From Flavipsychrobacter sp. (GTDB taxonomy: Bacteria; Bacteroidota; Bacteroidia; Chitinophagales; Chitinophagaceae), in the NCBI GenBank assembly GCA_016786615.1, contig JAEUVX010000002.1:372001-436000 (forward strand): a stretch of DNA of 64,000 bases, written 5' to 3'. The position numbers and the translations under genes were made by a program. Positions 1-64,000 of the stretch are shown one piece after another. The notes under the pieces were generated by a model. The model worked only from the letters and a program-made list of their open reading frames with translations. It did no database searches and was not told where the DNA came from. Position 1 is the first letter of the stretch. Each line of letters opens with the position of its first letter.

Positions 1-280
1 TACTTCTTTCTGTGTCTGAATAAACGTAAAACGTAAGTGCTGCTTTTCTTGGAGAAAAGCCAAGAACGGGCGCATCTCCTTCGTGTCCACTTGCATATTT
101 GTAATGGTAGTTGCCAAACCCAATAATTGTCGGCCCCCACATTTTAGGTTCGGAGTCAGACCATTCTTGCATTAGCTCAATCAGTCGAAAACTGTCAGCT
201 TTTTTCTGCTCATTGTCAACGTATGAGTTTATAAAATTTATCACATCTATTCCTGTGTAAGTTGTTTTGGTCCTTATCAT
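1..280 (-). CDS. DUF1801-family protein, partial (C-terminus beyond window)
   Basis: Reading the minus strand from the ATG at 280 gives an open frame that runs off the left edge. The peptide contains MWGPTIIGFGNYHYKYASGH followed by EGDAPVLGFSPRKAALTFYV, which I recognise as the core of the DUF1801 (YdhG-like) family: a small cytosolic alpha/beta protein without an established catalytic role. No signal peptide is present. About 93 residues are visible; the family is usually near 120-140 residues, so roughly the last third is missing. It lies inside the putative integrative element, with nothing else visible to its left. The family call is from memory of the motif. Confidence 0.75.
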   Translation of the reverse strand, partial: MIRTKTTYTGIDVINFINSYVDNEQKKADSFRLIELMQEWSDSEPKMWGPTIIGFGNYHYKYASGHEGDAPVLGFSPRKAALTFYVYSDTERS

Positions 281-1055
281 GATTCAAAATTTAATTATCG
301 GAGTAAAACTTTTTTTCCATCTTTACCTTTCGCCAATTTCCTCTTCAACTTGTATAAATACCTTGTTATTTTTATCAATGTATTTTCAACTTCTTTTATA
401 TAATAATCACAAATTTATTCTGTTTTTGCATTGGAATTTTGTTTACTAAACATAGTATATATATAATGCTCTGGCTTAAATAAATTTGCAAATTAGGTGA
501 AATTACAATGCTGTAGCCATAATCCCTCATAATCCGGTTCGAAAAAAGCCCAATCGTGTTCACTCAAGAAAGCCTTTACAATAGCGGCTTTCAGCGTTTG
601 TTACAAAATACAGCTAACGAATAATTTTCTTTGTTACCAGATCTTGCACTCCGATGTAAATGTAAAGGCGACGCTCCGTTCATCGCCACCTGCGACTATT
701 GAGCAATAAAAAAGCCGGCCCGAGAACAGGCCAGCCCCTATAAACCCTATCACCATGAAAACTTTTATACCTTCCAAATCTAAGTGTTTCGGGTTCGGTT
801 TCCAATTTTTTCATCGCGCCACTGACGGGCAAAGTTAATGCCGCTTTGCAGGCTAATGAAAAGGTCGGCGCAACGGCATTGTTACACGTTGCTTGCAGGT
901 TTAGAGAAAACAATCTCCACGTGAGGTAATCAATTTGCCGCTGTTTTCACGTCGTATTCTTTTCTCTAAAACCTTGTCATTAGCCCTCAAAGCCATTATT
1001 GGGTGCCTATCAGTGAACAATGAAACTCTTTGCTCATGTCCGTTTTGTTTGTCAG
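281..1055. other. Long non-coding stretch with one GC-rich hairpin
   Basis: About 775 bases without a convincing gene. The open frames here lack plausible start contexts and family resemblance. A GC-rich hairpin lies at 714-735 (GCCGGCC paired with GGCCAGC, one mismatch, 8-nt loop), shortly before a possible 27-codon frame starting MKTFIPSKSK at 755. GC content rises sharply from about 600 onward. It could be a leader or regulatory region of the mobile element; no function can be assigned. Confidence 0.35.
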
Positions 1056-1607
1056 TTATTTCTTGAAATCGTAGTGGTACACCATTTTTTCACCATTCGG
1101 ATAATTGGTATCTGTATAGCTGATATGCAGGTACGTATCTTTGAACTCCACCACGTCAAAATCCTGCATGACTGTTTGAGAACCCGCTCCTTTTAAACTC
1201 AGTGTAATCACCTTATTATTTGATTTCAGGCTCCAGCTTCCGTTTGTCGGCATTACAAAATCAAGCAGCTTGCCGCCGGGACTGCCTGACGCATCCGAAT
1301 GTGTATAGGTGTTGTTACTGTTAAACGTAATATAGGTTTTGAAGCTGTTGTCCCAGGCTACACCATTTCCGGTATAGGTTTGGCTTAATCCGCTTCCTTC
1401 TATAATTGTACCGGCACTGTTGTATCGTAAATTATAGTTCGAAGTCGCCTCCCATTTGGCTGCAAGCTTTGCCGGGTCAATCACATTTGTCGGGGCAGGG
1501 CTTGGCGTGGGTGTAGGTGTTGGATTGGTTGTGTTGTTATCTTTTTCACAGGCAGCCAGTGTGCAGGCTGCGAATAGCGCAATGATGATTCCTCGCATAG
1601 TATTCAT
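1056..1607 (-). CDS. Lipoprotein, lipocalin-like, unknown function
   Basis: A 183-aa protein with an SPII signal peptide (lipobox LAAC, Cys about residue 20), then a Thr/Pro-rich linker (NPTPTPTPSPAP) and a beta-rich domain. The pattern around KWEATSNYNLRYNS and the regular strands resemble Bacteroidota lipocalin-like lipoproteins, but the match is weak. It is probably anchored in the outer or inner membrane facing the periplasm. It follows the 1631-2161 gene on the same strand with a 23-bp gap, so the two may be co-transcribed. No catalytic motif is visible. Confidence 0.7.
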   Translation of the reverse strand: MNTMRGIIIALFAACTLAACEKDNNTTNPTPTPTPSPAPTNVIDPAKLAAKWEATSNYNLRYNSAGTIIEGSGLSQTYTGNGVAWDNSFKTYITFNSNNTYTHSDASGSPGGKLLDFVMPTNGSWSLKSNNKVITLSLKGAGSQTVMQDFDVVEFKDTYLHISYTDTNYPNGEKMVYHYDFKK

Positions 1608-1630
1608 GTTTTATCTGTTATTAAAATTGG

Positions 1631-2161
1631 TTACTGTTTATTGAGCATACATTTTGCTGTCTCCATGATTTTCGATGTCTGCTTGTCCTTGATGGCTGGT
1701 AAGTCCTGGTCGGCATCGTTCAGCCTGAACCGTATGGCTGTAATGGGTGACGTGGATAGCTTTTCAAATACGTCTTTGCTGACATCCTGATTGACGAACC
1801 ACATCCGCACGGGCACATCCATGAAACGTGTCATGGTCGGTGGCAGGTCTTTGATGGATACGACTTCGATAATATCGCCATTCGCCAGCTTGAAGCTGAC
1901 TTTATCACCTTTCTTAAATGCCACATCGGGGAAGTCAGTATTAAAGGTGATACGTAGCCCGAGGTAATACGTACCGTCTGCTTCTTGTAATATCACTTCA
2001 CGCCCTGCAAGGGCATTACCGATGGCCATTTGTGCCGTGTTCATGGTCTTGCCAGTCCATTCGTCTTTGGTGGCTTTCACATACTTGCATTGGGCATTTG
2101 CGTCATTGTCGATAAAGGCTATACAGCCTAAGAGTAATACTGCTAAAATTCTCCTGCTCAT
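1631..2161 (-). CDS. Secreted protein of unknown function
   Basis: A 176-aa protein with an N-terminal Sec signal peptide (hydrophobic LAVLLLGCIAF, cleavage likely after NANA or nearby). The mature part is beta-rich, including FKKGDKVSFKLANGDIIEV, and carries two cysteines (in QCKYV near the new N-terminus and KCMLNK at the C-terminus) that could form a disulfide. No family is recognised. It lies 5 bp downstream of the serine recombinase stop, so transcription from the recombinase is likely. It is element cargo. Confidence 0.65.
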   Translation of the reverse strand: MSRRILAVLLLGCIAFIDNDANAQCKYVKATKDEWTGKTMNTAQMAIGNALAGREVILQEADGTYYLGLRITFNTDFPDVAFKKGDKVSFKLANGDIIEVVSIKDLPPTMTRFMDVPVRMWFVNQDVSKDVFEKLSTSPITAIRFRLNDADQDLPAIKDKQTSKIMETAKCMLNKQ

Positions 2162-2166
2162 TGGTG

Positions 2167-2838
2167 TTATATTGATTGGTTTTTAATTCTCTTTATCAGG
2201 TAGTGTACCGTAGCAGGATGCCATTTATGATGATGCTCCCTGAATGTCGGTACGCCCAGCCTGTTCAGTTCATCGGTTATCGCCTGAATGGTGTTCATGC
2301 CTTGTCGCCTTAGCCCTTCAATCACCGGCGACATCTTTTCCGCAAACAGGATGGCGTTTTCGTGGTTGAGCCTGGACAGGACATATTTGCCATTAGCGCC
2401 CAATTCAACACCCCGTTTTTTAGCAGCCTCTAAAGCCGCTTTCGTCCGCTTGCTAATCATATCCCGCTCATGCTCCGCGAATACCGCCATCACATGCACC
2501 ACCACTTTATCCGCATCCGGGTTATCCACGGCTTTGAAATCGACTTTAGCTTCCATGAGCCTGGTGATAAAGCCCACATTGCGCCCCAGCCTGTCCAGTT
2601 TGGCTATCAGCAAAGTGGCACGTTGCTTTTTACACACAGTCAGGGCTTCACCCAACACGGGACGGTTGTTCCGTTTGCCTGATTCGATTTCAATGAACTC
2701 CCCTGCCAGCGCATAGCCATTCGATTGACAGAACGCCCTCACAGCCTGTTGTTGCGCTTCAAGCCCAAGGCCTGATTTGCCCTGCCGTTCTGTAGATACC
2801 CTGTAATACGCATAACCTGTTTTCATGTCTGATGTCAT
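2167..2838 (-). CDS. Serine recombinase (resolvase/invertase family)
   Basis: A 223-aa small serine recombinase that cuts and rejoins DNA through a phosphoserine intermediate. The catalytic N-terminal domain shows YYRVSTERQ with the nucleophile at Ser15 (Ser11 if translation starts at the internal Met5), LIAKLDRLGRNV (second catalytic block) and AVFAEHERDMISKRTKAAL (long E-helix). The C-terminal part (about 140-223) is longer than a minimal Hin-type HTH and includes a helix-turn-helix-like segment around NTIQAITDELNRLGVPT. An inverted repeat lies directly upstream at 2862-2924 and could be its recombination site. GC content is visibly higher than in the nos region, consistent with acquisition. 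Whether it acts as resolvase or invertase is not shown. Confidence 0.9.
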   Translation of the reverse strand: MTSDMKTGYAYYRVSTERQGKSGLGLEAQQQAVRAFCQSNGYALAGEFIEIESGKRNNRPVLGEALTVCKKQRATLLIAKLDRLGRNVGFITRLMEAKVDFKAVDNPDADKVVVHVMAVFAEHERDMISKRTKAALEAAKKRGVELGANGKYVLSRLNHENAILFAEKMSPVIEGLRRQGMNTIQAITDELNRLGVPTFREHHHKWHPATVHYLIKRIKNQSI

Positions 2839-2861
2839 TTATAGCCCCCTTGCAAGTGAGG

Positions 2862-2924
2862 TTCAGACCAGCGGCATATTCAGATACAAACGAGGGTTTA
2901 TCTTTGAATAACTTTCGGTCTGAA
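2862..2924. repeat. Imperfect inverted repeat upstream of the serine recombinase
   Basis: Outer arms TTCAGACC (2862-2869) and GGTCTGAA (2917-2924) are perfect complements. Inner arms TATTCAGATA (2877-2886) and TATCTTTGAATA (2899-2910) are also complementary with small gaps. The two arm pairs are spaced almost symmetrically (7 and 6 bp). The site begins 24 bp upstream of the recombinase start and fits a recombinase binding or crossover site, or an autoregulatory operator. There is no direct proof of either. The rest of the 2839-3154 gap shows nothing I recognise. Confidence 0.5.
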
Positions 2925-3154
2925 AGGTGGAAGATTGACTATTGTGAATAGCGGAACCCCTCGATAGATGCAAGGTTTAGAAACAGCACATTCAGCAAAA
3001 CAGCATTTTATATGCCTGTTTTATTAAGGAACAAACCCTCTTTTGTATATTAAAAAATCCCGGCAACGCTTTTTTATATACGGGCTTTAATTTCAACACA
3101 AAATTCACCGAATCACCCCTGCCTGTGCTTTGTGCCTCTTTAGTGAGGTAACAA

Positions 3155-3628
3155 ATGGCATCAGAAGCATTGTATAAAATTTCAGAAGTAGAGCTGGTGT
3201 ACAGGACGAAGGTCAAGGCATCGGAACGCCCGGCAATCAACACGTCAGGTGACGCTTATCGTATCCTGATGCAGTATTGGGATGAGAATAAAATTGAACT
3301 GCTGGAACAATTCAAAATCCTGCTGCTGAACCGTGCCAGCCGTGTCATCGGTATCAGTGACATTTCTTCCGGCGGTGTGGCAGGAACAGTTGTTGACCCC
3401 AAGATTGTGTTTAGCACTGCCTTGAAGGCAAACGCCTCAAGCATCATCCTGGCGCATAACCACCCGTCAGGAAATTTACAGCCAAGCAAGGAGGATAACG
3501 CTGTCACCACGAAGATGAGGGAGGCGGGGAATTTCTTAGACCTGCGGGTGCTGGACCATCTGATTGTAACGAAAGATGGTTACTATTCTTATGCTGACGA
3601 GGGCGCACTTTGTATGTCTTCGTTATGA
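3155..3628 (+). CDS. RadC-like JAB/MPN+ domain protein
   Basis: A 157-aa protein consisting of the RadC-type JAB domain only, without the N-terminal HhH region of chromosomal RadC (usually about 220-230 aa). The JAMM zinc motif is intact: IILAHNHPSGNLQPSKED (His101, His103, Asp114), preceded by the substrate-loop segment GISDISSGGVAGTVVDPK. Short RadC proteins of this kind are common on Bacteroidota conjugative and integrative elements. The activity of the family is unsettled; a metal-dependent peptidase or nuclease role is assumed from the fold. Followed by a perfect palindrome that probably ends transcription. Confidence 0.9.
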   Translation: MASEALYKISEVELVYRTKVKASERPAINTSGDAYRILMQYWDENKIELLEQFKILLLNRASRVIGISDISSGGVAGTVVDPKIVFSTALKANASSIILAHNHPSGNLQPSKEDNAVTTKMREAGNFLDLRVLDHLIVTKDGYYSYADEGALCMSSL

Positions 3629-3643
3629 GCCATATTAAGTCCT

Positions 3644-3679
3644 CCAATGTCACCATTTTTATAAAAATGGTGACATTGG
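3644..3679. terminator. 36-bp perfect palindrome, probable bidirectional terminator
   Basis: The left arm 3644-3661 (CCAATGTCACCATTTTTA) is the exact reverse complement of 3662-3679, with no spacer. It sits between the convergent RadC-like gene (stop 3628) and ATPase gene (stop 3700). A bidirectional terminator is the simplest reading. It lacks a clear external T-tract, although the inner arm holds five Ts and five As. Confidence 0.6.
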
Positions 3680-3699
3680 TATACGTTGAAGAAGCGAGG

Positions 3700-4956
3700 T
3701 CATTGCCACAAAACATGAAACGGCACAGCCCACAGGTTTTTCCCAAAGGGAACAACTTCTTTGCCGGAGTAAAGAATAATACCACCGATAAAATCTTTGC
3801 CGGTGGTTTCCTGTAGAAAGCGAATGCCGTTAAAGTCCTGTGCATTGACGGATTCTGATTTCTTGATTTCAATCGCCAGTATCGAGCCATCCGGCTTTTC
3901 TAACACAAAGTCAACTTCTTTGCCGTCACTTGTGCGGAAGTGGTACAGGCTGGCTTTGGTCTGGCTGAATGTCAGCAGCTTGGTCAATTCAGTAGCCACA
4001 TAGTTTTCCAGCACATGGCCGAATAAATCAGGTTTGTTCCTGGCAATATCCCTGATGTTCAAGTCAAGCATATGGCAGAGCATGAGGGTATCTGTCAGAT
4101 AGCCTTTAGGGGATTTTACCAATCGCTTGCCGATATTCTTAAACCAAGGTTCTACGTCAAAATTGACGAACATCATTTTCAGGATATTGCGGTAGGCCTT
4201 GCTGGTGACTGAATTAAGCCCGGCATCACGAGCCACATCGGAATCGTTAATCAGGTTGCCAGCACGGGTGGCGAGTAGGCGCAGCAGGTTTGGCAGCACG
4301 GATATTTTTTCAAGCTCGGCAATCATCTTCACATCGCGTTGCAGCAATGTCGTCAGATACCCGTCAAACCATATACTTCTTTCCTTAGCCCCCTGGTCAG
4401 CAATTTCAGGATAGGTCGCAGCCTCAATGGCTTCGATTAGGCTTATGCCCCTGTCTTTAAGGCCTGCAAGATCCATATTGAACAGCCTGTCCAGGCCGTC
4501 CCCTTTGCCCGAGGTCGCTTCGGCGGTACAAAAGGGATATAAGGTCAATACGCTCATTCGCCCCACCAAGGGGTCAGAGAGCTTTGGCAAGGCCAGAATA
4601 TTCGCCGAACCTGTCAGCAGATAACGCCCATTAGCCGTTTTCTTATCCTTCAAGCGCAATTCGTCAGCCACGATTTTCAACGCCCTGAATAGTTCCGGTA
4701 CCATCTGCACTTCGTCAATAATCAGGGTATCGTCATAAGCCGTCAGAAAGGCCTCAGGCTCAGCCGAAGCTGCCGCCATGAGGGTAGGCCTGTCAAAAGA
4801 GATATAGGCCGCAGGGCCGTTTTTACCGATTTCTGCGGCTATCCCCTGCACAAGGGTACTTTTACCCGACTGCCTTGCCCCATTCAGGAAGACAACAGGG
4901 CTAACCTTCAGGGCATCCTTGATAATCGGGGTTATTTTCCGGGGTAACGTCTTCAT
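3700..4956 (-). CDS. AAA ATPase with C-terminal DUF4143 domain
   Basis: A 418-aa cytosolic protein of the widespread AAA_14/DUF4143 family. Walker A is FLNGARQSGKST (about 24-35), Walker B is TLIIDEVQ (about 77-84), and a sensor-like RYLLTGSANIL follows. The C-terminal DUF4143 domain carries a PD-(D/E)XK-like core: GKEVDFVLEKPDGSILAIEIKK, with Asp, Glu and Lys in the expected order. Family members often lie in mobile or defence-related regions; the biological role is not established. Its own promoter is at 4978-5008. It is convergent with the RadC-like gene. Confidence 0.9.
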   Translation of the reverse strand: MKTLPRKITPIIKDALKVSPVVFLNGARQSGKSTLVQGIAAEIGKNGPAAYISFDRPTLMAAASAEPEAFLTAYDDTLIIDEVQMVPELFRALKIVADELRLKDKKTANGRYLLTGSANILALPKLSDPLVGRMSVLTLYPFCTAEATSGKGDGLDRLFNMDLAGLKDRGISLIEAIEAATYPEIADQGAKERSIWFDGYLTTLLQRDVKMIAELEKISVLPNLLRLLATRAGNLINDSDVARDAGLNSVTSKAYRNILKMMFVNFDVEPWFKNIGKRLVKSPKGYLTDTLMLCHMLDLNIRDIARNKPDLFGHVLENYVATELTKLLTFSQTKASLYHFRTSDGKEVDFVLEKPDGSILAIEIKKSESVNAQDFNGIRFLQETTGKDFIGGIILYSGKEVVPFGKNLWAVPFHVLWQ

Positions 4957-4977
4957 ATACGCCTCATTTTAACTTTG

Positions 4978-5008
4978 CAAATTTAAAGATAGTCTTTAAA
5001 ATATCAAA
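4978..5008 (-). promoter_or_regulatory. Bacteroidota-type promoter of the DUF4143 ATPase
   Basis: On the minus strand TTTG (5008-5005), a 19-bp spacer and TAAATTTG (4985-4978) match the Bacteroidota sigma consensus TTTG-N19-TAnnTTTG exactly. The -7 box starts 22 bp before the ATG. An inverted repeat TTTAAAGA-TAG-TCTTTAAA (4982-5000) overlaps the -7 box and spacer and could be an operator. The word AATATCAAAAG occurs at both 5000-5010 and 5031-5041. Confidence 0.65.
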
Positions 5009-5188
5009 AGTCAAGGTTTAATTTTGCTTAATATCAAAAGAAAGGGCGGAATCAGCAACTGTCATTGAAACCACTCTAAGCGTAAGCGAAATACAAAGTC
5101 TGGCGGAATGAGGAGAGTATAAAATTTTCTTAAGGTAAATGCACCGTCTCTGAAACAATAATAAATTGTCACTCTAAAACAATTTCTT

Positions 5189-5635
5189 ATGAAGAAAATA
5201 CTCGTATTTCTGGGCTTAGGTATTATGATTGCATCCTGCCAGGAAGCTAATTCAGGAACGGATAATCCGGAAGCAGATACTGCCAGTGTTGCACACAGCG
5301 AACCGGTAAAAGATACTTTACCACCGAATGTGGGTACCTGGAATGCATCCGTAAAGCCATCAAAAGGTAAAGGCGGTGTGTTGACTGTTACAGGCATGGT
5401 GAATGTCTCAGACGCTAAAGGCAAAGCGAAACTCACTAAAAAAACAACAACTGGTGTTGTAAATCCTGGCGAACTGTTTTTGCAAATCTCACATGAGCCT
5501 AAAGCAGACAACAAGCAACAGGTTATGCTTAGCTATACCGAGAAACTTGACAGTATCAGTAAATACAACAAAATTACCGTACAGTACAAAGACAAATTCG
5601 TAGCATTGATACCAAGTATAGAACAGGGCAAGTAA
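5189..5635 (+). CDS. Small lipoprotein, unknown function
   Basis: A 148-aa protein with an SPII signal (lipobox IASC, Cys about 17), an acidic low-complexity linker and a beta-rich domain containing VGTWNASVKPSKGKGGVLTV and several Lys-rich strands. It is probably a periplasm-facing lipoprotein. It is the first gene of a run of same-strand genes leading into the two-component and metal efflux genes, which suggests an envelope or metal-stress setting, but there is no direct functional evidence. The 4957-5188 gap upstream contains the divergent ATPase promoter. Confidence 0.65.
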   Translation: MKKILVFLGLGIMIASCQEANSGTDNPEADTASVAHSEPVKDTLPPNVGTWNASVKPSKGKGGVLTVTGMVNVSDAKGKAKLTKKTTTGVVNPGELFLQISHEPKADNKQQVMLSYTEKLDSISKYNKITVQYKDKFVALIPSIEQGK

Positions 5636-5650
5636 GCACTGTTCTTTTTT
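5621..5650 (+). terminator. Possible weak intrinsic terminator
   Basis: GAACAG (5621-5626) pairs with CTGTTC (5639-5644) and is followed by six Ts. The stem overlaps the last codons of the lipoprotein gene. The next gene starts 6 bp further on, so it would be an attenuator between two closely spaced genes. Confidence 0.4.
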
Positions 5651-5655
5651 ATTTC

Positions 5656-5946
5656 ATGACTGATATGATTGAGGGACAGATAATGAATATTGTAAACAAA
5701 GAGCGGTTGCCCTTATTTACGTTTATCAAAGCCGACGAGGATAATTCTTTGAAATGGCATGACGAGTTGAAGTATGCCATGCGGCTGGGTAATGAACATA
5801 AAGGCAAGGCAACTATCAGTTTCAATACGACTGAAGGTGTTTTCACCGTCACAACAACTGTATGGTTTGTTACCAATACCGACTTGCAACTGAAAGGCGG
5901 CATGAATATTCCGCTCAACAGCATTACAAACGTTAGTTTTGGATAG
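5656..5946 (+). CDS. Conserved-looking small cytosolic protein, unknown
   Basis: A 96-aa soluble protein without a signal peptide. Its sequence (VNKERLPLFTFIKADEDNSL, later TVTTTVWFVTNTDLQLKGG) suggests a compact alpha/beta or all-beta domain ending in IPLNSITNVSF. The wording resembles small Bacteroidota hypothetical proteins whose last strand ends in an IPL-x-I-x-x-V pattern. I do not recognise a named family. It sits 20 bp downstream of the lipoprotein stop and 40 bp upstream of the response regulator, so it may belong to the metal-response operon. Confidence 0.6.
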   Translation: MTDMIEGQIMNIVNKERLPLFTFIKADEDNSLKWHDELKYAMRLGNEHKGKATISFNTTEGVFTVTTTVWFVTNTDLQLKGGMNIPLNSITNVSFG

Positions 5947-5986
5947 CGGTTACCGGCTTTGGGCTTAATCCAGTTATATTTGCGCT

Positions 5987-6670
5987 ATGTCGGCTATCAG
6001 GGTTCTGTTGATTGAGGATGATGTCAACTTGTCAAAAGAACTGCAACATCAATTAGTTGCAGAACAGTTTCAGGTGGATGCTGCGTTTGACGGGGTGATT
6101 GCTGAACGTATGATACAGCAAGGCAAGTACGATGTCATTCTTGCGGATATAAATATTCCGGGGAAAAACGGTTACGACCTTGTCAAATGTATCCGGTATC
6201 GCCAGATTTCGACACCGATCATCATGATTACAGCATTCGGTGAAATTGATGATAAGCTTTTGGGCTTTGATTGTGGTGCGGATGACTATATAACCAAGCC
6301 ATTTTATTTTAAAGAACTGCTGGCACGCATTAAGGCTATATTAAAACGATCGGATAGCTATGCTGGTTCTGAAGTCTTTATCTTTGCAAATCTGTATATC
6401 GATACTAGGAAACGTGAGGTAAAAAGGGGCAATGATGTGATCAGGCTGACAACACGGGAGTACGAGATTCTGGAAATGCTTGCTGCTGCAAATGGGGAGC
6501 CTGTGTCGAAAAAAGACATTCTTACCAAAGTATGGGGTGCTTCTTACGGCCTTAATACAAATACGATTGAAGTGTTTGTCAACCTGCTGAGAAATAAGAT
6601 TGATAAAGGGTTTGAACCTAAACTAATCAAGACAAAAATTGGGTACGGATATTATATCGAGGCGAATTAA
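5987..6670 (+). CDS. OmpR-family response regulator (CusR/CzcR-like)
   Basis: A 227-aa regulator. The receiver domain (1-120) has the acidic pair Glu10/Asp11, phospho-acceptor Asp54 in VILADINIPGKNG, Thr in ITAFGE and Lys in YITKPF. The winged-helix output domain (about 130-227) ends GYGYYIEAN. It is expected to be phosphorylated by the overlapping histidine kinase and to activate the downstream RND operon, as in CusRS or CzcRS systems. A TATATTTG -7 box lies at 5975-5982, only 4 bp before the ATG, so the transcript may be nearly leaderless. Confidence 0.93.
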   Translation: MSAIRVLLIEDDVNLSKELQHQLVAEQFQVDAAFDGVIAERMIQQGKYDVILADINIPGKNGYDLVKCIRYRQISTPIIMITAFGEIDDKLLGFDCGADDYITKPFYFKELLARIKAILKRSDSYAGSEVFIFANLYIDTRKREVKRGNDVIRLTTREYEILEMLAAANGEPVSKKDILTKVWGASYGLNTNTIEVFVNLLRNKIDKGFEPKLIKTKIGYGYYIEAN

Positions 6671-8042
6671 AAATACCCCTCTAAGAGGGAAACTCGCCTG
6701 GGGCTATACCTTGGTTTTTACATTGCTATTCGCATTCGGTTTCAGTGCAGTCTATCTCATATCCGAACACTACAGGCAAGAGGAATTCTATCAGCGTTTG
6801 CAGGATAGAATGACTACTACATATAAACTGCTCATACAGGTTGAGCAGATTGACCATGACTTGCTGCAGGTTTTTGACAGGAACACGATAAACAGCCTTT
6901 ATGACGAAAAAATATTGTTATTTGATTCAACTGGCAAAGTCATATACAGCAGTATAGATGATGCAAAGATATCGTATTCAAAAAACCTGATTAAAAAACT
7001 GATGTCAGGTGAGACAGAAATAAAAATAACAGAAGGTAATTACGAATTATTGGCCTTGCAGTTCAAAAATGACAACCAGACTTTTTACGGGATTGCAAAA
7101 GCCTATGACCGATTCGGCAGAAGTAAAATAGCATTCTTACGTAAGTCTCTGTTTGTGGTATTTTTCATTATTGCTACATTACTTGTGTCCGCTTCATTAT
7201 GGATGGCAAAAATAATTACTGCGCCTATATCAAGACTTGCAAAAAATATTGAGGGTATCTCGCCGAATAATATCTCAGACAGGATAAACGATGTGCCGGC
7301 AAAGGATGAGATTGGAGTATTGACCAAAAAATTTAATGAACTACTCGATAAAGTCGAAAACGCTTTCAAGTTCCAGCATCATTTTATTCACCATGTATCA
7401 CATGAATTAAAAACCCCCTTATCTGTCATGATGGCCAATGCGGAAGGTGCGCTGGCTGATAATCGTCCCGACACATTACAGCAAAGCCTGTTGTTTCAGA
7501 AGAATTATTTAATGGAAGTATCCCGTATCATCAATGCCATGCTGGATATATCTAAAACGGAGAATAAATTGATAGATGTTACCTCTGACGATATCCGTAT
7601 TGATGAAATTCTTTTTGAGTGTATTGATGAAATTAGCCAGCTAACGCCATCTGTACAAATAGATGTCATGTTTGAAGGAGCTATTGAAAAAGGGGATAAA
7701 CTGACAATAAGAGGAAATAACAGAATGCTAAAAATGGCATTCATCAATCTCCTTAAAAATGCCGTCAATTACTCGGATCGTATTAATCCTGCCTTGGAGG
7801 TGAATTCTTCGGACAGGATTCTTAATATAAAATTTTATAATGACGGTGGTATTATCACTGAAAATGATCGTAAACATTTATTTACACATCTTTTCCGTGG
7901 AGAAAACAGTACCGACAAAAAAGGATTTGGCCTTGGCCTTGTACTCGTGCAGCGAATCATAAAATTGCACAATGGTGAGATATTCTATACAGTGGCCCCT
8001 GATGGCAGAAATTGTTTTGTTGTCAATCTGCCACTAGCTTAA
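6639..8042 (+). CDS. Membrane sensor histidine kinase (CusS/CzcS-like)
   Basis: A 467-aa kinase. TM1 is near 20-42, a roughly 125-residue periplasmic sensor follows, and TM2 is near 170-190. Then come HAMP (about 192-245), HisKA with His255 in FIHHVSHELKTP, an N-box LLKNAVNYSD and a G-box GFGLGLVLVQR. The chosen start is TTG at 6639, which overlaps the regulator gene by 32 bp and keeps TM1 intact; the next in-frame TTG would remove part of TM1. The overlap implies translational coupling. The position next to czc-type genes suggests it senses a periplasmic metal ion; the ligand cannot be read from sequence. Confidence 0.92.
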   Translation: MGTDIISRRIKNTPLRGKLAWGYTLVFTLLFAFGFSAVYLISEHYRQEEFYQRLQDRMTTTYKLLIQVEQIDHDLLQVFDRNTINSLYDEKILLFDSTGKVIYSSIDDAKISYSKNLIKKLMSGETEIKITEGNYELLALQFKNDNQTFYGIAKAYDRFGRSKIAFLRKSLFVVFFIIATLLVSASLWMAKIITAPISRLAKNIEGISPNNISDRINDVPAKDEIGVLTKKFNELLDKVENAFKFQHHFIHHVSHELKTPLSVMMANAEGALADNRPDTLQQSLLFQKNYLMEVSRIINAMLDISKTENKLIDVTSDDIRIDEILFECIDEISQLTPSVQIDVMFEGAIEKGDKLTIRGNNRMLKMAFINLLKNAVNYSDRINPALEVNSSDRILNIKFYNDGGIITENDRKHLFTHLFRGENSTDKKGFGLGLVLVQRIIKLHNGEIFYTVAPDGRNCFVVNLPLA

Positions 8043-8058
8043 TGGATTTTTATCTCGT

Positions 8059-8093
8059 TTAAGCTGAGCTTAAGCCGACAATAATTACCATTG
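8059..8093 (+). promoter_or_regulatory. Candidate regulated promoter of the RND efflux operon
   Basis: A palindrome TTAAGCT-G-AGCTTAA (8059-8073) is followed 12 bp later by TACCATTG (8086-8093), a one-mismatch match to TAnnTTTG, just before the ATG at 8098. The palindrome is a good candidate for binding of the upstream response regulator; CusR-type boxes are also dyads. Confidence 0.5.
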
Positions 8094-8097
8094 TCAA

Positions 8098-9351
8098 ATG
8101 ACTGTTTTACGGATTGTAACTTGTATCACTTTCGTTTCCTGTAGTTTATTGAATGTATATGCCACTGACACCCTCTCATTAAGTATCAAAGAGGCAGATA
8201 GGATATTCCTGGACGCTAACCTGTTACTTCTTGCGGGGCAATATAATATAGATGTACAGAGAGCGGGCGTCGTCCAGGCTAAAGTATATCCTAATCCTGT
8301 CATATCAGCTGATATTAACGTGTATGCACCGGCATCAGACGAATATTTCAAGATTGACAGGAATGGACAAAAGGCATTCTCAGTCGAACAACTCATAGTG
8401 CTTGGCGGAAAGCGCAAAACAGAGATTGAAATTGCGAGAAAAAATGCAGCACTTGCAGAACTTGAACTGGAAGAACTGATTAGAACGCTTAAATACAAGC
8501 TCCACTATAGCTTGTATGTGATAAAACGGCAGTCAATAATATTAAATAGGTACTCAGAACAACTCACCTTGCTGGATACGATTATAGAAAACTACGAGAA
8601 ACAATCACGTAAAGGTAATATTCCGTCCAAAGAGGTAGTACGTCTGAAATCAGTCTATTTAAAAATCAATAATGAGCGCTCAGACATTTTAGCTTCTTAT
8701 GCGGATGAAATGGCTCAACTGCAACTTTTACTCAGGACTAATAAACCGATAAAGCCTTTAATAGAAGAATCTTTTATCGACTTAAAGGGTTTACCGTCAG
8801 TCGATGAATTGTTAAGCCTTGCCATGCAAAATCGACCGGACGTTAAAATCCAACATATTTCATCAGGAATAGCCCGACTTGGCCTGAAACTTGAAAAAAG
8901 AAATGCTATCCCTGACATTACGATCAACGGGGCTTATGATCAGCGAGGCGGGGCTTTTAATGACCAGATAAATTCAGGGCTGTCCATGCCTTTGCCTGTT
9001 TGGAACAGAAACCGGGGTAATATTCATGCCGCGAGGGCTAAAGTAAAAATTGCTGAAGTGGAGGAGTTGCAGAAGTCAGATGAGGTAATGACTGAAATAA
9101 GGCTGGCTGCTGATATGTATCTCAGGAGTGTGCAGGAATACAAAAAAGCCGTACAATACTATAATGATGATTTTGAAATTGTCCTGAAGGGTGTTTCGGA
9201 TAATTTCCAAAAACGAAATATATCGCTCATAGAGTTTGTTGACTTTATTGAGTCATACAATGAATCAGTAGCAGAACTGCAACGTATTAAGACACAGCTC
9301 AACATCGCGAAAGAAAGAATTAACTATACAGTGGCAAATGAAATTTTTTAG
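8098..9351 (+). CDS. TolC-family outer membrane efflux protein (CzcC/CusC-like)
   Basis: A 417-aa outer-membrane factor with an N-terminal Sec signal (VTCITFVSCSLLNVYA) and the two repeated helical-hairpin halves of the TolC fold. Markers are QAKVYPNPVISADINVYAP early and LPSVDELLSLAMQNRPDVKI at the start of the second half. It forms the outer membrane duct of a tripartite RND metal pump with the next two gene products. The stop overlaps the adaptor start by 14 bp, so the genes are one operon. CzcC rather than antibiotic-type TolC is inferred from the CzcA partner. Confidence 0.88.
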   Translation: MTVLRIVTCITFVSCSLLNVYATDTLSLSIKEADRIFLDANLLLLAGQYNIDVQRAGVVQAKVYPNPVISADINVYAPASDEYFKIDRNGQKAFSVEQLIVLGGKRKTEIEIARKNAALAELELEELIRTLKYKLHYSLYVIKRQSIILNRYSEQLTLLDTIIENYEKQSRKGNIPSKEVVRLKSVYLKINNERSDILASYADEMAQLQLLLRTNKPIKPLIEESFIDLKGLPSVDELLSLAMQNRPDVKIQHISSGIARLGLKLEKRNAIPDITINGAYDQRGGAFNDQINSGLSMPLPVWNRNRGNIHAARAKVKIAEVEELQKSDEVMTEIRLAADMYLRSVQEYKKAVQYYNDDFEIVLKGVSDNFQKRNISLIEFVDFIESYNESVAELQRIKTQLNIAKERINYTVANEIF

Positions 9352-10447
9352 GATGCAAAAACTGAATATAATATCCGTTATTCTGGTTTCAGCCTTTTTC
9401 CTGTTGTTCAGCAGGTGCAAAAACGAGAAAACCCTCCCTGAGGTAAAATATGCCTTTATAATGAGCGATACGATGATGTCAAAATGCACTTTTTCGACAG
9501 CAGTTAAAGAACAGGTCAAATATGAACTAAGGTTATTCGGGAAAATAGTCGCGGACAATAACAAGCAAGCACAGGTTTACCCGGTCGTCGGTGGTGTTGT
9601 CCTTAAAATAAATGTTGAACTGGGTGACTATGTTCAACAAGGCCAGGTGCTGGCGACAGTAAGAAGCAGCGAGGTCGCTGAATTTCAAAAAGAGAAGCTG
9701 GACGCGCTTGGTAATCTTGCAATGGCTGAAAAGAATCTGAAAGTATCACGTGAGTTATATGAAGGCAAGCTTACTTCGGAAAAAGACGTACTGGCCGCCG
9801 AAAAAGAATATGAGAAAGCCAAGGCAGCTTTGAACAGGATAAATGAGGTATACAGCATTTATAGTTTGGGTAGTGGTTCCGTATATAATATTACTGCCCC
9901 GATAAGTGGATTTATTGTCAGCAAGGATATTAACCAGAATGAACAGTTAAGAGCAGATAAAACAGATATGGTGTTTGCGATTGCTCAAATTGATGATGTG
10001 TGGGTGCTTGCTAATGTCAATGAGTCAGATATAGCCAAAATAAAACCGGGGATTGATGCGGACATCCAGGCCGTAAGCTATCCTGACCGGTTGTTCAACG
10101 GTAAAGTCGATAAAATATTTAATGCCATAGACCCCCAAACAAAGGCTATGAAGGTAAGGGTCAAAATTCACAACCCCGATTTCCTTTTGAAACCCGAGAT
10201 GAATGCAGTCGTGAACCTTCGGTTTACTGAAGATAAGCGACTGGTTGCCGTACCATCCGGTTCAGTGATTTTTGATAAAAGTAAAGCCTTTGTAATGGTG
10301 TTTAAAAGCAGGTCAGACATCGAGACAAGGCAGGTAGAGGTGTACCGGCAATTAAATGATTTAACGTATTTGTCTTCAGGGATAAAAGAGAATGAATCTG
10401 TTATTTCTAAGAATGGATTAATGATTTATGACGCGTTAAATGATTAA
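9338..10447 (+). CDS. RND periplasmic adaptor (membrane fusion protein, CzcB-like)
   Basis: A 369-aa adaptor. An N-terminal hydrophobic segment ends at FSRC, a possible lipid anchor (Cys27). The biotinyl-lipoyl half VVGGVVLKINVELGDYVQQG, a helical hairpin (about 115-165), the second lipoyl half and beta-barrel domains follow in the normal order. It links the inner-membrane pump and the outer-membrane duct. The start at 9338 overlaps the previous gene by 14 bp; an ATG at 9353 would give a protein five residues shorter without overlap and is also possible. No N-terminal metal-binding His-rich extension is visible. Confidence 0.88.
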   Translation: MKFFRMQKLNIISVILVSAFFLLFSRCKNEKTLPEVKYAFIMSDTMMSKCTFSTAVKEQVKYELRLFGKIVADNNKQAQVYPVVGGVVLKINVELGDYVQQGQVLATVRSSEVAEFQKEKLDALGNLAMAEKNLKVSRELYEGKLTSEKDVLAAEKEYEKAKAALNRINEVYSIYSLGSGSVYNITAPISGFIVSKDINQNEQLRADKTDMVFAIAQIDDVWVLANVNESDIAKIKPGIDADIQAVSYPDRLFNGKVDKIFNAIDPQTKAMKVRVKIHNPDFLLKPEMNAVVNLRFTEDKRLVAVPSGSVIFDKSKAFVMVFKSRSDIETRQVEVYRQLNDLTYLSSGIKENESVISKNGLMIYDALND

Positions 10448-10462
10448 GCACAATCAAGGAAG

Positions 10463-13400
10463 ATGAACAGGTTTATAAAAAATATTATCGCATTCTCCCT
10501 GAAGAACAAAATGTTCACATTCTTTTGGGTCGCTATCATCATTATTGCCGGCATTATCAGCTATAGAAACCTGCCAATAGAAGCATTCCCCGATGTGACA
10601 AACACACAGATCATTATTGTGACGGAATGGAATGGCAGAAGCGCAGAAGAAGTTGAACGTTTCGTTACAACACCTATCGAAATCGCAATGAACTCCGTGC
10701 AAAGGAAAACCAATGTCCGTAGTATTACTATGTTTGGATTGTCGGTTATCAAAATAATCTTTGAAGATGATGTGGAGGATTTCTTCGCAAGACAACAAGT
10801 CAATAATCAGCTAAGAAATATCCAGTTACCTGATAATGTCGAACCGGATATTCAGCCGCCTTATGGCCCAACCGGTGAGATATACCGCTATACGCTTAAA
10901 AGCGACAAAAGGGACACCAGGGAATTACTGACAATTCAGAATTGGGTTATTGACAGACAGTTAAGGGCTGTATCGGGTATTGCTGATGTCGTTGCTTTCG
11001 GAGGCAGGGAAAAGATATACGAAATCTCAGTGAACCCGGTTAAACTGCAATCTTACGATCTTACTCCGCTGGAAGTCTATACGGCTATTAGCAAGGCTAA
11101 CCTGAACGTGGGAGGTGATGTTATTGAGAAAAACGGGCAGGCTTATGTGGTAAGGGGACTAGGCCTGCTATCCTCTATTACAGATATCGAAAACACAATC
11201 ATTGATAATTATAACGGCAATCCGGTTCTGGTAAAAAATATCGCTTCGGTGATTGAAGCAGATGCGCCACGAGTCGGGCAGGTGGGGTTAAACGAGGAAG
11301 ATGATGTTGTCGAAGGCATCGTGGTGATGAGAAAAGGTGAAAACCCAAGTGAAGTGCTTGAGCGGCTTAAGGATAAGATTACCGAATTGAATGAAAAGAC
11401 ACTTCCATCCGATGTGAAAATGGTCGCTTTTTATGATCGGGATAACCTTATGAATTATTGTACCAAAACAGTCATTCATAATCTGCTTGAAGGCATCTTA
11501 CTTGTAACGGTTATCGTGTTTGTATTCATGGCCGACTGGAGGACAACACTGATTGTATCACTTGTTATCCCGCTCGCACTGTTATTTGCTTTTTTGTGTT
11601 TAAAGCTCAAGGGCATGAGTGCAAATCTGCTCTCATTAGGCGCCGTGGATTTTGGGATTATTATTGATGGGGCTGTCGTCATGGTAGAGGGAATCTTTGT
11701 CGCGCTGGACAAACTAAGTCATAAAGAGGGCATGGCACGGTTTAACAGGTTATCCAAACTGGGCCTCATAAAGCGAACAGGCGGTGAAATGGGAAAAGCC
11801 GTGTTTTTTTCCAAGCTTATTATTATCTCTGCCCTACTGCCGATTTTTGCATTTCAGAAAGTGGAGGGCAAAATGTTCTCCCCATTAGCCTATACACTTG
11901 GGTTTGCATTGCTGGGCGCGCTTATCTTCAGCCTGACCCTTGTACCTGTCCTCTGCTCAATGCTTTTAAAGAAAAATGTAACAGAAAAGCATACCCGTTT
12001 TGTGACATGGATGAATCGTATTGTCGCCAGCGGGTTCACACGTACTTTTCAGAATAAACGGATGAGTTTTATTGTGGCGCTGTCTGTACTTATACTATCT
12101 ATCCTATCTACAAAATGGCTGGGGACGGAATTTCTGCCACAGTTGAACGAAGGCGCATTATGGGTAGAGGCTAAACTCCCCATGAGTATGTCATTGAATG
12201 AAACAGTAAAAACAGTGACAACACTCAGAAAGGAGCTGATGGGATTTCCAGAAGTGAATGGTGTGCTTTCGCAAACCGGAAGAAGTAATGACGGGACTGA
12301 CCCAAGCGGTTTTTACTATGTGCAGATGCAGGTCAACCTCAAGCCTAAGGATGAATGGAAAAGAAAAATCTCTTTAGATGACCTGGTGGCGGAAATGGAC
12401 GGTAAACTCAAAAATTATCAGGGGATTATTTATAATTATTCACAACCGATTATTGACAATGTCGCAGAAGCTGTAGCGGGCATCAATGCGTCAAACGCTG
12501 TAAAGGTTTACGGAGATGATTTAGCAACATTGGACAATCTGGCTAACCAGATTGTTGAACAGATCGCCGATGTCGATGGTATCAAAGACGTAGGGGTCTT
12601 GCGTAATATCGGGCAACCCGAAATAAGCGTGATACTGGATGAGGAAAAAATGGCTATTTACGGGGTATCAAAAGCCGATGCGCAGAGTATGGTTGAAATG
12701 GCGATTGGGGGTAAAACAGCAACGTCAAAATATGAAGGGGAAAGAAAGTTTGACATCCGGGTTCGATATAGCAAAGAGTATAGAAAAGACGAAAACGATA
12801 TTATGCGGCTTATGGTGCCAACGCTCAAAGGGGATAAAGTGCCTCTGAAAGAAATTGCAACCATTCGAAAGATAACAGGGCCCGCATTCATTTACAGGGA
12901 TAACACAAAGAGATTCATCGGGGTAAAATTTTCTGTCAGAGAAAGAGACCTTGGAAGTACGATTGCAGAAGCACAACAAAAAGTCAACGCAACAATCAAA
13001 CTTCCGGAAGGATATACGATTGGCTGGACAGGTGAGTTTGAAAACCAGGTGCGTGCCACTAAAAGATTGGGGCAAGTCGTTCCTGTAAGTCTGGTCATCA
13101 TTTTTATCTTGTTATTTATCATGTTCGGGAATATTCAGGATTCACTATTAGTCCTTGCGAATGTCCCATTTGCGCTGATAGGCGGAATAGTTGCACTGCA
13201 CCTGACAGGTATCAACTTCGGAATTTCGGCGGGTGTTGGCTTTATTGCATTATTCGGTATTTGTGTTCAAAACGGTGTGATACTCATCTCAGAATTTCAT
13301 AAAAACCTCAAGTCAAAAATGGAACTTAACAGAGCAATACAGGCAGCGGTTTTAGCCAGAACAAGGCCTGTTGTCATGACCGCAATTATGGCCGCAATCG

Positions 13401-13561
13401 GATTGCTCCCTGCAGCAGTTTCATCGGGTATTGGCTCTGAGTCTCAAAAGCCGCTTGCGATTGTTATTATAGGAGGGCTTATCACAGCAACGCTGTTTAC
13501 ATTGCTGGTATTCCCGATATTTTATTATTGGAGCGTCCGAAAAAAACACGTATCTATATAG
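10463..13561 (+). CDS. czcA: CzcA-type heavy-metal RND efflux pump
   Basis: A 1032-aa inner-membrane RND transporter, close to the usual HME-RND length (about 1040). It has 12 expected TM helices and two large periplasmic loops (NLPIEAFPDVTNTQIIIVTE in the first). The TM4 proton-relay motif is DFGIIIDGAVVMVE (Asp396, Asp402, Glu409). In the HME-RND scheme a DFG-x3-D motif goes with divalent cations (Co, Zn, Cd, Ni) rather than the monovalent Cu/Ag subgroup, so a divalent substrate is inferred. It lies 15 bp after the adaptor and ends the operon. Confidence 0.93.
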   Translation: MNRFIKNIIAFSLKNKMFTFFWVAIIIIAGIISYRNLPIEAFPDVTNTQIIIVTEWNGRSAEEVERFVTTPIEIAMNSVQRKTNVRSITMFGLSVIKIIFEDDVEDFFARQQVNNQLRNIQLPDNVEPDIQPPYGPTGEIYRYTLKSDKRDTRELLTIQNWVIDRQLRAVSGIADVVAFGGREKIYEISVNPVKLQSYDLTPLEVYTAISKANLNVGGDVIEKNGQAYVVRGLGLLSSITDIENTIIDNYNGNPVLVKNIASVIEADAPRVGQVGLNEEDDVVEGIVVMRKGENPSEVLERLKDKITELNEKTLPSDVKMVAFYDRDNLMNYCTKTVIHNLLEGILLVTVIVFVFMADWRTTLIVSLVIPLALLFAFLCLKLKGMSANLLSLGAVDFGIIIDGAVVMVEGIFVALDKLSHKEGMARFNRLSKLGLIKRTGGEMGKAVFFSKLIIISALLPIFAFQKVEGKMFSPLAYTLGFALLGALIFSLTLVPVLCSMLLKKNVTEKHTRFVTWMNRIVASGFTRTFQNKRMSFIVALSVLILSILSTKWLGTEFLPQLNEGALWVEAKLPMSMSLNETVKTVTTLRKELMGFPEVNGVLSQTGRSNDGTDPSGFYYVQMQVNLKPKDEWKRKISLDDLVAEMDGKLKNYQGIIYNYSQPIIDNVAEAVAGINASNAVKVYGDDLATLDNLANQIVEQIADVDGIKDVGVLRNIGQPEISVILDEEKMAIYGVSKADAQSMVEMAIGGKTATSKYEGERKFDIRVRYSKEYRKDENDIMRLMVPTLKGDKVPLKEIATIRKITGPAFIYRDNTKRFIGVKFSVRERDLGSTIAEAQQKVNATIKLPEGYTIGWTGEFENQVRATKRLGQVVPVSLVIIFILLFIMFGNIQDSLLVLANVPFALIGGIVALHLTGINFGISAGVGFIALFGICVQNGVILISEFHKNLKSKMELNRAIQAAVLARTRPVVMTAIMAAIGLLPAAVSSGIGSESQKPLAIVIIGGLITATLFTLLVFPIFYYWSVRKKHVSI

Positions 13562-13657
13562 TATATAATGCAGAGTGAATGATTGCGTGAGCAGGCACAT
13601 GTACAACCAAAATAAATCGATGGAATAAAATTAATTGTCCAAACTATTTTCCAGGCC

Positions 13658-14164
13658 ATGTTTTCACTAAATAGGTTCATTAAGCTGGTTAAACCGAAAA
13701 GCCAAAGAAGGTCGATTGAAAATTTATTATCATTACGATTGAATTTGATTCCGGATTATACCTTTAAATATAAAGCTACAGAGGTAACTCCATCTGGGCA
13801 AATCGATACGTTATACACCAAACTGCTCGGGGAAAAAGAATTTGAGTTGTTTGACCTGGTGGAGGTGAGAGTGTTCGGGGATTTTACCGGAAATAAAACG
13901 GTGACATTCATCGGGAGCCGGATTACGTCAGAACATGGGTATATGCAGATAGAATCCCTGATAAATAAATGCTACGATATTTACGGGAATGATACCTCAT
14001 ATATACCCAAAGGTCTTTTTACGGATGCCGACAGAGAATCTCTTAAGGCAGGCCTTTGGTCTGGAAGGATGTGGACTGGCAAAAATCATATACCAGGCCT
14101 CATCATCCTAATGGATAACGTAAGGTTGGAATTAGTTATATGGCATAAGGCCCTATCCTATTGA
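13658..14164 (+). CDS. Unknown protein downstream of the RND pump
   Basis: A 168-aa soluble protein without a signal peptide or membrane segment. It begins MFSLNRFIKLVKPKSQRR and contains alternating strands and charged turns (KLLGEKEFELFDLVEVRVFG, later FIGSRITSEHGYMQIESLI). I recognise no family. It is 97 bp downstream of czcA on the same strand and may be a late gene of that operon. The 274-bp gap that follows ends in a terminator hairpin and otherwise shows nothing. Confidence 0.55.
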   Translation: MFSLNRFIKLVKPKSQRRSIENLLSLRLNLIPDYTFKYKATEVTPSGQIDTLYTKLLGEKEFELFDLVEVRVFGDFTGNKTVTFIGSRITSEHGYMQIESLINKCYDIYGNDTSYIPKGLFTDADRESLKAGLWSGRMWTGKNHIPGLIILMDNVRLELVIWHKALSY

Positions 14165-14382
14165 CTGATGTTGAGATAAAATTATCTTAAGGTTTATTTT
14201 TCTGTCTGACTGGTCGCTATATTCGTTGTGCAAACCTATCAATGACTTTTGTAAGATGGATTTTTTAGTTTGAAAGAATATTGTTCTGTTATGGTCAACT
14301 AAGAATGGCATCGAAAGTGATATGGGGCGCAACGGTGCTGTGGGAGTGTACGCCAACATAGGCAGGCAGTAGCTCTCCTTTA

Positions 14383-14409
14383 ATGAACCTCTCTTTAAGG
14401 GAGGTTCAT
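14383..14409 (+). terminator. Intrinsic terminator
   Basis: ATGAACCTC (14383-14391) pairs with GAGGTTCAT (14401-14409) over a 9-nt loop and is followed by ATTGTTTTAT. It lies between the unknown gene ending at 14164 and the small membrane protein starting at 14439. Confidence 0.6.
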
Positions 14410-14438
14410 ATTGTTTTATATCAGGTCATCATATAATC

Positions 14439-14723
14439 ATGCATAAAGAATTACTCGAATTGTTGCCGTTTTTCAGCCTCGTTACAGTAACAGCATTCCT
14501 TGCTCTTAAAATGTCAAGGATAAGCAGACTGAAACTAAAATCATCACAACTCAGGTTATTCATTTATTCGTTGTTATTTGTGTCGCAAGCCAAAATAAAA
14601 CAAACAGCCCATCCCGGCCTGGCATCCTATTACAGGGGGAGCAACCTTATTAATTATGTATTTTACGCTTTTTGTGCATTGTTCTTGTCAATCTATGTTT
14701 ATGCAAGCCTGTCCGACAAATAA
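14439..14723 (+). CDS. Small two-TM membrane protein, unknown
   Basis: A 94-aa protein with hydrophobic segments near residues 8-24 and 71-90 and a basic central region (RISRLKLKSSQLRLF). No family is recognised. It resembles small accessory membrane proteins found next to transporters and lies 86 bp upstream of the Na+/Ca2+ exchanger gene, so shared expression is possible but not demonstrated. Confidence 0.55.
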   Translation: MHKELLELLPFFSLVTVTAFLALKMSRISRLKLKSSQLRLFIYSLLFVSQAKIKQTAHPGLASYYRGSNLINYVFYAFCALFLSIYVYASLSDK

Positions 14724-14809
14724 TAACCTGCCATATATTCATTTTACTACTTCCATAATTTTCAATAGCGGATATCTTTGCTATGTATAACCAATGATAT
14801 ATATTAACG

Positions 14810-15733
14810 ATGACGGCACTATTATTTTTATTATTAGGTTTTTTACTGGCAGGACTTGGTGGCGAAGCTTTCGTGAGAGGCAGTGTTAGCCTGTCCAATA
14901 CCTTACGTATCCCCACAGCAGTGATCGGTGTAACGGTTGCTGCTTTTGCTACCTCAAGTCCTGAACTCTCTGTTGCAGTCAATGCAGCAATAGCAGGAAA
15001 GCCCCAAATAGCACTGGGTGACGGCTTGGGCAGTAATGTAGTCAATGTCAGTCTTGTCCTTGGGATTGCCTTATGCTTTGGCGCACTGCCCGCCCGCAGA
15101 GCTGAAGTAAGGCGCGATTGGGTGATTGCCATGTTTGCCCCCATCCTGACAGGGTTATTTGCATTTGATGGTGAAATTTCTCGTATAGACGGATTTATTC
15201 TGCTCGGCCTTTTTAGCCTTTGGCTTATCAAGGTAGTCGTTGATACGCGCAACGGGCGAAGCAGTATAGTCGCCATACAGAATAACGATTATATCCTGAA
15301 ATCCATCTTGTTTTGTATTATCGGTATTGGTTTGCTGATCGGGGCTGGTTTATCAATAGTACATGGCGCAAAAGAGATTGGAGTCATGTTTAATATTCCC
15401 GCCTTTATTGTTGGAGCCACGCTCGTAGCTCTCGGCACATCCATGCCGGAACTTGCAACAACAATCATTGCCAGAATGCGTGGGCACAACGATTTAGGAC
15501 TTGGCACTATTTTAGGGAGCAATATTTTTAATGTGTTTGTGATAATTGCCACTGCTGCGGTTATTCACCCCATTACAGTTAGCCCGGGAAGCCTATGGGT
15601 TGTGCTAGGCATATGTTTTCTTACAACGCTGCTGACATGGCCTACCGCAGGCAATATCATCCCACGCTGGCGAGGTTATCTGTTCGTGGTTATCTACGCC
15701 CTATATGTAATTGTAACTTTGCAAGCAAACTAA
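14810..15733 (+). CDS. Sodium/calcium exchanger-family transporter (YrbG-like)
   Basis: A 307-aa CaCA-family antiporter with about 10 TM helices in two homologous halves. Each half carries an alpha-repeat: ATSSPELSVAVNAAI with GDGLGSNVVNVSLVLG in the first, and LGTSMPELATTIIARMRG with LGTILGSNIFNVF in the second. The two acidic residues in the SPEL/MPEL motifs are the expected ion ligands. It is predicted to exchange Ca2+ or another divalent cation for Na+ or H+ across the inner membrane. In this element it may add to divalent-metal homeostasis alongside the RND pump. Confidence 0.9.
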   Translation: MTALLFLLLGFLLAGLGGEAFVRGSVSLSNTLRIPTAVIGVTVAAFATSSPELSVAVNAAIAGKPQIALGDGLGSNVVNVSLVLGIALCFGALPARRAEVRRDWVIAMFAPILTGLFAFDGEISRIDGFILLGLFSLWLIKVVVDTRNGRSSIVAIQNNDYILKSILFCIIGIGLLIGAGLSIVHGAKEIGVMFNIPAFIVGATLVALGTSMPELATTIIARMRGHNDLGLGTILGSNIFNVFVIIATAAVIHPITVSPGSLWVVLGICFLTTLLTWPTAGNIIPRWRGYLFVVIYALYVIVTLQAN

Positions 15734-15824
15734 ATTGCTAATCACTGTTCGCTATATATTCAATCAAAAAACTCAATTCTTACATAGCAGTTTGTGCATA
15801 ATATCCGGATTGATAAAAAAATAT

Positions 15825-17027
15825 CTATCCCAAAACTGCCGCTAATGCTTCATCCACATCTTTGTGTATGAAATTGGCCTGATAACCAATGGTAGTTTTA
15901 ATATCGGTATGCCGATAGAGCTTTTGAAGCATTTGAATAGGTATCCTATCCCCTGATATATTCCCAAACGTATGTCGTGCAATGTGCATAGTTAGAGGTT
16001 TGGCTATTTTAGCCGTTGTTGCTACTTCAGTCCGCAATATCCTGTCAATCACATTGATTCTGGATTTGATTTTCATTTCAGTATCAAACTTGCTTTCCAA
16101 GTCGGCATATCGGATGTCCGGGAATATCAGGTCAATATCTTCTGATTTAATGTGCTCATACTGCTTTAAAATAGACATGACCTTATCAGATACTTTTAAA
16201 GAGTCACCTTTACGGTTCTTACCCATCGTGTAATAAAGCCTACCATCCTGGAAATCTGACCATTTAAGTCTCAGCACATCTGAAACACGCATCCCGGCAA
16301 AATAGTAGGAAATAAGCCAGAGGTTACGAGCATGATTTGCTTCATCATTCAAGGTTGCATTTTCAATGGCTTTCACTTCATCCACAGTTAAGCCCACTTT
16401 TTTACTATCCGGAAATTTGATTTTTATCTTGCCTTTACCAAATGGATAATACTTGGAGTCACACACGCCCTCTTTGATAGCCTGACTGAATATGCAGCGA
16501 ACTGTAACCAGTTTATTTATTGCTGTCCTTTCAGAAACTTTATGCTTAGCGATAAGGTGAGCCTTAAAACGCTCAAGTAAAGAAACGCTCAAATCAGAGA
16601 ACCCGATATCGTGCTTCAAGAACTCTTTTAAATGCTTCACGTTTGATTTTTCGCTATTCCACCTATTATATTTTCCGTCAGCTTTCAGCCTCTCAATATA
16701 AAGATCCGCCTGAGAAAAAACAGTATCACCGGCCTTCGGCTTTATCTTCTGCGTGACAGCCTTTGCTGAAACATGCTTTTTAGCAGCATCGAGCTCAAGT
16801 GCTTTTTCGTTTGCCTCAGCAACTTTTGCAGCTATTAAGTTATTCATGCGCACAGAATTAGGATGTGACTTCTTCACTTTTTGTCCGGGGGCATCCCAAT
16901 GTTTTTCATGCAGGTTATAGCCCAGGTGTATGAATGAAGTTCTTCTGTCCCGTGTGATACGTATAGCTAACGGAAAAGAGCCATCTTTATTTTCCTTTTT
17001 TCTGAGTACAACTTTTATTGCTGACAT
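15825..17027 (-). CDS. Tyrosine integrase of the integrative element
   Basis: A 400-aa phage-type integrase. The N-terminal Arm-DNA-binding domain (about 4-95) includes LAIRITRDRRTSFIHLGYN. A SAM-like core-binding domain follows (about 102-200). The catalytic domain has Arg247 (AGMRVSDVLRLKW), a Lys at 270 or 273, His348 and Arg351 (HIARHTFG), His373 (YRHTDIKTTIGY) and the nucleophile Tyr382. All catalytic residues are present, so the enzyme looks active. It starts about 180 bp from the tRNA-Leu fragment and points away from it, which is the usual layout for an element integrated at a tRNA 3' end. Confidence 0.94.
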   Translation of the reverse strand: MSAIKVVLRKKENKDGSFPLAIRITRDRRTSFIHLGYNLHEKHWDAPGQKVKKSHPNSVRMNNLIAAKVAEANEKALELDAAKKHVSAKAVTQKIKPKAGDTVFSQADLYIERLKADGKYNRWNSEKSNVKHLKEFLKHDIGFSDLSVSLLERFKAHLIAKHKVSERTAINKLVTVRCIFSQAIKEGVCDSKYYPFGKGKIKIKFPDSKKVGLTVDEVKAIENATLNDEANHARNLWLISYYFAGMRVSDVLRLKWSDFQDGRLYYTMGKNRKGDSLKVSDKVMSILKQYEHIKSEDIDLIFPDIRYADLESKFDTEMKIKSRINVIDRILRTEVATTAKIAKPLTMHIARHTFGNISGDRIPIQMLQKLYRHTDIKTTIGYQANFIHKDVDEALAAVLG

Positions 17028-17082
17028 GATGAATGCGTTGTTCTGAAACCCTTGTTATTACTCAATAAAGTTACAAAAATTT

Positions 17083-17103
17083 GGTACAACATAGGTACAA
17101 CAT
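17083..17103. repeat. Two direct repeats GGTACAACAT, likely integrase arm sites
   Basis: GGTACAACAT occurs at 17083-17092 and 17094-17103, a period of 11 bp, between the integrase start and the att fragment. This spacing and position fit integrase arm-binding sites or autoregulation of the integrase promoter. Confidence 0.5.
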
Positions 17104-17202
17104 TTTGCCTTTTTCCATGGTTTTATGTGTATCAGTAAAAATAAGGAATGCAGTAAAATCAATACTTTCAGCACACATCAATTCATATCAAACCATAAAT
17201 CA

Positions 17203-17259
17203 CCAGACTCAAAATCTGGTTTTCGCAAGGGAGTGCAGGTTCGATTCCTGTTCTGGGCA
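17203..17259 (+). other. Attachment site: 3' fragment of tRNA-Leu(CAA)
   Basis: The segment folds as the 3' two thirds of a tRNA-Leu. The anticodon arm is CCAGA-CTCAAAA-TCTGG with anticodon CAA at 17210-17212. A long class-II variable arm follows, then the T arm GCAGG-TTCGATT-CCTGT, acceptor strand TCTGGGC and discriminator A. No D arm or 5' acceptor strand is present upstream, so this is not a working tRNA. It is the fragment left when the element restored the gene at its other end, which should be left of this window. The following hairpin looks like the original tRNA terminator. Confidence 0.85.
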
Positions 17260-17273
17260 CTGAGTCTTTTAAA

Positions 17274-17296
17274 AACACCGCTCGTTGAGCGGTGTT
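17274..17296 (+). terminator. Intrinsic terminator after the tRNA fragment
   Basis: AACACCGCTC (17274-17283) and GAGCGGTGTT (17287-17296) form a perfect 10-bp stem with a GTT loop, followed by TTGCTTTT. It lies 14 bp after the tRNA 3' end. The rest of the 17028-17504 gap holds the arm repeats, the att fragment and the next promoter. Confidence 0.85.
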
Positions 17297-17440
17297 TTGC
17301 TTTTATACGTACCCCAATTCCACTCTACAGTCATTCAACCAAATATTGGGGTGCTTACTAATAAATAACTCTCTATACAATATCATACCCAGCCGGAATT
17401 AGCAGAATCTTCATTATAAATTAAAGACATTTTTATCCTC

Positions 17441-17487
17441 AATATGATAAATATCATATTTTACTGAAAATCGTGATGGTAGTTTTG
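17441..17487 (+). promoter_or_regulatory. Crp/Fnr-type operator and promoter of the NO reductase-like operon
   Basis: The palindrome AATATGAT-AAAT-ATCATATT (17441-17460, core ATGAT-N4-ATCAT) has its centre 33 bp upstream of the centre of the -7 box TAGTTTTG (17480-17487). That places an activator near -41, the class II position. A second dyad-like motif TAAAGA-N8-TCCT begins at 17422. The arrangement is repeated at 19733-19780 and, on the other strand, at 29516-29560. Confidence 0.75.
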
Positions 17488-17504
17488 AAATGAATTAAGG
17501 CAGT

Positions 17505-17909
17505 ATGTTTTTACGTATCTGGATAGTCCTGTTTATAATATTTATTTCTTACACTATCGGTTTGTACATGTTTTGTGATGACGGCACAATACTAAAACCT
17601 GATGAAAATATTATTGCAGGGCGCAATACTTGGCAAGAAAAGAATTGTCAATCATGCCATCAGCTTTATGGATTGGGCGGATACATGGGGCCTGATCTGA
17701 CAAATATTATCAGCACCAAGGGAGTTAACCGAGCTAAAACATTCATAAAATACGGCACCGGGAAAATGCCAGATATGAGCCTTAGTGATGAAGAAGTAAA
17801 TAACCTGATTGCATACTTATCATGGATAGATAATACAGGCAAATCAGAAATAACTCCTGATAAAATACATTGGACAGGCACCTATATCATCAAAGAAAAA
17901 GCATGGTAG
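17505..17909 (+). CDS. Membrane-anchored cytochrome c, NorC-like
   Basis: A 134-aa protein with an N-terminal membrane anchor (about 4-23), then one heme c motif CQSCH (Cys48, Cys51, His52) and a likely axial Met88 in GKMPD. Size and layout match NorC, the electron-entry subunit of cytochrome c-dependent NO reductases. It overlaps the catalytic subunit gene, which supports a complex. It would pass electrons from the periplasm to the heme-copper subunit. The N-terminal Cys24 after the anchor is notable but not in a lipobox. Confidence 0.85.
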   Translation: MFLRIWIVLFIIFISYTIGLYMFCDDGTILKPDENIIAGRNTWQEKNCQSCHQLYGLGGYMGPDLTNIISTKGVNRAKTFIKYGTGKMPDMSLSDEEVNNLIAYLSWIDNTGKSEITPDKIHWTGTYIIKEKAW

Positions 17910-19219
17910 TTAAGTATTATTTCAGATTTATATTATTGTTGTTAATCGCAACCTTATCATTTGGCCTATTATCTTCTTTTGCTTTTCTGTTCCCTGAATG
18001 GTTCAATAATACCATACCATTTCAGCAGCTAAGACCAATGCATGTATCTTCTGCATTGTTCTGGATAGTATCAGGTGCGGTAGGCTGTCTGATAGTCAAT
18101 AGCAACAAGACAATGACGTTTAGTAGTACAAACATTAGTTTAATTAAATCGTTCATGATAATATGGATCATTACAATAGTGGTGGTTTTTATTTTTTACT
18201 CATTAAAACAGTATGGTGGCAGAGAGTATTGGGAATTTCCACCTGTACTAAGTATCCCGATTGTAATAGCATGGATACTGCTGATGATTGGTTATTACAG
18301 GCATTGGCTTTCAATTAAAAACAAAAAGCCATTATACATTATCATGTGGGGTACGGGAATACTATTTTTCTTTATCACGTTTCTTGAACAAAACTTATGG
18401 CATATAGATTGGTTCAGAGAATCATACCTGCGGGAAATAACAGTACAATGGAAAGCAAACGGGTCTATGGTTGGTGCCTGGAACCAAATGATATACGGCA
18501 CTTCGCTCTACATGATGGTAAGAATAAGCGGGAACAAACAAATTGCACAGAACAAGTCTGTTTATTTCTTTTACTTCCTCAGCCTGAGTAATCTGATGTT
18601 TAACTGGGGACATCATATATACAATGTACCAACAGCAGGGTGGGTAAGGCATGTATCGTACGCAATCAGTATGACAGAATGGTTATTCTTCATTAGTATG
18701 ATACGCAGCTTCAAAGGGAAGCTATCAGAGTATCGCAGGCTAAAAAACCTAACAACATACAGGTTCATTATAGCATCTGAATTATGGTTATTTTTCAACC
18801 TGACATTAGCGATTATGATGAGTATACCGGCAATTAACATGTACACACATGGCACACACATTACTGTAGCACATGCAATGGGTACTACTATTGGCATTAA
18901 CAGCATGATACTACTCGGTGCAATTGGCTATTTATTAGGCATTGATGATACATACGGGCGGATAAAACGATTCGTACAATATGGATTTTACATCAGCCAG
19001 ATAAGCCTTATCATATTCTGGATATCGCTTATTGTAGCCGGCATATTAAAGGGATACAGAGGCAGAGTACTCAACATTGATAGCTTTCAGGAAATAATGT
19101 CTCCGGTAATAGGTGCCTTAAAAATATTTTCCATATCAGGCATCGGTGTATTAGCAGGCATGGCGTTAATAAGTATATGTTACTTACAACTTCTCAGAAA
19201 AAAGAAAAAGATTCTATGA
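17903..19219 (+). CDS. NorB-like heme-copper oxidase subunit with altered active-site residues
   Basis: A polytopic protein (438 aa from ATG 17903; an upstream ATG at 17870 adds 11 residues) with about 12 TM helices. Numbering from 17903, conserved parts are RPMHVSSALFW (His47, low-spin heme), NWGHHIYNVP (His237/His238, Cu/FeB-type pair) and YTHGTHITVAHAMG (His316, His319, His324). Where cNOR NorB has HLWVEGVWE, supplying the third FeB His and two Glu, this protein has TVQWKANGSMVGAWNQ. The HGH of NorB TM10 is HAM here. NO reduction is the best guess from NorC, hemerythrin, RIC and nos neighbours, but the catalytic centre must differ from cNOR. Confidence 0.75.
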   Translation: MVVKYYFRFILLLLIATLSFGLLSSFAFLFPEWFNNTIPFQQLRPMHVSSALFWIVSGAVGCLIVNSNKTMTFSSTNISLIKSFMIIWIITIVVVFIFYSLKQYGGREYWEFPPVLSIPIVIAWILLMIGYYRHWLSIKNKKPLYIIMWGTGILFFFITFLEQNLWHIDWFRESYLREITVQWKANGSMVGAWNQMIYGTSLYMMVRISGNKQIAQNKSVYFFYFLSLSNLMFNWGHHIYNVPTAGWVRHVSYAISMTEWLFFISMIRSFKGKLSEYRRLKNLTTYRFIIASELWLFFNLTLAIMMSIPAINMYTHGTHITVAHAMGTTIGINSMILLGAIGYLLGIDDTYGRIKRFVQYGFYISQISLIIFWISLIVAGILKGYRGRVLNIDSFQEIMSPVIGALKIFSISGIGVLAGMALISICYLQLLRKKKKIL

Positions 19220-19716
19220 TGGAAACTTCAAAACCAATAAAAAGAAGTCAGGCGATAGTTCCTTTATCCAGAGATCATCATAACGGATTATTATTGTGCT
19301 GGAAAATTCGGACAGGACTTAAAAACAATATTAGTATTGATAGAATTGCAGCATACATAATCCACGTGTTTGACACAGAACTATATGAACATTTTTACCA
19401 GGAAGAAAAGTATCTATTCCCTTTGATACCCTCGGATAATCCGAAGAATATTCAAGCACACAAAGAACACATTTCTATTTGCAATCAGATAAACATTCTC
19501 AGAAATAAGGTTACAGACAAAGCCGCTTTGAGTATAATTGCTGATGAACTGGAAGCACATATCAGATTCGAAGAAAGAGACCTATTTAATTATATAGAGC
19601 AACATGCAGATACCTTAAAATTGGAGACCGCAGGCAAACTCCTTCAAGAACTACATGAGATATCCTGCATTGATAATTGGGATGACGAATTTTGGATTAA
19701 ACCGCAGACCAAATAA
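19216..19716 (+). CDS. Hemerythrin-like di-iron protein
   Basis: A cytosolic four-helix hemerythrin-domain protein of about 166 aa. Di-iron ligand candidates are in SRDHHNGLL, EHFYQEEKYLF, QAHKEHISI and AHIRFEERDLF, the standard H...HxxxE...H...HxxxD/E order. It lacks the N-terminal ScdA domain of RIC. The start at 19216 is chosen because it overlaps the upstream TGA as ATGA, giving translational coupling with the NorB-like gene. It probably binds O2 or NO, or protects against nitrosative damage. Confidence 0.85.
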   Translation: MMETSKPIKRSQAIVPLSRDHHNGLLLCWKIRTGLKNNISIDRIAAYIIHVFDTELYEHFYQEEKYLFPLIPSDNPKNIQAHKEHISICNQINILRNKVTDKAALSIIADELEAHIRFEERDLFNYIEQHADTLKLETAGKLLQELHEISCIDNWDDEFWIKPQTK

Positions 19717-19732
19717 AAGACATTTATATCTT

Positions 19733-19780
19733 AAATATGACAACAGTCATATTTTCACCAGATTGTGTCGGGTAATTTTG
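19733..19780 (+). promoter_or_regulatory. Crp/Fnr-type operator and promoter of the fasciclin gene
   Basis: The palindrome AAATATGAC-AACA-GTCATATTT (19733-19754) is centred 33 bp upstream of the centre of TAATTTTG (19773-19780), exactly as at 17441-17487. The upstream motif AAAAGA-N8-TCTT at 19715-19732 also recurs, with the same 8-bp step from TCTT to ATGA. Confidence 0.75.
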
Positions 19781-19817
19781 TATCATAAATTCATCTATTA
19801 CATCAAACGTAAACAAT

Positions 19818-20375
19818 ATGAAAAGTACACTTAAGGTAATGATGATTGCTGCAATATCATTTACCTCATGCAACAGTTCTGACACTCAAAATTCAACTCC
19901 TGCAGAAACAGAAAATGCACTGGCTTCTACCACTTCATCTGCTGAAGACAACGTTTCGCAGCATGATGTGGTGCAGGTTGCTATTGGTAGTAAAGACCAC
20001 ACTACACTTGTAGCAGCTGTAAAGCAGGCAGAACTCGTTGAACCACTGCGCAAAACAGGACCGTACACTGTGTTTGCGCCCACAAACGAAGCCTTCAGCA
20101 AATTACCTGCCGGCACAGTCGACGGGCTTATGAAACCTGACCAAAAAGATGCTTTAGCAGATATCCTGCAATACCATGTATCTGTTGGCATATATAAAGA
20201 AGATATGTTTCAAGATGGACAGGTAATAGGTCAGGTAAACTCTCAGAACATAACAATCAGCAAAAAAGATGGTAAAATAAAAATTAACGGAACGGCAAAT
20301 ATTTTGGCAGCCATACCAGCATCAAATGGCCTGATATACGTAATTGACCAAGTGTTATTACCTCCTCAAAAATAA
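19818..20375 (+). CDS. Fasciclin-domain lipoprotein
   Basis: A 185-aa protein with an SPII signal (lipobox FTSC, Cys about 19), a Thr/Ser-rich linker and one fasciclin (FAS1) domain. Markers are KTGPYTVFAPTNEAFSKLP (H1-like block), LQYHVSVGIYKEDM and the C-terminal NGLIYVIDQVLLPP. It is anchored in the envelope. FAS1 lipoproteins recur in Bacteroidota denitrification clusters; a role in protein interaction or redox protein assembly is assumed, not shown. Its own promoter carries the shared operator, so it belongs to the same regulon as the NO and N2O genes. Confidence 0.88.
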   Translation: MKSTLKVMMIAAISFTSCNSSDTQNSTPAETENALASTTSSAEDNVSQHDVVQVAIGSKDHTTLVAAVKQAELVEPLRKTGPYTVFAPTNEAFSKLPAGTVDGLMKPDQKDALADILQYHVSVGIYKEDMFQDGQVIGQVNSQNITISKKDGKIKINGTANILAAIPASNGLIYVIDQVLLPPQK

Positions 20376-20444
20376 ATATGAAATATCCGCAAACTATTCC
20401 AATCTGATATTTGTTTATTTTAGTAGTTTATCAAACAACATCAA

Positions 20445-20885
20445 ATGTTTTCAAAATCTTGTGAATACGGCATCAGGGCAATTATCTATATAGCAGCAGA
20501 AAATGAAAAAGGCAAAAAGGTAGGCATAGCTGAAATATGCGAAAACATTGAAGCACCGGCTCATTTTACAGCCAAGATACTGCAAATACTCAGCCGAAAC
20601 AGAATAGTAAACTCTCAGAAAGGAGTTAATGGGGGGTTTTATTTAGATGAATACCAACGCGATTTAAAGTTAATAGAAATCGTTACAGCCATAGATGGCA
20701 AAGCAATATTTACAGGATGTGGATTGGGTTTGAAACAATGTTCAGAATCCAATCCATGTCCTTTACACAACAAATTTAAAGCAATCAGAAACGATTTGAA
20801 AAAAATGCTGGAAAGCACAACTATAGATGAACTAGGCAAAAACCTCAAGAAAGGTAAATCAGTATTAAAAACCATTAAGGTTTAA
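20445..20885 (+). CDS. Rrf2-family regulator with Fe-S cysteine triad (NsrR/IscR-like)
   Basis: A 146-aa winged-helix regulator beginning MFSKSCEYGIRAIIYIAAE, the standard Rrf2 N-terminus. Cys92, Cys99 and Cys105 (C-x6-C-x5-C) lie where IscR and NsrR bind an Fe-S cluster. The location among NO-related genes suggests an NO- or redox-sensing repressor. Candidate targets are the AAAAGA-N8-TCTT dyads at 17422, 19715 and 20901. The gene has no obvious ATGAY-N4-RTCAT site of its own. Confidence 0.88.
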   Translation: MFSKSCEYGIRAIIYIAAENEKGKKVGIAEICENIEAPAHFTAKILQILSRNRIVNSQKGVNGGFYLDEYQRDLKLIEIVTAIDGKAIFTGCGLGLKQCSESNPCPLHNKFKAIRNDLKKMLESTTIDELGKNLKKGKSVLKTIKV

Positions 20886-20900
20886 AAAAATTATCTTAAT

Positions 20901-20920
20901 AAAAGATAAATTTGTCTTTT
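20901..20920 (+). promoter_or_regulatory. Promoter with overlapping dyad, candidate Rrf2 operator
   Basis: The dyad AAAAGA-N8-TCTTTT (20901-20920) covers the -7 box TAAATTTG (20907-20914) of the next gene. Overlap with the core promoter fits repression. Related AAAGA-N8-TCTT motifs precede the NO reductase-like and fasciclin promoters. Confidence 0.5.
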
Positions 20921-20936
20921 ATTAAACCTATGCACA

Positions 20937-22178
20937 ATGTTTGAAAAAAGAAAACGACAATGGATAACCTTATCTGTTGTAAACCTGATGATAGTTGCAA
21001 TACTTGGCCTGACGCTAAGAAGTAAAATACTTTTCAGCATACCTTTCCTTGATTTTAAACACGTCCTTCATGCGCATTCACATTTTGCTTTTGGCGGTTG
21101 GGTTAGTTTAGCATTGCTTACACTCATGTCGTATGAGCTGCTTCCGGATACCAAAAGAGCAAAAACTATCAATACGCTATTAAGGCTAATAACTATAAAC
21201 GCATTCGGCATGTTAATCAGCTTTATATTTCAGGGATATGGGCTCTACTCTATTCTTTTTTCTACAGTCTTTATTTTCACAACCTATGTTTATGCCTGGA
21301 TATTTATAAAGGAAATAAAAAAGATAAGCATAAACAAAACAATCAAACTATTATCAACAGCAGCGGTAATATACATGGCACTGTCATCTGTTGGCCCGTT
21401 TACATTAGCATATTTGTTAGCGGGAAAATCCGGTAATATCATTTTGTATAAAGACGCAGTATATACTTACCTGCATTTACAGTACAATGGTTTTTTCACG
21501 ATGGGAATATTGGCTATAATGTTTAATAAAATTATCAAGACCAGCGTTGAGATGAATGAAGCTCGCACCTATAGCTTCGCAAACATGCTGAATATATCAA
21601 TTATCCCTTCACTGTTTTTGTGCTACCTGTGGCACTACCCCAATATACCTGTGAGAATTGTATCTATAATCGGGGCATTGACTGTACTGTTATCTTTTAT
21701 ACAACTTACCATTTTACTAAAACCGCTGAATAAATACGCAAACACAAATAGCATCACATTCAAGTACCTTTTCAGGCTTTCTTTTCTTGCCCTCATGCTG
21801 AAACTTGTATTGCAATCGTTAACAGTATTCCCAGCAATTGGCGAGGCTGTATTCAATAACAGGCCTGTAATAATAGGGTTCCTGCACCTTGTACTGCTTT
21901 GTTTTGTAACACTATACATCATTGCTCACTACATACAAACGGGCATATTCAAAGACAATGGAATAACCAACCTATCAATAATTGTATTTACAGCAGGAGT
22001 ATTAATAAACGAGCTGGTGTTGATGGTACAAGGGCTGGAAATAATGCTGATGACAAACAGCGTAATATTTACATGGCTATTATGGTATGCAGCTATATGC
22101 CTGTTTCTGGGAAGCTTTTTATTACTTATTGCACGAGGCATTACAATTGTAACTGAAGCTAAAAAAACACTTCACTGA
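20937..22178 (+). CDS. Polytopic membrane protein with His-rich helix, unknown
   Basis: A 413-aa inner-membrane protein with about 12 predicted TM helices. Near the start of TM2 it carries KHVLHAHSHFAFGGWVSLAL (His42, 45, 47, 49), reminiscent of the heme-ligand helix of heme-copper oxidases and of NnrS-type proteins. A second His/Asn motif, YTYLHLQYNGFFTMG, lies near residue 180, and CYLWHYPNIP further on. The oxidase-type paired HH motif was not found. It may be a heme- or NO-binding membrane protein accompanying the NOR-like genes. I do not recognise a named family. Confidence 0.6.
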   Translation: MFEKRKRQWITLSVVNLMIVAILGLTLRSKILFSIPFLDFKHVLHAHSHFAFGGWVSLALLTLMSYELLPDTKRAKTINTLLRLITINAFGMLISFIFQGYGLYSILFSTVFIFTTYVYAWIFIKEIKKISINKTIKLLSTAAVIYMALSSVGPFTLAYLLAGKSGNIILYKDAVYTYLHLQYNGFFTMGILAIMFNKIIKTSVEMNEARTYSFANMLNISIIPSLFLCYLWHYPNIPVRIVSIIGALTVLLSFIQLTILLKPLNKYANTNSITFKYLFRLSFLALMLKLVLQSLTVFPAIGEAVFNNRPVIIGFLHLVLLCFVTLYIIAHYIQTGIFKDNGITNLSIIVFTAGVLINELVLMVQGLEIMLMTNSVIFTWLLWYAAICLFLGSFLLLIARGITIVTEAKKTLH

Positions 22179-22217
22179 TTACACAAACAATATGTTCATA
22201 CTTAAAATATAATAAAG

Positions 22218-23147
22218 ATGGAATCAAGTATTCTGATAGATGTAACTAAGATGTTACCGAGCGAAAAACACCCTTCAATATTTAATGCATTCGATAGCAT
22301 AGAACCCGGCGCGTCTGTAATCATACACAACGACCACGACCCCAAGCCAGTGTATTATCAGTTGCTTGGGCTGCGTGGAAATTGCTTTACATGGTCATAT
22401 CTTAAAAACGGCCCTGATGTATGGGAGGTTGAAATAAAGAAAAATGAACTCTCAAACGGGAAAGAAACCATAGGCCAAATAGTAAGCGGCGATATATGCA
22501 AAGCCGAAGTGTTTAAAAAAATGGGAATAGACTTTTGTTGTGGCGGCAAGAAAACACTGGAGCAGGTTTGTAAGGAAAAAGGATTGTCTGAAGCAGCGGT
22601 AAGAGAAGCATTGGAAGCACAACATGAGCAGGGTTTCTTCAACCTAGACTTTAATAGTTGGAAACCTTCGTTTCTTGCAGACTTTATTACCAATCAGCAT
22701 CACACATTCGTTCGGGAGAATACACCAATACTCAGGGAACTATCTGCAAAAGTAAGCATCAAGCATGGCGACAAATATCCGTACATGAAAACTGTGAACG
22801 AAAAACTAAATGAACTACTCAATGAACTTGAAACACACATGAAGAAAGAAGAATACATACTCTTTCCTTATATCCGTCAGATGGAAGCTACCAAGCTAAA
22901 GGCTGAGGCATTTAACAGCGTTCAAGACCCAATATGGATGATGGAACAGGAGCATGACATTGCCGGCGAATTAATTCATGAGATAAACGCTCTTTGTAAT
23001 AACTATGAAGAGCCCGTAGATGCATGCAACAGCCACAAACTGCTGTTGTATAAACTGGAAGAATTTGAAAATGACTTGTATCAACACATACACCTCGAAA
23101 ACAACATTTTATTTCCAAAGGCTTTGGATTTAGAAAAAATGATGTAG
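22218..23147 (+). CDS. ric: Iron-sulfur cluster repair di-iron protein (RIC) with N-terminal DUF2249
   Basis: A 309-aa fusion. Residues 1-75 look like DUF2249 (GASVIIHNDHDPKPVYYQLL). Residues about 85-135 are the ScdA_N domain with the DFCCGG motif (IDFCCGGKKTLEQVC). The rest is a hemerythrin-like di-iron domain (NQHHTFVRENTP, THMKKEEYILFPYI, EQEHDIAGELIHEI, HIHLENNILFPKA). RIC/YtfE/ScdA proteins repair NO-damaged Fe-S centres. Typical RIC proteins are about 220-245 aa; the extra length is the DUF2249 part. It is the last rightward gene of the cluster and converges on nosY. Confidence 0.9.
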   Translation: MESSILIDVTKMLPSEKHPSIFNAFDSIEPGASVIIHNDHDPKPVYYQLLGLRGNCFTWSYLKNGPDVWEVEIKKNELSNGKETIGQIVSGDICKAEVFKKMGIDFCCGGKKTLEQVCKEKGLSEAAVREALEAQHEQGFFNLDFNSWKPSFLADFITNQHHTFVRENTPILRELSAKVSIKHGDKYPYMKTVNEKLNELLNELETHMKKEEYILFPYIRQMEATKLKAEAFNSVQDPIWMMEQEHDIAGELIHEINALCNNYEEPVDACNSHKLLLYKLEEFENDLYQHIHLENNILFPKALDLEKMM

Positions 23148-23162
23148 TCTAATACACAACAC

Positions 23163-23197
23163 AAAAAAGAGAGAAGTATTATGCTTCTCTCTTTTTT
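23163..23197. terminator. Bidirectional intrinsic terminator
   Basis: AAAAAAGAGAGAAG (23163-23176) pairs perfectly with 23184-23197 over a 7-nt loop. A and T runs at the ends let it work on both strands, for ric (stop 23147) and nosY (stop 23199). Confidence 0.9.
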
Positions 23198-23198
23198 C

Positions 23199-23966
23199 TT
23201 ACAAGTCTTTTCTACGAAACACCCTGACCGACCATAGCAATGGTAACACAATCCACAGAAGCATACAAACTATGGCATAGATACTGCCAAAACCTGTACC
23301 CAAAAACTTCTTAAATAGCGCACCTGAATAACCCATCAATACGGCAACGTCGAGCTGTAAAAGCATCAGAATACGTGCAAGGTCAACGGGATTTAAGGCT
23401 ACCATACCCAATATCGGTTTATCTATCGGGTAATCACCAAACGAATAGATAAACATCAGGAGCAACCCATCAAATAATAATGTAAAGAACAATGCGGAAA
23501 CTATCGCTGCACCTATACCTTTCGTCTTATCTTTAAACAATACAAATATCAGTAACGCAATAGCAGAAAATACCATTGTAAGCAACAACCCGCTTACAAG
23601 CAATGTAAGTGCTGCTATATTAGGAGCCATTATTAGTACCGGCACCCCGATACCTAATAAATAAGCCAGCGAAAGTGATATTGATAGGCCCGCATACTCT
23701 GCAAGCAATACTTTTGTCCTTTTAACGGGTTGTGCCAATAACAGCTCTATGAATTCTATTGAGTTGAAAAAATATATCGTAGAAAACAAGACACTTATTA
23801 ACGGCACAAACAGCAAAGTAATATTAAGCAAGCTTAATAATCCTTTCGATGAATTACTATCAATACTCAGTACGCTGAACGATAATGCTGCAAGTACAAC
23901 AGCATAGACCAATACTACTTTATTGCGCAACAAGTCGACAGTTACATATTTCATTATTGTTTTCAT
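23199..23966 (-). CDS. nosY: NosY, ABC transporter permease for N2O reductase maturation
   Basis: A 255-aa inner-membrane permease with six predicted TM helices, starting MKTIMKYVTVDLLRNKVVLV and ending VRVFRRKDL. The ABC-2 type layout and its position after nosF identify it. With NosD and NosF it forms the NosDFY complex needed to build the CuZ site of NosZ. The start codon overlaps the nosF stop by 4 bp (ATGA). It is the last gene of the nos operon. Confidence 0.92.
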   Translation of the reverse strand: MKTIMKYVTVDLLRNKVVLVYAVVLAALSFSVLSIDSNSSKGLLSLLNITLLFVPLISVLFSTIYFFNSIEFIELLLAQPVKRTKVLLAEYAGLSISLSLAYLLGIGVPVLIMAPNIAALTLLVSGLLLTMVFSAIALLIFVLFKDKTKGIGAAIVSALFFTLLFDGLLLMFIYSFGDYPIDKPILGMVALNPVDLARILMLLQLDVAVLMGYSGALFKKFLGTGFGSIYAIVCMLLWIVLPLLWSVRVFRRKDL

Positions 23967-24691
23967 ACCCGAACACTGTTTGTAGTAGATTGATTCTTCA
24001 TAACTGTAGCAATCACTTTGTTCAACTTCATTTCGCCTGTAATATCCTGTAGTTCTTCAACTGTCTTATAAAAAATCAGCTTTCCATCCTGCAGGTAAAC
24101 TACATCGCTTGTAATACCGTCCAGATCGCTTAAAACGTGTGATGTTATCAATATCAGCTTCCCTTTATTGCACTCTTTAATAATTTTCTCTTTTAAAATC
24201 TCACTTGATACAGGATCTAAACCTGCTGTAGGCTCATCAAGTATGAATATATCCGGTGAAAAGAGGAATGCCAGACATGCACTTACCTTCTGTCTTGTAC
24301 CACCTGAAAGGCTACGCATTGTCTTTGTCAGTATTTTATCAAGCCCAAGCGATACGATTAATTCTTCATCATATTTCTTCTCATCTTTCCGTATTTCCTT
24401 AATCATATCTATCACCTGGCCAATGGTCATATTTTCAGGATACCTCCCTATTTGTGGCATATACCCTATCTGCGACCTGTATTGCCAATCTCGTCCTGTC
24501 ACCTTACCGTTTACGGTTATTGACCCCTTCTCGGGAATAACCAATCCTAAAATGGATTTTATCAGTGTCGTTTTACCTGAACCATTCGGCCCTAATAAGG
24601 ATATAGCCCTGCCTTTATCAAATGTGAGGTTGATATTATCCAGCGCCTTGAATTTGCCGAAAGACTTCGTAAGTGAATCTATTTTTATCAT
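23963..24691 (-). CDS. nosF: NosF, ABC ATPase for N2O reductase maturation
   Basis: A 242-aa cytosolic ATPase. Walker A is LLGPNGSGKTT, the Q-loop IGYMPQIGRYPENM, the signature LSGGTRQKV, Walker B DIFILDEPTAGLDP and the H-loop ITSHVLSDLD. All ABC motifs are intact. It powers NosDFY. It overlaps nosD and nosY by 4 bp on each side, so the three proteins are made in a coupled way. Confidence 0.95.
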   Translation of the reverse strand: MIKIDSLTKSFGKFKALDNINLTFDKGRAISLLGPNGSGKTTLIKSILGLVIPEKGSITVNGKVTGRDWQYRSQIGYMPQIGRYPENMTIGQVIDMIKEIRKDEKKYDEELIVSLGLDKILTKTMRSLSGGTRQKVSACLAFLFSPDIFILDEPTAGLDPVSSEILKEKIIKECNKGKLILITSHVLSDLDGITSDVVYLQDGKLIFYKTVEELQDITGEMKLNKVIATVMKNQSTTNSVRV

Positions 24692-25923
24692 CTCAGTTTC
24701 CAGCTTTTCATCATGGGGTTATTATCTTTCAATTGGTCGGGCACAACACTTGGCATCAATTTTTCTACCTGATCCATTACATCTGTCAAAAAGCTACGAT
24801 ACAATATCATTGCCCCAGGTATACGCTCTGTAACTACAGAATACATACTAACAGGATAGTATGGTACATCTCCTATTTTATTCTTATCAAGGTCATACCC
24901 ATCGTATTTATCCCAGTAATTATTATTAAAAATATTAAGCATCATCGTACCATTTGTCGCTACGTCAAATGAGTTTGATAAAAAATTATTCTTTTCAAAA
25001 GTATTATTGTCGCAACTGGCCTGTACCCGCATAGCCCACCCGTTTTCAACAAACTCGTTGTGCCTTACGTCTATACGGCTGGTACCCTCCATATATATAC
25101 CAACCGTATTTTTCGCAAACAGGTTGTGTTCTATTTTACTATCCGTTATTTCCTTCAGCAGTATTGCGTACGATGCATCGCCCCAATTGTGCCTGAAGGT
25201 GTTGTTATACATCTCTACTTTCTTAGAGTACATAACCGCTACCCCAGAACCATTATCTGCAAAAGTATTATGCGTATATACATCCTGGTGAGAAAACATA
25301 AAATGTAATCCGTACCGTATATTTTTATCAGATGTATTATACAGGATACGGGAATCCGTTACAAACTCGAAATATATACCATCGCGGTGTCCTTTTATTT
25401 TGTTCGATTGTATAAGCAAGTGTGTTGATTTCCATGCATGAATACCGTTACCACTATTCAACTCATCTTTAGCATCTGCACTGATTGTATTATTGTAAAC
25501 AAGGCAATAATGGCTATTCTGAAGATAGACGCCGTATGTATTATTTACAAGCCTGTTATTCACAACTCTGGCAAACTGCACATTCTGCAATCGTATTGCA
25601 GCCATGTCCGTCATGCTCGACCTACCCGTGTTTTGTAATTGCAACCCCGATATTGTCACGGAATCGCGCGTAACAACAATAAGTTGCCCCTTGTGGTCTC
25701 CGTCAATAGTTGGAAACCCTTGCCCGATTATTACCAGTTTTTTAGCAACAAGTATATCCTGTTCTTTGTAAATACCCTTCTGCACCAGCAATGTATCTCC
25801 ATCAGCAGCTTGCAGAATCGTATTCTTCAATACACTACTCTTGCCCGGAGCAACAACAATCGTGCGACCGATACTATTCAACGAAATAGTGAGAAATGAT
25901 ATTAGTGCAAAATATTTAAACAT
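24688..25923 (-). CDS. nosD: NosD, periplasmic parallel-beta-helix maturation protein
   Basis: About 411 aa from the ATG at 25923. An in-frame ATG at 25944 would place seven residues before the signal peptide MFKYFALISFLTISLN, so the later start is preferred; it lies 2 bp after the nosL stop. The protein is a run of CASH/parallel beta-helix repeats (NNTYGVYLQNSHYCLVYNN, HNTFADNGSGVAVMYSKK and similar). NosD works in the periplasm with NosFY and NosL in copper delivery to the CuZ site of NosZ. The C-terminal tail (MILYRSFLTDVMDQVEKLMP) is typical of the family. Confidence 0.93.
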   Translation of the reverse strand: MFKYFALISFLTISLNSIGRTIVVAPGKSSVLKNTILQAADGDTLLVQKGIYKEQDILVAKKLVIIGQGFPTIDGDHKGQLIVVTRDSVTISGLQLQNTGRSSMTDMAAIRLQNVQFARVVNNRLVNNTYGVYLQNSHYCLVYNNTISADAKDELNSGNGIHAWKSTHLLIQSNKIKGHRDGIYFEFVTDSRILYNTSDKNIRYGLHFMFSHQDVYTHNTFADNGSGVAVMYSKKVEMYNNTFRHNWGDASYAILLKEITDSKIEHNLFAKNTVGIYMEGTSRIDVRHNEFVENGWAMRVQASCDNNTFEKNNFLSNSFDVATNGTMMLNIFNNNYWDKYDGYDLDKNKIGDVPYYPVSMYSVVTERIPGAMILYRSFLTDVMDQVEKLMPSVVPDQLKDNNPMMKSWKLR

Positions 25924-25925
25924 GG

Positions 25926-26357
25926 TTATTGTATAGCTTCCCATGCTATGGGTTGTACATTGAGGCTATCCTTCAGTTTTTTTACAGCTTCAGTTGTACT
26001 GAAAGCCGCATAATTTCCATTCATCGGGCTCCTGAAAAAATCATCTTTAAGATACAGTGCCCTTTTAGCATCTGTAAATTCATCCTTATTGCCACTACCA
26101 TAAACTGCTACAAAAAACAATGCATTATTACTTTGATCTGCATTATTATCTGCATACTGCTTCATGCACAATATATCGTCAAACTTATATGCCCTGCCTT
26201 TTGACGTAACCATTTCTGCAGCAAAGCGAGCATCTACTATTGTCATTTTACAATGGCTGCACGCTTCTTTACCATATTCTATCTTTTCAAACTGCGGCTT
26301 GCATGATGCCAGTAGTATTAACTGCAATACAAGCGCAATACTTATAAACCGTCTCAT
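25926..26357 (-). CDS. nosL: NosL, copper chaperone lipoprotein
   Basis: About 143 aa from the ATG at 26357, which overlaps the upstream TGA as ATGA; an ATG at 26378 is possible but less well placed. The SPII signal ends LLASC. The copper-site motif is EACSHCKMTIVDARFAAEM, then AYKFDDILCMKQY, both typical of NosL. NosL binds Cu(I) in the periplasm and feeds NosDFY and NosZ. The gene sits between a membrane protein and nosD. Confidence 0.93.
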   Translation of the reverse strand: MRRFISIALVLQLILLASCKPQFEKIEYGKEACSHCKMTIVDARFAAEMVTSKGRAYKFDDILCMKQYADNNADQSNNALFFVAVYGSGNKDEFTDAKRALYLKDDFFRSPMNGNYAAFSTTEAVKKLKDSLNVQPIAWEAIQ

Positions 26358-26932
26358 TTTGTCTTTGCTTTTTTCCATTCATAAAATGTAATCGAAACCA
26401 ACAGTATACCCGCTAAGATATAAAACCAACCTGCAATATGCGGCTGCGACAGTACCTCAAAATTCAGCAATTTCTTATAACCAATCAATGGCGGCTGATA
26501 AGACATCCCGGGCACCTGTATCGGTGCGTTGGGGTCCAGGTCGTGCCCGTAATCATACTCCCATTTATAAAAATCGTAGAATGAAAATAACCCAAGTATT
26601 GTGAAAATGCCTGTCCATATATAATATCCGATCTTACGATTCCAGACAAACACCAACAGCCCCATAACCATGAACGAAACCATTGCAATAGGCAGGTACA
26701 CAAATTCCTTAAAATCTTCTTTATGAATGGTCTTCATACCAATGTAGTGATTCAGCCCATTAATTACATCCACGTCATCTTTCACGTCATTTATCCATAT
26801 CGTCATCGTTAACCCACCGGGATATTGTGGTGCTTTCAAATCGATTCTCCACATCGGGAAAAACCAAAGTGTAACCAGAAAAACTATCACAACAAACGTA
26901 CTATACCTACCTAACTTCGTTAACTTCTTCAT
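26354..26932 (-). CDS. Membrane protein of the nos operon, unknown role
   Basis: About 192 aa (start MKKLTKLGRY at 26932; ATG 26944 is an alternative). It has four predicted TM helices (about 10-28, 80-98, 106-123, 168-186) and a periplasmic loop rich in aromatics and Pro (RIDLKAPQYPGGLTMTIW, later LDPNAPIQVPGMSYQPP). Proteins of this type lie between nosZ and nosL in Bacteroidota clade II clusters; the role may be copper supply or electron transfer. The HYIGMKTIH segment offers His and Met residues that could bind metal. The function is not established. Confidence 0.75.
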   Translation of the reverse strand: MKKLTKLGRYSTFVVIVFLVTLWFFPMWRIDLKAPQYPGGLTMTIWINDVKDDVDVINGLNHYIGMKTIHKEDFKEFVYLPIAMVSFMVMGLLVFVWNRKIGYYIWTGIFTILGLFSFYDFYKWEYDYGHDLDPNAPIQVPGMSYQPPLIGYKKLLNFEVLSQPHIAGWFYILAGILLVSITFYEWKKAKTK

Positions 26933-26946
26933 AATTGAAAACAATT

Positions 26947-26979
26947 ATGGCAGTACACTACACTGTAGCGTACTGCCAT
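26947..26979 (-). terminator. Hairpin between nosZ and the next operon gene, attenuator or RNA stabiliser
   Basis: ATGGCAGTAC (26947-26956) and GTACTGCCAT (26970-26979) form a 10-bp stem with a 13-nt loop. Read in the gene direction it is followed by AATTGTTTTC and then the next start codon. It may lower expression of the maturation genes relative to nosZ or protect the nosZ mRNA end. Confidence 0.65.
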
Positions 26980-26987
26980 TGTGAATA

Positions 26988-28961
26988 TTATTTTGATGCT
27001 ACAGCCTTAGGAGCTGCATCGCCTGTACCATATTTCAGTGGCACATTGCTACCCTTTGGTGATACCCTCAGGTAACCTTGCATTTCCTGGTGTAGTGCAG
27101 AACAGAAGTCTGTACAGTAGAAAGGATAAATACCTGTTCTGTCCGGTACAAATTTCAGTGTAGATGTTTCACCCGGCATTATAAGTAATTCGGCATTTGC
27201 GGCGTGTTTGATTGCAAAACCATGCGGCACGTCCCAATCTTGCTCCAGGTTCGTAACATGGAAGTAAACTTCATCGCCAACATATACACCTTCAATATTA
27301 TCCGGTGTCAGGTGAGAACGGATAGCTGTCATATAGATATCCACCCTGTTACCTGTTCTTACAACCTTGGTTGCCTTTTCACCCATTGCCACATAAGGGT
27401 GTTTATTTTTATTGATGTCAAATATCTTTACACTTCTGTCTTTTATCACCTTTGCATCAATAGCCTGTGCATAGTGCGGCTCACCAATAGTCGGGAAGTC
27501 AAGTATCAGTTGCATTTTATCGCCTGTAATATCATACAATTGTGCAGACTGCGCAAGTTCAGGACCTGTTGGCAGGTAACGGTCTTTAGTGATTTTATTA
27601 TACGCAATCACATATTTGCCCCAAGGTTTTTTAGTATCGCCACCAGGCACACATAAGTGTCCTATTGAGTAGTAGGTAGGTACACGGTCTAACACTTTTA
27701 CATCTTTAATGCTCCATTTCACCACCTCTGAAGACAGGAAGAATGAAGTATATGCATTGCCTTTACCATCAAACTCGGTGTGCAAAGGTCCAAGTCCCGG
27801 TTTTTGTACTTCACCATGCAGTGCCGCTTCATATTTCACTACCGGTATGCCATAATAATCTCCTTCAAATGTTTTGGCATTAATAGCGCTTGTCAGTTTG
27901 TTGAATGAGAAGACCGGTATCAATGCAGCAAGTTTACCACTACCTACTATGTATTCACCTGTAGGGTCAACGTCACATCCGTGCGGAGATTTAGGACATG
28001 GTATCATATACACCATATCTTTCAGCTCTGCCGGATCAAGCACCAGCACTTCTTCTTCCAGTTTTGAAGATGCAGAGTGCGTTTCTTCATTCCACGTATT
28101 ATGATAATAACGTGTTTTCATTTTTGTGCCTTTACCTGCTTTCACATACTCTTCTGCTTTCTTCCAGTTTACGGCTACTATAAAGTCTTTGTCTTTTTGA
28201 GATGCGTTTACTTCCAGCAATGTATTTGCCTGCTCAGTATTATATGTTGAAAAAAAGAACCAACCATGAGAAGGGCCTTTTCCAGCTCTTGACAAGTCTA
28301 GACTCATACCCGGCAATGCAATCTGAAATGCAATTTTCATGTTACCGCTGTTTTGGTCCACATTTATAAATGAGGCGACGCTTTTAAAGTTTTCCTTAAA
28401 GCTGCTGATAGGCACATCAGCTTCGCCCAACGGCACACTGAAACGGGTACCTGCTACCACATACTCCGTATTCTCGGTGATGAACGGAGAAGAGTGGTTA
28501 CCACCACTGTTCGGTATTTCAAGTATCTCTTCTGTTTTAAAAGTACTCAGGCTGATGCGCGCTACACGTGGTGTATTGTTGGCATTGGCAAACAGCCATT
28601 TACCATCATGTTCACCATTTGTTTGTGACAATGCTAGGTGGTGTTCATCATCCCATGGCACAAAGCCTGCAGTCGTATTCAGCATTGGTTTTGTTTCTTC
28701 GCTGAAACCGTAACCATTCTCGGGGTTAACCGAAAAAACAGGGATAACTTTCAGCATTCTTCCCGATGGGATACCGTAAACAGAAACCTGTCCGCTAAAA
28801 CCACCGGAGACGAAATTGTAAAACTCATCGTATTTGCCTGGTGCTACATATACCTTTGACGCCGCATCGCCCTGCACTACAGAGCCGGTATCTTTCATTT
28901 TACAGCTCTGGCCGGCTATTGCTAAACCTACCGCACAGAGCATTAATTGGTAACTTTTCAT
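26988..28961 (-). CDS. nosZ: Nitrous-oxide reductase NosZ, clade II (Sec-type)
   Basis: A 657-aa enzyme reducing N2O to N2. The N-terminus (MKSYQLMLCAVGLAIAGQSC) is a Sec-type signal without twin arginines, possibly a lipid anchor at Cys20, which together with the cluster layout marks the clade II type. CuZ His-bearing segments are DDEHHLALSQTNGEHDG, GGNHSSPF, PHGCDVDP, GPLHTEFDGKGNAYTSFF and GEPHYAQAI. The C-terminal CuA domain has YCTDFCSALHQEM (Cys616, Cys620, His624, Met627). All expected copper ligands appear present. It follows the cytochrome c gene by 29 bp. Confidence 0.97.
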   Translation of the reverse strand: MKSYQLMLCAVGLAIAGQSCKMKDTGSVVQGDAASKVYVAPGKYDEFYNFVSGGFSGQVSVYGIPSGRMLKVIPVFSVNPENGYGFSEETKPMLNTTAGFVPWDDEHHLALSQTNGEHDGKWLFANANNTPRVARISLSTFKTEEILEIPNSGGNHSSPFITENTEYVVAGTRFSVPLGEADVPISSFKENFKSVASFINVDQNSGNMKIAFQIALPGMSLDLSRAGKGPSHGWFFFSTYNTEQANTLLEVNASQKDKDFIVAVNWKKAEEYVKAGKGTKMKTRYYHNTWNEETHSASSKLEEEVLVLDPAELKDMVYMIPCPKSPHGCDVDPTGEYIVGSGKLAALIPVFSFNKLTSAINAKTFEGDYYGIPVVKYEAALHGEVQKPGLGPLHTEFDGKGNAYTSFFLSSEVVKWSIKDVKVLDRVPTYYSIGHLCVPGGDTKKPWGKYVIAYNKITKDRYLPTGPELAQSAQLYDITGDKMQLILDFPTIGEPHYAQAIDAKVIKDRSVKIFDINKNKHPYVAMGEKATKVVRTGNRVDIYMTAIRSHLTPDNIEGVYVGDEVYFHVTNLEQDWDVPHGFAIKHAANAELLIMPGETSTLKFVPDRTGIYPFYCTDFCSALHQEMQGYLRVSPKGSNVPLKYGTGDAAPKAVASK

Positions 28962-28990
28962 ATTATTTTATTAAGGCGTGAAATATTCAT

Positions 28991-29473
28991 TTAGTTTTTG
29001 CCGTCGTTATGTCTCATATACTCCAGCACATTTCTTGCCTCAGCGTCTGATAAATTTTGGTTAGGCATTCTTACCATACACACTTCCATCATTGCTTTTG
29101 CTTCTGCATCTTTATCCAGCATTTCATCTACATTGGTCACAAAGTTCATTATCCATTCAGGTGTCCTTCTGTCAGTTACACCCTTCCAACCCGGGCCTAC
29201 AAGTTTTTCGTCTGTAAGCTTATGGCAAGAACCACATTTTACATCATAAACGGTTGTGCCTTCTTTTACCATGTTTGCATCCAATGGGTGGGTAAGCTCT
29301 ACGTTTGTGAACTTTCCTATGCCTTTATCGTTAGTTGACTTATTGGGGTCAACATATTCATTCTTACCGGGGTCTGGTGTTTCATCCCTTACAGATTTTT
29401 CTTCACCACCGCCACAGCTGTAGATAAATGTGCTTGCTGCGAGCATCAGCAACATGATATTTTTTTTGTTCAT
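28991..29473 (-). CDS. Cytochrome c lipoprotein, likely electron donor to NosZ
   Basis: A 160-aa lipoprotein (IYSCGGG, lipobox Cys about 20) with one heme c motif, CGSCH, in YDVKCGSCHKLTDEKLVGPG. The likely axial Met is in VRMPNQNLSDAEA. It is first in the nos operon and directly upstream of nosZ, so it probably passes electrons to the CuA site of NosZ. Its promoter carries the shared operator. Confidence 0.9.
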   Translation of the reverse strand: MNKKNIMLLMLAASTFIYSCGGGEEKSVRDETPDPGKNEYVDPNKSTNDKGIGKFTNVELTHPLDANMVKEGTTVYDVKCGSCHKLTDEKLVGPGWKGVTDRRTPEWIMNFVTNVDEMLDKDAEAKAMMEVCMVRMPNQNLSDAEARNVLEYMRHNDGKN

Positions 29474-29515
29474 AGCATTTAATATTTATTAGTTAAGAAT
29501 TAGTGCTTTACCTGA

Positions 29516-29560
29516 CAAAAATCTACTCTGTTAGCTTATTAAAGTATGACCAATGTCATA
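29516..29560 (-). promoter_or_regulatory. Crp/Fnr-type operator and promoter of the cytochrome c-nosZ operon
   Basis: The dyad TATGAC-CAAT-GTCATA (29545-29560) is centred 33 bp upstream, on the minus strand, of the centre of GATTTTTG (29523-29516), a one-mismatch TAnnTTTG. Further upstream AAAATA-N8-TCTTTA repeats the accessory motif, again with 8 bp from TCTT to ATGA. The same spacing occurs at 17441-17487 and 19733-19780. Confidence 0.75.
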
Positions 29561-29591
29561 ATAAAGATAAAAAGGTATTTTAAAGTTGTAT

Positions 29592-29993
29592 TTATTTAAT
29601 AAATATATTTTTCTGCTTTTCAATTTTTTGACCCTCATGATTAATTGCAGCTTTTATAATTAACTGCAAATCACTACTATTTGACAAGTCTGTATTATAA
29701 ACCCAATACTTATCCACCCGAATATCAGTTCCGTGAGTATGCTCTTCCATTGAGTATAATGTAGTCCCAACAGGTGACAATATTTGTACTGAATAACCAT
29801 GAATACCTTCAGTAGAAGTAATTCTTGCATCAATATATATGGTATCTCCTTTGCCATATACTTTTCCATCGGGCGGGGAGTTGATATCTATTTTTGCTTG
29901 TTGAACCAACTCGTGGTTGTGATCATTTTTTTGACAAGAAATTGAGGCTATTAAAACAAATGCGGATGAGAAGATTAGAATAGAGCGAATCAT
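29592..29993 (-). CDS. Small lipoprotein with Ig-like beta domain, unknown
   Basis: A 133-aa protein with an SPII signal (ASISC, Cys about 20), a His-rich stretch NDHNHELVQQ, then strands typical of an Ig-like fold (INSPPDGKVYGKGDTIYIDA). His residues also occur at EEHTHGTD. His clusters near the N-terminus and in the middle could bind copper or another metal. It is last in the leftward run 32807-29592, 5 bp from the preceding gene. No named family is recognised. Confidence 0.65.
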   Translation of the reverse strand: MIRSILIFSSAFVLIASISCQKNDHNHELVQQAKIDINSPPDGKVYGKGDTIYIDARITSTEGIHGYSVQILSPVGTTLYSMEEHTHGTDIRVDKYWVYNTDLSNSSDLQLIIKAAINHEGQKIEKQKNIFIK

Positions 29994-29998
29994 AATTA

Positions 29999-30913
29999 CT
30001 ATTTGAAAATTATATAAATACCTGAATCCAGTTTATAATTGTTTATTACCATTCTGTCAGCATATTTCTGATAAACAGGTTGATGAAAATTGAACTGGAA
30101 GCCAACGTTTTTGTAATAACATTGAAAACCTGCTGACAGATATACAAAAGTCCCTCCGGTCATAGTATTCCTTAACTCTGTAGCATAATTTTCGTAATCA
30201 CAGGAAGTGTTTTCAAATCTTCCCCCTATCAGCGGAACAACATTAAATGCTTTGAGTGAGAGATATCTGTATCCTTGCAACCCAAACTGCAATCTGTTTC
30301 CAAATTTGTATTGGTATGTATTAGGAGTTGTTACTGCATAAGATGCATCAAGATTAATTCCGTTATTTTCGTATTGTATAGTATAATTAGTATTAAACAA
30401 TACATCTACCGATTTTGTACCTGCCTGCATGTTCGGCAAACCGTCTGCTTTACTAATTGCTGCATTATCATACTTGCCGGTCGGTAGCTTTATACCACCA
30501 CCAACAAGCACTATATGCTTTAGTTTGCTATCTGTCAACCGTTTCGTCAGACAATAATTTGCCAATATTGTTGCATCACCAATACCATTAACACGCTGAT
30601 TATTATTTACTTCAAAACGATTGTTTATGATATAAGGTAAAAAAGCGAATAATTGTAACCTGTCACCTAAACTATACCTGCCCCATAACTGTAGTGTAGT
30701 ATAATACTCTCTTGATGTATTTACAGGCTGGCTGGCTGTTGCGTGTCTTCCGGTAAAATCCCGCATCTGATACTGAAGCCCCACAAAGCCGCCTTTTGAC
30801 TGTGGCAGTAAACCCAAATATTGGTTCGATGCACCGCCACCACAAACCCCACACGCCAGTGTACTAAATGTTACTATCAATGAAACCCCTGTCGTAAGCA
30901 TCAGCTTTTTCAT
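29999..30913 (-). CDS. Outer-membrane beta-barrel protein with N-terminal CGVCGGG motif
   Basis: A 304-aa protein with a Sec signal. The predicted mature start reads ACGVCGGGASNQYLG, a short Cys/Gly motif at the lipobox position that could be lipidated or bind metal. The remainder is a chain of amphipathic beta strands (GFVGLQYQMRDFTG, FVYLSAGFQCYYKNVGFQF) ending in a barrel-type strand, FKIIYIGS read backwards, that closes with IYIIFK. It is likely an outer-membrane transporter, and the MbnP/MbnH neighbours suggest copper traffic. The upstream dyad at 30968-30985 implies the shared regulon. Confidence 0.7.
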   Translation of the reverse strand: MKKLMLTTGVSLIVTFSTLACGVCGGGASNQYLGLLPQSKGGFVGLQYQMRDFTGRHATASQPVNTSREYYTTLQLWGRYSLGDRLQLFAFLPYIINNRFEVNNNQRVNGIGDATILANYCLTKRLTDSKLKHIVLVGGGIKLPTGKYDNAAISKADGLPNMQAGTKSVDVLFNTNYTIQYENNGINLDASYAVTTPNTYQYKFGNRLQFGLQGYRYLSLKAFNVVPLIGGRFENTSCDYENYATELRNTMTGGTFVYLSAGFQCYYKNVGFQFNFHQPVYQKYADRMVINNYKLDSGIYIIFK

Positions 30914-30967
30914 AACACAAAGCTAATAGCATCAATTAAGGATAATCATGTCTTTAATTAGTTCGTT

Positions 30968-30985
30968 ACATGATTTTAATCATGT
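30968..30985 (-). promoter_or_regulatory. Crp/Fnr-type operator upstream of the outer-membrane protein gene
   Basis: A perfect dyad ACATGAT-TTTA-ATCATGT (30968-30985) 55 bp from the ATG at 30913. No TAnnTTTG lies at the 33-bp offset seen elsewhere; TAGCTTTG at 30925-30918 is 55 bp away centre to centre, two helical turns further, but very close to the ATG. Activation geometry is unclear. Confidence 0.55.
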
Positions 30986-31010
30986 TTTGCAATGAGTCCT
31001 ATAATTAATA

Positions 31011-32054
31011 TTAAGGCTTGCTGAAATTCGGATTAGTGATAAATGCAGAATCAGTTAGTGTTTTCAAGAATGCAATCAATTGTTTTTGTTCATAGGCATT
31101 CAATTGCAATCCGTTTTCTTTACCGGGCTTGGTCATTACTGGGTCTAATGTTGCAGATTTTCGAACTTTCGAATTATAAAATTCTACAACCTCCTCCAAT
31201 GTCTTAAAACGTCCATCATGCATGTAACTATTTCGCAACGCAACATTTCTAAGATTAGGTGTCCGAAACTTCCCTAAATCTTTAGCATCGCCAGTAACCA
31301 TAAACAAACCTTTATCCTTATCTGATGTATATATGCTATCCAACCCATTGTTATGAAAACTATTATCTGTAGTGAGCAATGTTACATGACAGTGAAAACA
31401 ATCACCTTTTTCGCTAAAAAATAATTCAGCACCCTTTTTTTCATCATAGCTCATGTCCTCAATTCCTTTTATGTACCTGTCATACTTACTACCATCCGAA
31501 ATCATAGTTCGTGTAAATTGTGCCAGGGCATAGCCAATTTCTTTATGGGTAATATAATCTACGTTGTAACACTTTTTGAATAACTCCTTGTAAGTAGTAC
31601 TGTTATTCATTTTGTTCAAATCTGTTGCAAAAAACTCTCGTGTTTCAAATTGCATTACATCTTCAAGCCCTCCTTTTTTTGAACCATTCCACATAAAATT
31701 ATTATACCATGCCATATTAACGTGTGAAAGTACAGGCATGCCATTCACCATACCCGGCACCGTAAACCCATAAGACTGAAGGTGACAATTTGCACATGCC
31801 CTGCCATCATTAGACAATATAGGGTCGTAATATAGCATCCTGCCAAGCTCTATACGTTCTTTATACGGTTTATTATCATCAGGTATTTTCATTTCCGGGA
31901 AGCGGGCCGGATGATATATACTATATGGCGTTAGCGGGTTAGCTGGATTTTCAGTATTTAATGGATAATCCGGGCTATCGGGCTTGCAAGAAACCAGCAA
32001 TGCAATAAAGCATATTAGTGTACAAATGACCTGCACAATCAGCTTCTTTATCAT
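31011..32054 (-). CDS. Di-heme cytochrome c peroxidase/MauG-family lipoprotein, MbnH-like
   Basis: A 347-aa lipoprotein (LLVSC, Cys about 23) with two heme c motifs, CANCH (ACANCHLQSYGFTVPG) and CFHCH (GDCFHCHVTLLTTD), and the family segment GKFRTPNLRNVALRNSYMHDGR. It belongs to the bacterial di-heme peroxidase/MauG family. The gene 19 bp upstream encodes an MbnP-like protein, and the pair matches the MbnP/MbnH arrangement, in which MbnH oxidises a Trp of MbnP to kynurenine. The role here, probably periplasmic copper handling, is inferred. Confidence 0.85.
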   Translation of the reverse strand: MIKKLIVQVICTLICFIALLVSCKPDSPDYPLNTENPANPLTPYSIYHPARFPEMKIPDDNKPYKERIELGRMLYYDPILSNDGRACANCHLQSYGFTVPGMVNGMPVLSHVNMAWYNNFMWNGSKKGGLEDVMQFETREFFATDLNKMNNSTTYKELFKKCYNVDYITHKEIGYALAQFTRTMISDGSKYDRYIKGIEDMSYDEKKGAELFFSEKGDCFHCHVTLLTTDNSFHNNGLDSIYTSDKDKGLFMVTGDAKDLGKFRTPNLRNVALRNSYMHDGRFKTLEEVVEFYNSKVRKSATLDPVMTKPGKENGLQLNAYEQKQLIAFLKTLTDSAFITNPNFSKP

Positions 32055-32072
32055 AAAATATAATTTTACCTG

Positions 32073-32807
32073 TTAATGTATTTGGCTGAAAACATCTTGT
32101 CCATTTACAATAATTTTACGCATCAAAACCTCATTACCCATACTGTATACTCCATCTGAACTAAAATCATATTCTGCTGGTTTTCTGAACCATTCGTTAA
32201 TATTCATCATAATGTTGAGGTTTGTTATTTGGTTAGCTCTTACATCAAGGTTACAAGCAAAACCTGCTTCGCAATGAAACCCCGACTTACCTACATGCAA
32301 TGCGAAGCCATTTACTACTGCAGCATCTTTCCAGTGTCCTTCAAGTTTCAGAAAATGGTACCCTCCACCCATAGCATCCGGCCAACCCATGTTAGTATTT
32401 TCAATTGTCGCGGGTAAGCCGTATGATATATTCTGAAAAGGTAATAGCCCTATAGTAAGTGCCACAGAATCATATACACCTGCTAATAACGTAGGGATTA
32501 ACATGACAGAAGAATATTGATGTTTAGCATCAATGTAATATGCACTATCATTCTGCTGAACTATGTTATTATTCTTGTATAGTCGGATATTGCTGATGTA
32601 ATATTGAAGCTTACTGATGCTGTAAACATTTCCTGCTTCATTATGATACTTAATACTATCCCATAATAATAGCTGGTTGTTTACACTGTGATTTATAATG
32701 ATTGATAAACCACCGTACGATGATATTGCAGGGCTATAACTAATATCTCGATGAGAGCACCCTACTATCGTATAAAAACATAGCACTAGAAGTATAACCT
32801 TGCCCAT
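32073..32807 (-). CDS. MbnP-like copper-binding lipoprotein
   Basis: A 244-aa lipoprotein (IVGC, Cys about 17). Family features include SKLQYYISNIRLYK, NMGWPDAMGGGYHFLKLEGHW and FALHVGKSGFHCEAG, plus two Cys-bearing turns. MbnP proteins are periplasmic copper-binding partners of MbnH. The Trp in NMGWPDAM is a candidate modification site. Two tandem operator dyads precede it. A link to copper supply for NosZ is reasonable but unproven. Confidence 0.8.
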   Translation of the reverse strand: MGKVILLVLCFYTIVGCSHRDISYSPAISSYGGLSIIINHSVNNQLLLWDSIKYHNEAGNVYSISKLQYYISNIRLYKNNNIVQQNDSAYYIDAKHQYSSVMLIPTLLAGVYDSVALTIGLLPFQNISYGLPATIENTNMGWPDAMGGGYHFLKLEGHWKDAAVVNGFALHVGKSGFHCEAGFACNLDVRANQITNLNIMMNINEWFRKPAEYDFSSDGVYSMGNEVLMRKIIVNGQDVFSQIH

Positions 32808-32823
32808 TGTACAATTATTTTAT

Positions 32824-32890
32824 GCAAGGTAGATGGCAAATATTTCTCTGATAAATGATAATTATCATTTATCAGGATGACAATTATCAT
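32824..32890 (-). promoter_or_regulatory. 28-bp palindrome and tandem operator upstream of the MbnP-like gene
   Basis: 32848-32875 is a perfect 28-bp palindrome with ATGAT-AATT-ATCAT at its centre. A second dyad, ATGAC-AATT-ATCAT, lies at 32877-32890, its centre 22 bp from the first (two helical turns). On the minus strand TACCTTGC (32831-32824), an imperfect -7 box, lies 34 bp from the first centre. The second dyad overlaps the end of the next gene. Confidence 0.65.
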
Positions 32891-34686
32891 TTTACAACCA
32901 ATGGAATTTCAAGTTTATTAAGTGACTCCAAAGCACTCTTAAGGTCTTCTTTCATTAATGCAATCTGATTATCAGTTTCATTTTTCAGGTAAGGTATCAA
33001 CTGTTTATAGTAATCAATTCCATTAATCAGGTTTGCTTTAAATGTTTGATAGTATTTAGTTTGCTTAGGTGTTAAATCAATCTTTTTTATCTCGTTCCTT
33101 AAGTAATCGATATACAAATTCAATTCATTAATAAACATATTAGGACGTTTTAATGAATTCAGCACGTTAATTCTACCGTAAATATGGCTCACCATTTGAG
33201 ATAACGAAAAAACGCCTGAGAAGTATGCCAGATTTGGCCCGGGACAGATAGTAACAGCCGATAATTTATGAGACAATGGTAATCCCTCTTTTAATAATGC
33301 CGGTGTACTTAATCCCTCACAAAGGCAATCCTTCTCCGTTACATCATTCAGCATGCTTTCCAATAAATCAACGGGCAGATTTTTTTCTTTAAGTTGTTTA
33401 ATCTTTAAATGTTGGTATTGCCTTGAAGCTGTACAAATAGGTTCTTCAGTAAATTCTGTATTTGAAATAAGGTATTTTTTATAACAAGGACTTCCTGGCC
33501 TATGCTTAGCTATCCGTTCTCTTCTTTGAGATTCTGATGAACTATTTCTGAAATTATTGAATGGCACCCCTAATGGCGATGCATGGCTTAAATAATAGTC
33601 TTCTTTTTTTGCAGCTACCAGTTTTGCTAATGTATAATCATCAACGTTTGTGGCTTCCGGAACAAGCAGAAATGGGCTTCCCCAACCTGTGCCATCTACC
33701 ATATAATGTTCAAAAAGAAAGTTATTTTCAGCAGATGTTCCTATACCACCTTGTACAGTAATTTTTATATTTGGCTGTTCTACGAACGACTGTATTCCTT
33801 TATCCGTATGTGCAACACTGCATAAAGCATATATATCAGAAAACAACTCACTCTTCTTATTCTTAAATTCTTCAAGAATAGGACCAAGTAAATACCCTTC
33901 CGTAGCAAAAGCATGTCCTCCGCAATTAAGCCCCGATTCAATTCGGAATTCAGATACCCAAAGTCCTTTCTTTGCCAGTATTTTACCCTGTACCAGGGCT
34001 GAACGATAGTCACTTACTTTCAGTATAATTCGTTTTTTAAGGCTTCCGTTTTCATCAGGGAAAAAGTCTTTAAATGTCTCAATATAATTATACAAACGCG
34101 GGTTATATCCGGCAGAAAACACTATTGATGAGTTGAGTTCGCTGTTTGCATAGCCTCTCAAAGAAGATAATGCATCAGAATATTCTACCGGCAATAATTC
34201 ACCATTTGCATTAGTATTGATTTTATCAACCTTTGCCATGATATTGACGTCTATTGACCCTGCCTGAATTATAGTTCTCAATTCATTTTCTAAGGCGGTT
34301 CTGACATCTCCTGCTTCGAGGTTAATCATTTGAAGATACTTACGTTTTGATGCCGAATGATCCGGCAATAACTCAAAGTATTTTACTATATCATTATCAT
34401 CATCAAAAGGAAGGTTACTTAATTCTGAAACTTGGGTATTGATTATTTTGTTAATAAGGTTTAAGTATGCTGTAATACGTTTCGCCCTGTAATCAGTGTC
34501 AGATACAGGAATAGGAATATACGGTTCGTTTATTTCATTACAATAGTATTTTCTCATATTCTCAACCAACTCATCGTCCATGATTGAGATGACAGAAGAG
34601 ATGCCATATCTGGCAACTTTTACAGGTGTATCGATTGAGTAGCCGATACCTAATACGGGTATATGGAACTTATGTAATGCTGACAT
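32887..34686 (-). CDS. 599-aa nitronate monooxygenase-like FMN-barrel protein with Cys motifs
   Basis: A soluble 599-aa protein. The central part resembles NMO/FMN-dependent TIM barrels: FRIESGLNCGGHAFATEGYL (cf. the xGxAGGH motif), ITVQGGIGTSAENNFL, and DGTGWGSPFLLVPEATNVDD (cf. the GTRFxxTPE motif). The C-terminal third adds Cys residues in PICTASRQYQ, KDCLCEG and TICPGPNLAYFSG that could hold an Fe-S cluster, then helical segments. NMO proteins are usually 320-380 aa, so the extra domains are unusual. Its promoter carries the shared operator geometry, placing it in the anaerobic/NO regulon. Substrate unknown. Confidence 0.6.
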   Translation of the reverse strand: MSALHKFHIPVLGIGYSIDTPVKVARYGISSVISIMDDELVENMRKYYCNEINEPYIPIPVSDTDYRAKRITAYLNLINKIINTQVSELSNLPFDDDNDIVKYFELLPDHSASKRKYLQMINLEAGDVRTALENELRTIIQAGSIDVNIMAKVDKINTNANGELLPVEYSDALSSLRGYANSELNSSIVFSAGYNPRLYNYIETFKDFFPDENGSLKKRIILKVSDYRSALVQGKILAKKGLWVSEFRIESGLNCGGHAFATEGYLLGPILEEFKNKKSELFSDIYALCSVAHTDKGIQSFVEQPNIKITVQGGIGTSAENNFLFEHYMVDGTGWGSPFLLVPEATNVDDYTLAKLVAAKKEDYYLSHASPLGVPFNNFRNSSSESQRRERIAKHRPGSPCYKKYLISNTEFTEEPICTASRQYQHLKIKQLKEKNLPVDLLESMLNDVTEKDCLCEGLSTPALLKEGLPLSHKLSAVTICPGPNLAYFSGVFSLSQMVSHIYGRINVLNSLKRPNMFINELNLYIDYLRNEIKKIDLTPKQTKYYQTFKANLINGIDYYKQLIPYLKNETDNQIALMKEDLKSALESLNKLEIPLVVK

Positions 34687-34715
34687 TCGAATAAAAATCT
34701 TGAAGAAATACTGAG

Positions 34716-34759
34716 CAAAAGTCAGCTAGTTTATTTTCAGGATATATGATTTATATCAG
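34716..34759 (-). promoter_or_regulatory. Crp/Fnr-type operator and promoter of the 599-aa protein gene
   Basis: TGAT-TTAT-ATCA (34747-34758; full core ATGAT-N4-ATCAG) is centred 33 bp from the centre of GACTTTTG (34723-34716), a one-mismatch -7 box on the minus strand. The ATG follows 30 bp after the -7 box. Confidence 0.65.
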
Positions 34760-34910
34760 GTTGTCATCTATTTTTATTTAAAACAAGCATTAAAGAATGT
34801 ATACAAAAGGTAATCCCATCAAGACCGGAACCGACGTTGGCTTGATTTCACCAGTATTAGGCTTTTATTTCTCTAACATTTAGCAAAAAAATACCGAACC
34901 ATCCGAAACA

Positions 34911-35021
34911 ATGAATATATATGAGTTTACATTGGATAATAGCTTTAGTCAATTAAAAGAGTGGACGATTAGGTCTAATTCGAAACTCAGTCATTTTTTA
35001 ATACTGCAAAAGTATTTCTAA
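34911..35021 (+). CDS. Possible 36-aa peptide
   Basis: An open frame starting MNIYEFTLDNSFSQLKEW and ending LILQKYF. The composition is protein-like, and the ATG follows an A-rich leader. There is no family match and no clear ribosome site, so it may be chance or a remnant of a larger gene. It lies immediately before the att-like repeat at 35050. Confidence 0.25.
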   Translation: MNIYEFTLDNSFSQLKEWTIRSNSKLSHFLILQKYF

Positions 35022-35049
35022 CTCATCTATTAAGTTCGAACTATCGTTA

Positions 35050-35060
35050 GTTCTGGGCAC
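35050..35060 (+). repeat. Second copy of the tRNA-Leu 3' end, att-like site
   Basis: GTTCTGGGCAC at 35050-35060 repeats 17250-17260 exactly, in the same orientation and 17800 bp away. It is followed by a terminator-type hairpin and by direct repeats with 11-bp period, as at the left site. No integrase gene adjoins it. Confidence 0.5.
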
Positions 35061-35078
35061 ACAACCAAATCTTAAAGT

Positions 35079-35102
35079 CCTTGTAAACACTGGTTTGCAG
35101 GG
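35079..35102 (+). terminator. Intrinsic terminator next to the att-like repeat
   Basis: CCTTGTAAAC (35079-35088) pairs with GTTTGCAGGG (35093-35102), with two G-U pairs and an ACTG loop, followed by GCTTTTTGTTTT. It stands in the same relation to the GGGCAC repeat as the tRNA terminator at 17274-17296. Confidence 0.7.
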
Positions 35103-35117
35103 GCTTTTTGTTTTACC

Positions 35118-35138
35118 ACGTAACCAAAACGTAACCAA
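35118..35138. repeat. Direct repeats ACGTAACCAA, candidate recombinase arm sites
   Basis: ACGTAACCAA at 35118-35127 and 35129-35138 repeats with an 11-bp period, matching the period of the repeats near the integrase (17083-17103) though not their sequence. From here to 35425 I see no gene. Confidence 0.4.
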
Positions 35139-35425
35139 GCCATCAAAAAAGCTCCGTTTTTACTCAAATTTCACCTCAAAAAACGTTCCTGACACAAACA
35201 TATTAAAGCAGGATATATAGTCCAAGAGACGTCTTAAAATTATCAAGCACCGAAAAACGTTCTTTAGCGTTTAAACTGCATAACCGTAATAATGTTTAAC
35301 ACGTTCCGTTTGCGTTCTGCAATTGTGGCTCTATTAGAGACAATCACCTGATGATAATGCCTCTAAAGAAGATAATAAGCTAATGCTGGAGTTATAAAAT
35401 ATGCATACAATATGATGAATTGTTA

Positions 35426-35692
35426 TTATGCCCATTCAATCTTGGATAATTGTCCGGGTGTAGCAATGCCTACTATCAGGCAATTACTCATAAAAATACT
35501 TGTATTCAGCTTTAGTACAGCAGCGAAAGCAGCAGTATCTTGCTCCATATCTACATAAGCATACCCGCGAGAACGGCGTGTAATCTTATCAACCATGATG
35601 CGTAGTTTCTTAATAACACCATAGCCGGCAAACAATTCCTTCAATTCCCTTTCTGTAGTTATTTTACTCAGATTTCCTACAAACAATACCAT
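35426..35692 (-). CDS. RRM-domain RNA-binding protein
   Basis: An 88-aa single RRM protein. RNP2 is LFVGNL at the N-terminus and RNP1 is RGYAYVDM (about 42-49), in the standard beta-alpha-beta-beta-alpha-beta order. It probably binds single-stranded RNA and may influence translation or stability, as for other small bacterial RRM proteins. The second half is somewhat divergent (SNCLIVGIATPGQLSKIEWA) and lacks the Gly-rich tail common in such proteins. It stands alone. Confidence 0.85.
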   Translation of the reverse strand: MVLFVGNLSKITTERELKELFAGYGVIKKLRIMVDKITRRSRGYAYVDMEQDTAAFAAVLKLNTSIFMSNCLIVGIATPGQLSKIEWA

Positions 35693-36463
35693 GACTAAAA
35701 TTTAATAAATGAACACTAAAGGCGCTTCCTATGAAATTAGATTAAATTTTCTGAAAAAATTAATAAATCTGACATTAACAATTATAATAACTCAACTTCA
35801 CTAAAATACGGGTAATGATTACCGCCAACGAAGTTTACAGAAAATAAAAGAAATCAGCAGCAGGACACTAAGCTTCAGATCCGCTATAAGTGTTGCTGGT
35901 ATAGCTTTAAAAATACAGCTATTGCGTGAACAGGTATTGCCTATGCAGACAGAATTAAAAGACATGAGGCTTATTAAGTATGAAGAGCCTGCTCCTGTTA
36001 CCGTAACATTAAGCCCACCGACTACTTGAGTACCTCTAAAATGAGTAGGTTGGTAAAACTGCGAAATACTCAAAACAGGAAATAAGAACTTGCTGCATAT
36101 TACGAAAGCAGTCACACCTGTTGTAATAATATCCTTCAAAGACGATACTGGACGTATAACGAACATTGAAATAAAGGTTAAATACTAAACCTACACCAAC
36201 ATTAAATAAAAAACACTTATGTAATCGTAAGCCCTTCTGGTTTTTCTCTTACCCGTCAGAACTTGAATTTGAGCCCCCTTGATTAATAGTCAGAATTTTG
36301 TGTTTGTTGTAGTTAAACGTTAATTTTGAATATTCATAAACGATGCAGTAAATACAATACTTTCAGCCAATTTTACCGGATAAAAAACATACAGTAAACA
36401 AGGTATAGCCACACCATTGGTGGCAAGTGTAACAGAAGGCATAACGTAATAACATATAAAACA
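35693..36463. other. 770-bp stretch without a recognisable gene
   Basis: The only sizeable frame (minus strand 35819-36166) has no family resemblance and an implausible composition. The stretch may be a decayed part of the accessory zone. A region just upstream of the Crp/Fnr gene (from about 36280) is AT-rich and probably holds its promoter, but I could not fix a TAnnTTTG box with confidence. Confidence 0.35.
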
Positions 36464-37039
36464 ATGCAAGACATACTATTCGACTTTATGTCAAAATACA
36501 TTTCTCTGACAGAAGAGGAGAAGAACGTAATACTTTCGTTAGATATATTCCACGCTGTTAAAAAAGGGACTATTTTACTCAAAGAAGGACAAAAATCAAA
36601 AAACAGTTACTTTGTACTGAAAGGCTGCATCAGAACATACTACGTTATAGATAGCGAAGAAAAAACTACTGCCTTCTACACAGAAATGGAAGCCCTGACT
36701 CCACCTTGCGTAGTAACCAAAACTCCGTCGGACTATTATATAAGTTGTGTAGAAGATACACTGCTTACCATTACAAGCGCTGATATGGAAGCCGAAATAA
36801 ACAGTAAGTTTCCAAAGTTTGATACCATGTGCAGACTACTATCCGAAGAACTTTTGGCTAAACAGCGAATAGACTTCGATGAATTCAAGACATCTTCACC
36901 CGAACAACGATACTTAAACCTGCTGGAGAAAAGACCAGACCTGATACAGCGCGTACCGCAGTATCAGCTAGCCAGCTACTTAGGCATCAAACCCGAATCT
37001 TTAAGCAGGCTAAGGGCAAGGATTACCGAGAAAAAATAA
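36464..37039 (+). CDS. Crp/Fnr-family transcription regulator
   Basis: A 191-aa regulator with an N-terminal cyclic-nucleotide-type beta-roll (about 25-105, FVLKGCIRTYYVIDSEEKTT) and a C-terminal HTH. The recognition helix reads KPESLSRLRARI with Glu178, Ser181 and Arg182, the E-xx-SR pattern that in FNR contacts TGA half-sites. It is therefore a candidate for the ATGAY-N4-RTCAT operators of the nearby nos region. No N-terminal Cys cluster for Fe-S is visible, so a different signal (heme/NO, nucleotide, or none) would be needed. Many Bacteroidota paralogs share this helix, so the link is an inference. Confidence 0.9.
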   Translation: MQDILFDFMSKYISLTEEEKNVILSLDIFHAVKKGTILLKEGQKSKNSYFVLKGCIRTYYVIDSEEKTTAFYTEMEALTPPCVVTKTPSDYYISCVEDTLLTITSADMEAEINSKFPKFDTMCRLLSEELLAKQRIDFDEFKTSSPEQRYLNLLEKRPDLIQRVPQYQLASYLGIKPESLSRLRARITEKK

Positions 37040-37058
37040 AGAGTACGGTTCATTTCTT

Positions 37059-37103
37059 AACTAAAGTGAACGAGTTGTGGCATCTTGCCAATCTACTTTT
37101 GCA
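37059..37103 (+). promoter_or_regulatory. Promoter of tandem gene A (copy 1 of a 45-bp repeat)
   Basis: This 45-bp segment and 37791-37835 match at 42 positions. Each ends in the -7 box TACTTTTG (37094-37101 here), about 30 bp before the ATG, with GAGTTGTGG as the likely -33 region. Confidence 0.75.
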
Positions 37104-37130
37104 TATCATTTAACGATTACTAATATTGAT

Positions 37131-37754
37131 ATGCAAAAGAGAATTTTGTTCACTTGTCTTGTCATAATGATGACAAGCACGCTCCAACTCAAAGCCCAAT
37201 CAGACAAACAAGACAGCAATTTCAAAAGGTTTTACATAGGCAGTTCATTGTATATGTTAGGGAATTTTATACCTAACGACAAAAACAGGCCTGAGTACGT
37301 ACAACTGAATGTTGGATACAGGCTAACGCCAAAAGACGTTGTTTCCATTGAATTTAAAAGATCTGTTTACGCCTGGCCAATAGGCATCCCTTTCGGCCCA
37401 TCGTTTGACGGCCCCGGGCTAAACTATCCCGGACGTGCACGCATACTTGCACCTACTATAGGCTACCAACGCTTTTGGTGGAAAGGAGCCTACACATCTG
37501 TATATGCATTGAATGCTTTTGAAAAGTACATGGATGAGAACAAAAAGAAGATAGGCAACGGCTACACGTTATACTTGAACGCCCATGTGGGTTACCAGTT
37601 TAAGTTCTTTAAAAACCGCTTCTTTTTTGAACCCGCTATCGGTGTTAGCTATTGGCCTGTAAGGACCGGTGTACCCGAATCATTTAAACCTGTAGAGAAA
37701 AAATGGCCTAACTACTTTATTCAGCCGGGGCTTCACTTCGGATTTAATTTTTAG
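37131..37754 (+). CDS. Secreted beta-barrel-like protein, tandem copy A
   Basis: A 207-aa protein from ATG 37131; an earlier in-frame ATG at 37077 lies inside the promoter repeat and is unlikely. The Sec signal is MQKRILFTCLVIMM. The mature part alternates short strands and aromatic residues (FYIGSSLYMLGN, YVQLNVGYRLTPKDVVSIEF) and ends FIQPGLHFGFNF, like a small outer-membrane barrel. It is a paralog of 37864-38487, same length. No named family. The preceding Crp/Fnr gene is 92 bp away. Confidence 0.7.
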   Translation: MQKRILFTCLVIMMTSTLQLKAQSDKQDSNFKRFYIGSSLYMLGNFIPNDKNRPEYVQLNVGYRLTPKDVVSIEFKRSVYAWPIGIPFGPSFDGPGLNYPGRARILAPTIGYQRFWWKGAYTSVYALNAFEKYMDENKKKIGNGYTLYLNAHVGYQFKFFKNRFFFEPAIGVSYWPVRTGVPESFKPVEKKWPNYFIQPGLHFGFNF

Positions 37755-37790
37755 AAAAAACGCTTACAATAAAGCTCCCACATATTTATT

Positions 37791-37835
37791 AACTTAAGTG
37801 AACGAGTTGTGGCATATTGTCAATCTACTTTTGCA
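37791..37835 (+). promoter_or_regulatory. Promoter of tandem gene B (copy 2 of the 45-bp repeat)
   Basis: Second copy of the promoter at 37059-37103, with three differences. The -7 box TACTTTTG is at 37826-37833 and the ATG follows 30 bp later. Confidence 0.75.
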
Positions 37836-37863
37836 GCACAACTAAATATCAATAAGAATAGAA

Positions 37864-38487
37864 ATGCAAAAGAACTTTTTACTGATTGGCTTTATCTTGA
37901 TGATGACATGTACGCTAAACGTGAATGCACAGTATGCCAAAACAGACAGTACTTATAAAAAGTGCTTTGTAGGTAGCACTTTGTTTCTGCTGGGAAATCT
38001 TTCGACCACCAACCCACCGGGCTTTGCGCAGCTGAATCTGGGCTATCGCCTGACAAGAAGAGATGTTATTTCTCTGGAACTGATAACATGGAAACATGCC
38101 TGGCCGCTTGGCATCAACCCATTCTACAATAAGTCGTACGGAAAACCTGAAGAGAAGTTTCCTGGCTATATACGCGAGTATGGAATTGGGCTGGCTTATC
38201 AGAGGTATTTGTGGAAAGGTCTTTATGTAGCCGTACATGCAATGCCTATGTGGCAAACATTTAAGAATGACAAAGGCGATAAAGTGGGTAGTGGCTTTAT
38301 CATATTCAACACGTATAGGGTTGGCTTTCACGTTAAACTTCTGAAGGACAGGTTTTTCATAGAACCATCGCTTGGTGTTGCAGGCCGTGCTTATTACTCA
38401 AAAATGCCTGCAGGCTTTAAAGAACAAGATGACAAGTGGCCTAAATGGACACCTGAACCGGGGCTACATTTCGGATACAATTTTTAA
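37864..38487 (+). CDS. Secreted beta-barrel-like protein, tandem copy B
   Basis: A 207-aa paralog of the preceding gene with the same architecture: Sec signal MQKNFLLIGFILMM, then FVGSTLFLLGNLS, FAQLNLGYRLTRRDVISLEL and a C-terminus PEPGLHFGYNF. The two proteins share motif order and length but differ substantially in loops (here a Gly/Pro loop replaces FGPSFDGPG). The duplication includes the promoter, so both are probably controlled alike. It was followed by DUF6326-like membrane genes, which may share its transcript. Confidence 0.7.
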   Translation: MQKNFLLIGFILMMTCTLNVNAQYAKTDSTYKKCFVGSTLFLLGNLSTTNPPGFAQLNLGYRLTRRDVISLELITWKHAWPLGINPFYNKSYGKPEEKFPGYIREYGIGLAYQRYLWKGLYVAVHAMPMWQTFKNDKGDKVGSGFIIFNTYRVGFHVKLLKDRFFIEPSLGVAGRAYYSKMPAGFKEQDDKWPKWTPEPGLHFGYNF

Positions 38488-38497
38488 ATGATCATTT

Positions 38498-38938
38498 ATG
38501 AATGCACAGCACACGTCACAAACCTCATTTGAAGACACCAAAGTGAATGTTAAACTCAAGCTCGCTGCACTGTGGACGAGCTTGATGTTTCTCATTATCT
38601 ACATTGATTATTTCGCGTTATACATGCCAAATAATATAGAAAATATCCTGAAAGGCAAAGTTTTTGTATTCGATATTACGCAGGGATTTCTTGTCGGAAC
38701 ACTTACAGTAGTAACAATTCCTGCACTGATGATTTTCTTATGTGTTGCACTGCCGGCAAAAGCTAACCGCATGGTAAACATCATTATTGCCGCGGTGAAT
38801 ATTCCCCTTATGTTGTTTAATCTGGCAGGAGAGGCTTGGGCACATATGGTATTGGGCGCTGCTATAGAAGTGGTTCTTCTTTTGCTCGTTATATACTATG
38901 CGTGGAAGTGGCCACGGGTTGAGAATAGTCAATCTTGA
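38498..38938 (+). CDS. Four-TM membrane protein, DUF6326-like
   Basis: A 146-aa membrane protein with four predicted helices (about 22-42, 60-82, 90-112, 118-138) and a KVNVKLKLAALWTSLMFLII start typical of DUF6326-type proteins. A conserved stretch is FNLAGEAWAHMVLGAAIEV. Function unknown. It starts 10 bp after the preceding stop, so it may be co-transcribed with tandem copy B. A truncated relative lies at 39217-39441. Confidence 0.75.
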   Translation: MNAQHTSQTSFEDTKVNVKLKLAALWTSLMFLIIYIDYFALYMPNNIENILKGKVFVFDITQGFLVGTLTVVTIPALMIFLCVALPAKANRMVNIIIAAVNIPLMLFNLAGEAWAHMVLGAAIEVVLLLLVIYYAWKWPRVENSQS

Positions 38939-38997
38939 AATAAGTGTACAAAGAACAGTTCATTTTTTCCCGCTGTTCATAATAATCTTTAAGACGT

Positions 38998-39195
38998 ATG
39001 AAAAAGATAAATAAAGAAAAGTTGTTGTTAATAATAACTGGCTTGATACTGCTATACTCCGACGTAATATTTAAGCAGTTTTATCCATTAAATGACTTTA
39101 CAAGCGGAGTAACAAAGGGGCTAGGTATCGTTGTTTTGATAAGATTTTTTGCAATCATGTACAGGAAAAAGAATCCTATAGAAAGGAGCAACTGA
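38998..39195 (+). CDS. Small two-TM protein, unknown
   Basis: A 65-aa protein starting MKKINKEKLLLIITGLILLY with a second hydrophobic stretch GLGIVVLIRFFAIMY. It has a credible ATG and A-rich leader, and no family match. It lies between the DUF6326-like gene and its truncated relative. Confidence 0.45.
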   Translation: MKKINKEKLLLIITGLILLYSDVIFKQFYPLNDFTSGVTKGLGIVVLIRFFAIMYRKKNPIERSN

Positions 39196-39216
39196 ATTGA
39201 TGGTTAAACTTGAATA

Positions 39217-39441
39217 ATGTTTTTCGCCGTTGTTGCCTTGTTGTACATACCATTTACATTGATAAATCTGGTGGGATTGGTATGGGAGCATATGGTCTTT
39301 GCCGCTATTGTAGAAGTGGTTCTTCTTTGTCTGGTTATCCGTTATTCATGGAAATGTCCACGTATTGAAATACGAAAAAACAAGAGCAAAAAACCTTATG
39401 AAAATTGCACGAATTTAGCCCGACAGATTATTTTCTTTTAA
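39217..39441 (+). pseudogene. C-terminal remnant of a DUF6326-like gene
   Basis: The frame encodes VALLYIPFTLINLVGLVWEH and MVFAAIVEVVLLCLVIRYSW, which aligns with the last third of the protein at 38498-38938 (NIPLMLFNLAGEAWAHMVLG and what follows). The N-terminal helices are missing. The tail after KCPRIEIRK is unrelated. It is best read as a truncated paralog; a short functional protein is less likely. Confidence 0.6.
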
Positions 39442-39525
39442 TTATTTAATCTTTAAACGTTGGCATTGCCTTGAAGCTGCACAAAAAGGTTCTTCTGTAA
39501 ATTCAGTGGTTGAAATAAGGTATTA
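39442..39525 (-). pseudogene. Fragment similar to the 599-aa NMO-like gene
   Basis: About 84 bp matches 33394-33477 in the 32887-34686 gene, by eye at roughly 85-90 percent identity (for example TTGCCTTGAAGCTG and GAAATAAGGTATT in both, and CTTTAAA near the start). Orientation is the same as the parent gene. No flanking homology was seen on either side, so it looks like the remains of a deleted paralog joined to the DUF6326 remnant. The rest of 39526-39612 shows nothing. Confidence 0.7.
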
Positions 39526-39612
39526 TGAATAGATAGTTAGTTTACTATTAACAGCTACTATAATTAATTTTAATGATGTTAACATATATTACAAGTAATC
39601 TCCAAAAATAAC

Positions 39613-40026
39613 ATGTCTATAAAAAAAATTGTATCTGCTTTATCGCTCACACCACGACGTCTTTTTTTAATAGATGGCATTGGTGCAATTATCAGTGCAT
39701 TATTATTATCAATATTACTGGGACAAAACTTTGCGTTTTTTGGTATGCCGCAAGAGGTATTATATAAACTTGCAGCACTTGCAGGCATATTTGCCATATA
39801 TTCCATTTCGTGCCATTTGCTGTTACGAAGCTTTTACAAACCCTTCCTGCTGATAATAGCCATTGCAAATTTGTTATATTGCTGCATTACATTGGTGCTG
39901 ATGTATAAATTCTTTCACGAGCTTACGGTAGCAGGTATATTGTATTTCGTAGCAGAAAAGATTGCAGTGTGCAGCATCGTGTATATTGAATTTATAGCCA
40001 TAAAAAAACAAAGCCATACTATATAA
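39613..40026 (+). CDS. Four-TM membrane protein, unknown
   Basis: A 137-aa protein with predicted helices near 17-37, 48-68, 76-96 and 105-127. It starts MSIKKIVSALSLTPRRLFLI. No family is recognised. The ATG has an A-rich leader typical of this genome. It ends in a hairpin shared with the convergent gene at 40060-40827. Confidence 0.6.
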   Translation: MSIKKIVSALSLTPRRLFLIDGIGAIISALLLSILLGQNFAFFGMPQEVLYKLAALAGIFAIYSISCHLLLRSFYKPFLLIIAIANLLYCCITLVLMYKFFHELTVAGILYFVAEKIAVCSIVYIEFIAIKKQSHTI

Positions 40027-40037
40027 GCATGGCTTTG
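40009..40037. terminator. Bidirectional terminator
   Basis: CAAAGCCAT (40009-40017) pairs with ATGGCTTTG (40029-40037) over an 11-nt loop. The left side has seven As, giving a T-run on the minus strand. It overlaps the end of the rightward gene and serves the leftward gene ending at 40060. Confidence 0.7.
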
Positions 40038-40059
40038 TCTGTATCATCTGAAACAGTAT

Positions 40060-40827
40060 TTATTTTTTAGTACCTGTAGAGTATTTTATAGTACCATCTT
40101 TCAGCATTTGAGGTGTAACTTTAAAAGCAACCACTCCTTTTTTGCCGTTGGCATCGCTACTGTATATTTCATCACCTACCTTCAGCGCACTAAACTTTTT
40201 GGTTTCATTTTTCATGATGTGAATTGATGCACTACCCTGCTTCAGGTATATATCACTACCCGAATCGTTGAAGATAGAAACAGAACCTTTTTGTGCACTA
40301 CCATCATTATTTTTTGCTGTACTGCCCTCTGCAGGCAATGATGCTTTTGCCGCACGCACCTGTTCTAAAAACATTTTCGCTTCGCTTTCTTCAGCAAATG
40401 ATATTTCTACTGGCATTGCACCGCTTATCTGCCTTAGACCATCGCCTCTGCCGCATATCAGCTCCTCAAAATAATATTGCTCCCCAGATAGTATCTGGAA
40501 GGTTACTTTATTAATTTTCTGGTTGCCGTTCATCCAATCGAACACACCAGTTGCGTAGGTTGTAAAGTCGATATTTCGAATCCCTACATGCCATTTTTTC
40601 ATGACCATTACTGCACCCTGGCTATCGGTACGAAAAACGGTATATATAACTGAGTCGTCCTTCACAGCTGCATAGATGTTGCGGGTAATACCATCATAGT
40701 CGTCGAGGTAGGTTACTGTCTTTTTACCTTCAGCTGTCATTGTTATTCCATCACATTCCTTAGCATCCTGTGCATTGGCCATAATAGCGCTGCACATGAT
40801 GGTTGCTGTAGCAATAATCAGTTTCAT
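40060..40827 (-). CDS. Secreted protein of unknown function
   Basis: A 255-aa protein with a Sec signal (IIATATIMCSAIMANA). The first domain (about 20-150) is beta-rich (KTVTYLDDYDGITRNIYAA). A low-complexity linker (AEGSTAKNNDGSAQKG) leads to a second small domain, SVSIFNDSGSDIYLKQGSAS, that resembles a short beta-sandwich. Two Cys residues (KECDG and LICGRG) may form a disulfide. No named family is recognised. Confidence 0.65.
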   Translation of the reverse strand: MKLIIATATIMCSAIMANAQDAKECDGITMTAEGKKTVTYLDDYDGITRNIYAAVKDDSVIYTVFRTDSQGAVMVMKKWHVGIRNIDFTTYATGVFDWMNGNQKINKVTFQILSGEQYYFEELICGRGDGLRQISGAMPVEISFAEESEAKMFLEQVRAAKASLPAEGSTAKNNDGSAQKGSVSIFNDSGSDIYLKQGSASIHIMKNETKKFSALKVGDEIYSSDANGKKGVVAFKVTPQMLKDGTIKYSTGTKK

Positions 40828-40965
40828 AAGTTCTTATTTTCCACAAATGAACATGAGTATGGCAGCAAAACAAAGTGCTGATTCACCAAACCTGTTATTG
40901 GGTTCACAAAAGGCTTTAATTAGTTACGAACAAAATAAAGCCACACTGTTTGCGTGACCGTTTTA

Positions 40966-42867
40966 TTATTCTCTGTTGGCTGTTTTATCAGATATATCGC
41001 GGACCACTTTGTCCAACTCATGTGCTGTATTTACAATATGGTCGAGCAATTCATTTTTCAAGCCTTTATTAACATACTCCTGATTCAGTATATCTACAAG
41101 CCCCATAAGCCGTGCGAGTGGCGCACGTACAACATGCGATTGCATCCATGCTATCTCCTGCAGTTTTGAATCTGACTGTCTGTTTTCCAATATCACTTTC
41201 AGGATAGCCGCAGAACGTTCTATAACCAACTGCTCCGTATCGCCGGGCTCTTTTATATCGTCATAATACGCACCGAACACGGCCATCACTTCGTCGCTGC
41301 TATTGATAATAGGATAAGACCAACATGCCCTTAGGTCATATTTTAATGCCAGCTGCTTATAGTTTTCCCACAAGGGGTTTGTTGATATGTCCGCCACTAT
41401 TACTTTTTCTTTCAGGTAGGCCGATGTACCGCAAGAACCTGCCTGCTCGCCTGTCGGTTGGCCATTTATTGCATCTGTATAATCTTTAGGCAGTGATGGT
41501 GCAGCCCATGTATATACCTTGCCATTTTTTACCTGCAGCATGGAACACTTCATATGCGGCAACAGATTTTCGATGCCCTTCATGTAGACAGTCAATATGC
41601 GCTGCAGTTCTTCATATTTATCTGCCGCTAGCTCCAGCACAGTTTTCTCAAGATTATCGAGGCTTGCCAGCAACTTAGATTCCGTGACATCCACCATAAC
41701 GCCCCTCAACAGTTTGGGCTTACCATTTTCCGTAATTACAGATACAAGGTCTTTTATCCAAACAATACCTCCATCGGCCTTCACCATCCTGTAATCAAAA
41801 ACGTGGTTCTGCACCTCCTGCGTCTGGTTCTGGCAATATGTTACTGCCCAATCGCGATCGCCTTCGTAGATATGGTTAGCCCAAAAATCCGGTTCATTCA
41901 ACCATTGCTCGGGCGTGTAGCCAAGTATGCTGTTTATTTTATTACTGATGTAGGTAAATCCAAAAGTATTGGCATCTGCCTCCCATACGACACCTTCAAC
42001 CGATTCCACAAGTGCCTGATATTGATTACGCGATTCCATCAATGCTTTTTCTATAGCTTTTGATGTGGTAACATCCAGCGTAACACCATACAAACGTGTC
42101 CCTATACCATTTGTCAAGTCGGCCTTACCTGTACTACGCAGCCAACGTACATTTCCTGCTGCTGTAACTATCTGCAATTCTACATCAAATACATTATTCT
42201 TTTCAATTGCCTCGTTAACAGCATTTACCAGTATATCACGATATCTATCATCTTTTAAAAAAGTAAGGGAATTCTCATACGTAGGGGTAAAATCTGAAGT
42301 CACTTCATATATTTCCTTCAACACATCAGACCATATAATAGTATTGTTAATAAGGTCAACTTCCCAATTGCCGATGCGCGCAATACGCTGCGACTCGTTT
42401 AAAAACTTTTCGTGTTTTACAAGGTCTTCAAATATAGCCTTCTCGCTCTGTTGTGTATCTATCAAATCCGTAACATCGTTAATAGTACGAATAATAAACT
42501 CAACTTTATTATCTGCCACTACTACCGGCGTAGTGATAACATCAAGATATTTAATTACTACATCCCCGGTTTGAGGCTGATGAAATTCATACCTGACAGT
42601 TGGTTGTCTTTGTGGTACTTTATAATGTGTGGCCTGCTGCAATGTCTGTAATATTTCATCTACATTACGGGTATGGGCATGCAACAGGCTAGTTAAGCTC
42701 TTCCCCACAATCTCTTCCCTGCGCATATTTATAAATGAAAGATAAGCTTCATTGGCGAATACAATAGTATAGGCAGGATGATCTGCCTTTAGTAATATAG
42801 TTGGCATAGGGGTTGCATTGAGTACAACACCCCAGTATTTATCCTCTATCATATATGTATATGGCAA
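40966..42867 (-). CDS. PAS-PAS-PAS-GAF sensor protein with HisKA-like end and no ATPase domain
   Basis: A 633-aa cytosolic sensor. Three PAS domains lie at about 8-130, 155-275 (ARIGNWEVDLINNTIIWSD) and 285-405 (GVVWEADANTFGFTYISNKI). A GAF domain (about 410-575) includes EQAGSCGTSAYLKEKVIVAD. The end (about 585-633) is a HisKA-like dimerisation helix with IAWMQSHVVRAPLARLMGLV, His in place. No HATPase_c N, G1 or G2 boxes follow; the protein simply stops. It may pass signals through a partner kinase. The protein is complete by frame, so truncation is old or normal for the group. Confidence 0.85.
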   Translation of the reverse strand: MPYTYMIEDKYWGVVLNATPMPTILLKADHPAYTIVFANEAYLSFINMRREEIVGKSLTSLLHAHTRNVDEILQTLQQATHYKVPQRQPTVRYEFHQPQTGDVVIKYLDVITTPVVVADNKVEFIIRTINDVTDLIDTQQSEKAIFEDLVKHEKFLNESQRIARIGNWEVDLINNTIIWSDVLKEIYEVTSDFTPTYENSLTFLKDDRYRDILVNAVNEAIEKNNVFDVELQIVTAAGNVRWLRSTGKADLTNGIGTRLYGVTLDVTTSKAIEKALMESRNQYQALVESVEGVVWEADANTFGFTYISNKINSILGYTPEQWLNEPDFWANHIYEGDRDWAVTYCQNQTQEVQNHVFDYRMVKADGGIVWIKDLVSVITENGKPKLLRGVMVDVTESKLLASLDNLEKTVLELAADKYEELQRILTVYMKGIENLLPHMKCSMLQVKNGKVYTWAAPSLPKDYTDAINGQPTGEQAGSCGTSAYLKEKVIVADISTNPLWENYKQLALKYDLRACWSYPIINSSDEVMAVFGAYYDDIKEPGDTEQLVIERSAAILKVILENRQSDSKLQEIAWMQSHVVRAPLARLMGLVDILNQEYVNKGLKNELLDHIVNTAHELDKVVRDISDKTANRE

Positions 42868-43018
42868 CGCATATTAGTTTCCTGAAAATCTCAAGTAACA
42901 CTTGCTTTGCCGGTATTAGTATCCTCTCGTATGTAAAATTATAAATAAAGGCAGCAATAAGAAAGGATTGTAATAAGATAACGGGGTAATATTACAGCCA
43001 TTATCCCTGCTTTTATAC

Positions 43019-44551
43019 TTAATCTTTATTCCAGCCAAACCATTTCATTAACAACATCTGCCTTTCTGTTGGTATGGCTGCAGGCAATTCATTGTTTTTC
43101 AATTCCGTGTGTTCTATACTCCATCCCTGCCATTCGCGGAAGGCATGATAAGCCCAATCCCACTCATATTCTTCAAAAAGGTCTATGCAATCGCGGAGGT
43201 AATAATATGCACTTTGCGCAGTTGCCCAACGTATGGCACTAAACTCGCCTACGTAGATATGTGTATTATATGTTTGCTGCCAGCGGCGAACCTGTTCAAA
43301 TGTTTTGCGCATGGTAGTAATGTTCCATTCTCGGCCTTGTATAACACCCGGATAGCGCGATGAGTCATCAAAATCGACACCCTGGTGTGTAAACAGCGCA
43401 GGCACATACATATGAAAACTATATACTACCCCTTTTACAGGTATCGGCTCCATTCTTGCCAGTGCTTCAGGGCCACCACGCGGAGCGCCTTCAACTATTA
43501 TGGCATGTGTTGTATCAATCGTTCTGATGTCTTGCGCAGCAGCTGTTGCTAATTGTTGCCAGTTCATTAAACCCGCAGGCACAATACCTTCTTCAGGTTC
43601 GTTGGCAAGGTCATAGCCCCATACAGCAGGCTCATTTTTATAGCGTAATGCTATTTGTTTCCACACATCACGAAAAACACGCTGCCATGCAGTATCATGA
43701 AACAACCTATGCGTTACCTCATTAGGGAAACGCCCGCCGGGTAAGGAGTGCATATCTATAACAAGCCTGATACCTGCCTTCCTGCACTGTGGCAATAATT
43801 TATCGATATGTTGTAAACAATTATTTACCCATTGGCGATATGCAAACTCCCTTGCCGTATCGGCTTTCGAGCGCGGGAAACCATCCCATGTAAGCTGCCA
43901 GCGTATATGGTTTGCACCCCATTGCGCCAATGTAGTGATGTCTGTATCTGCAATGTTTGTCGGTACCATCATGCCACGCAATCGTTTCTCTGCATGTCCT
44001 TTATATACTGCATCGGTTTTGATTGTTTCAGGTAGTTTAGGTGCTGCTTCGCTGACTGTGAGTGTCACTTCATCAATCCATATTTTACCCGTTACTTTTT
44101 CGAGCCCGAGGCATAACCAGAAAGTATCCGCACCTGCCGGAACAAATGCATTAAAACCTGCTTGTTTCCAGTCAAACGCATCGGTAGTAAAATCTGTCTG
44201 CGGATATAAATCATCCCAAGGCACAGGTATGTGTACCATAACTTTTACGCCATTCCACGGACGTGGCTTTTCTGAAACACCATTTGATTTCAACCGTACA
44301 TTCACTGCGATTTTAGTACCTGCATAGGGCGCAGCCGCAAATGGTATTTTCAGCATACCTTTTTTTATCAATACCACATCCTTACCATCTTTAGAAACAT
44401 ATCTGTACCTGCAACCACCCGCATTTTGCCACATTGTATCTTTCTGCAAAAAACCTGAATGGTACACCGTATCACCTACTTGCTGAGCATATAAAATCTT
44501 AGCTGCAAAAACACATATAAACAACAGTATATTTCGTTTACACCTTTTCAT
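43019..44551 (-). CDS. GH5-like cellulase-family glycoside hydrolase, secreted
   Basis: A 510-aa secreted enzyme (signal NILLFICVFAAKILYAQ). An N-terminal beta-sandwich region (about 25-170, IWIDEVTLTVSEA at its end) precedes a TIM barrel of the GH5 type: IRWQLTWDGFPRS, LVIDMHSLPGG, the acid/base Glu in GYDLANEPEEG, VYSFHMYVP and the nucleophile Glu in IYVGEFSAIRW. It should hydrolyse beta-glucan or a related polysaccharide outside the cytoplasm. It is not in a PUL: no susCD or regulator adjoins it. Confidence 0.88.
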   Translation of the reverse strand: MKRCKRNILLFICVFAAKILYAQQVGDTVYHSGFLQKDTMWQNAGGCRYRYVSKDGKDVVLIKKGMLKIPFAAAPYAGTKIAVNVRLKSNGVSEKPRPWNGVKVMVHIPVPWDDLYPQTDFTTDAFDWKQAGFNAFVPAGADTFWLCLGLEKVTGKIWIDEVTLTVSEAAPKLPETIKTDAVYKGHAEKRLRGMMVPTNIADTDITTLAQWGANHIRWQLTWDGFPRSKADTAREFAYRQWVNNCLQHIDKLLPQCRKAGIRLVIDMHSLPGGRFPNEVTHRLFHDTAWQRVFRDVWKQIALRYKNEPAVWGYDLANEPEEGIVPAGLMNWQQLATAAAQDIRTIDTTHAIIVEGAPRGGPEALARMEPIPVKGVVYSFHMYVPALFTHQGVDFDDSSRYPGVIQGREWNITTMRKTFEQVRRWQQTYNTHIYVGEFSAIRWATAQSAYYYLRDCIDLFEEYEWDWAYHAFREWQGWSIEHTELKNNELPAAIPTERQMLLMKWFGWNKD

Positions 44552-44582
44552 GGCTGCAAGTTATTACCTTTAACCTATTCTT

Positions 44583-45764
44583 ATGTCTGTATACACAACA
44601 AAAGCACCAGTTACAATTACATGCCACAAAAGGCTTACCCCTTATCTTGAGATAGAGGTACGCGAACTGGGATTTGAGATTGAAGAAACATTTATTACCG
44701 GGGTGAAGCTTAATGCAAGCATCAACGAATGCATTGTACTGAACCTGAACCTGCGATGCGCTAGCCAGATACTATATAGCCTGAAGGCTTTTCATGCAAC
44801 AGATGCAGATGGTATTTATAACGTAGTGAAGAATCTTGCTTGGGAGAAACTACTGCACGATGGCGGTTATTTTTCTATCACCAGCAATGTGATGAATGAA
44901 ACCATCAACAACAGCATGTTTGCCAACCTGCGCGTAAAGGATGCAATCGTGGACCGTATGCGCGAAAAGACAGGCAATCGTCCATCTACGGGTGCAGAGC
45001 TGAGTGGCGCTGTGGTACACCTATTCTGGAAAAACGAGGACGCTGAAATATTCATCGATACATCGGGCGATTCACTGGCAAGGCATGGCTACCGCAAAAT
45101 ACCGGGACGCGCACCAATGCTGGAAGCATTGGCAAGTGCCTGCATCTATGCCAGCAAATGGGACAGAAAAAGCCCGTTCATCAACCCGATGTGCGGCTCG
45201 GGAACACTGGCAATAGAAGCGGCACTAATAGCTTCGAACACAAGGCCGGGTCTATTCCGTACCAACTATGGTTTCATGCACCTGATAGGCTACGATGAAG
45301 AAGTGTATCTGCAGGAAATGGAAAAGCTGGACCAGAAAATAAAAGAAGTACCGGGGCTGAAGATAATTGCTACAGACCTGAGCAATATTGCCATTACCAA
45401 TGCCAGGAAAAATGCCATTGCTGCCGGCGTAGCAGATATGATAGATTTTGCAGTTTGCGATTTTGCCAAAACAGAAGTACCACAAGATACTGCCGGGGTT
45501 ATGATGGTAAACCCGGAATATGGTGAACGCCTTGGCGAGATGGATGAGCTTGAAGAAACCTATGGCCGCATTGGCGATTTTATGAAACAACAATGTAAAG
45601 GTTATTATGGCTATGTATTTACCGGCAATATGGACCTTGCCAAGAAAATAGGCCTGAAAGCCAAGCGCCGAATAGAATTTTATAACGCAACCATTGACTG
45701 CAGGCTGCTGGAGTATGAACTATATGCCGGTACCCGCAGAACAGATAAAGAGATAAGCGAATAA
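44583..45764 (+). CDS. THUMP-domain class I RNA methyltransferase (RlmL N-domain-like)
   Basis: A 393-aa cytosolic enzyme. The THUMP region (about 40-160) is followed by a Rossmann methyltransferase with FINPMCGSGTLAIEAAL (SAM site). The motif usually written NPPYG reads NPEYGERLGEMDELEE here. The family makes N2-methylguanosine in 23S rRNA. Length matches the N-terminal half of E. coli RlmL, without the RlmK half, as in other Bacteroidota. It is divergent from the GH5 gene. Confidence 0.88.
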   Translation: MSVYTTKAPVTITCHKRLTPYLEIEVRELGFEIEETFITGVKLNASINECIVLNLNLRCASQILYSLKAFHATDADGIYNVVKNLAWEKLLHDGGYFSITSNVMNETINNSMFANLRVKDAIVDRMREKTGNRPSTGAELSGAVVHLFWKNEDAEIFIDTSGDSLARHGYRKIPGRAPMLEALASACIYASKWDRKSPFINPMCGSGTLAIEAALIASNTRPGLFRTNYGFMHLIGYDEEVYLQEMEKLDQKIKEVPGLKIIATDLSNIAITNARKNAIAAGVADMIDFAVCDFAKTEVPQDTAGVMMVNPEYGERLGEMDELEETYGRIGDFMKQQCKGYYGYVFTGNMDLAKKIGLKAKRRIEFYNATIDCRLLEYELYAGTRRTDKEISE

Positions 45765-45799
45765 TATCTTACATTTATACAACACAAATACAGGGAACT

Positions 45800-45955
45800 A
45801 TGTCATTATTGAACGGCGGAAAGAATAACGCAAAGAAAGGTGCTAAAGGCGCAAAGCCTGCTGCTGCACCCGGTGCAAAATCGTTTGTAAAACCCGGCAA
45901 AACTGCCAATATAAGTAAGAAGCCTATTAAAACAGGCGGAACAAGAGGAAGCTAA
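45800..45955 (+). CDS. 51-aa basic Lys/Ala/Gly-rich peptide
   Basis: An open frame of 51 codons with a good ATG, starting MSLLNGGKNNAKKGAKGAK and ending PIKTGGTRGS. It is strongly basic, low in complexity and lacks acidic residues and hydrophobic segments, like small nucleic-acid or ribosome-binding proteins. The GGK...KTGGTRGS frame is typical of small conserved Bacteroidota proteins as I recall them. It starts 36 bp after the methyltransferase and 12 bp before the next gene, so an operon with the RNA methyltransferase is plausible. Confidence 0.7.
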   Translation: MSLLNGGKNNAKKGAKGAKPAAAPGAKSFVKPGKTANISKKPIKTGGTRGS

Positions 45956-45967
45956 TTAACATTAGTT

Positions 45968-46393
45968 GTGCGTATACCGGATTGGTTAATAATAGCAGGT
46001 GGGTTCGGACAAATATTTACTGCACTGATTTATCCATATATCAGACATGTAGTATTTGACTGGTATAATGACATCAAAAAGCTAAAGCCATTAAATCAGG
46101 AAATAGCCAAGACTTATGGCCGCTATATTCAAGGTTTAAACTTTGCCTTCGGGCTGATTGCCATCTTATATTATAAAGACCTTAAAAATGAAACGCATCT
46201 TGCTGTAGCTCTAACAGGTTTGATTGCTGCATATTGGATAGGAAAAGTAGCCACTCAATTTTCATACTATCCTATGTACCAAATACCTAAGAAGTTAATT
46301 TTTAAAGTAGGTGAGGTATGTATGAATACATTGTTTATCTCTTTTGCAATTATTTATCTCCTATTGTTTCTACACAACCTGAATGTTTTATAA
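45968..46393 (+). CDS. Membrane protein, unknown
   Basis: A 141-aa protein starting at a GTG (no in-frame ATG gives the full first helix), reading RIPDWLIIAGGFGQIFTALI. Three to four predicted TM helices. A Tyr- and Lys-rich loop (WYNDIKKLKPLNQEIAKTYG) lies after the first helix. No family is recognised. It follows the 51-aa peptide by 12 bp and ends in a strong hairpin. Confidence 0.55.
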   Translation: MRIPDWLIIAGGFGQIFTALIYPYIRHVVFDWYNDIKKLKPLNQEIAKTYGRYIQGLNFAFGLIAILYYKDLKNETHLAVALTGLIAAYWIGKVATQFSYYPMYQIPKKLIFKVGEVCMNTLFISFAIIYLLLFLHNLNVL

Positions 46394-46428
46394 TTAAGAA
46401 TGCCGTGAATTTCACGGCATTCTTAATT
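46392..46428. terminator. 37-bp near-perfect palindrome, bidirectional terminator
   Basis: Arms 46392-46409 and 46411-46428 are 18-bp perfect complements around a single T; the core is GCCGTGAA/TTCACGGC. It overlaps the stop codons of both convergent genes and has AT-rich ends on both strands. Confidence 0.9.
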
Positions 46429-46976
46429 TATGGCTTTATTAGTGAATAAATAGTTTCATCCCAATACCTGTCGTTGTGATAAACATAATCTCTGAAATAG
46501 GCCTCGCGTACAAAGCCTGCTTTTTCTACTACAGCTATTGATGCAGCATTTTCCGGCCGGATGATAGCCTCTATTGAATGCAGGTTCATCACATTAAACC
46601 CATAATCGAGAGATGCCAGAAAAGCCTCGTACAGAAACCCCTTTCGGCGATAATCGTGATGCATTACGTACCCTATTTCGCCACGATGTGCATCCGGCCT
46701 GATATTGGGATAGCCAATTATACCAATCAACTTATCAGAACCTTTCTCTGTTATCGCCCAATTGATTTTCTCATTACGCTCTGTAAAACCACGCATCATG
46801 TTGATGACACCCATTGCATCGTCAAGCGTTTTGGCAAGCGGGCGAGGTATATACAGCATCGTATCAGGATTGCTACGTATCTCAAATACTTCCTGCACAT
46901 CTGTATGCTCTACATTGCGCAGCACAAGTCTTTCTGTTTCCAATACAGGAAACGGGTTGAAGTTTATATTCAACAT
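46428..46976 (-). CDS. GNAT acetyltransferase (RimJ/RimL-type)
   Basis: A 182-aa cytosolic N-acetyltransferase of the Acetyltransf_3 group. It begins NINFNPFPVLETERLVLRN, carries the acetyl-CoA loop region EIGYVMHHDYRRKGFLYEAF (R-x-x-G-x type), then SIEAIIRPENAASIAVVEKA and a C-terminal VYHNDRYWDETIYSLI. The acceptor may be a ribosomal protein N-terminus or a small molecule. A small frame encoding six consecutive Cys codons lies just upstream on the same strand. Confidence 0.9.
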   Translation of the reverse strand: MLNINFNPFPVLETERLVLRNVEHTDVQEVFEIRSNPDTMLYIPRPLAKTLDDAMGVINMMRGFTERNEKINWAITEKGSDKLIGIIGYPNIRPDAHRGEIGYVMHHDYRRKGFLYEAFLASLDYGFNVMNLHSIEAIIRPENAASIAVVEKAGFVREAYFRDYVYHNDRYWDETIYSLIKP

Positions 46977-47047
46977 AAAAAATTCAGTTTAGTAAAAGAT
47001 TAAATAATAAATGAGCCCTGCACAAAGCGGGCAAAAACCTGCGGAAA

Positions 47048-47155
47048 CTAACAACAACAGCAGCAACACGGAATTGCCATAAGCAATTGCTGTGTCGGAT
47101 AATTTTGCAGTGATGCTACACTGCTAACATTTGTTGTCATTACATCGGTTTTCAT
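47048..47155 (-). CDS. 35-aa peptide ending in six cysteines
   Basis: The minus strand from ATG 47155 encodes a 35-residue peptide that begins MKTDVMTTNVSSVASLQNY and ends MAIPCCCCCC before TAG. The ATG follows an A/T-rich leader (TAAATAACA) like other starts in this genome. The stop is 71 bp before the GNAT start. The six Cys codons (TGT TGC TGC TGT TGT TGT) directly before the stop resemble a leader peptide of a transcription attenuator, or a short precursor with a Cys-only tail that could bind metal or be modified. No family is known to me. Confidence 0.6.
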   Translation of the reverse strand: MKTDVMTTNVSSVASLQNYPTQQLLMAIPCCCCCC

Positions 47156-47203
47156 TGTTATTTATTTACATATATCTGAAAGATACGAAGAATATTAATT
47201 CGA

Positions 47204-47431
47204 TTATGCCTGCTTTTTCGGAGGCAGGTCGAATGCCTTTGCATCATGGTCAAAATGACCTTTGTGTGCGCCATCGCAGAAAGGTTTGTTTTGCGACATA
47301 CCGCATCTGCAAAGACTTACTACTTCCCTGCCCTGCAAGCCATAGACGTTACCTTCTTTATCTACTATTTCAAAATCGCCCTCAATCTTCAAAGAGCCGT
47401 TGTTGTTTACTGTGATTTTTGTCGTTGCCAT
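47204..47431 (-). CDS. CDGSH iron-sulfur domain protein
   Basis: A 75-aa protein from ATG 47431 (MATTKITVNNNGSLKIEG); a longer frame to 47503 lacks a sensible start. The [2Fe-2S] motif is CRCGMSQNKPFCDGAH, an exact match to C-x-C-x2-S-x3-P-x-C-D-G-A-H. Soluble, with an N-terminal beta segment. Such proteins carry an acid-labile redox-active cluster and are thought to work in Fe-S or redox homeostasis. Monocistronic. Confidence 0.93.
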   Translation of the reverse strand: MATTKITVNNNGSLKIEGDFEIVDKEGNVYGLQGREVVSLCRCGMSQNKPFCDGAHKGHFDHDAKAFDLPPKKQA

Positions 47432-47515
47432 CAGTTTAGTTTGCAGCGAAAGTAAACAAAAAAACTGCGCCTCCCTTTTACAGGGAGGCGCTATGATATT
47501 CAATTCACTCTAACT

Positions 47516-48328
47516 CTATTTCTTAGAAACAATGATATCCCATCCACCATACGAACCGCCGTTGCCATTCAGTGTGGTTTTCAGATCGCGGACAGATTTC
47601 ATAACAGACGCTTCTGTAATGGGTATTACATGATAAAAACTAATCTGGTAACGTGCATAGGGCGTTTTGCTCGATGCCACAACCGTATAGTTTTTCGTAT
47701 CGAGCCCGTCTGTCCATGTACGCAGATTATCTTCAGTTCTGAAATAGGCAAGATGGGTTACTTTATATGGCCTGTCCAGCCTGTAGCCGGCTTTTATAAG
47801 CTTTGCAATCATGCGCTTGTAGTATATAGATTGTCGTTGTTCTTCGTCGGGGTATAGTACCGAAAAGAAATTATCCCACTTGCTGTCGTGGACGATATCT
47901 ATTTTACTCCTGCTATACCCTCTCTTTTTGAAAGATGCATCAAGATACCTGCGGATACCGGCAGTATCTTTCACATAATAGTACATTTCGCAAACCCGAT
48001 TGTGCGATGCTGCCCCCGCAAGGTAGCACTGCGTCTTGCCCGATAGCATTTTCTTAGTGGCCTCCTGCATGCCTACCAATCTGGTGTTTTCAGCCTTGGT
48101 TGGCAGCTTGCTGTTTCTGGCACCGGTGTAAGAATGGGTAACTTTTACTAGAAATGGGGTTTCCGGTACAGGACCTAAATCGTACAACTTATTATTGACA
48201 CGAATATCCTGCATACCACCGCCCATGTTTTTGCTATATGTATCCCAGTTTTTCTGTTGTGCCTGCAGTGTAATACCCGTTACCACACAACAAACAATAG
48301 ATAGTAGTGCTTTCTTCATAACGTGCAT
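47516..48328 (-). CDS. Secreted RraB-like (RNase E regulator domain) protein
   Basis: A 270-aa protein with a Sec signal (KALLSIVCCVVTGITLQAQ). The N-terminal part is DUF695-like. The C-terminal part resembles the RraB fold: RLDRPYKVTHLAYFRTEDNL and GGSYGGWDIIVSK. In cytosolic relatives RraB binds RNase E; a secreted version cannot do so and must have another role. The start at 48328 or the internal ATG at 48319 are both possible. Confidence 0.65.
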   Translation of the reverse strand: MHVMKKALLSIVCCVVTGITLQAQQKNWDTYSKNMGGGMQDIRVNNKLYDLGPVPETPFLVKVTHSYTGARNSKLPTKAENTRLVGMQEATKKMLSGKTQCYLAGAASHNRVCEMYYYVKDTAGIRRYLDASFKKRGYSRSKIDIVHDSKWDNFFSVLYPDEEQRQSIYYKRMIAKLIKAGYRLDRPYKVTHLAYFRTEDNLRTWTDGLDTKNYTVVASSKTPYARYQISFYHVIPITEASVMKSVRDLKTTLNGNGGSYGGWDIIVSKK

Positions 48329-48487
48329 GTTTTAAAGAGCTGAATAAAAAAACAGTACCTACAGCTACGTATATAAACGCAAAATAGTTCTGACAGTAAG
48401 GCTACTATTATAAAAACCACAAGCTATGTGCCGAGATGTACAGATTTACCATGTAGCCATGTTAATTAGGTAAACTTTCACAAAAAG

Positions 48488-48516
48488 AAAGAAAGCAGCC
48501 AATGGCTGCTTTCTTT
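48488..48516 (-). terminator. Intrinsic terminator
   Basis: AAAGAAAGCAGCC (48488-48500) and GGCTGCTTTCTTT (48504-48516) form a perfect 13-bp stem with an AAT loop; on the minus strand a T-rich run follows. It ends the 48543-49541 gene. Confidence 0.9.
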
Positions 48517-48542
48517 AAGATCAGGGGTAAACAAATATTTGT

Positions 48543-49541
48543 CTATTGATGTCTTAAAGTCTGAATTCTGAGCCCTTCATTACCAAAAAATAACGGGCTA
48601 ATGCCATATTTACCGTATACTTCCGTCCATGTTTGCGTGCTTTCGTAGCGGTGCATACCCAATTGTTTGTTATAGTGCGTTTCTTTAAACTCCATTATTG
48701 GTAGCTTAGTGAGCACATCCGGCTTGTTCGGATCCAGCGCAATTGGTGCAGGCTCATAAGTAAGACTCGCAACCTCATTATTAGGGTCATTATCTACAAT
48801 CACTGTAACTCTACCGTAGGTTTGACCTTGCAATGTATTCTTCCTCAGTCTAACTATGCTGATACTCGGTTTTTGCTCTACAGTCATACCGCTTCTTGTA
48901 ACAAAGAAAGAAGCCTCGTCGTACATATTCAGGTTACCACCGGATATAGTAATGTTTGAATTTTCTTTCAGGCTGATTGTAGAACCACCCAGCACCACAG
49001 TTGAATTATCTTTTATCTCCAAACTGCCACCACCAATAGTCAGTTTCACTTTTGCATCCACAACATTATTTACCAGATCGCCATTGTAACCAAAAGGGTC
49101 AAATACAACTACATCACCTACTCTTTCACCTTTTGCACCATCCAGCAGTATGGCAAAGTTGGTTTCAACTTTGGCTGCAGACTCCGCAGGTTGTTCATCT
49201 CCGGTAATGCTCAGACCTATTGTTACTCCTCTGTAAGCATCTTGCGAACCATTAAATTTCACACCATTCAGCTTTTGGCCATTTGCCCTTATTCCATTCA
49301 GGCGAATAGCAGCAGTATACTTATTGGTTGATGTTTCTTTTATATAGAAATCATAATCTATAACTACGCCTTCTTCTGTTGTTTTCAGCTGTCCGCTGCG
49401 TACATAGGCTTTTGCATCTTTAAAATCGATGTCTGTTGCAGAAGCAGATGTACCTGTCGGGATGGCATTATCTTGCTTATTGCAAGCAGTAAGAGATACG
49501 CTTGCTGCCAGTAAAGTATAGAGTACTTTTTTCATTGCCAT
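48543..49541 (-). CDS. Lipoprotein with beta-solenoid-like repeats, unknown
   Basis: A 332-aa lipoprotein (SLTACNK, Cys about 20). The middle (about 165-220) has short repeats, GGSLEIKDNSTVVLGGSTIS then LKENSNITISGGNLNMYDEA, suggestive of a parallel beta-helix turn pattern. The C-terminal third is less repetitive. It is likely exposed on the cell envelope. No named family is recognised. Monocistronic, with a clear terminator. Confidence 0.65.
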   Translation of the reverse strand: MAMKKVLYTLLAASVSLTACNKQDNAIPTGTSASATDIDFKDAKAYVRSGQLKTTEEGVVIDYDFYIKETSTNKYTAAIRLNGIRANGQKLNGVKFNGSQDAYRGVTIGLSITGDEQPAESAAKVETNFAILLDGAKGERVGDVVVFDPFGYNGDLVNNVVDAKVKLTIGGGSLEIKDNSTVVLGGSTISLKENSNITISGGNLNMYDEASFFVTRSGMTVEQKPSISIVRLRKNTLQGQTYGRVTVIVDNDPNNEVASLTYEPAPIALDPNKPDVLTKLPIMEFKETHYNKQLGMHRYESTQTWTEVYGKYGISPLFFGNEGLRIQTLRHQ

Positions 49542-49871
49542 TTATTTTCATGTAAATATCCTTCACAACCAGAGGCTTCGAAACTTACAATTCACGAACA
49601 GTCATTTTCAGTTCATAAACGGATACTTCCACCTGAATACTTAAGCTTCCGCTTCCGTCAATATTTATTCCGCTTCGCTGTGTATTGTTTGTATCGGGTG
49701 TGCAAAAAGTCGTCACTTTGTGTCGCAAAAGAAAAAACAGGTAACTGAGCGCTCAATTAAAAACACCTCGAAAAACACCCCGACACAGTGAAAATAAAAC
49801 AGCACCGGCGGCAACCGATGCTGAAAATGAAAATCAATTTTTTAAAAACTAATTATCTAAAATCTAAAGTA
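49542..49871. other. 330-bp intergenic region, divergent promoters
   Basis: Lies between the divergent lipoprotein and outer-membrane protein genes. A frame starting at 49788 continues into the next gene, but its first 28 residues are basic and precede a clear signal peptide, so it is read as untranslated leader. No recognisable operator or RNA element was seen. Confidence 0.4.
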
Positions 49872-50537
49872 ATGAAAAAAACAATTCTATTATCAGCATT
49901 AACAGCGATAGGTATTTTAACTGCAGGCAACGAAGCAAAAGCACAGAAAGGATTTTATGCAGGTGCGCAAGGAACACCGGGCATCAGCAGCATGTACAAT
50001 GCAGATGACAAAGACGATAAAACACAAGAAACAAAAACAACTTTCGGCATTTCATTTGGTGTAGGCGGCGGTTACAACTTCAACAAAAACATGGGCGTAG
50101 GTATCGAGGCATTGTACAGCCTACAAGGCCAACGCTACGAACAAGCGGGACTGGAATACCAGAAGCGTCTTGACTATGTAAAAATCCCAGTGTTCTTCAG
50201 CTACAATACCAACCCTGCAAAAACAGTAATGTTTACTGCAAAAGCAGGTCCGCAAATAAGCATACTGACAAATTCTGAACTGAATGTAGATACAAAAGGC
50301 AAAGACCAGACAGTAGATACTAAAGACCAATATGAAAGCATCACATTTGGCGCAATGGTAGGTGCAGGTGTACGTGTAAACGTAGCTAAGAACCTGTACG
50401 TAGATGGTGGCCTGCGTTTTGACGGTGCATTTACAAATGCAGAAGACAAAGATGCTATCGGCTACCCTACAGGCAGGGCTAACACATACAACCTGAATGC
50501 AGGTGTAGAAGTAGGTGTTAAGTACTTTTTCAATTAA
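49872..50537 (+). CDS. Outer-membrane beta-barrel protein (PF13568-like)
   Basis: A 221-aa protein from ATG 49872 (MKKTILLSALTAIGILTAGN, Sec signal). The mature barrel has the PF13568 pattern: GFYAGAQGTPGISSMYN, FGISFGVGGGYNFNKNMGVG, YVKIPVFFSYNT, FTAKAGPQISILTNSE and a final strand VGVKYFFN. It is a small porin-like or structural outer-membrane protein. A strong terminator follows. Confidence 0.88.
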   Translation: MKKTILLSALTAIGILTAGNEAKAQKGFYAGAQGTPGISSMYNADDKDDKTQETKTTFGISFGVGGGYNFNKNMGVGIEALYSLQGQRYEQAGLEYQKRLDYVKIPVFFSYNTNPAKTVMFTAKAGPQISILTNSELNVDTKGKDQTVDTKDQYESITFGAMVGAGVRVNVAKNLYVDGGLRFDGAFTNAEDKDAIGYPTGRANTYNLNAGVEVGVKYFFN

Positions 50538-50562
50538 TATCGGGGTGATTAAATTGAAGGCG

Positions 50563-50584
50563 AACAGGGGCTAATGCCCCTGTT
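50563..50584 (+). terminator. Intrinsic terminator
   Basis: AACAGGGGC (50563-50571), TAAT loop and GCCCCTGTT (50576-50584), followed by TTGTTT. It ends the barrel-protein gene. Confidence 0.9.
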
Positions 50585-50622
50585 TTGTTTATTTAGTACT
50601 TTTGTGCGGAGAAAAATACATT

Positions 50623-52818
50623 TTGAGCGCACCCATACTATTAATAACACCGCCTTTTACACAGCTGAATACGCCCTACCCGGCTACAGCCTACCTGAAA
50701 GGCTTCCTGAATACAAAGAACATACCTGCTGTACAGGCAGACATGGGTATAGAGGTGACGCTGGCACTTTTCTGCAAAAACGGACTTACTCGCCTTTTCT
50801 CTGCAATAGACCTCAGTAAAGACTACTCGGACAATGCAAGGCGCATCATTGCATTGCAGGATGATTACATACAAACCATAGATGCCGTCATTGCATTTTT
50901 GCAAGGGCACAACCCTACACTTGCGCATCTGGTATGTAAACGCAATTTGCTGCCAGAGGCTAGCAGGTTTGCCAACCTGGATGACTTGTCTCATGGTTTT
51001 GGCACAATGGGCACGCAAGACAAAGCCAAGCACCTGTGCACAATGTATCTGGAAGACCTGAGCGACCTGATACAGGAATGTGCAGACCCGCATTTTGGGT
51101 TTAGCAGATATGCGGAAAGACTGGGGCGTAGTGCTAATAGCTTTGATGAATTGTATAATGCGCTACAAGCACCACTTAGCTTTATCGATACACTTACTAT
51201 AGAATTGCTTGCGCAACGTGTACAGGATGTGCAGCCATTTATGGTAGCATTCTCTGTACCATTCCCTGGCAATCTGTTTGCTGCGTTCCGCAGTGCACAG
51301 TGGCTGAAGGCGAATCATCCGCACATAAAAGTGACGATGGGTGGTGGCTTCCCTAATACGGAATTGCGTTCGCTGAGCGATAAACGTGTGTTTGAATTCT
51401 TTGACTACATAACGCTTGACGACGGTGAAGCACCAATAGAAAACCTGATAGCTTATGTACATGGTAAGCTGGCACCTGAACAACTGAAAAGAACATTTGC
51501 ACTGCACGATGGAGAAGTTACCTACTTCGAAAACCCGTCTTGCAGCGATTATAAACAAGGGCAAGTTGGCACGCCCGACTACAGCGACCTGCTGCTCGAC
51601 AAATACATATCTGCAATAGAGGTGGTAAACCCTATGCACAGTCTGTGGAGTGATGGCAGATGGAACAAACTAACCATGGCACATGGCTGCTACTGGGGCA
51701 AGTGCACTTTCTGCGATGTATCGTTGCCATACATAAAACTCTACGAACCCATTGCCGCGCAAATGCTTTGCGACAGAATGGAAGAACTGATTGCACAAAC
51801 AGGACAAACAGGTTTTCACTTTGTAGATGAGGCTGCACCACCTGCACTGATGCGCGAACTGGCATTGGAAATCATCCGCAGGAAGATGGTGGTGAGCTGG
51901 TGGACGAATGTGCGTTTTGAAAAAGCCTTTACACGCGATTTGTGTTTGCTGTTAAAAGCATCGGGCTGCATAGCAGTGTCGGGGGGGCTTGAAGTAGCAT
52001 CTGACAGATTGCTGAAACTAATAGATAAAGGTATAACTGTAGAACAGGTAGCAAAAGTAAACAAACACTTTACCGAAGCGGGCATTATGGTACACGCCTA
52101 CCTGATGTATGGCTACCCTACCCAAACAGAACAGGAAACAATTGACAGTATGGAAATGGTGCGACAGATGTTTGATGCAGGCATATTGCAGTCTGCCTTC
52201 TGGCATCAGTTTGCACTTACTGCGCACAGCCCTGTTGGTTTGAATCCTGAAAAATATGGCGTAACCATTACCACACCGGGTGTTGGCAGCTTTGCGAATA
52301 ACGATCTGGAGTATACGGAAGCAACAGGCGTAGACCACAGCAGTTTCAGCTTCGGGCTAAAGAAGTCGCTGCATAACTACATGCATAATGCTTGTTTGGA
52401 TTACCCGCTGCACAAATGGTTCGACTTTAAAATACCAAAGACGAGCATTGCTCCGGACTTTATCATCAAAGCACTGGAAGAAGAAGCTTTTGTTGCAGGT
52501 AAGCCAAACCACAAAATTGTTTTTGCAGGTAATGCACCCAAAGTAGAGCACTATACAAAATCGAAGAAAGGCAATACTTGGGAGATGACATCTTTTACCT
52601 TTCAAACTAAAACAGAAACCTTTACTATCAATATCAACCAACCAGAAGGCTTATGGCTGGAAGCATTGCTTCCTCAGCTTTCTATCAACAACCCTAAAAC
52701 GTTGACGCTACAAGAAGTGAAACAAAGCTATGAAGCCGCCGGACTGGAAGACTTTGAGCTATTCTGGGATAATAAACCAATGAATACACTATACAAAGCA
52801 GGTTTGCTGCAATTATAA
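50623..52818 (+). CDS. Radical SAM protein with B12-binding-like N-terminal domain
   Basis: About 731 aa. TTG at 50623 is preferred (GGAG lies about 13 bp upstream; an in-frame TTG at 50602 overlaps the probable -7 box TACTTTTG at 50597-50604). The N-terminal region has a Rossmann-like part with HIKVTMGGGFPNTELRSL. The radical SAM cluster motif is HGCYWGKCTFCDV, a C-x4-C-x2-C spacing instead of C-x3-C-x2-C. Later motifs GFHFVDEAAPP and ISGGLE-like CIAVSGGLEVASDR fit the SAM barrel. Substrate unknown; B12-dependent methylases and related enzymes share this layout. Confidence 0.85.
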   Translation: MSAPILLITPPFTQLNTPYPATAYLKGFLNTKNIPAVQADMGIEVTLALFCKNGLTRLFSAIDLSKDYSDNARRIIALQDDYIQTIDAVIAFLQGHNPTLAHLVCKRNLLPEASRFANLDDLSHGFGTMGTQDKAKHLCTMYLEDLSDLIQECADPHFGFSRYAERLGRSANSFDELYNALQAPLSFIDTLTIELLAQRVQDVQPFMVAFSVPFPGNLFAAFRSAQWLKANHPHIKVTMGGGFPNTELRSLSDKRVFEFFDYITLDDGEAPIENLIAYVHGKLAPEQLKRTFALHDGEVTYFENPSCSDYKQGQVGTPDYSDLLLDKYISAIEVVNPMHSLWSDGRWNKLTMAHGCYWGKCTFCDVSLPYIKLYEPIAAQMLCDRMEELIAQTGQTGFHFVDEAAPPALMRELALEIIRRKMVVSWWTNVRFEKAFTRDLCLLLKASGCIAVSGGLEVASDRLLKLIDKGITVEQVAKVNKHFTEAGIMVHAYLMYGYPTQTEQETIDSMEMVRQMFDAGILQSAFWHQFALTAHSPVGLNPEKYGVTITTPGVGSFANNDLEYTEATGVDHSSFSFGLKKSLHNYMHNACLDYPLHKWFDFKIPKTSIAPDFIIKALEEEAFVAGKPNHKIVFAGNAPKVEHYTKSKKGNTWEMTSFTFQTKTETFTININQPEGLWLEALLPQLSINNPKTLTLQEVKQSYEAAGLEDFELFWDNKPMNTLYKAGLLQL

Positions 52819-52950
52819 CCAAGGCATTATACAGCCTGATTTATACAATAAACAGTTATTAATTTTCTTCTATTCATTGCAATAACTGTAATAGATAAAT
52901 ATCAAATATGTTTTATGAAAATTTGTTATTAATAGCAAATATGAATTCAT

Positions 52951-52986
52951 AATTATTTGATTTTAAATTACTTAAATCAAATAATT
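52951..52986. repeat. AT-rich inverted repeat after the radical SAM gene
   Basis: AATTATTTGATTT (52951-52963) and AAATCAAATAATT (52974-52986) are perfect 13-bp arms with a 10-nt loop, followed by TGTTTC. It may end the radical SAM transcript 130 bp after its stop. The 52819-53193 gap contains nothing else beyond the terminator below. Confidence 0.5.
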
Positions 52987-53154
52987 GTTTCATTTTTCAA
53001 TAAAAATAAAACAAGAAAAATCCAGTGTTTATCTCGGGTTTTTAATCGAAGGAAGCAATGTAGCTTTACGAAGTTTGTTTTGTTTGTACCAATAAGCCCT
53101 ATCACCACGGAGACATCATCACCATTTACAAACAGAAACGCACTGTCATCATTT

Positions 53155-53191
53155 AAATGCCCCTATAACATCCTATTACTATGGGGCATTT
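53155..53191. terminator. Terminator of the NarL-type regulator gene
   Basis: AAATGCCCC (53155-53163) pairs with GGGGCATTT (53183-53191) over a 19-nt loop, adjoining the stop of the leftward gene at 53194. A run of Ts follows on the plus strand, so it may work in both directions. Confidence 0.65.
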
Positions 53192-53193
53192 TT

Positions 53194-53850
53194 TTATTCA
53201 GGAGGTTCCAGACCAAATTGCAGGGCGAATACAACAAGCCCTGCTCTTGTTTTTACACCAAGTTTTTCAAACAATTTATCGCGATACCAATCGATTGTTC
53301 TCTGGCTGAGAGTCATTCTGTCTGCTATATCCTTGTAAGAATAATCGCAGCAGCAATACCTGAGGAATAAAATCTCGGATTTGGTAAGGTCCATCATCTT
53401 CGATGAAACATTTTCCTCTGCCTTGGCAATAACCTCTTCCGATATCAGGTCTGAGTAATAAGTATAACCATCAAGTATAGAATACATGGCCGCCTGCAGG
53501 TCTTTAGGGCCGGCTTCCTTTGGCAAAAACCCCCTAGCCCCGCAACGCAGCATACGAATGATGCTGAATTCGTTATGATGCATGGACAGTGCCAGTATCT
53601 GAATATCGGGCCAGCGCTTTTTAATAGCAAATGCAGCATCATATCCATTCATACCGTGCATCTGAATGTCCATAATAATTACGTCCGGCTTATCAGCCGC
53701 ATTTTCTATATTCTTAATTAATTCTTCGCCTTCAGATGCTTCCAGTATTACCTGAAACTCCTTAAAGCTGTTGATAATAAAAACCAATCCTTTACGCAAA
53801 ATCGCGTGGTCATCTGCCAGTGCTACAAGATATTTTCCTTCTGAATTCAT
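53194..53850 (-). CDS. NarL/LuxR-family response regulator
   Basis: A 218-aa regulator. The receiver domain carries ALADDHAILRKGL, phospho-Asp in VIIMDIQMHGMNG, and PKEAGPKDL (Lys switch). The C-terminal LuxR HTH includes LRYCCCDYSYKDIADRMTLS and TIDWYRDKLFEKLGV. It is paired with the HisKA_3 kinase upstream, overlapping by 4 bp. Target genes are not apparent; the adjacent lipoprotein is a candidate. Confidence 0.93.
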   Translation of the reverse strand: MNSEGKYLVALADDHAILRKGLVFIINSFKEFQVILEASEGEELIKNIENAADKPDVIIMDIQMHGMNGYDAAFAIKKRWPDIQILALSMHHNEFSIIRMLRCGARGFLPKEAGPKDLQAAMYSILDGYTYYSDLISEEVIAKAEENVSSKMMDLTKSEILFLRYCCCDYSYKDIADRMTLSQRTIDWYRDKLFEKLGVKTRAGLVVFALQFGLEPPE

Positions 53851-54614
53851 TGTTTGGTGTTTAAAGTAAGTGTCAACGCTGTGCCTTTACCCGGCTCGGA
53901 GACAATTTGTAAGTCTGCTTTCAGCATATCAGCCCTGTTTTTCATGTTTACGAGACCTATACCATTTGATACGGAATTGACATCAAAACCAATACCATCA
54001 TCAGTAATCATCAGCAAAAAAGTATCGGCTTGGTAATGCATACTAATGCGCAACATGGTTGCTTTTGCATATTTGATTGTGTTGGAAATGGATTCCTGCA
54101 CCATTCTGAATACAATCAGTTCATGCCCTGCATTAAAGTTATAATAATCTCCTTCAACCAACACATTTATGTCAATATCAGTAGTTTTTCCGATAAATGA
54201 AGCTTCTTTCTTTACCGCTTCTACCAAACCATGATTCAGTACATAATCGCTGTTCAGCACATGGCTCAGGTTTCTGGCATCTTTTATCACATCATCCAAT
54301 ATGTCCTGCGATTCTTTGGTAAGTGATTTAACAGTTTCACTGTCTTCTGCAGCATTAATAACATGCATGAAACGCATTACAGCATTTAACCTCGAACCGA
54401 TGTTGTCGTGCAATTCGCGCGACATGGTATTAATAGCCTGTTCTTTCACTTCAAGGCCAGTGCGTAATACCTCCTGTTCCAGTTTTTCTTTTTCAATACG
54501 GAAACGATTCTGCTTGCGTTTCTGCACTTGCAGATATATAACAAGGAAGAACGCAAACAGGGACAGCAACAGTGTGCCTGCAATGAATAAAAACAACACA
54601 CCGTTACCGTCCAT
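53847..54614 (-). CDS. Sensor histidine kinase, HisKA_3 family
   Basis: A 255-aa kinase with one N-terminal TM helix (about 6-27), no periplasmic domain, a coiled-coil linker, HisKA_3 (SRELHDNIGSRLNAVMR, His at SRELHDN) and HATPase_c (SISNTIKYAKAT N-box, DDGIGFDV G1, GIGLVNMKNRA G2). The signal must come through the membrane segment or a partner; the neighbouring 54604-55260 membrane protein is a candidate because the genes overlap by 11 bp. Confidence 0.92.
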   Translation of the reverse strand: MDGNGVLFLFIAGTLLLSLFAFFLVIYLQVQKRKQNRFRIEKEKLEQEVLRTGLEVKEQAINTMSRELHDNIGSRLNAVMRFMHVINAAEDSETVKSLTKESQDILDDVIKDARNLSHVLNSDYVLNHGLVEAVKKEASFIGKTTDIDINVLVEGDYYNFNAGHELIVFRMVQESISNTIKYAKATMLRISMHYQADTFLLMITDDGIGFDVNSVSNGIGLVNMKNRADMLKADLQIVSEPGKGTALTLTLNTKQ

Positions 54615-55260
54615 CTGTAGTTTGTATTTTTTTATACAATAAAAACACAGTACCGAAGCCTATGTAGGTGATTACGCTAACAATTAATAATAATATGTGT
54701 ACTAAACTAGATGAGCCCACAACATTGAAGCGTAAATAGTCATACATACCCCAAATCAAAAAAGTTCCTGTCCAATAGAATAAGAATAATGATGCAAACC
54801 AAAAATTGGGATTAGCAAACAATTTGATATCATCATCGCCTAATAACAACCTATAAAAAAAATAGAGGCTATACGCAATGATTATAAGACACTCTGTTAG
54901 TAAAAAATAACTATTCATAACCTTTGGCGACTGGATAAATAAGTAGTTTATTATTCCAAAAACAGCACCTGTCAACCCGATAATTATTCCAGCATTATTA
55001 ATCTTAAATCTATCAATAGTAGTATTATAATACCAACTGATTATTACCAGTTGAATAGGATTGTAAATGCCGTATACGTAATAGTTATTCCTTATTTTAT
55101 ATGCAAAGTAGCTTGCTAACTGTTCCGCAATTGCTGCTACTACAATTAACAATAATATTATTCTCGCACCTTTATCTAGACATTTGTACTTTATTAATCC
55201 AATAGTAATTCCATAGCCTAGAATCAGATTCCCAATCAGTTCAACTATTTCGTAAGACAT
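54604..55260 (-). CDS. Multi-TM membrane protein upstream of the kinase
   Basis: A 218-aa integral membrane protein with seven predicted TM helices (MSYEIVELIGNLILGYGITI start). It resembles small seven-helix sensor modules that often precede histidine kinases, but I recognise no specific family. It overlaps the kinase gene by 11 bp, so co-translation is likely and it may be the sensory part of the system. Confidence 0.6.
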   Translation of the reverse strand: MSYEIVELIGNLILGYGITIGLIKYKCLDKGARIILLLIVVAAIAEQLASYFAYKIRNNYYVYGIYNPIQLVIISWYYNTTIDRFKINNAGIIIGLTGAVFGIINYLFIQSPKVMNSYFLLTECLIIIAYSLYFFYRLLLGDDDIKLFANPNFWFASLFLFYWTGTFLIWGMYDYLRFNVVGSSSLVHILLLIVSVITYIGFGTVFLLYKKIQTTDGR

Positions 55261-55267
55261 CTAGAAC

Positions 55268-55801
55268 TTACTCTGGTATTGTATTTGAAGTAGCAGTACC
55301 TGCTGTTGGGCAATTATCAGGACATGGTTTAAACCCATCCATCACTTCATTACCATTAATCAATACATAGTTGCCATTTGCATCGTAGCCGGCAATAACC
55401 ATTGTCAGTTCTCCGCTTTTGTATCCTGCTGTTTGTCCCTGATGACCACTGTTGATGTACGATAAAGTATGTGCAAACATCAGTTTTACATTTGTAACCT
55501 GCGGGTTGTTATTCAAATAAGTACGCAGGCATTTTGCATCTACTATCAGTGAATATAAGTTCTTATTATCCTGATTTCCGTTAAGGCTGCTAATGTAGCT
55601 GCTAATCATTTTGTTAGCAGAATCTACCGGTATGTCCGAAGCGCATGTATCTGTGCTGTCTGACGTTCCCATTAATGCAGTTGGTTGCGCTGCATCGGTT
55701 GCAGCTTCTTTGTTGTCTTGTTGATTGTTTTCACCGTTCTGGCATGCTGCAAATACTGTCAGAGCCAACATTGCGGGAATGATCATTTTGCTTGTCTTCA
55801 T
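55268..55801 (-). CDS. Lipoprotein, unknown
   Basis: A 177-aa lipoprotein (ALTVFAACQN, Cys about 20). An N-terminal low-complexity linker (Asn/Gln-rich) leads to a domain containing MISSYISSLNGNQDNKNLYS and LIVDAKCLRTYLNN, and a Cys pair near the end (PCPDNC). First gene of the leftward run that continues into the seven-helix protein, kinase and regulator (8-bp gap). The gene order suggests it is part of this signalling unit. No family recognised. Confidence 0.65.
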   Translation of the reverse strand: MKTSKMIIPAMLALTVFAACQNGENNQQDNKEAATDAAQPTALMGTSDSTDTCASDIPVDSANKMISSYISSLNGNQDNKNLYSLIVDAKCLRTYLNNNPQVTNVKLMFAHTLSYINSGHQGQTAGYKSGELTMVIAGYDANGNYVLINGNEVMDGFKPCPDNCPTAGTATSNTIPE

Positions 55802-56026
55802 AATTTTATTTTTTTGCGAAAGATAATATCTTAAACCGGATTTGCGCCCCGTGAAATAACTGGCGTTAAAAAATACCCCCTCAAATCACGGCGCTGACAG
55901 GTCATACAATATTATTATTTAATATTTCATTATCAAAATCATCATTCGCATTTAACCTGCACTTTGTAGTTATTCTTGTATAAAAGACGCAAATTTGTAT
56001 GTTATAAATAACCAACAGACAGAACA

Positions 56027-57448
56027 ATGCTGCACAAAACGAAGATAATAGCCACTGTAGGCCCTGCATGTAATACTTATGAAAAACTACTGGCATTGGT
56101 TGAAGCAGGCGTTAATGTTTTCAGGCTCAACTTTTCGCACGGCACTCACCAGCAACACAAAGAAGTAATTGACCACATACACCGCATTAATATAGATTTC
56201 CCATTCAACATAGCAATACTTGCAGACCTGCAAGGGCCGAAACTGCGCGTTGGTGATATTGAAAACGGTGAAATGCACCTTGTAAAAGGCGACACTTTTT
56301 ACTTCACAAACGAAAAAAGAGCCGGCAACAAGGATGGTGTTTATATATCCTATCCTTCTTTCCATACAGACGTACGCATCGGAGAAAAGATATTGCTTGA
56401 CGATGGAAAAATTGAAGTGCTGGTTACTGATATTACGGCAGACAATAAGGTTGAGGTAAAAGTACTGACATCGGGTTTATTATTACCCCGTAAAGGTGTG
56501 AACCTGCCGGACACTAAAATATCGCTGCCGTCATTGTCTGAAAAAGACCTTGCTGACCTAGACTTTATCATCAGCCAGAACATAGACTGGGTAGCCCTGT
56601 CTTTTGTACGTCGCCCGGATGATGTGCACGACCTCCGCAAAATACTGCGCGAGAAAAACAGTCCTGCAAAAATCATATCGAAAATAGAAAAACCGGAGGC
56701 ACTGCAACACCTCCGAGAAATCATACTGGCATCGGATGCAGTAATGGTAGCCCGTGGCGACCTGGGCGTAGAACTACCGCTGGAACAGATACCGATGATA
56801 CAGAAAAACATCATCCGAAAATGTATACACCGTGCTAAGCCGGTGATTATTGCTACGCAGATGATGGAAAGTATGATAGACCGTACACGCCCAAACCGTA
56901 GCGAAATAACAGATGTTGCAAACGCAGTACTGGAAGGTGCTGATGCTGTAATGCTGAGTGGTGAAACTGCTATGGGGCAATACCCTGAGCTCGTTATTAA
57001 AACTATGGTAAGCATAATAGGCGAGGTAGAAAAAGAAGAGATTGTATATAACCGGAACCTGGTACCACAAACACATTCACCATCTTTCCTGAGTGATGCC
57101 CTGTGTTACAATGCCTGCGAGATTGCTAAAGATATCCATGCAAACGCCTTAATAGGGATGACACAGAGCGGCTACACAGGTTTTATGCTATCCAGCTTCC
57201 GCCCGCGTTCTCCGCTGTTTATATTTACTAAAACACAAACATTGGTAAACCAGCTGAGCCTTAGCTGGGGTGTACAGGCATTCTTCTACGCACATGAGGA
57301 AAGCCTCGATACCATCTTCAAAGACCAGTTGGCAATACTGAAAGATAAAGGGCTTGTGAAAACAGGCGATGTGGTAGTGAACACAGGCAGCACACCGATA
57401 GCTGACCACGGACCTACTAATATGTTGAAGATTACTAAAGTGGACTAG
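56027..57448 (+). CDS. pyk: Pyruvate kinase
   Basis: A 473-aa enzyme making pyruvate and ATP from PEP and ADP. The N-terminus MLHKTKIIATVGPACNTYE contains the KIIATxGP motif. The barrel includes ILADLQGPKLRVGDI, IISKIEKPEALQHL, VARGDLGVELPLEQIP and the signature PVIIATQMMESMI. The C-terminal allosteric domain is present but short, and the active-site Lys, Arg and metal ligands appear intact. Length is normal. Monocistronic with a terminator. Confidence 0.97.
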   Translation: MLHKTKIIATVGPACNTYEKLLALVEAGVNVFRLNFSHGTHQQHKEVIDHIHRINIDFPFNIAILADLQGPKLRVGDIENGEMHLVKGDTFYFTNEKRAGNKDGVYISYPSFHTDVRIGEKILLDDGKIEVLVTDITADNKVEVKVLTSGLLLPRKGVNLPDTKISLPSLSEKDLADLDFIISQNIDWVALSFVRRPDDVHDLRKILREKNSPAKIISKIEKPEALQHLREIILASDAVMVARGDLGVELPLEQIPMIQKNIIRKCIHRAKPVIIATQMMESMIDRTRPNRSEITDVANAVLEGADAVMLSGETAMGQYPELVIKTMVSIIGEVEKEEIVYNRNLVPQTHSPSFLSDALCYNACEIAKDIHANALIGMTQSGYTGFMLSSFRPRSPLFIFTKTQTLVNQLSLSWGVQAFFYAHEESLDTIFKDQLAILKDKGLVKTGDVVVNTGSTPIADHGPTNMLKITKVD

Positions 57449-57471
57449 TTAGTTGATAAATGAGATATTAT

Positions 57472-57496
57472 AAAGGTTGCCAATCGGGCAACCTTT
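57472..57496 (+). terminator. Intrinsic terminator of pyk
   Basis: AAAGGTTGCC (57472-57481), AATCG loop and GGCAACCTTT (57487-57496), followed by TCTTATTT. Confidence 0.92.
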
Positions 57497-57535
57497 TCTT
57501 ATTTAAATTCGTTTATATTATTAAATCTTTCCACT

Positions 57536-58138
57536 ATGCGCATAGTTGCTGCCATACTTTTTAGCATAGTCCTAATGCATTGCAATGCACAAAGCCTGAA
57601 GATAAATGATGCCGCTTTTGTACAACTGAATAACAAACGTATAGCTACCAACAAAACAGGTATGACGATACTCGGTGCATGGGGTGCGGCCAACATAATA
57701 GGTGGTGTAGCAGGTGCGCTAGCCTCAACAAATCAGGAGTGGAAATCTTTCCATACCATGAATGCATTGTGGGGCACTGTAAATATAGGCATTGCTGGTA
57801 TCGGCTACATGGGTGCAAGAAAAGAAGCGGGGCAAATACTGACTTGCGATAAAATGCTTGGCAGATATGAAAGCGGTAAACGCCTGTTTCTGATAAATTC
57901 GGGGTTGGATATTATTTACATAGGTAGTGGCATGGCACTGATATCTTATGCAGACGATTTAGACAATCCTGCCCGCTGGCGTGGCTATGGCAAGTCTGTT
58001 GCTATGCAGGGTATATTCCTACTGGTGTTTGATGGCACTATGTATGCACTGCACCAACATAACAACAAGCAATGGTACAAACTACTGGAGGGTATTTGTG
58101 TAACGGGAAATGGTGTTGGACTTAATTACACCTTATAA
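57536..58138 (+). CDS. Membrane-associated protein of unknown function
   Basis: A 200-aa protein with an N-terminal signal or anchor (VAAILFSIVLMHCNAQ). The mature region has three or four Gly-rich hydrophobic stretches (GAWGAANIIGGVAGALAS, LWGTVNIGIAGIGYMGA, IIYIGSGMALISYA), which suggest several TM helices with short loops. It resembles small Bacteroidota membrane proteins of unknown role. Ends 2 bp from the convergent panC. Confidence 0.6.
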   Translation: MRIVAAILFSIVLMHCNAQSLKINDAAFVQLNNKRIATNKTGMTILGAWGAANIIGGVAGALASTNQEWKSFHTMNALWGTVNIGIAGIGYMGARKEAGQILTCDKMLGRYESGKRLFLINSGLDIIYIGSGMALISYADDLDNPARWRGYGKSVAMQGIFLLVFDGTMYALHQHNNKQWYKLLEGICVTGNGVGLNYTL

Positions 58139-58139
58139 A

Positions 58140-58985
58140 CTACTGTAAAAGCATATTGTCTATCAGCCTTATCTCCCCAATGCGGGCAGCTATTAAGGCT
58201 ACCATAGGGCGGCCTCCTTGGTAGTTGCTTAGCAACGTCAGATTATCGGCATCAGCCAGAGAGATATACTCAACCTCAAATCCTTTAGTTGTCAACAGGT
58301 CTGTACATTCCTTCTGTACAAGCGTAAAGTTACCTTCATCCTGCTTCGTCTGAATAGAAACAAGACATTGATAAATTGTACCCGCCAAAGCACGCTGTGG
58401 CTCTGTCAGTCGGCGGTTGCGGCTACTCATTGCCAATCCATCTGCTTCACGCTGTGTTGGTGCAATATGCATCTTTGCATTGCTACCGGTTTGTAACAAA
58501 AGGCTTTTCACTACCATGCATTGCTGGTAGTCTTTTTGCCCCATAACCAGTATGTCAGGCTTTACAATGTCCAGCAAACGGGCTACCACCTGCCCAACTC
58601 CTTTAAAATGCCCGGGACGCTTCTCTCCTTCCAATATGGTATCCAGATATCCGAAATCGAAAGTCGGCATCTTACCGGATCCGTCAGGGTACATCTCATC
58701 TACAGCAGGAAGTAATAATATGTCGCATCCCGCCTCTATAAGCATCTTCACGTCATCCTCTATTGAAACGGGGTATTTCTCAAAATCCTTGGCATCGTTA
58801 AATTGAGTAGGGTTTACAAAAATGCTGGAGACCACAATATCCGCCACATCCTTTGCGTGTTTAACCAAAGATATGTGGCCATTATGCAATGCCCCCATAG
58901 TGGGTACAAAGCCGATATTTCTATTTTGCGCTCGCTGAGAGATTATATAAGATTGAATATCAGCTATTTTTTTAAATATGACCAT
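58140..58985 (-). CDS. panC: Pantothenate synthetase
   Basis: A 281-aa enzyme joining pantoate and beta-alanine with ATP for coenzyme A synthesis. The HIGH-like motif is VPTMGALHNGHISLVK. Other conserved parts are VSSIFVNPTQFNDAKDFEKY, FKGVGQVVARLLDIV, GQKDYQQCMVVK and the KMSKS-like MSSRNRRL. Cytosolic, full length. Divergent from the GT5-domain gene. Confidence 0.97.
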   Translation of the reverse strand: MVIFKKIADIQSYIISQRAQNRNIGFVPTMGALHNGHISLVKHAKDVADIVVSSIFVNPTQFNDAKDFEKYPVSIEDDVKMLIEAGCDILLLPAVDEMYPDGSGKMPTFDFGYLDTILEGEKRPGHFKGVGQVVARLLDIVKPDILVMGQKDYQQCMVVKSLLLQTGSNAKMHIAPTQREADGLAMSSRNRRLTEPQRALAGTIYQCLVSIQTKQDEGNFTLVQKECTDLLTTKGFEVEYISLADADNLTLLSNYQGGRPMVALIAARIGEIRLIDNMLLQ

Positions 58986-59113
58986 ACCCTGTATTTTGCC
59001 CCTACTACAGACTTAGTGTATAATAGTCGGGGTTGGAATATAATATTTTCGTAATTTTGCAGACAATTTCCGGCAAGTTTAATTTTTTTTCTTGTTTTAA
59101 TCTAACAATCCGA

Positions 59114-59938
59114 ATGTCTGCAGAGAAAAAACGTGTTTTAATTGTTGCAAACGAACTATCGCCTTACATAGAGTTTACAGATTTTGCCCAGATACTAAAC
59201 AAACTGGCAGTAAAAACATTTGATTCCGGATTGGAAGTCCGTGTTATCATGCCTCGTTTTGGCCTGATTAATGAACGCCGTCATCGCCTCCACGAGGTTG
59301 TACGCCTTTCAGGTATCAATGTGATAATAGACAAAGACGATTATCCGCTTATAATAAAGGTAGCGTCCCTGCCTAGTGCCCGTCTACAGGTTTATTTCAT
59401 GGACAATGATGATTACTTTAAACGTAAGCACGTTTTCCGCGACGATCAGGACAACTTCTTCGATGATAATGCAGAGCGTATGATATTCTTCTGTAAAAGT
59501 GCATTGGAGACTGTTAAGAAATTCGGATGGCCTCCGCATGTTATCCACTGTCATGGCTGGATGACATCGCTTATACCTGCTTATCTGAAAACTGCTTATA
59601 AAAAAGAACCTGTATTCGGATATTCAAAAGTTATATATACAGCTCAGGATGGTCAATTCAGTGAACAACTGAATCCTAACTTTGTAAAAAAGGCATTAGT
59701 AAGCACTGAAATCAAAGAAAAGGACCTTGAATTGTATAAAGAAGGAACTAATACAGCGCTCACATTAGGAGCCAGCAAATATGCCGATGTTGTAGTACAT
59801 GGCTCAGAAACACTGGATAAAGCAATAGCTGACGAAGTGAAGCCAAGCCGTTATAAAAAAGTGGTGAAATATGATGAGGCGTGGAAGGATGATGTGAGTT
59901 CTCTGCTCGACTTATATAAAAGCTTAACAGAGTCTTAG
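59114..59938 (+). CDS. Glycogen/starch synthase N-terminal (GT5) domain protein
   Basis: A 274-aa protein from ATG 59114 (MSAEKKRVLIVANELSPYIE; an earlier in-frame ATG at 59033 adds an unlikely N-terminus). It matches the N-terminal Rossmann half of GT5 synthases, including VIHCHGWMTSLIPAYLK. The C-terminal half with the usual nucleotide-sugar site is absent, as the frame closes with DLYKSLTES. Common in Bacteroidota next to DUF4270 and glmS genes; activity is doubtful without the second half. A TAATTTTG -7 box lies near 59051-59058. Confidence 0.85.
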   Translation: MSAEKKRVLIVANELSPYIEFTDFAQILNKLAVKTFDSGLEVRVIMPRFGLINERRHRLHEVVRLSGINVIIDKDDYPLIIKVASLPSARLQVYFMDNDDYFKRKHVFRDDQDNFFDDNAERMIFFCKSALETVKKFGWPPHVIHCHGWMTSLIPAYLKTAYKKEPVFGYSKVIYTAQDGQFSEQLNPNFVKKALVSTEIKEKDLELYKEGTNTALTLGASKYADVVVHGSETLDKAIADEVKPSRYKKVVKYDEAWKDDVSSLLDLYKSLTES

Positions 59939-59976
59939 TATTTCTTTTATCACTTTCGCTGAAAATAACTATTAAG

Positions 59977-61374
59977 TTGAAAAACAATTTATTGAACCTT
60001 GCAACTGCACTACTGATTTCAGGACTTGCCATCAGTGTCACAGGTTGTAAGGAAGATACTATTATAAAAGCGGGCATTACACCTGCGTCAGACAATATAT
60101 TCTCTAACATCATTGGTGATACACTTACCATTTACAGCAAAACTGTAGAAGATGACTCCATTGTTACCGGATATACACCAACAAACAGCAATATCATCCA
60201 CGGTGTTGGTACATTAACCGATGCCTTTTTCGGCCGTACTAACTGGGGTATATACATGCAAGTACTGCCCAATGCTGCAAACCTGACCTTGCCTACTACA
60301 CCCGACTCTGCTGTTTTGATTTTACCGTATGCTGGCTTTAGCTGGGGCGATACCAATAAAAATGTTACAGAAGAATTTGCTGTATATCGCGTAACTGATG
60401 ATATGAGCAAAGACACAGCTTACTTTAGTAAGACAAAAAAAGCTGTGGACTGGAGTAACCCTGTAAGTGAACCTCTTTCGGTTAATTTATTCAACCTGAA
60501 AGATTCTGTAAAAGTAGCCGGCAGCAACAAAGCGCCGCACATGCGCATTAAACTGAAGGCCGCTTTCATGAACGAGTTGCTTGCTATAGCTAAAGCTGCT
60601 AATAACAGCGGCGAGTTTATCAATGCAATGAAAGGGTTGTACATTGTAGCAAAGGACACTAATAACAATACAATCAAAGTTATTCCGTACTTCTATATTT
60701 CAGGTGCTTCCGATTATTCAAGAGCATCTGTTGCTTTTTATTACAACGAAAACGGCAATACAGACCCGAATAAAGTATCTACAAACTTCTTCAGTTTCAC
60801 TACCGCAGATTGTGCACACTATAATTATATAAGCCGCAAATACGATGGCTATCCCGCATATCCGTATGTTAAGCAAACTACTGGGCAGCAATCAGATTCT
60901 ATAATTTTGATGCAGAACGAACCCGGAGCATCATTTGATATCCGCATCCCGTATCTGAAAAACCTGCCGGTTGCTATCATCAATAAAGCACAGTTAGTTA
61001 TTACAAAAGTCAGCCTTGCAAGCGACCCTGATGCAGGTATATTATACGAACCGTCAAGGTTATACCCTGTAGGCGTTGATGCAAGCGGCAAAACATATAC
61101 TATATTAGACCGCGAACCCGTTGATGTAAGTGGCCCGCTTGACTTTATTGATGGTAACAGGCGTAGTGTAACAGTTAATGGTATTACTGTTACCCAATGG
61201 CATATTAATATACCTCGTGAAGTGCAGAAGGCTATTATCAATAAATCAGATGAATTACATTTACGTATTAATGGCACTGTAACTTATCCCGGAGCATATC
61301 GTCTGATTGCCGGCGGTAAACATAGTACCTATAAAATACGTTTGAACATCACTTATTCTACAATAACAAAATAA
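59977..61374 (+). CDS. DUF4270 lipoprotein
   Basis: A 465-aa lipoprotein starting at TTG (no upstream ATG gives the signal peptide): KNNLLNLATALLISGLAIS, lipobox VTGC. The DUF4270 pattern includes VGTLTDAFFGRTNWGIYMQV, SAVLILPYAGFSWGDT and RDI-type DFIDGNRRSVTVNGI. The family is envelope-associated with no established biochemical role. It lies between the GT5-domain gene (38-bp gap) and glmS (11-bp gap); this order recurs in Bacteroidota. Confidence 0.85.
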   Translation: MKNNLLNLATALLISGLAISVTGCKEDTIIKAGITPASDNIFSNIIGDTLTIYSKTVEDDSIVTGYTPTNSNIIHGVGTLTDAFFGRTNWGIYMQVLPNAANLTLPTTPDSAVLILPYAGFSWGDTNKNVTEEFAVYRVTDDMSKDTAYFSKTKKAVDWSNPVSEPLSVNLFNLKDSVKVAGSNKAPHMRIKLKAAFMNELLAIAKAANNSGEFINAMKGLYIVAKDTNNNTIKVIPYFYISGASDYSRASVAFYYNENGNTDPNKVSTNFFSFTTADCAHYNYISRKYDGYPAYPYVKQTTGQQSDSIILMQNEPGASFDIRIPYLKNLPVAIINKAQLVITKVSLASDPDAGILYEPSRLYPVGVDASGKTYTILDREPVDVSGPLDFIDGNRRSVTVNGITVTQWHINIPREVQKAIINKSDELHLRINGTVTYPGAYRLIAGGKHSTYKIRLNITYSTITK

Positions 61375-61385
61375 AGCATAACACC

Positions 61386-63224
61386 ATGTGTGGTATAGTT
61401 GGTTATATTGGTAGTAGGGAAGCATTTCCGATTTTAATAAAAGGCTTGAAACGCCTTGAATACAGGGGCTATGACAGTGCAGGTATTGCATTACTGAATG
61501 GCGACCTGAGCGTATATAAGAAAGCAGGCAAGGTTAGTGAACTTGAGAAGGTAACAGACGGGCAAAAACTTAATGCTACTATCGGCATAGGGCATACAAG
61601 ATGGGCCACCCATGGCGAACCTAATGATGCAAATGCACACCCTCACTTATCACAATCGGGCAATTTAGCTATCATTCACAATGGCATCATTGAAAACTAT
61701 GCTGCCATTAAAGAAGAACTGCAAAAAAGAGGTTATACTTTTAATTCTGATACCGATACTGAAGTTTTAGTTAATCTGGTTGAAGAAGTTTGGAAGCAGG
61801 ATAAAAGCACACTGGAAGATGCAGTACGCGTTGCCCTGAATGAGGTTGTTGGTGCCTATGCTATAGTGGTAATCGACAAAAACAATCCTGACCAATTAAT
61901 TGCAGCACGTAAAGGCAGTCCATTGGTAATCGGTATAGGCGAGGATGAATTTTATATCGCATCAGACGCTTCGCCAATCATAGAGTACACAAAGAATGTA
62001 GTTTACCTTGACGACCAGGAATATGGCGTTGTAAACAGAGACGGTAGCTTTACCATCAAAACACTTGGGAATGTAGAAAAATCTCCTGCTATCAAAACGC
62101 TGGAGATGAGCCTTGAAGCAATTGAAAAAGGTGGTTACGAACACTTTATGCTGAAGGAAATACACGAACAGCCTAAAGCAATAGAAGACAGCTTGCGTGG
62201 CCGCATGAACGCACAGCAAGGCTGGATAAAACTGGGTGGACTTAGCGAGTATATGGCACGCATAGACAATGCCAAGCGCTTCTTGGTGACGGCATGTGGC
62301 ACATCGTGGCACAGTGGCCTAATTGGTGAATACCTGATAGAAGATCTGGCACGTGTACCGGTAGAAGTTGAATATGCTTCTGAATTCCGCTACCGCAACC
62401 CGATAATAAACGAAAGCGATGTTGTACTGGCAATCTCCCAGTCGGGCGAAACCGCGGATACACTTGCAGCTATAGAACTTGCAAAAGAACGTCAGGCACT
62501 TATATACGGCATCTGCAATGTTATCGGCTCATCTATCGCACGTACATCTCATGCCGGTTCTTATACCCATGCGGGTCCGGAAATAGGTGTTGCATCTACC
62601 AAGGCCTTTTCTACACAAATATGTATGCTGACGCTGATTGCTTTGCAAATAGCACAGCAAAAAGGTACTATCTCTACATCTAAACTGCGCGAGATACTTT
62701 ACGAGCTGGAAAACATACCTAAGAAGATAGAAGAAACACTGAAACTGGATAAACAGATACAAGAATTGGCGGCCATATATAAAGATGCCAGCAACTTCCT
62801 GTACCTGGGTCGCGGTTACAACTTCCCTGTAGCATTGGAAGGTGCTTTGAAGCTGAAGGAAATATCTTACATCCATGCAGAAGGCTACCCTGCTGCAGAG
62901 ATGAAACATGGCCCAATCGCGCTGATAGACGAGGAAATGCCGGTTGTATTCCTTGCTACCAACCAGAGTGCGTACGAGAAAATAGTATCGAACGTACAGG
63001 AAGTAAAAGCACGTAAAGGCAAAATAATAGCTGTGGTAAACAAAGGCGACACTCAAATACGCGCCCTTGCAGACCATATCATAGAGGTGCCGGAAACGGA
63101 AGAGATATTATCGCCGCTGATAACAATCGTCCCGCTGCAACTCCTGGCATATCATATAGCTATATTGCGCGGATGTAATGTTGACCAGCCACGCAACCTT
63201 GCCAAATCAGTAACAGTGGAATAA
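61386..63224 (+). CDS. glmS: Glutamine-fructose-6-phosphate aminotransferase
   Basis: A 612-aa enzyme making glucosamine-6-phosphate for peptidoglycan and lipid A. The N-terminal glutaminase domain exposes Cys2 (MCGIVGYIGSREAF) as nucleophile; TRWATHGEPNDANAHPH follows. Two SIS sugar-isomerase domains include CGTSWHSGLIGEYL, SQSGETADTLAA and EGYPAAEMKHGPIAL. The C-terminus DQPRNLAKSVTVE is the usual end. Full length. No ribozyme is visible upstream, as expected outside Firmicutes. Confidence 0.97.
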   Translation: MCGIVGYIGSREAFPILIKGLKRLEYRGYDSAGIALLNGDLSVYKKAGKVSELEKVTDGQKLNATIGIGHTRWATHGEPNDANAHPHLSQSGNLAIIHNGIIENYAAIKEELQKRGYTFNSDTDTEVLVNLVEEVWKQDKSTLEDAVRVALNEVVGAYAIVVIDKNNPDQLIAARKGSPLVIGIGEDEFYIASDASPIIEYTKNVVYLDDQEYGVVNRDGSFTIKTLGNVEKSPAIKTLEMSLEAIEKGGYEHFMLKEIHEQPKAIEDSLRGRMNAQQGWIKLGGLSEYMARIDNAKRFLVTACGTSWHSGLIGEYLIEDLARVPVEVEYASEFRYRNPIINESDVVLAISQSGETADTLAAIELAKERQALIYGICNVIGSSIARTSHAGSYTHAGPEIGVASTKAFSTQICMLTLIALQIAQQKGTISTSKLREILYELENIPKKIEETLKLDKQIQELAAIYKDASNFLYLGRGYNFPVALEGALKLKEISYIHAEGYPAAEMKHGPIALIDEEMPVVFLATNQSAYEKIVSNVQEVKARKGKIIAVVNKGDTQIRALADHIIEVPETEEILSPLITIVPLQLLAYHIAILRGCNVDQPRNLAKSVTVE

Positions 63225-63261
63225 AACCTGATATTTAAATCTTATTTTATAAATCAAAAAA

Positions 63262-63285
63262 GGCTGTAATTGCATATATTGCAGC
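63262..63285. terminator. Hairpin between glmS and metK
   Basis: GGCTGTAAT (63262-63270) pairs with ATTGCAGCC (63277-63285), one G-U pair included. It is a moderate terminator; the minus-strand side has a T run. Confidence 0.5.
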
Positions 63286-63312
63286 CCATTAATCTAAAAC
63301 TACAAGTATAAA

Positions 63313-64000
63313 ATGCCTTATTTATTCACTTCAGAGTCTGTATCCGAAGGACATCCGGATAAAGTTGCAGACCAGATTTCAGATGCATTAGTAGATAATT
63401 TCCTTGCTTGGGATGCCAATTCAAAAATTGCATGCGAAACTTTAGTTACTACAGGACAGGTAGTTTTGGCGGGCGAGGTAAAATGTAATACATATATAGA
63501 TGCTCAGAGCATAGCTCGCGATGTAATTGCTAAAATAGGCTATACAAAGAGTGAATACATGTTCGAAGCAAATTCTTGTGGCGTACTTTCTGCAATTCAC
63601 GAGCAATCGCCTGACATCAACCAAGGTGTAGATAAAAAGAAAAAAGAAGAACAAGGTGCAGGCGATCAGGGCATGATGTTTGGTTATGCAACTAACGAAA
63701 CAGCTAACTATATGCCGTTGGCATTGGATATGGCACACGCATTACTGCGCGAATTGTCTGCTATCCGCCGCGAGGGCAAACAAATGAAATATCTGCGCCC
63801 GGACGCTAAAAGCCAGGTGACGCTTGAATACAGCGACGATAATAAACCTGTTCGTATCGATACTGTTGTTATCTCTACACAGCACGATGATTTTGCTGAA
63901 GAGAAGAAAATGCAGGAAACTATTAAGAAAGATGTACTGAACATACTGATACCTCGTGTAATGAAGATGTATCCTCAGTACAAATCTTTGTTCAATAATA
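63313..64000 (+). CDS. metK: S-adenosylmethionine synthetase, 5' part
   Basis: Starts [20 protein letters not shown], the standard MetK N-terminus with the ATP-binding SEGHPDK motif, and continues through [20 protein letters not shown] and [16 protein letters not shown] (GDQG motif). The frame is open to the window edge. About 229 of an expected 400 or more residues are visible. It makes S-adenosylmethionine from methionine and ATP. The gap to glmS is 88 bp. Confidence 0.97.

Follow-up and report, generated by a model that had tools for sequence, protein, structure and literature searches.

An Fnr-like activator and a second, repressor-like protein probably work a shared DNA switch, set at fixed promoter distances, at Flavipsychrobacter genes that remove nitric oxide (NO) and the greenhouse gas nitrous oxide, and this switch is also present in relatives. 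Within the window, by which we mean the whole 64,000-nucleotide stretch analyzed, two dyads are concerned. We consider it likely that the first, ATGAY-N4-RTCAT, is the operator of the Fnr-like activator, that the second, AARGAYA-N4-TRTCYT, is the operator of an Rrf2 repressor, and that the two define a dual regulon. The features, with predicted operators named by their candidate readers, are as follows.

17424..17439, plus: Rrf2-type operator AAGACATTTTTATCCT upstream of norC; 19 bp to the Fnr-like dyad, 52 bp to the -7 box (centers)
17444..17457, plus: Fnr-like dyad ATGATAAATATCAT, norC promoter, class II position
17480..17487, plus: -7 box TAGTTTTG, 33 bp from the dyad center
17505..17909, plus: cytochrome c (Cytochrome_CBB3), norC by context
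17870..19219, plus: COX1-family protein, norB by context; the listed TTG start overlaps norC, and the real start may be further in
19177..19716, plus: hemerythrin-domain protein
19717..19732, plus: Rrf2-type operator AAGACATTTATATCTT upstream of the fasciclin gene, 52 bp to the -7 box
19737..19750, plus: Fnr-like dyad ATGACAACAGTCAT, fasciclin promoter
19773..19780, plus: -7 box TAATTTTG, 33 bp from the dyad
19818..20375, plus: fasciclin-domain protein
20445..20885, plus: Rrf2-family regulator with Cys6, Cys92, Cys99, and Cys105
20903..20918, plus: Rrf2-type operator AAGATAAATTTGTCTT between rrf2 and the next gene, without a downstream -7 box
20937..22178, plus: 413-aa protein, no Pfam/NCBIfam match, presumably NnrS-like
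22218..23147, plus: RIC/ScdA-type iron-sulphur repair di-iron protein
26988..28961, minus: nosZ, Sec-dependent type, which we take to be clade II
28991..29473, minus: cytochrome c directly upstream of nosZ
29516..29523, minus: -7-like box GATTTTTG, 33 bp from the dyad
29546..29559, minus: Fnr-like dyad ATGACATTGGTCAT, cytochrome c-nosZ promoter
29564..29579, minus: Rrf2-type operator AATACCTTTTTATCTT, two mismatches; 19 bp upstream of the dyad, 52 bp to the box
29999..30913, minus: 304-aa protein, no Pfam match; genes resembling it were seen by eye in genomes G140 and G325
30918..30925, minus: -7 box TAGCTTTG of the 304-aa gene
30939..30954, minus: Rrf2-type operator AAGACATGATTATCCT, 25 bp to the -7 box, over the -33 region
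30970..30983, minus: Fnr-like dyad ATGATTAAAATCAT, class I position, 55 bp to the -7 box
31011..32054, minus: MbnH-like di-haem protein (CCP_MauG)
32073..32807, minus: MbnP
32824..32831, minus: -7 box TACCTTGC, TAnnTTGY type
32855..32868, minus: Fnr-like dyad ATGATAATTATCAT, 34 bp to the box
32877..32890, minus: second Fnr-like dyad ATGATAATTGTCAT, 56 bp to box TACCTTGC
32887..34686, minus: 599-aa protein, no Pfam/NCBIfam match
34716..34723, minus: -7-like box GACTTTTG, 33 bp from the dyad
34746..34759, minus: one-mismatch dyad CTGATATAAATCAT before the 599-aa gene
36464..37039, plus: 191-aa Crp/Fnr-type protein, the regulator proposed earlier and judged unlikely here

Dyad spacing and target genes

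A preliminary description of this DNA had reported six exact dyads and one single-mismatch copy, and we recovered all of them (17444, 19737, 29546, 30970, 32855, and 32877; the variant at 34746 reads ATGATTTATATCAG, or CTGATATAAATCAT on the minus strand). Its estimate of fewer than one chance dyad per 64 kb also held, with 6 seen versus 0.5 expected; 200 first-order Markov sequences gave 0.52 +/- 0.71 exact dyads per window, with a maximum of 3. Genome-wide, in an assembly that is 91% complete, the bare dyad shows no excess (31 sites versus 39 for the reversed control pattern), and 6 of the 31 sites fall inside 15.4 kb of the window. The signal is one of clustering and spacing, not of bare genome-wide number.

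The reported distance of 33 bp between the centers of dyad and -7 box was confirmed at 17444 and 19737 on the plus strand and at 29546 and 34746 on the minus strand, and the box at 32824 does lie 34 bp from dyad 32855. These five boxes had all been assigned to a TAnnTTTG type, which fits fully only the two on the plus strand; the three on the minus strand are GAnnTTTG (two, at nos and the 599-aa gene) and TAnnTTGC (one, at MbnP/MbnH). Exact TAnnTTTG, the Bacteroidota sigma-A -7 box, stands at norC, fasciclin, and the 304-aa gene. The TAnnTTGC box is of the SM5 type, and an excerpt of PMC9723704 gives SM5, TAnnTTGY, as a flavobacterial -7 motif. The closest relatives (L159-L169) likewise have GAnnTTTG at 33 bp in their nosZ promoters.

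A second geometry, overlooked in the preliminary description, places the dyad at 55 to 56 bp, two helical turns beyond 33 to 34 bp. The minus-strand dyad 30970 is 55 bp from TAGCTTTG, and dyad 32877 is 56 bp from TACCTTGC, the box that also serves 32855; 32855 and 32877 form a tandem pair, 22 bp apart, at a single promoter. Because 30970 and 32877 sit at these distances, all six exact dyads fit the helical register. The dyads are at predicted class II (33 to 34 bp, about -40) or class I (55 to 56 bp, about -62) positions, which supports the earlier proposal of a Crp/Fnr-type activator with class II geometry, ATGAY half-sites, and Bacteroidota -7 boxes.

When the pairing was searched genome-wide, TAnnTT was found at 33 or 34 bp from 13 of the 31 dyads (one of them inside a coding region) and at 55 or 56 bp from 6, versus at most 3 at any other distance. 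Three of these 19 pairs are probably chance: L062 and L013 are coding, and the box 55 bp from 29546 lies in the wrong direction. Across 98 family genomes, spaced matches (forward plus reverse) numbered 224 versus 73 for the reversed pattern. Among the 150 matches listed, 70 were at 33 bp and 19 at 34 bp, with 0 to 8 at each other distance.

Relatives also bear out the predicted regulon of nor, nos, fasciclin, MbnP/MbnH, and the 599-aa gene, with dyads preceding the 599-aa homologues in G197 and G325. In G197, dyads lie 33 bp from TACTTTTA ahead of the 599-aa homologue and 33 bp from GACTTTTG ahead of cytochrome c-nosZ; G325 has two dyads ahead of its own homologue, both in a divergent intergenic gap, and neither has a matching box. 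At 28 of 30 family loci, nosZ has an exact dyad no more than 1.5 kb upstream (39 dyads versus 0.35 expected), with 27 at -560 to -780 and 21 with a -7-like box 33 bp away, of which 3 are perfect and 18 carry one mismatch. No box with up to one mismatch was found at the conserved dyads before MbnP and hemN in G197 and before hemN in G140. Of 30 norB homologue loci, 16 had neither an exact upstream dyad nor a one-mismatch dyad with a box, and 2 had an exact upstream dyad but no box. The predicted regulon also reaches past the NO, N2O, and copper genes to cbb3 oxidase genes, KatG, and thioredoxin, which had been overlooked.

These data bear on the idea that the dyads are chance occurrences or a Fur-like iron motif. 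They are AT-rich palindromes with a genome-wide count at control level, and 32855 reads ATGATAATTATCAT, all of which would suit it. We nevertheless find it scarcely credible given the 0.5 sites expected in the window and the nosZ footprint, and the 33-bp and 55-bp peaks in spacing already contradict it. Moreover, the inner four bases of the dyad vary, and those of a Fur box are not known to vary in this way.

The second operator and the Rrf2 protein

Both the second operator, AARGAYA-N4-TRTCYT, which is linked to Rrf2 genes, and the rrf2 gene at 20445-20885 were missed in the preliminary description. This is the only Rrf2 gene found in the 91% complete genome; it begins 70 bp downstream of fasciclin, with which it may share a transcript. 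The protein matches PF02082, and Cys92, Cys99, and Cys105 are kept in all 15 Rrf2 sequences extracted from 30 loci. It scores 41.5 bits with the NCBIfam NsrR equivalog, below the cut-off of 182.

In four window promoters the Rrf2-type operator adjoins the Fnr-like dyad, in mirrored positions; its distance to the -7 box is exactly 52 bp at the class II promoters, those of norC, fasciclin, and cytochrome c-nosZ. The flanks of the 30 rrf2 genes are most enriched in the dyad AAAGR-N8, with AAGAY-N6 also enriched. The operator faces rrf2 at 13 of the 30 loci, and 12 of these 13 have TAnnTTTG at 28 to 30 bp. The operator at 20903 and 11 similar ones 3' of rrf2 have no -7 box 10 to 60 bp on. The paired arrangement was seen upstream of nosZ at only 4 of 30 loci, window included; G140 also has it at fasciclin. 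Across the genome, the exact Rrf2 pattern is about as frequent as its control (6 + 6 versus 4 + 7).

One alternative makes the second dyad a co-activator site, from which Rrf2 would aid Fnr-like binding 19 bp away. Some Rrf2 proteins, such as IscR, do activate, and the constancy of the 52-bp and 19-bp spacings across three class II promoters is consistent with this. We consider it unlikely, however, since 12 of the 13 operators upstream of rrf2 lie over the -33 region, where a bound protein should block polymerase, and the one at the 304-aa gene is 25 bp from the box, again a position expected to block polymerase.

Candidate readers of the first dyad

The most likely reader of the dyad in this genome is the Fnr-like protein of G000:C3:148522-149238, whose gene is elsewhere in the genome, beside cbb3-oxidase genes. 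It has a Crp-type sensor and a Crp helix-turn-helix (PF00027, PF13545, and PF00325), and we call it Fnr-like rather than Fnr because its 90.1 bits with the NCBIfam Fnr model fall under the cut-off of 228.

By position, the dyad tracks genes of this type. In three overlapping locus sets, 22 fnr-type loci hold 32 dyads (2.2 expected) and include 19 pairings of dyad and box at 55 bp; the gene has a dyad no further than 250 bp away at 15 of 25 Fnr-type loci versus none of 5 more distant ones; and among 80 fnr genes of named genomes ATGAY-N4 was the most enriched dyad tested (58 versus 2.8 expected, at 42 loci). The other 38 of these loci had no exact dyad in a search to 2.5 kb, and loci titled Chitinophaga carried one in only 4 of 23 cases. 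The nor/nos/rrf2 cluster itself contains an Fnr-like gene in G197 and G381.

The preliminary description had instead named the 191-aa protein of 36464-37039, as an NO-responsive activator. Its gene is 1.7 kb from the last dyad, and its Crp-type recognition helix, KPESLSRLRARI, has E, S, and R residues. We rejected this candidate as quite improbable: orthologues above 50% identity occur only in G171, G119, and G221 among 97 other genomes, while the spaced dyad is family-wide and tracks fnr-type genes. In the dyad-bearing G197 and G325, its best matches share 35 to 36% identity and are encoded outside the nor/nos clusters.

Sharing of the dyad is a more serious alternative. Spaced pairs average 3.52 in genomes with a strict Fnr-type protein (control, 0.84), 2.07 in those with weaker relatives only (control, 0.70), and 0.92 in those without any such protein (control, 0.77; strict versus weaker, p = 0.058; weaker versus none, p = 0.068). 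Because an excess persists without a strict Fnr-type protein, other Crp proteins must also read the dyad; these are probably response-regulator fusions with a nearly identical recognition helix. It is possible, if on balance improbable, that several Crp-type proteins (Fnr-like and response-regulator-Crp fusions) share the dyad generally, with a signal that varies by genome, the Fnr-like protein being perhaps just one of the readers here. The helices GTATES-IR and GTAKESAIR are nearly identical; a single dyad, 55 bp from TACTTTTG, is present at the fusion-type locus L312 (G350), and one 56 bp from TACCTTGC at L307 (G332), which encodes a 234-codon Crp that has cysteines near its N terminus. However, four of the five fusion loci examined (L308, L309, L310, and L313, as opposed to L312) have no dyad, our genome has only one such protein (E <= 1e-12), and its other eight Crp proteins differ in the helix by eye.

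Fnr holds an oxygen-labile [4Fe-4S] cluster with four cysteines, three of them N-terminal and one near residue 122. In the Fnr-like protein (numbered in a 245-codon open frame), Cys19 is present in 24 of 25 Fnr-type sequences, and Cys22 and Cys121, the latter presumably the counterpart of Fnr Cys122, in all 25. A third N-terminal cysteine, Cys31, occurs in only 16 of 25, and Cys68, found in all 25, could replace it as a ligand. The G381 Fnr-like protein lacks Cys68, and its helix, VGTATATVIRLL, lacks the conserved glutamate.

The proposed switch and known systems

From cysteines and gene content, we infer that the Fnr-like protein senses oxygen and that Rrf2 senses NO. At low oxygen, an intact iron-sulphur cluster would let the Fnr-like protein bind the dyad and recruit RNA polymerase. 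Rrf2 would repress from both slots, that is, from 52 bp at class II promoters, where the polymerase alpha C-terminal domain is expected to bind, and from 25 bp, over the -33 region, at the 304-aa gene. Reaction of its cluster with NO would release the operator, and full expression would therefore need both signals. We tentatively go further, with a confidence not far short of even, and propose a mirrored two-input gate, with the Fnr-like protein at class II and Rrf2 at 52 bp or the Fnr-like protein at class I (55 bp) and Rrf2 at -33, a shifted half-site ATGAY, and most Fnr-like members perhaps holding the cluster by Cys19, Cys22, Cys68, and Cys121. If so, such a gate, with its geometry fixed, would be a feature of denitrification promoters in this Bacteroidota group.

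Fnr-type activators control cbb3 oxidase and denitrification genes, and the canonical Fnr site is TTGAT-N4-ATCAA. Like Fnr, FnrL, Anr, and FnrP of Proteobacteria, our protein joins a cNMP-like domain to a Crp helix-turn-helix, and it shares with Fnr an N-terminal CxxC, a later cysteine, the TGA-N6-TCA core, and class II and class I positions. It differs in its half-site, the 80 fnr loci holding 2 canonical TTGAY dyads versus 58 with ATGAY, and in its predicted action with TAnnTTTG-type promoters at 33 and 55 bp. Excerpts of PMC1274295 give CTTGATnnnnATCAAG for DNR and TTGACnnnnGTCAA for HcpR, which they place in the Crp/Fnr type. HcpR of Bacteroides and Porphyromonas, as described in an excerpt of PMC13370916, activates nitrosative-stress genes in Bacteroidota but is haem binding with hcp as its main target, whereas the predicted regulon here comprises nor, nos, cbb3, and copper-protein genes.

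With NsrR, the Rrf2 protein shares its domain, three close C-terminal cysteines, and a place beside RIC and NO genes. The operator differs, AARGAYA-N4-TRTCYT standing against gATGyAT-N5-ATrCATc for NsrR in the excerpt of PMC1274295. This NsrR operator was not recovered from the 30 rrf2 flanks, which enrich other dyads, and the Rrf2 protein has an invariant fourth cysteine at position 6. The nrf and hcp promoters of E. coli are under joint control of Fnr and NsrR. The switch proposed here would likewise combine a low-oxygen activator and an NO-relieved repressor at a shared promoter, but with other operators, in another phylum, with another sigma factor, and at fixed, mirrored spacings.

Dyad spacing in the window and across the family

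The preliminary description of this DNA had reported six exact copies of the dyad ATGAY-N4-RTCAT, a putative Fnr-like operator, together with a one-base variant, and all were recovered at the same positions (distances to the -7 box, a TAnnTTTG-type promoter element, are centre to centre):

17444, exact dyad, 33 bp from a -7 box
19737, exact dyad, 33 bp from a -7 box
29546, exact dyad, 33 bp from a -7 box
30970, exact dyad, 55 bp from a -7 box
32855, exact dyad, 34 bp from a -7 box
32877, exact dyad, 56 bp from a -7 box
34746, one-base variant, 33 bp from a -7 box

The claim that such a dyad is rarer than once per 64 kb by chance agrees with our expectation of about 0.5 copies, and the claimed class II spacing is exact at four sites, with 34 bp at 32855. 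These five boxes were described as TAnnTTTG-type throughout; this is a full match at norC and fasciclin only, as the nos and 599-aa genes have GAnnTTTG and MbnP/MbnH has TAnnTTGC. The latter fits TAnnTTGY, described as the flavobacterial promoter class SM5 (PMC9723704).

The dyads at 30970 and 32877, which had been left unplaced, lie in the class I position (55 to 56 bp). The dyads at 32855 and 32877 have the same box and are spaced by 22 bp. Activator slots 22 bp apart, or about two helical turns, are a requirement of a Crp-type activator.

By itself the dyad is not enriched in the Flavipsychrobacter genome (2.96 Mb in 15 contigs, 91% complete), where we counted 31 copies versus 39 of the reversed pattern, so the bare motif proves nothing. 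Among these 31 sites a TAnnTT box lies at 33 bp in 9, at 34 bp in 4, at 55 bp in 5, and at 56 bp in 1, with no other distance seen more than three times. Two of these matches fall inside coding regions (34 bp at locus L062, 55 bp at locus L013) and another, 55 bp from 29546 on the plus strand, has the wrong orientation; all three are probably due to chance. Across 98 Chitinophagaceae genomes, dyads followed by a box at a gap of 8 to 38 numbered 224, versus 73 for the reversed pattern, and the 150 matches listed were concentrated at 33 bp (70) and 34 bp (19), followed by 32 bp (8), 44 bp (7), and 45 bp (7), with 0 to 5 elsewhere.

Promoters carrying the dyad

Many Bacteroidota carry clade II nosZ, and to our knowledge little is known of how they switch it on. 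Close nosZ homologues are present in 173 of 396 genomes of the order; we examined the best 30 loci, all from the same family and including the window. An exact dyad occurs within 1.5 kb upstream in 28 of the 30, at -560 to -780 in 27, and the 39 dyads in total compare with 0.35 expected. In 21 loci a -7-like box accompanies an exact dyad at 33 bp, 3 of these boxes being perfect and 18 carrying a single mismatch, and two more promoters combine a one-mismatch dyad with a 33-bp box, one of which (L163) is also counted among the 28. Six of the 30 loci have no box beside the exact dyad, and one, L170 in genome G140, has no dyad. The picture is weaker for norB homologues, where 8 of 30 loci have an exact dyad with a box, 4 a one-mismatch dyad with a box, and 2 an exact dyad without a box, and the remaining 16 show neither an exact dyad nor a one-mismatch dyad with a box.

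Homologues of other genes in the window also carry the dyad: that of the 599-aa gene is preceded by one in G197 (33 bp) and by two that lack a box in G325, and for the 304-aa gene the G140 homologue has a dyad 55 bp from TTCTTTTG. The 599-aa gene itself (32887-34686) has no Pfam or NCBIfam match; genes that look similar by eye occur in the nor/nos regions of G197, G140, and G325, the one in G140 again without a Pfam match.

Own-genome genes with a dyad and box upstream
L063, second MbnH-like gene
L060, KatG
L066, thioredoxin
L057, gene without a Pfam match, which we take to be group III truncated-globin-like
L002, 129-aa protein (dyad with TAAGTTTG at 33 bp)
L007, FAD enzyme
L061, short-chain dehydrogenase

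Directly before the norC promoter lies a phage-type integrase (15825-17027; Arm-DNA-bind_5, Phage_int_SAM_5, Phage_integrase). The sequence at about 17200-17260 resembles part of a tRNA by eye, and ARAGORN found no tRNA in 16900-17500. The nor/nos cluster may border an integration site.

A candidate Fnr-like activator

The 191-aa Crp/Fnr-type protein encoded at 36464-37039, which the preliminary description had put forward as the regulator, is an unlikely one given its distribution, with close orthologues in only 3 of 97 other genomes. Nine Crp-type genes in the genome exceed the Pfam cut-off, eight of which have other recognition helices by eye. The ninth, a 245-codon open frame on contig C3 of the same genome (G000:C3:148522-149238), encodes an N-terminal CxxC and the helix VGTATETAIRLLSEF. 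A dyad starts 17 bp past its stop codon, preceding two genes, one of 183 aa with no Pfam match and one for a metal-transporting P-type ATPase, and another lies 5' of ccoS (FixS family), with a COX1-FixO gene next in line. In G197 and G381, an Fnr-like gene is located within the nor/nos/rrf2 cluster.

Of 25 Fnr-type loci, 15 have a dyad no more than 250 bp from the gene, versus none of 5 more distant relatives. Among the 25, Cys22, Cys68, and Cys121 are invariant and Cys19 is kept in 24; the retention of Cys68 in all, versus only 16 for the third N-terminal cysteine (Cys31), suggests a rearranged set of iron-sulphur ligands. Cys68 is missing from the G381 protein, whose helix is also altered (VGTATATVIRLL).

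For an unbiased view of half-sites, we ranked five-base half-sites with gaps of 2 to 8 that occurred 8 times or more by their fold excess over base composition in the best 80 of 550 fnr loci from named records (Chitinophaga, Sediminibacterium, Hydrotalea, Taibaiella, Ignavibacteria, and others), a set that is not independent of our other genome set, as some contigs of the two agree in length (e.g., those of L270 and G308:C109). ATGAY with gap 4 came first (58 versus 2.8 expected, 17-fold, 42 of 80 loci), ahead of a 12-fold next candidate, and only 2 canonical TTGAY dyads were present. Among the loci with the dyad is L272, from the cultured Sediminibacterium ginsengisoli DSM 22335. The remaining 38 of the 80 have no exact dyad within 2.5 kb, including 19 of the 23 titled Chitinophaga. 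The class I spacing is prominent around these genes: 55 bp dominates at fnr-type loci (19 pairs versus 4 at 33 bp, 22 loci), and the named-record loci have 17 pairs at 55 to 56 bp and 11 at 33 to 34 bp.

Spaced pairs per family genome average 3.52 with the strict Fnr type (n = 25), 2.07 with weaker relatives (n = 60), and 0.92 with none (n = 13), versus control values of 0.84, 0.70, and 0.77 (strict versus none, p = 0.007; strict versus weaker, 0.058; weaker versus none, 0.068). Given the excess in genomes with weaker relatives only, these counts imply that the dyad must have readers beyond the strict Fnr type, and response-regulator-Crp fusions carrying GTAKESAIR as their helix are a candidate group.

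At four fusion loci (L308, L310, L312, and L313) an adjoining small open frame resembles, by eye, the 129-aa L002 gene. A close Fnr-like relative (53% identity) also occurs at L291, in a record titled Phycisphaerales MAG, through gene transfer or a binning error.

A putative second operator and its comparison with known systems

The norC, fasciclin, and cytochrome c-nosZ promoters have in common a second dyad 19 bp upstream of the Fnr-like one, with the sequences AAGACATTTTTATCCT, AAGACATTTATATCTT, and, with two mismatches, AATACCTTTTTATCTT. Further exact copies of this putative Rrf2 site (AARGAYA-N4-TRTCYT) lie in the window:

20903, exact Rrf2-type operator
30939, exact Rrf2-type operator

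We found a single Rrf2 gene in the genome, at 20445-20885. Enrichment in the 250-bp flanks of 30 rrf2 genes, the window's own among them, is strongest for AAAGR with gap 8, the same element as the second operator (18-fold, 8 loci); 16 of the 30 have a site within one mismatch of ARGAYANNNNTRTCYT. The 20-base form gave 6 full matches versus none expected and 12 one-off matches versus 1.3 (29 sources, 25 of them rrf2 loci). The assignment rests on these flanks because a two-mismatch scan of the window was near chance in bulk (33 versus 25.5 expected, only exact matches being useful) and the exact pattern was at control level genome-wide (6 + 6 versus 4 + 7); the window accounts for 4 of the 7 distinct places where it occurs.

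The site faces rrf2 in 13 of 30 loci, with TAnnTTTG 28 to 30 bp on in 12 of these, a placement in which the predicted operator overlies the rrf2 promoter's -33 region. In 12 of 30 loci a copy lies 3' of rrf2, several close to the following start codon:

20903-20918, operator 3' of rrf2 (window)
L027, L034, L036, L037, L039, L040, L041, L043, L049, L050, L055, operator 3' of rrf2 (other loci)

None of these 12 has a -7 box within 60 bp in the gene direction (L039 has one at 74 bp), and such copies might act as an operon-internal roadblock or an RNA element. Cysteines 6, 92, 99, and 105 of Rrf2 are invariant in the 15 relatives whose sequences were extracted from the 30 loci, and the protein scores below the NsrR and IscR cut-offs.

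The Rrf2-Fnr pairing is also present upstream of nosZ in G197, G381, and G325 (4 of 30 with the window, spacing 19 to 21 bp). Read by eye, G140 has it at fasciclin as well, with GTGAT as the Fnr-like half and TAGTTTTA as the box 33 bp away. The Rrf2 operator is 52 bp from the -7 box at the three class II promoters of the window. At the 304-aa gene, where the activator dyad takes the class I position, this distance drops to 25 bp; the two proteins would therefore swap places.

The motifs, spacings, footprints, and linkage described here were observed directly. They make it likely that an Fnr-like activator and an Rrf2 repressor jointly govern the dyad promoters: the former would carry an iron-sulphur cluster and be active at low oxygen, and the latter would be relieved by NO and, at class II promoters, would occupy the site expected for the alpha C-terminal domain. 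More tentatively, and with rather more doubt than belief, we propose a two-input gate with mirrored Fnr-like and Rrf2 positions and a rearranged cysteine ligand set. Our confidence in both readings is reduced by the absence of the dyad from most Chitinophaga loci and of Cys68 from the G381 protein. The dyad, its two spacings, and the candidate regulators make predictions possible for other genomes.

Among open-licence PMC papers, we found none describing the dyad operators, this Bacteroidota promoter geometry, or the mirrored arrangement. The pairing of a low-oxygen activator with an NO-relieved repressor is a known logic in E. coli. The two proteins would resemble Fnr and NsrR in working, yet operator sequence and NCBIfam cut-off, two defining tests of those regulators, set both apart, and for this reason we call them Fnr-like and Rrf2-type.
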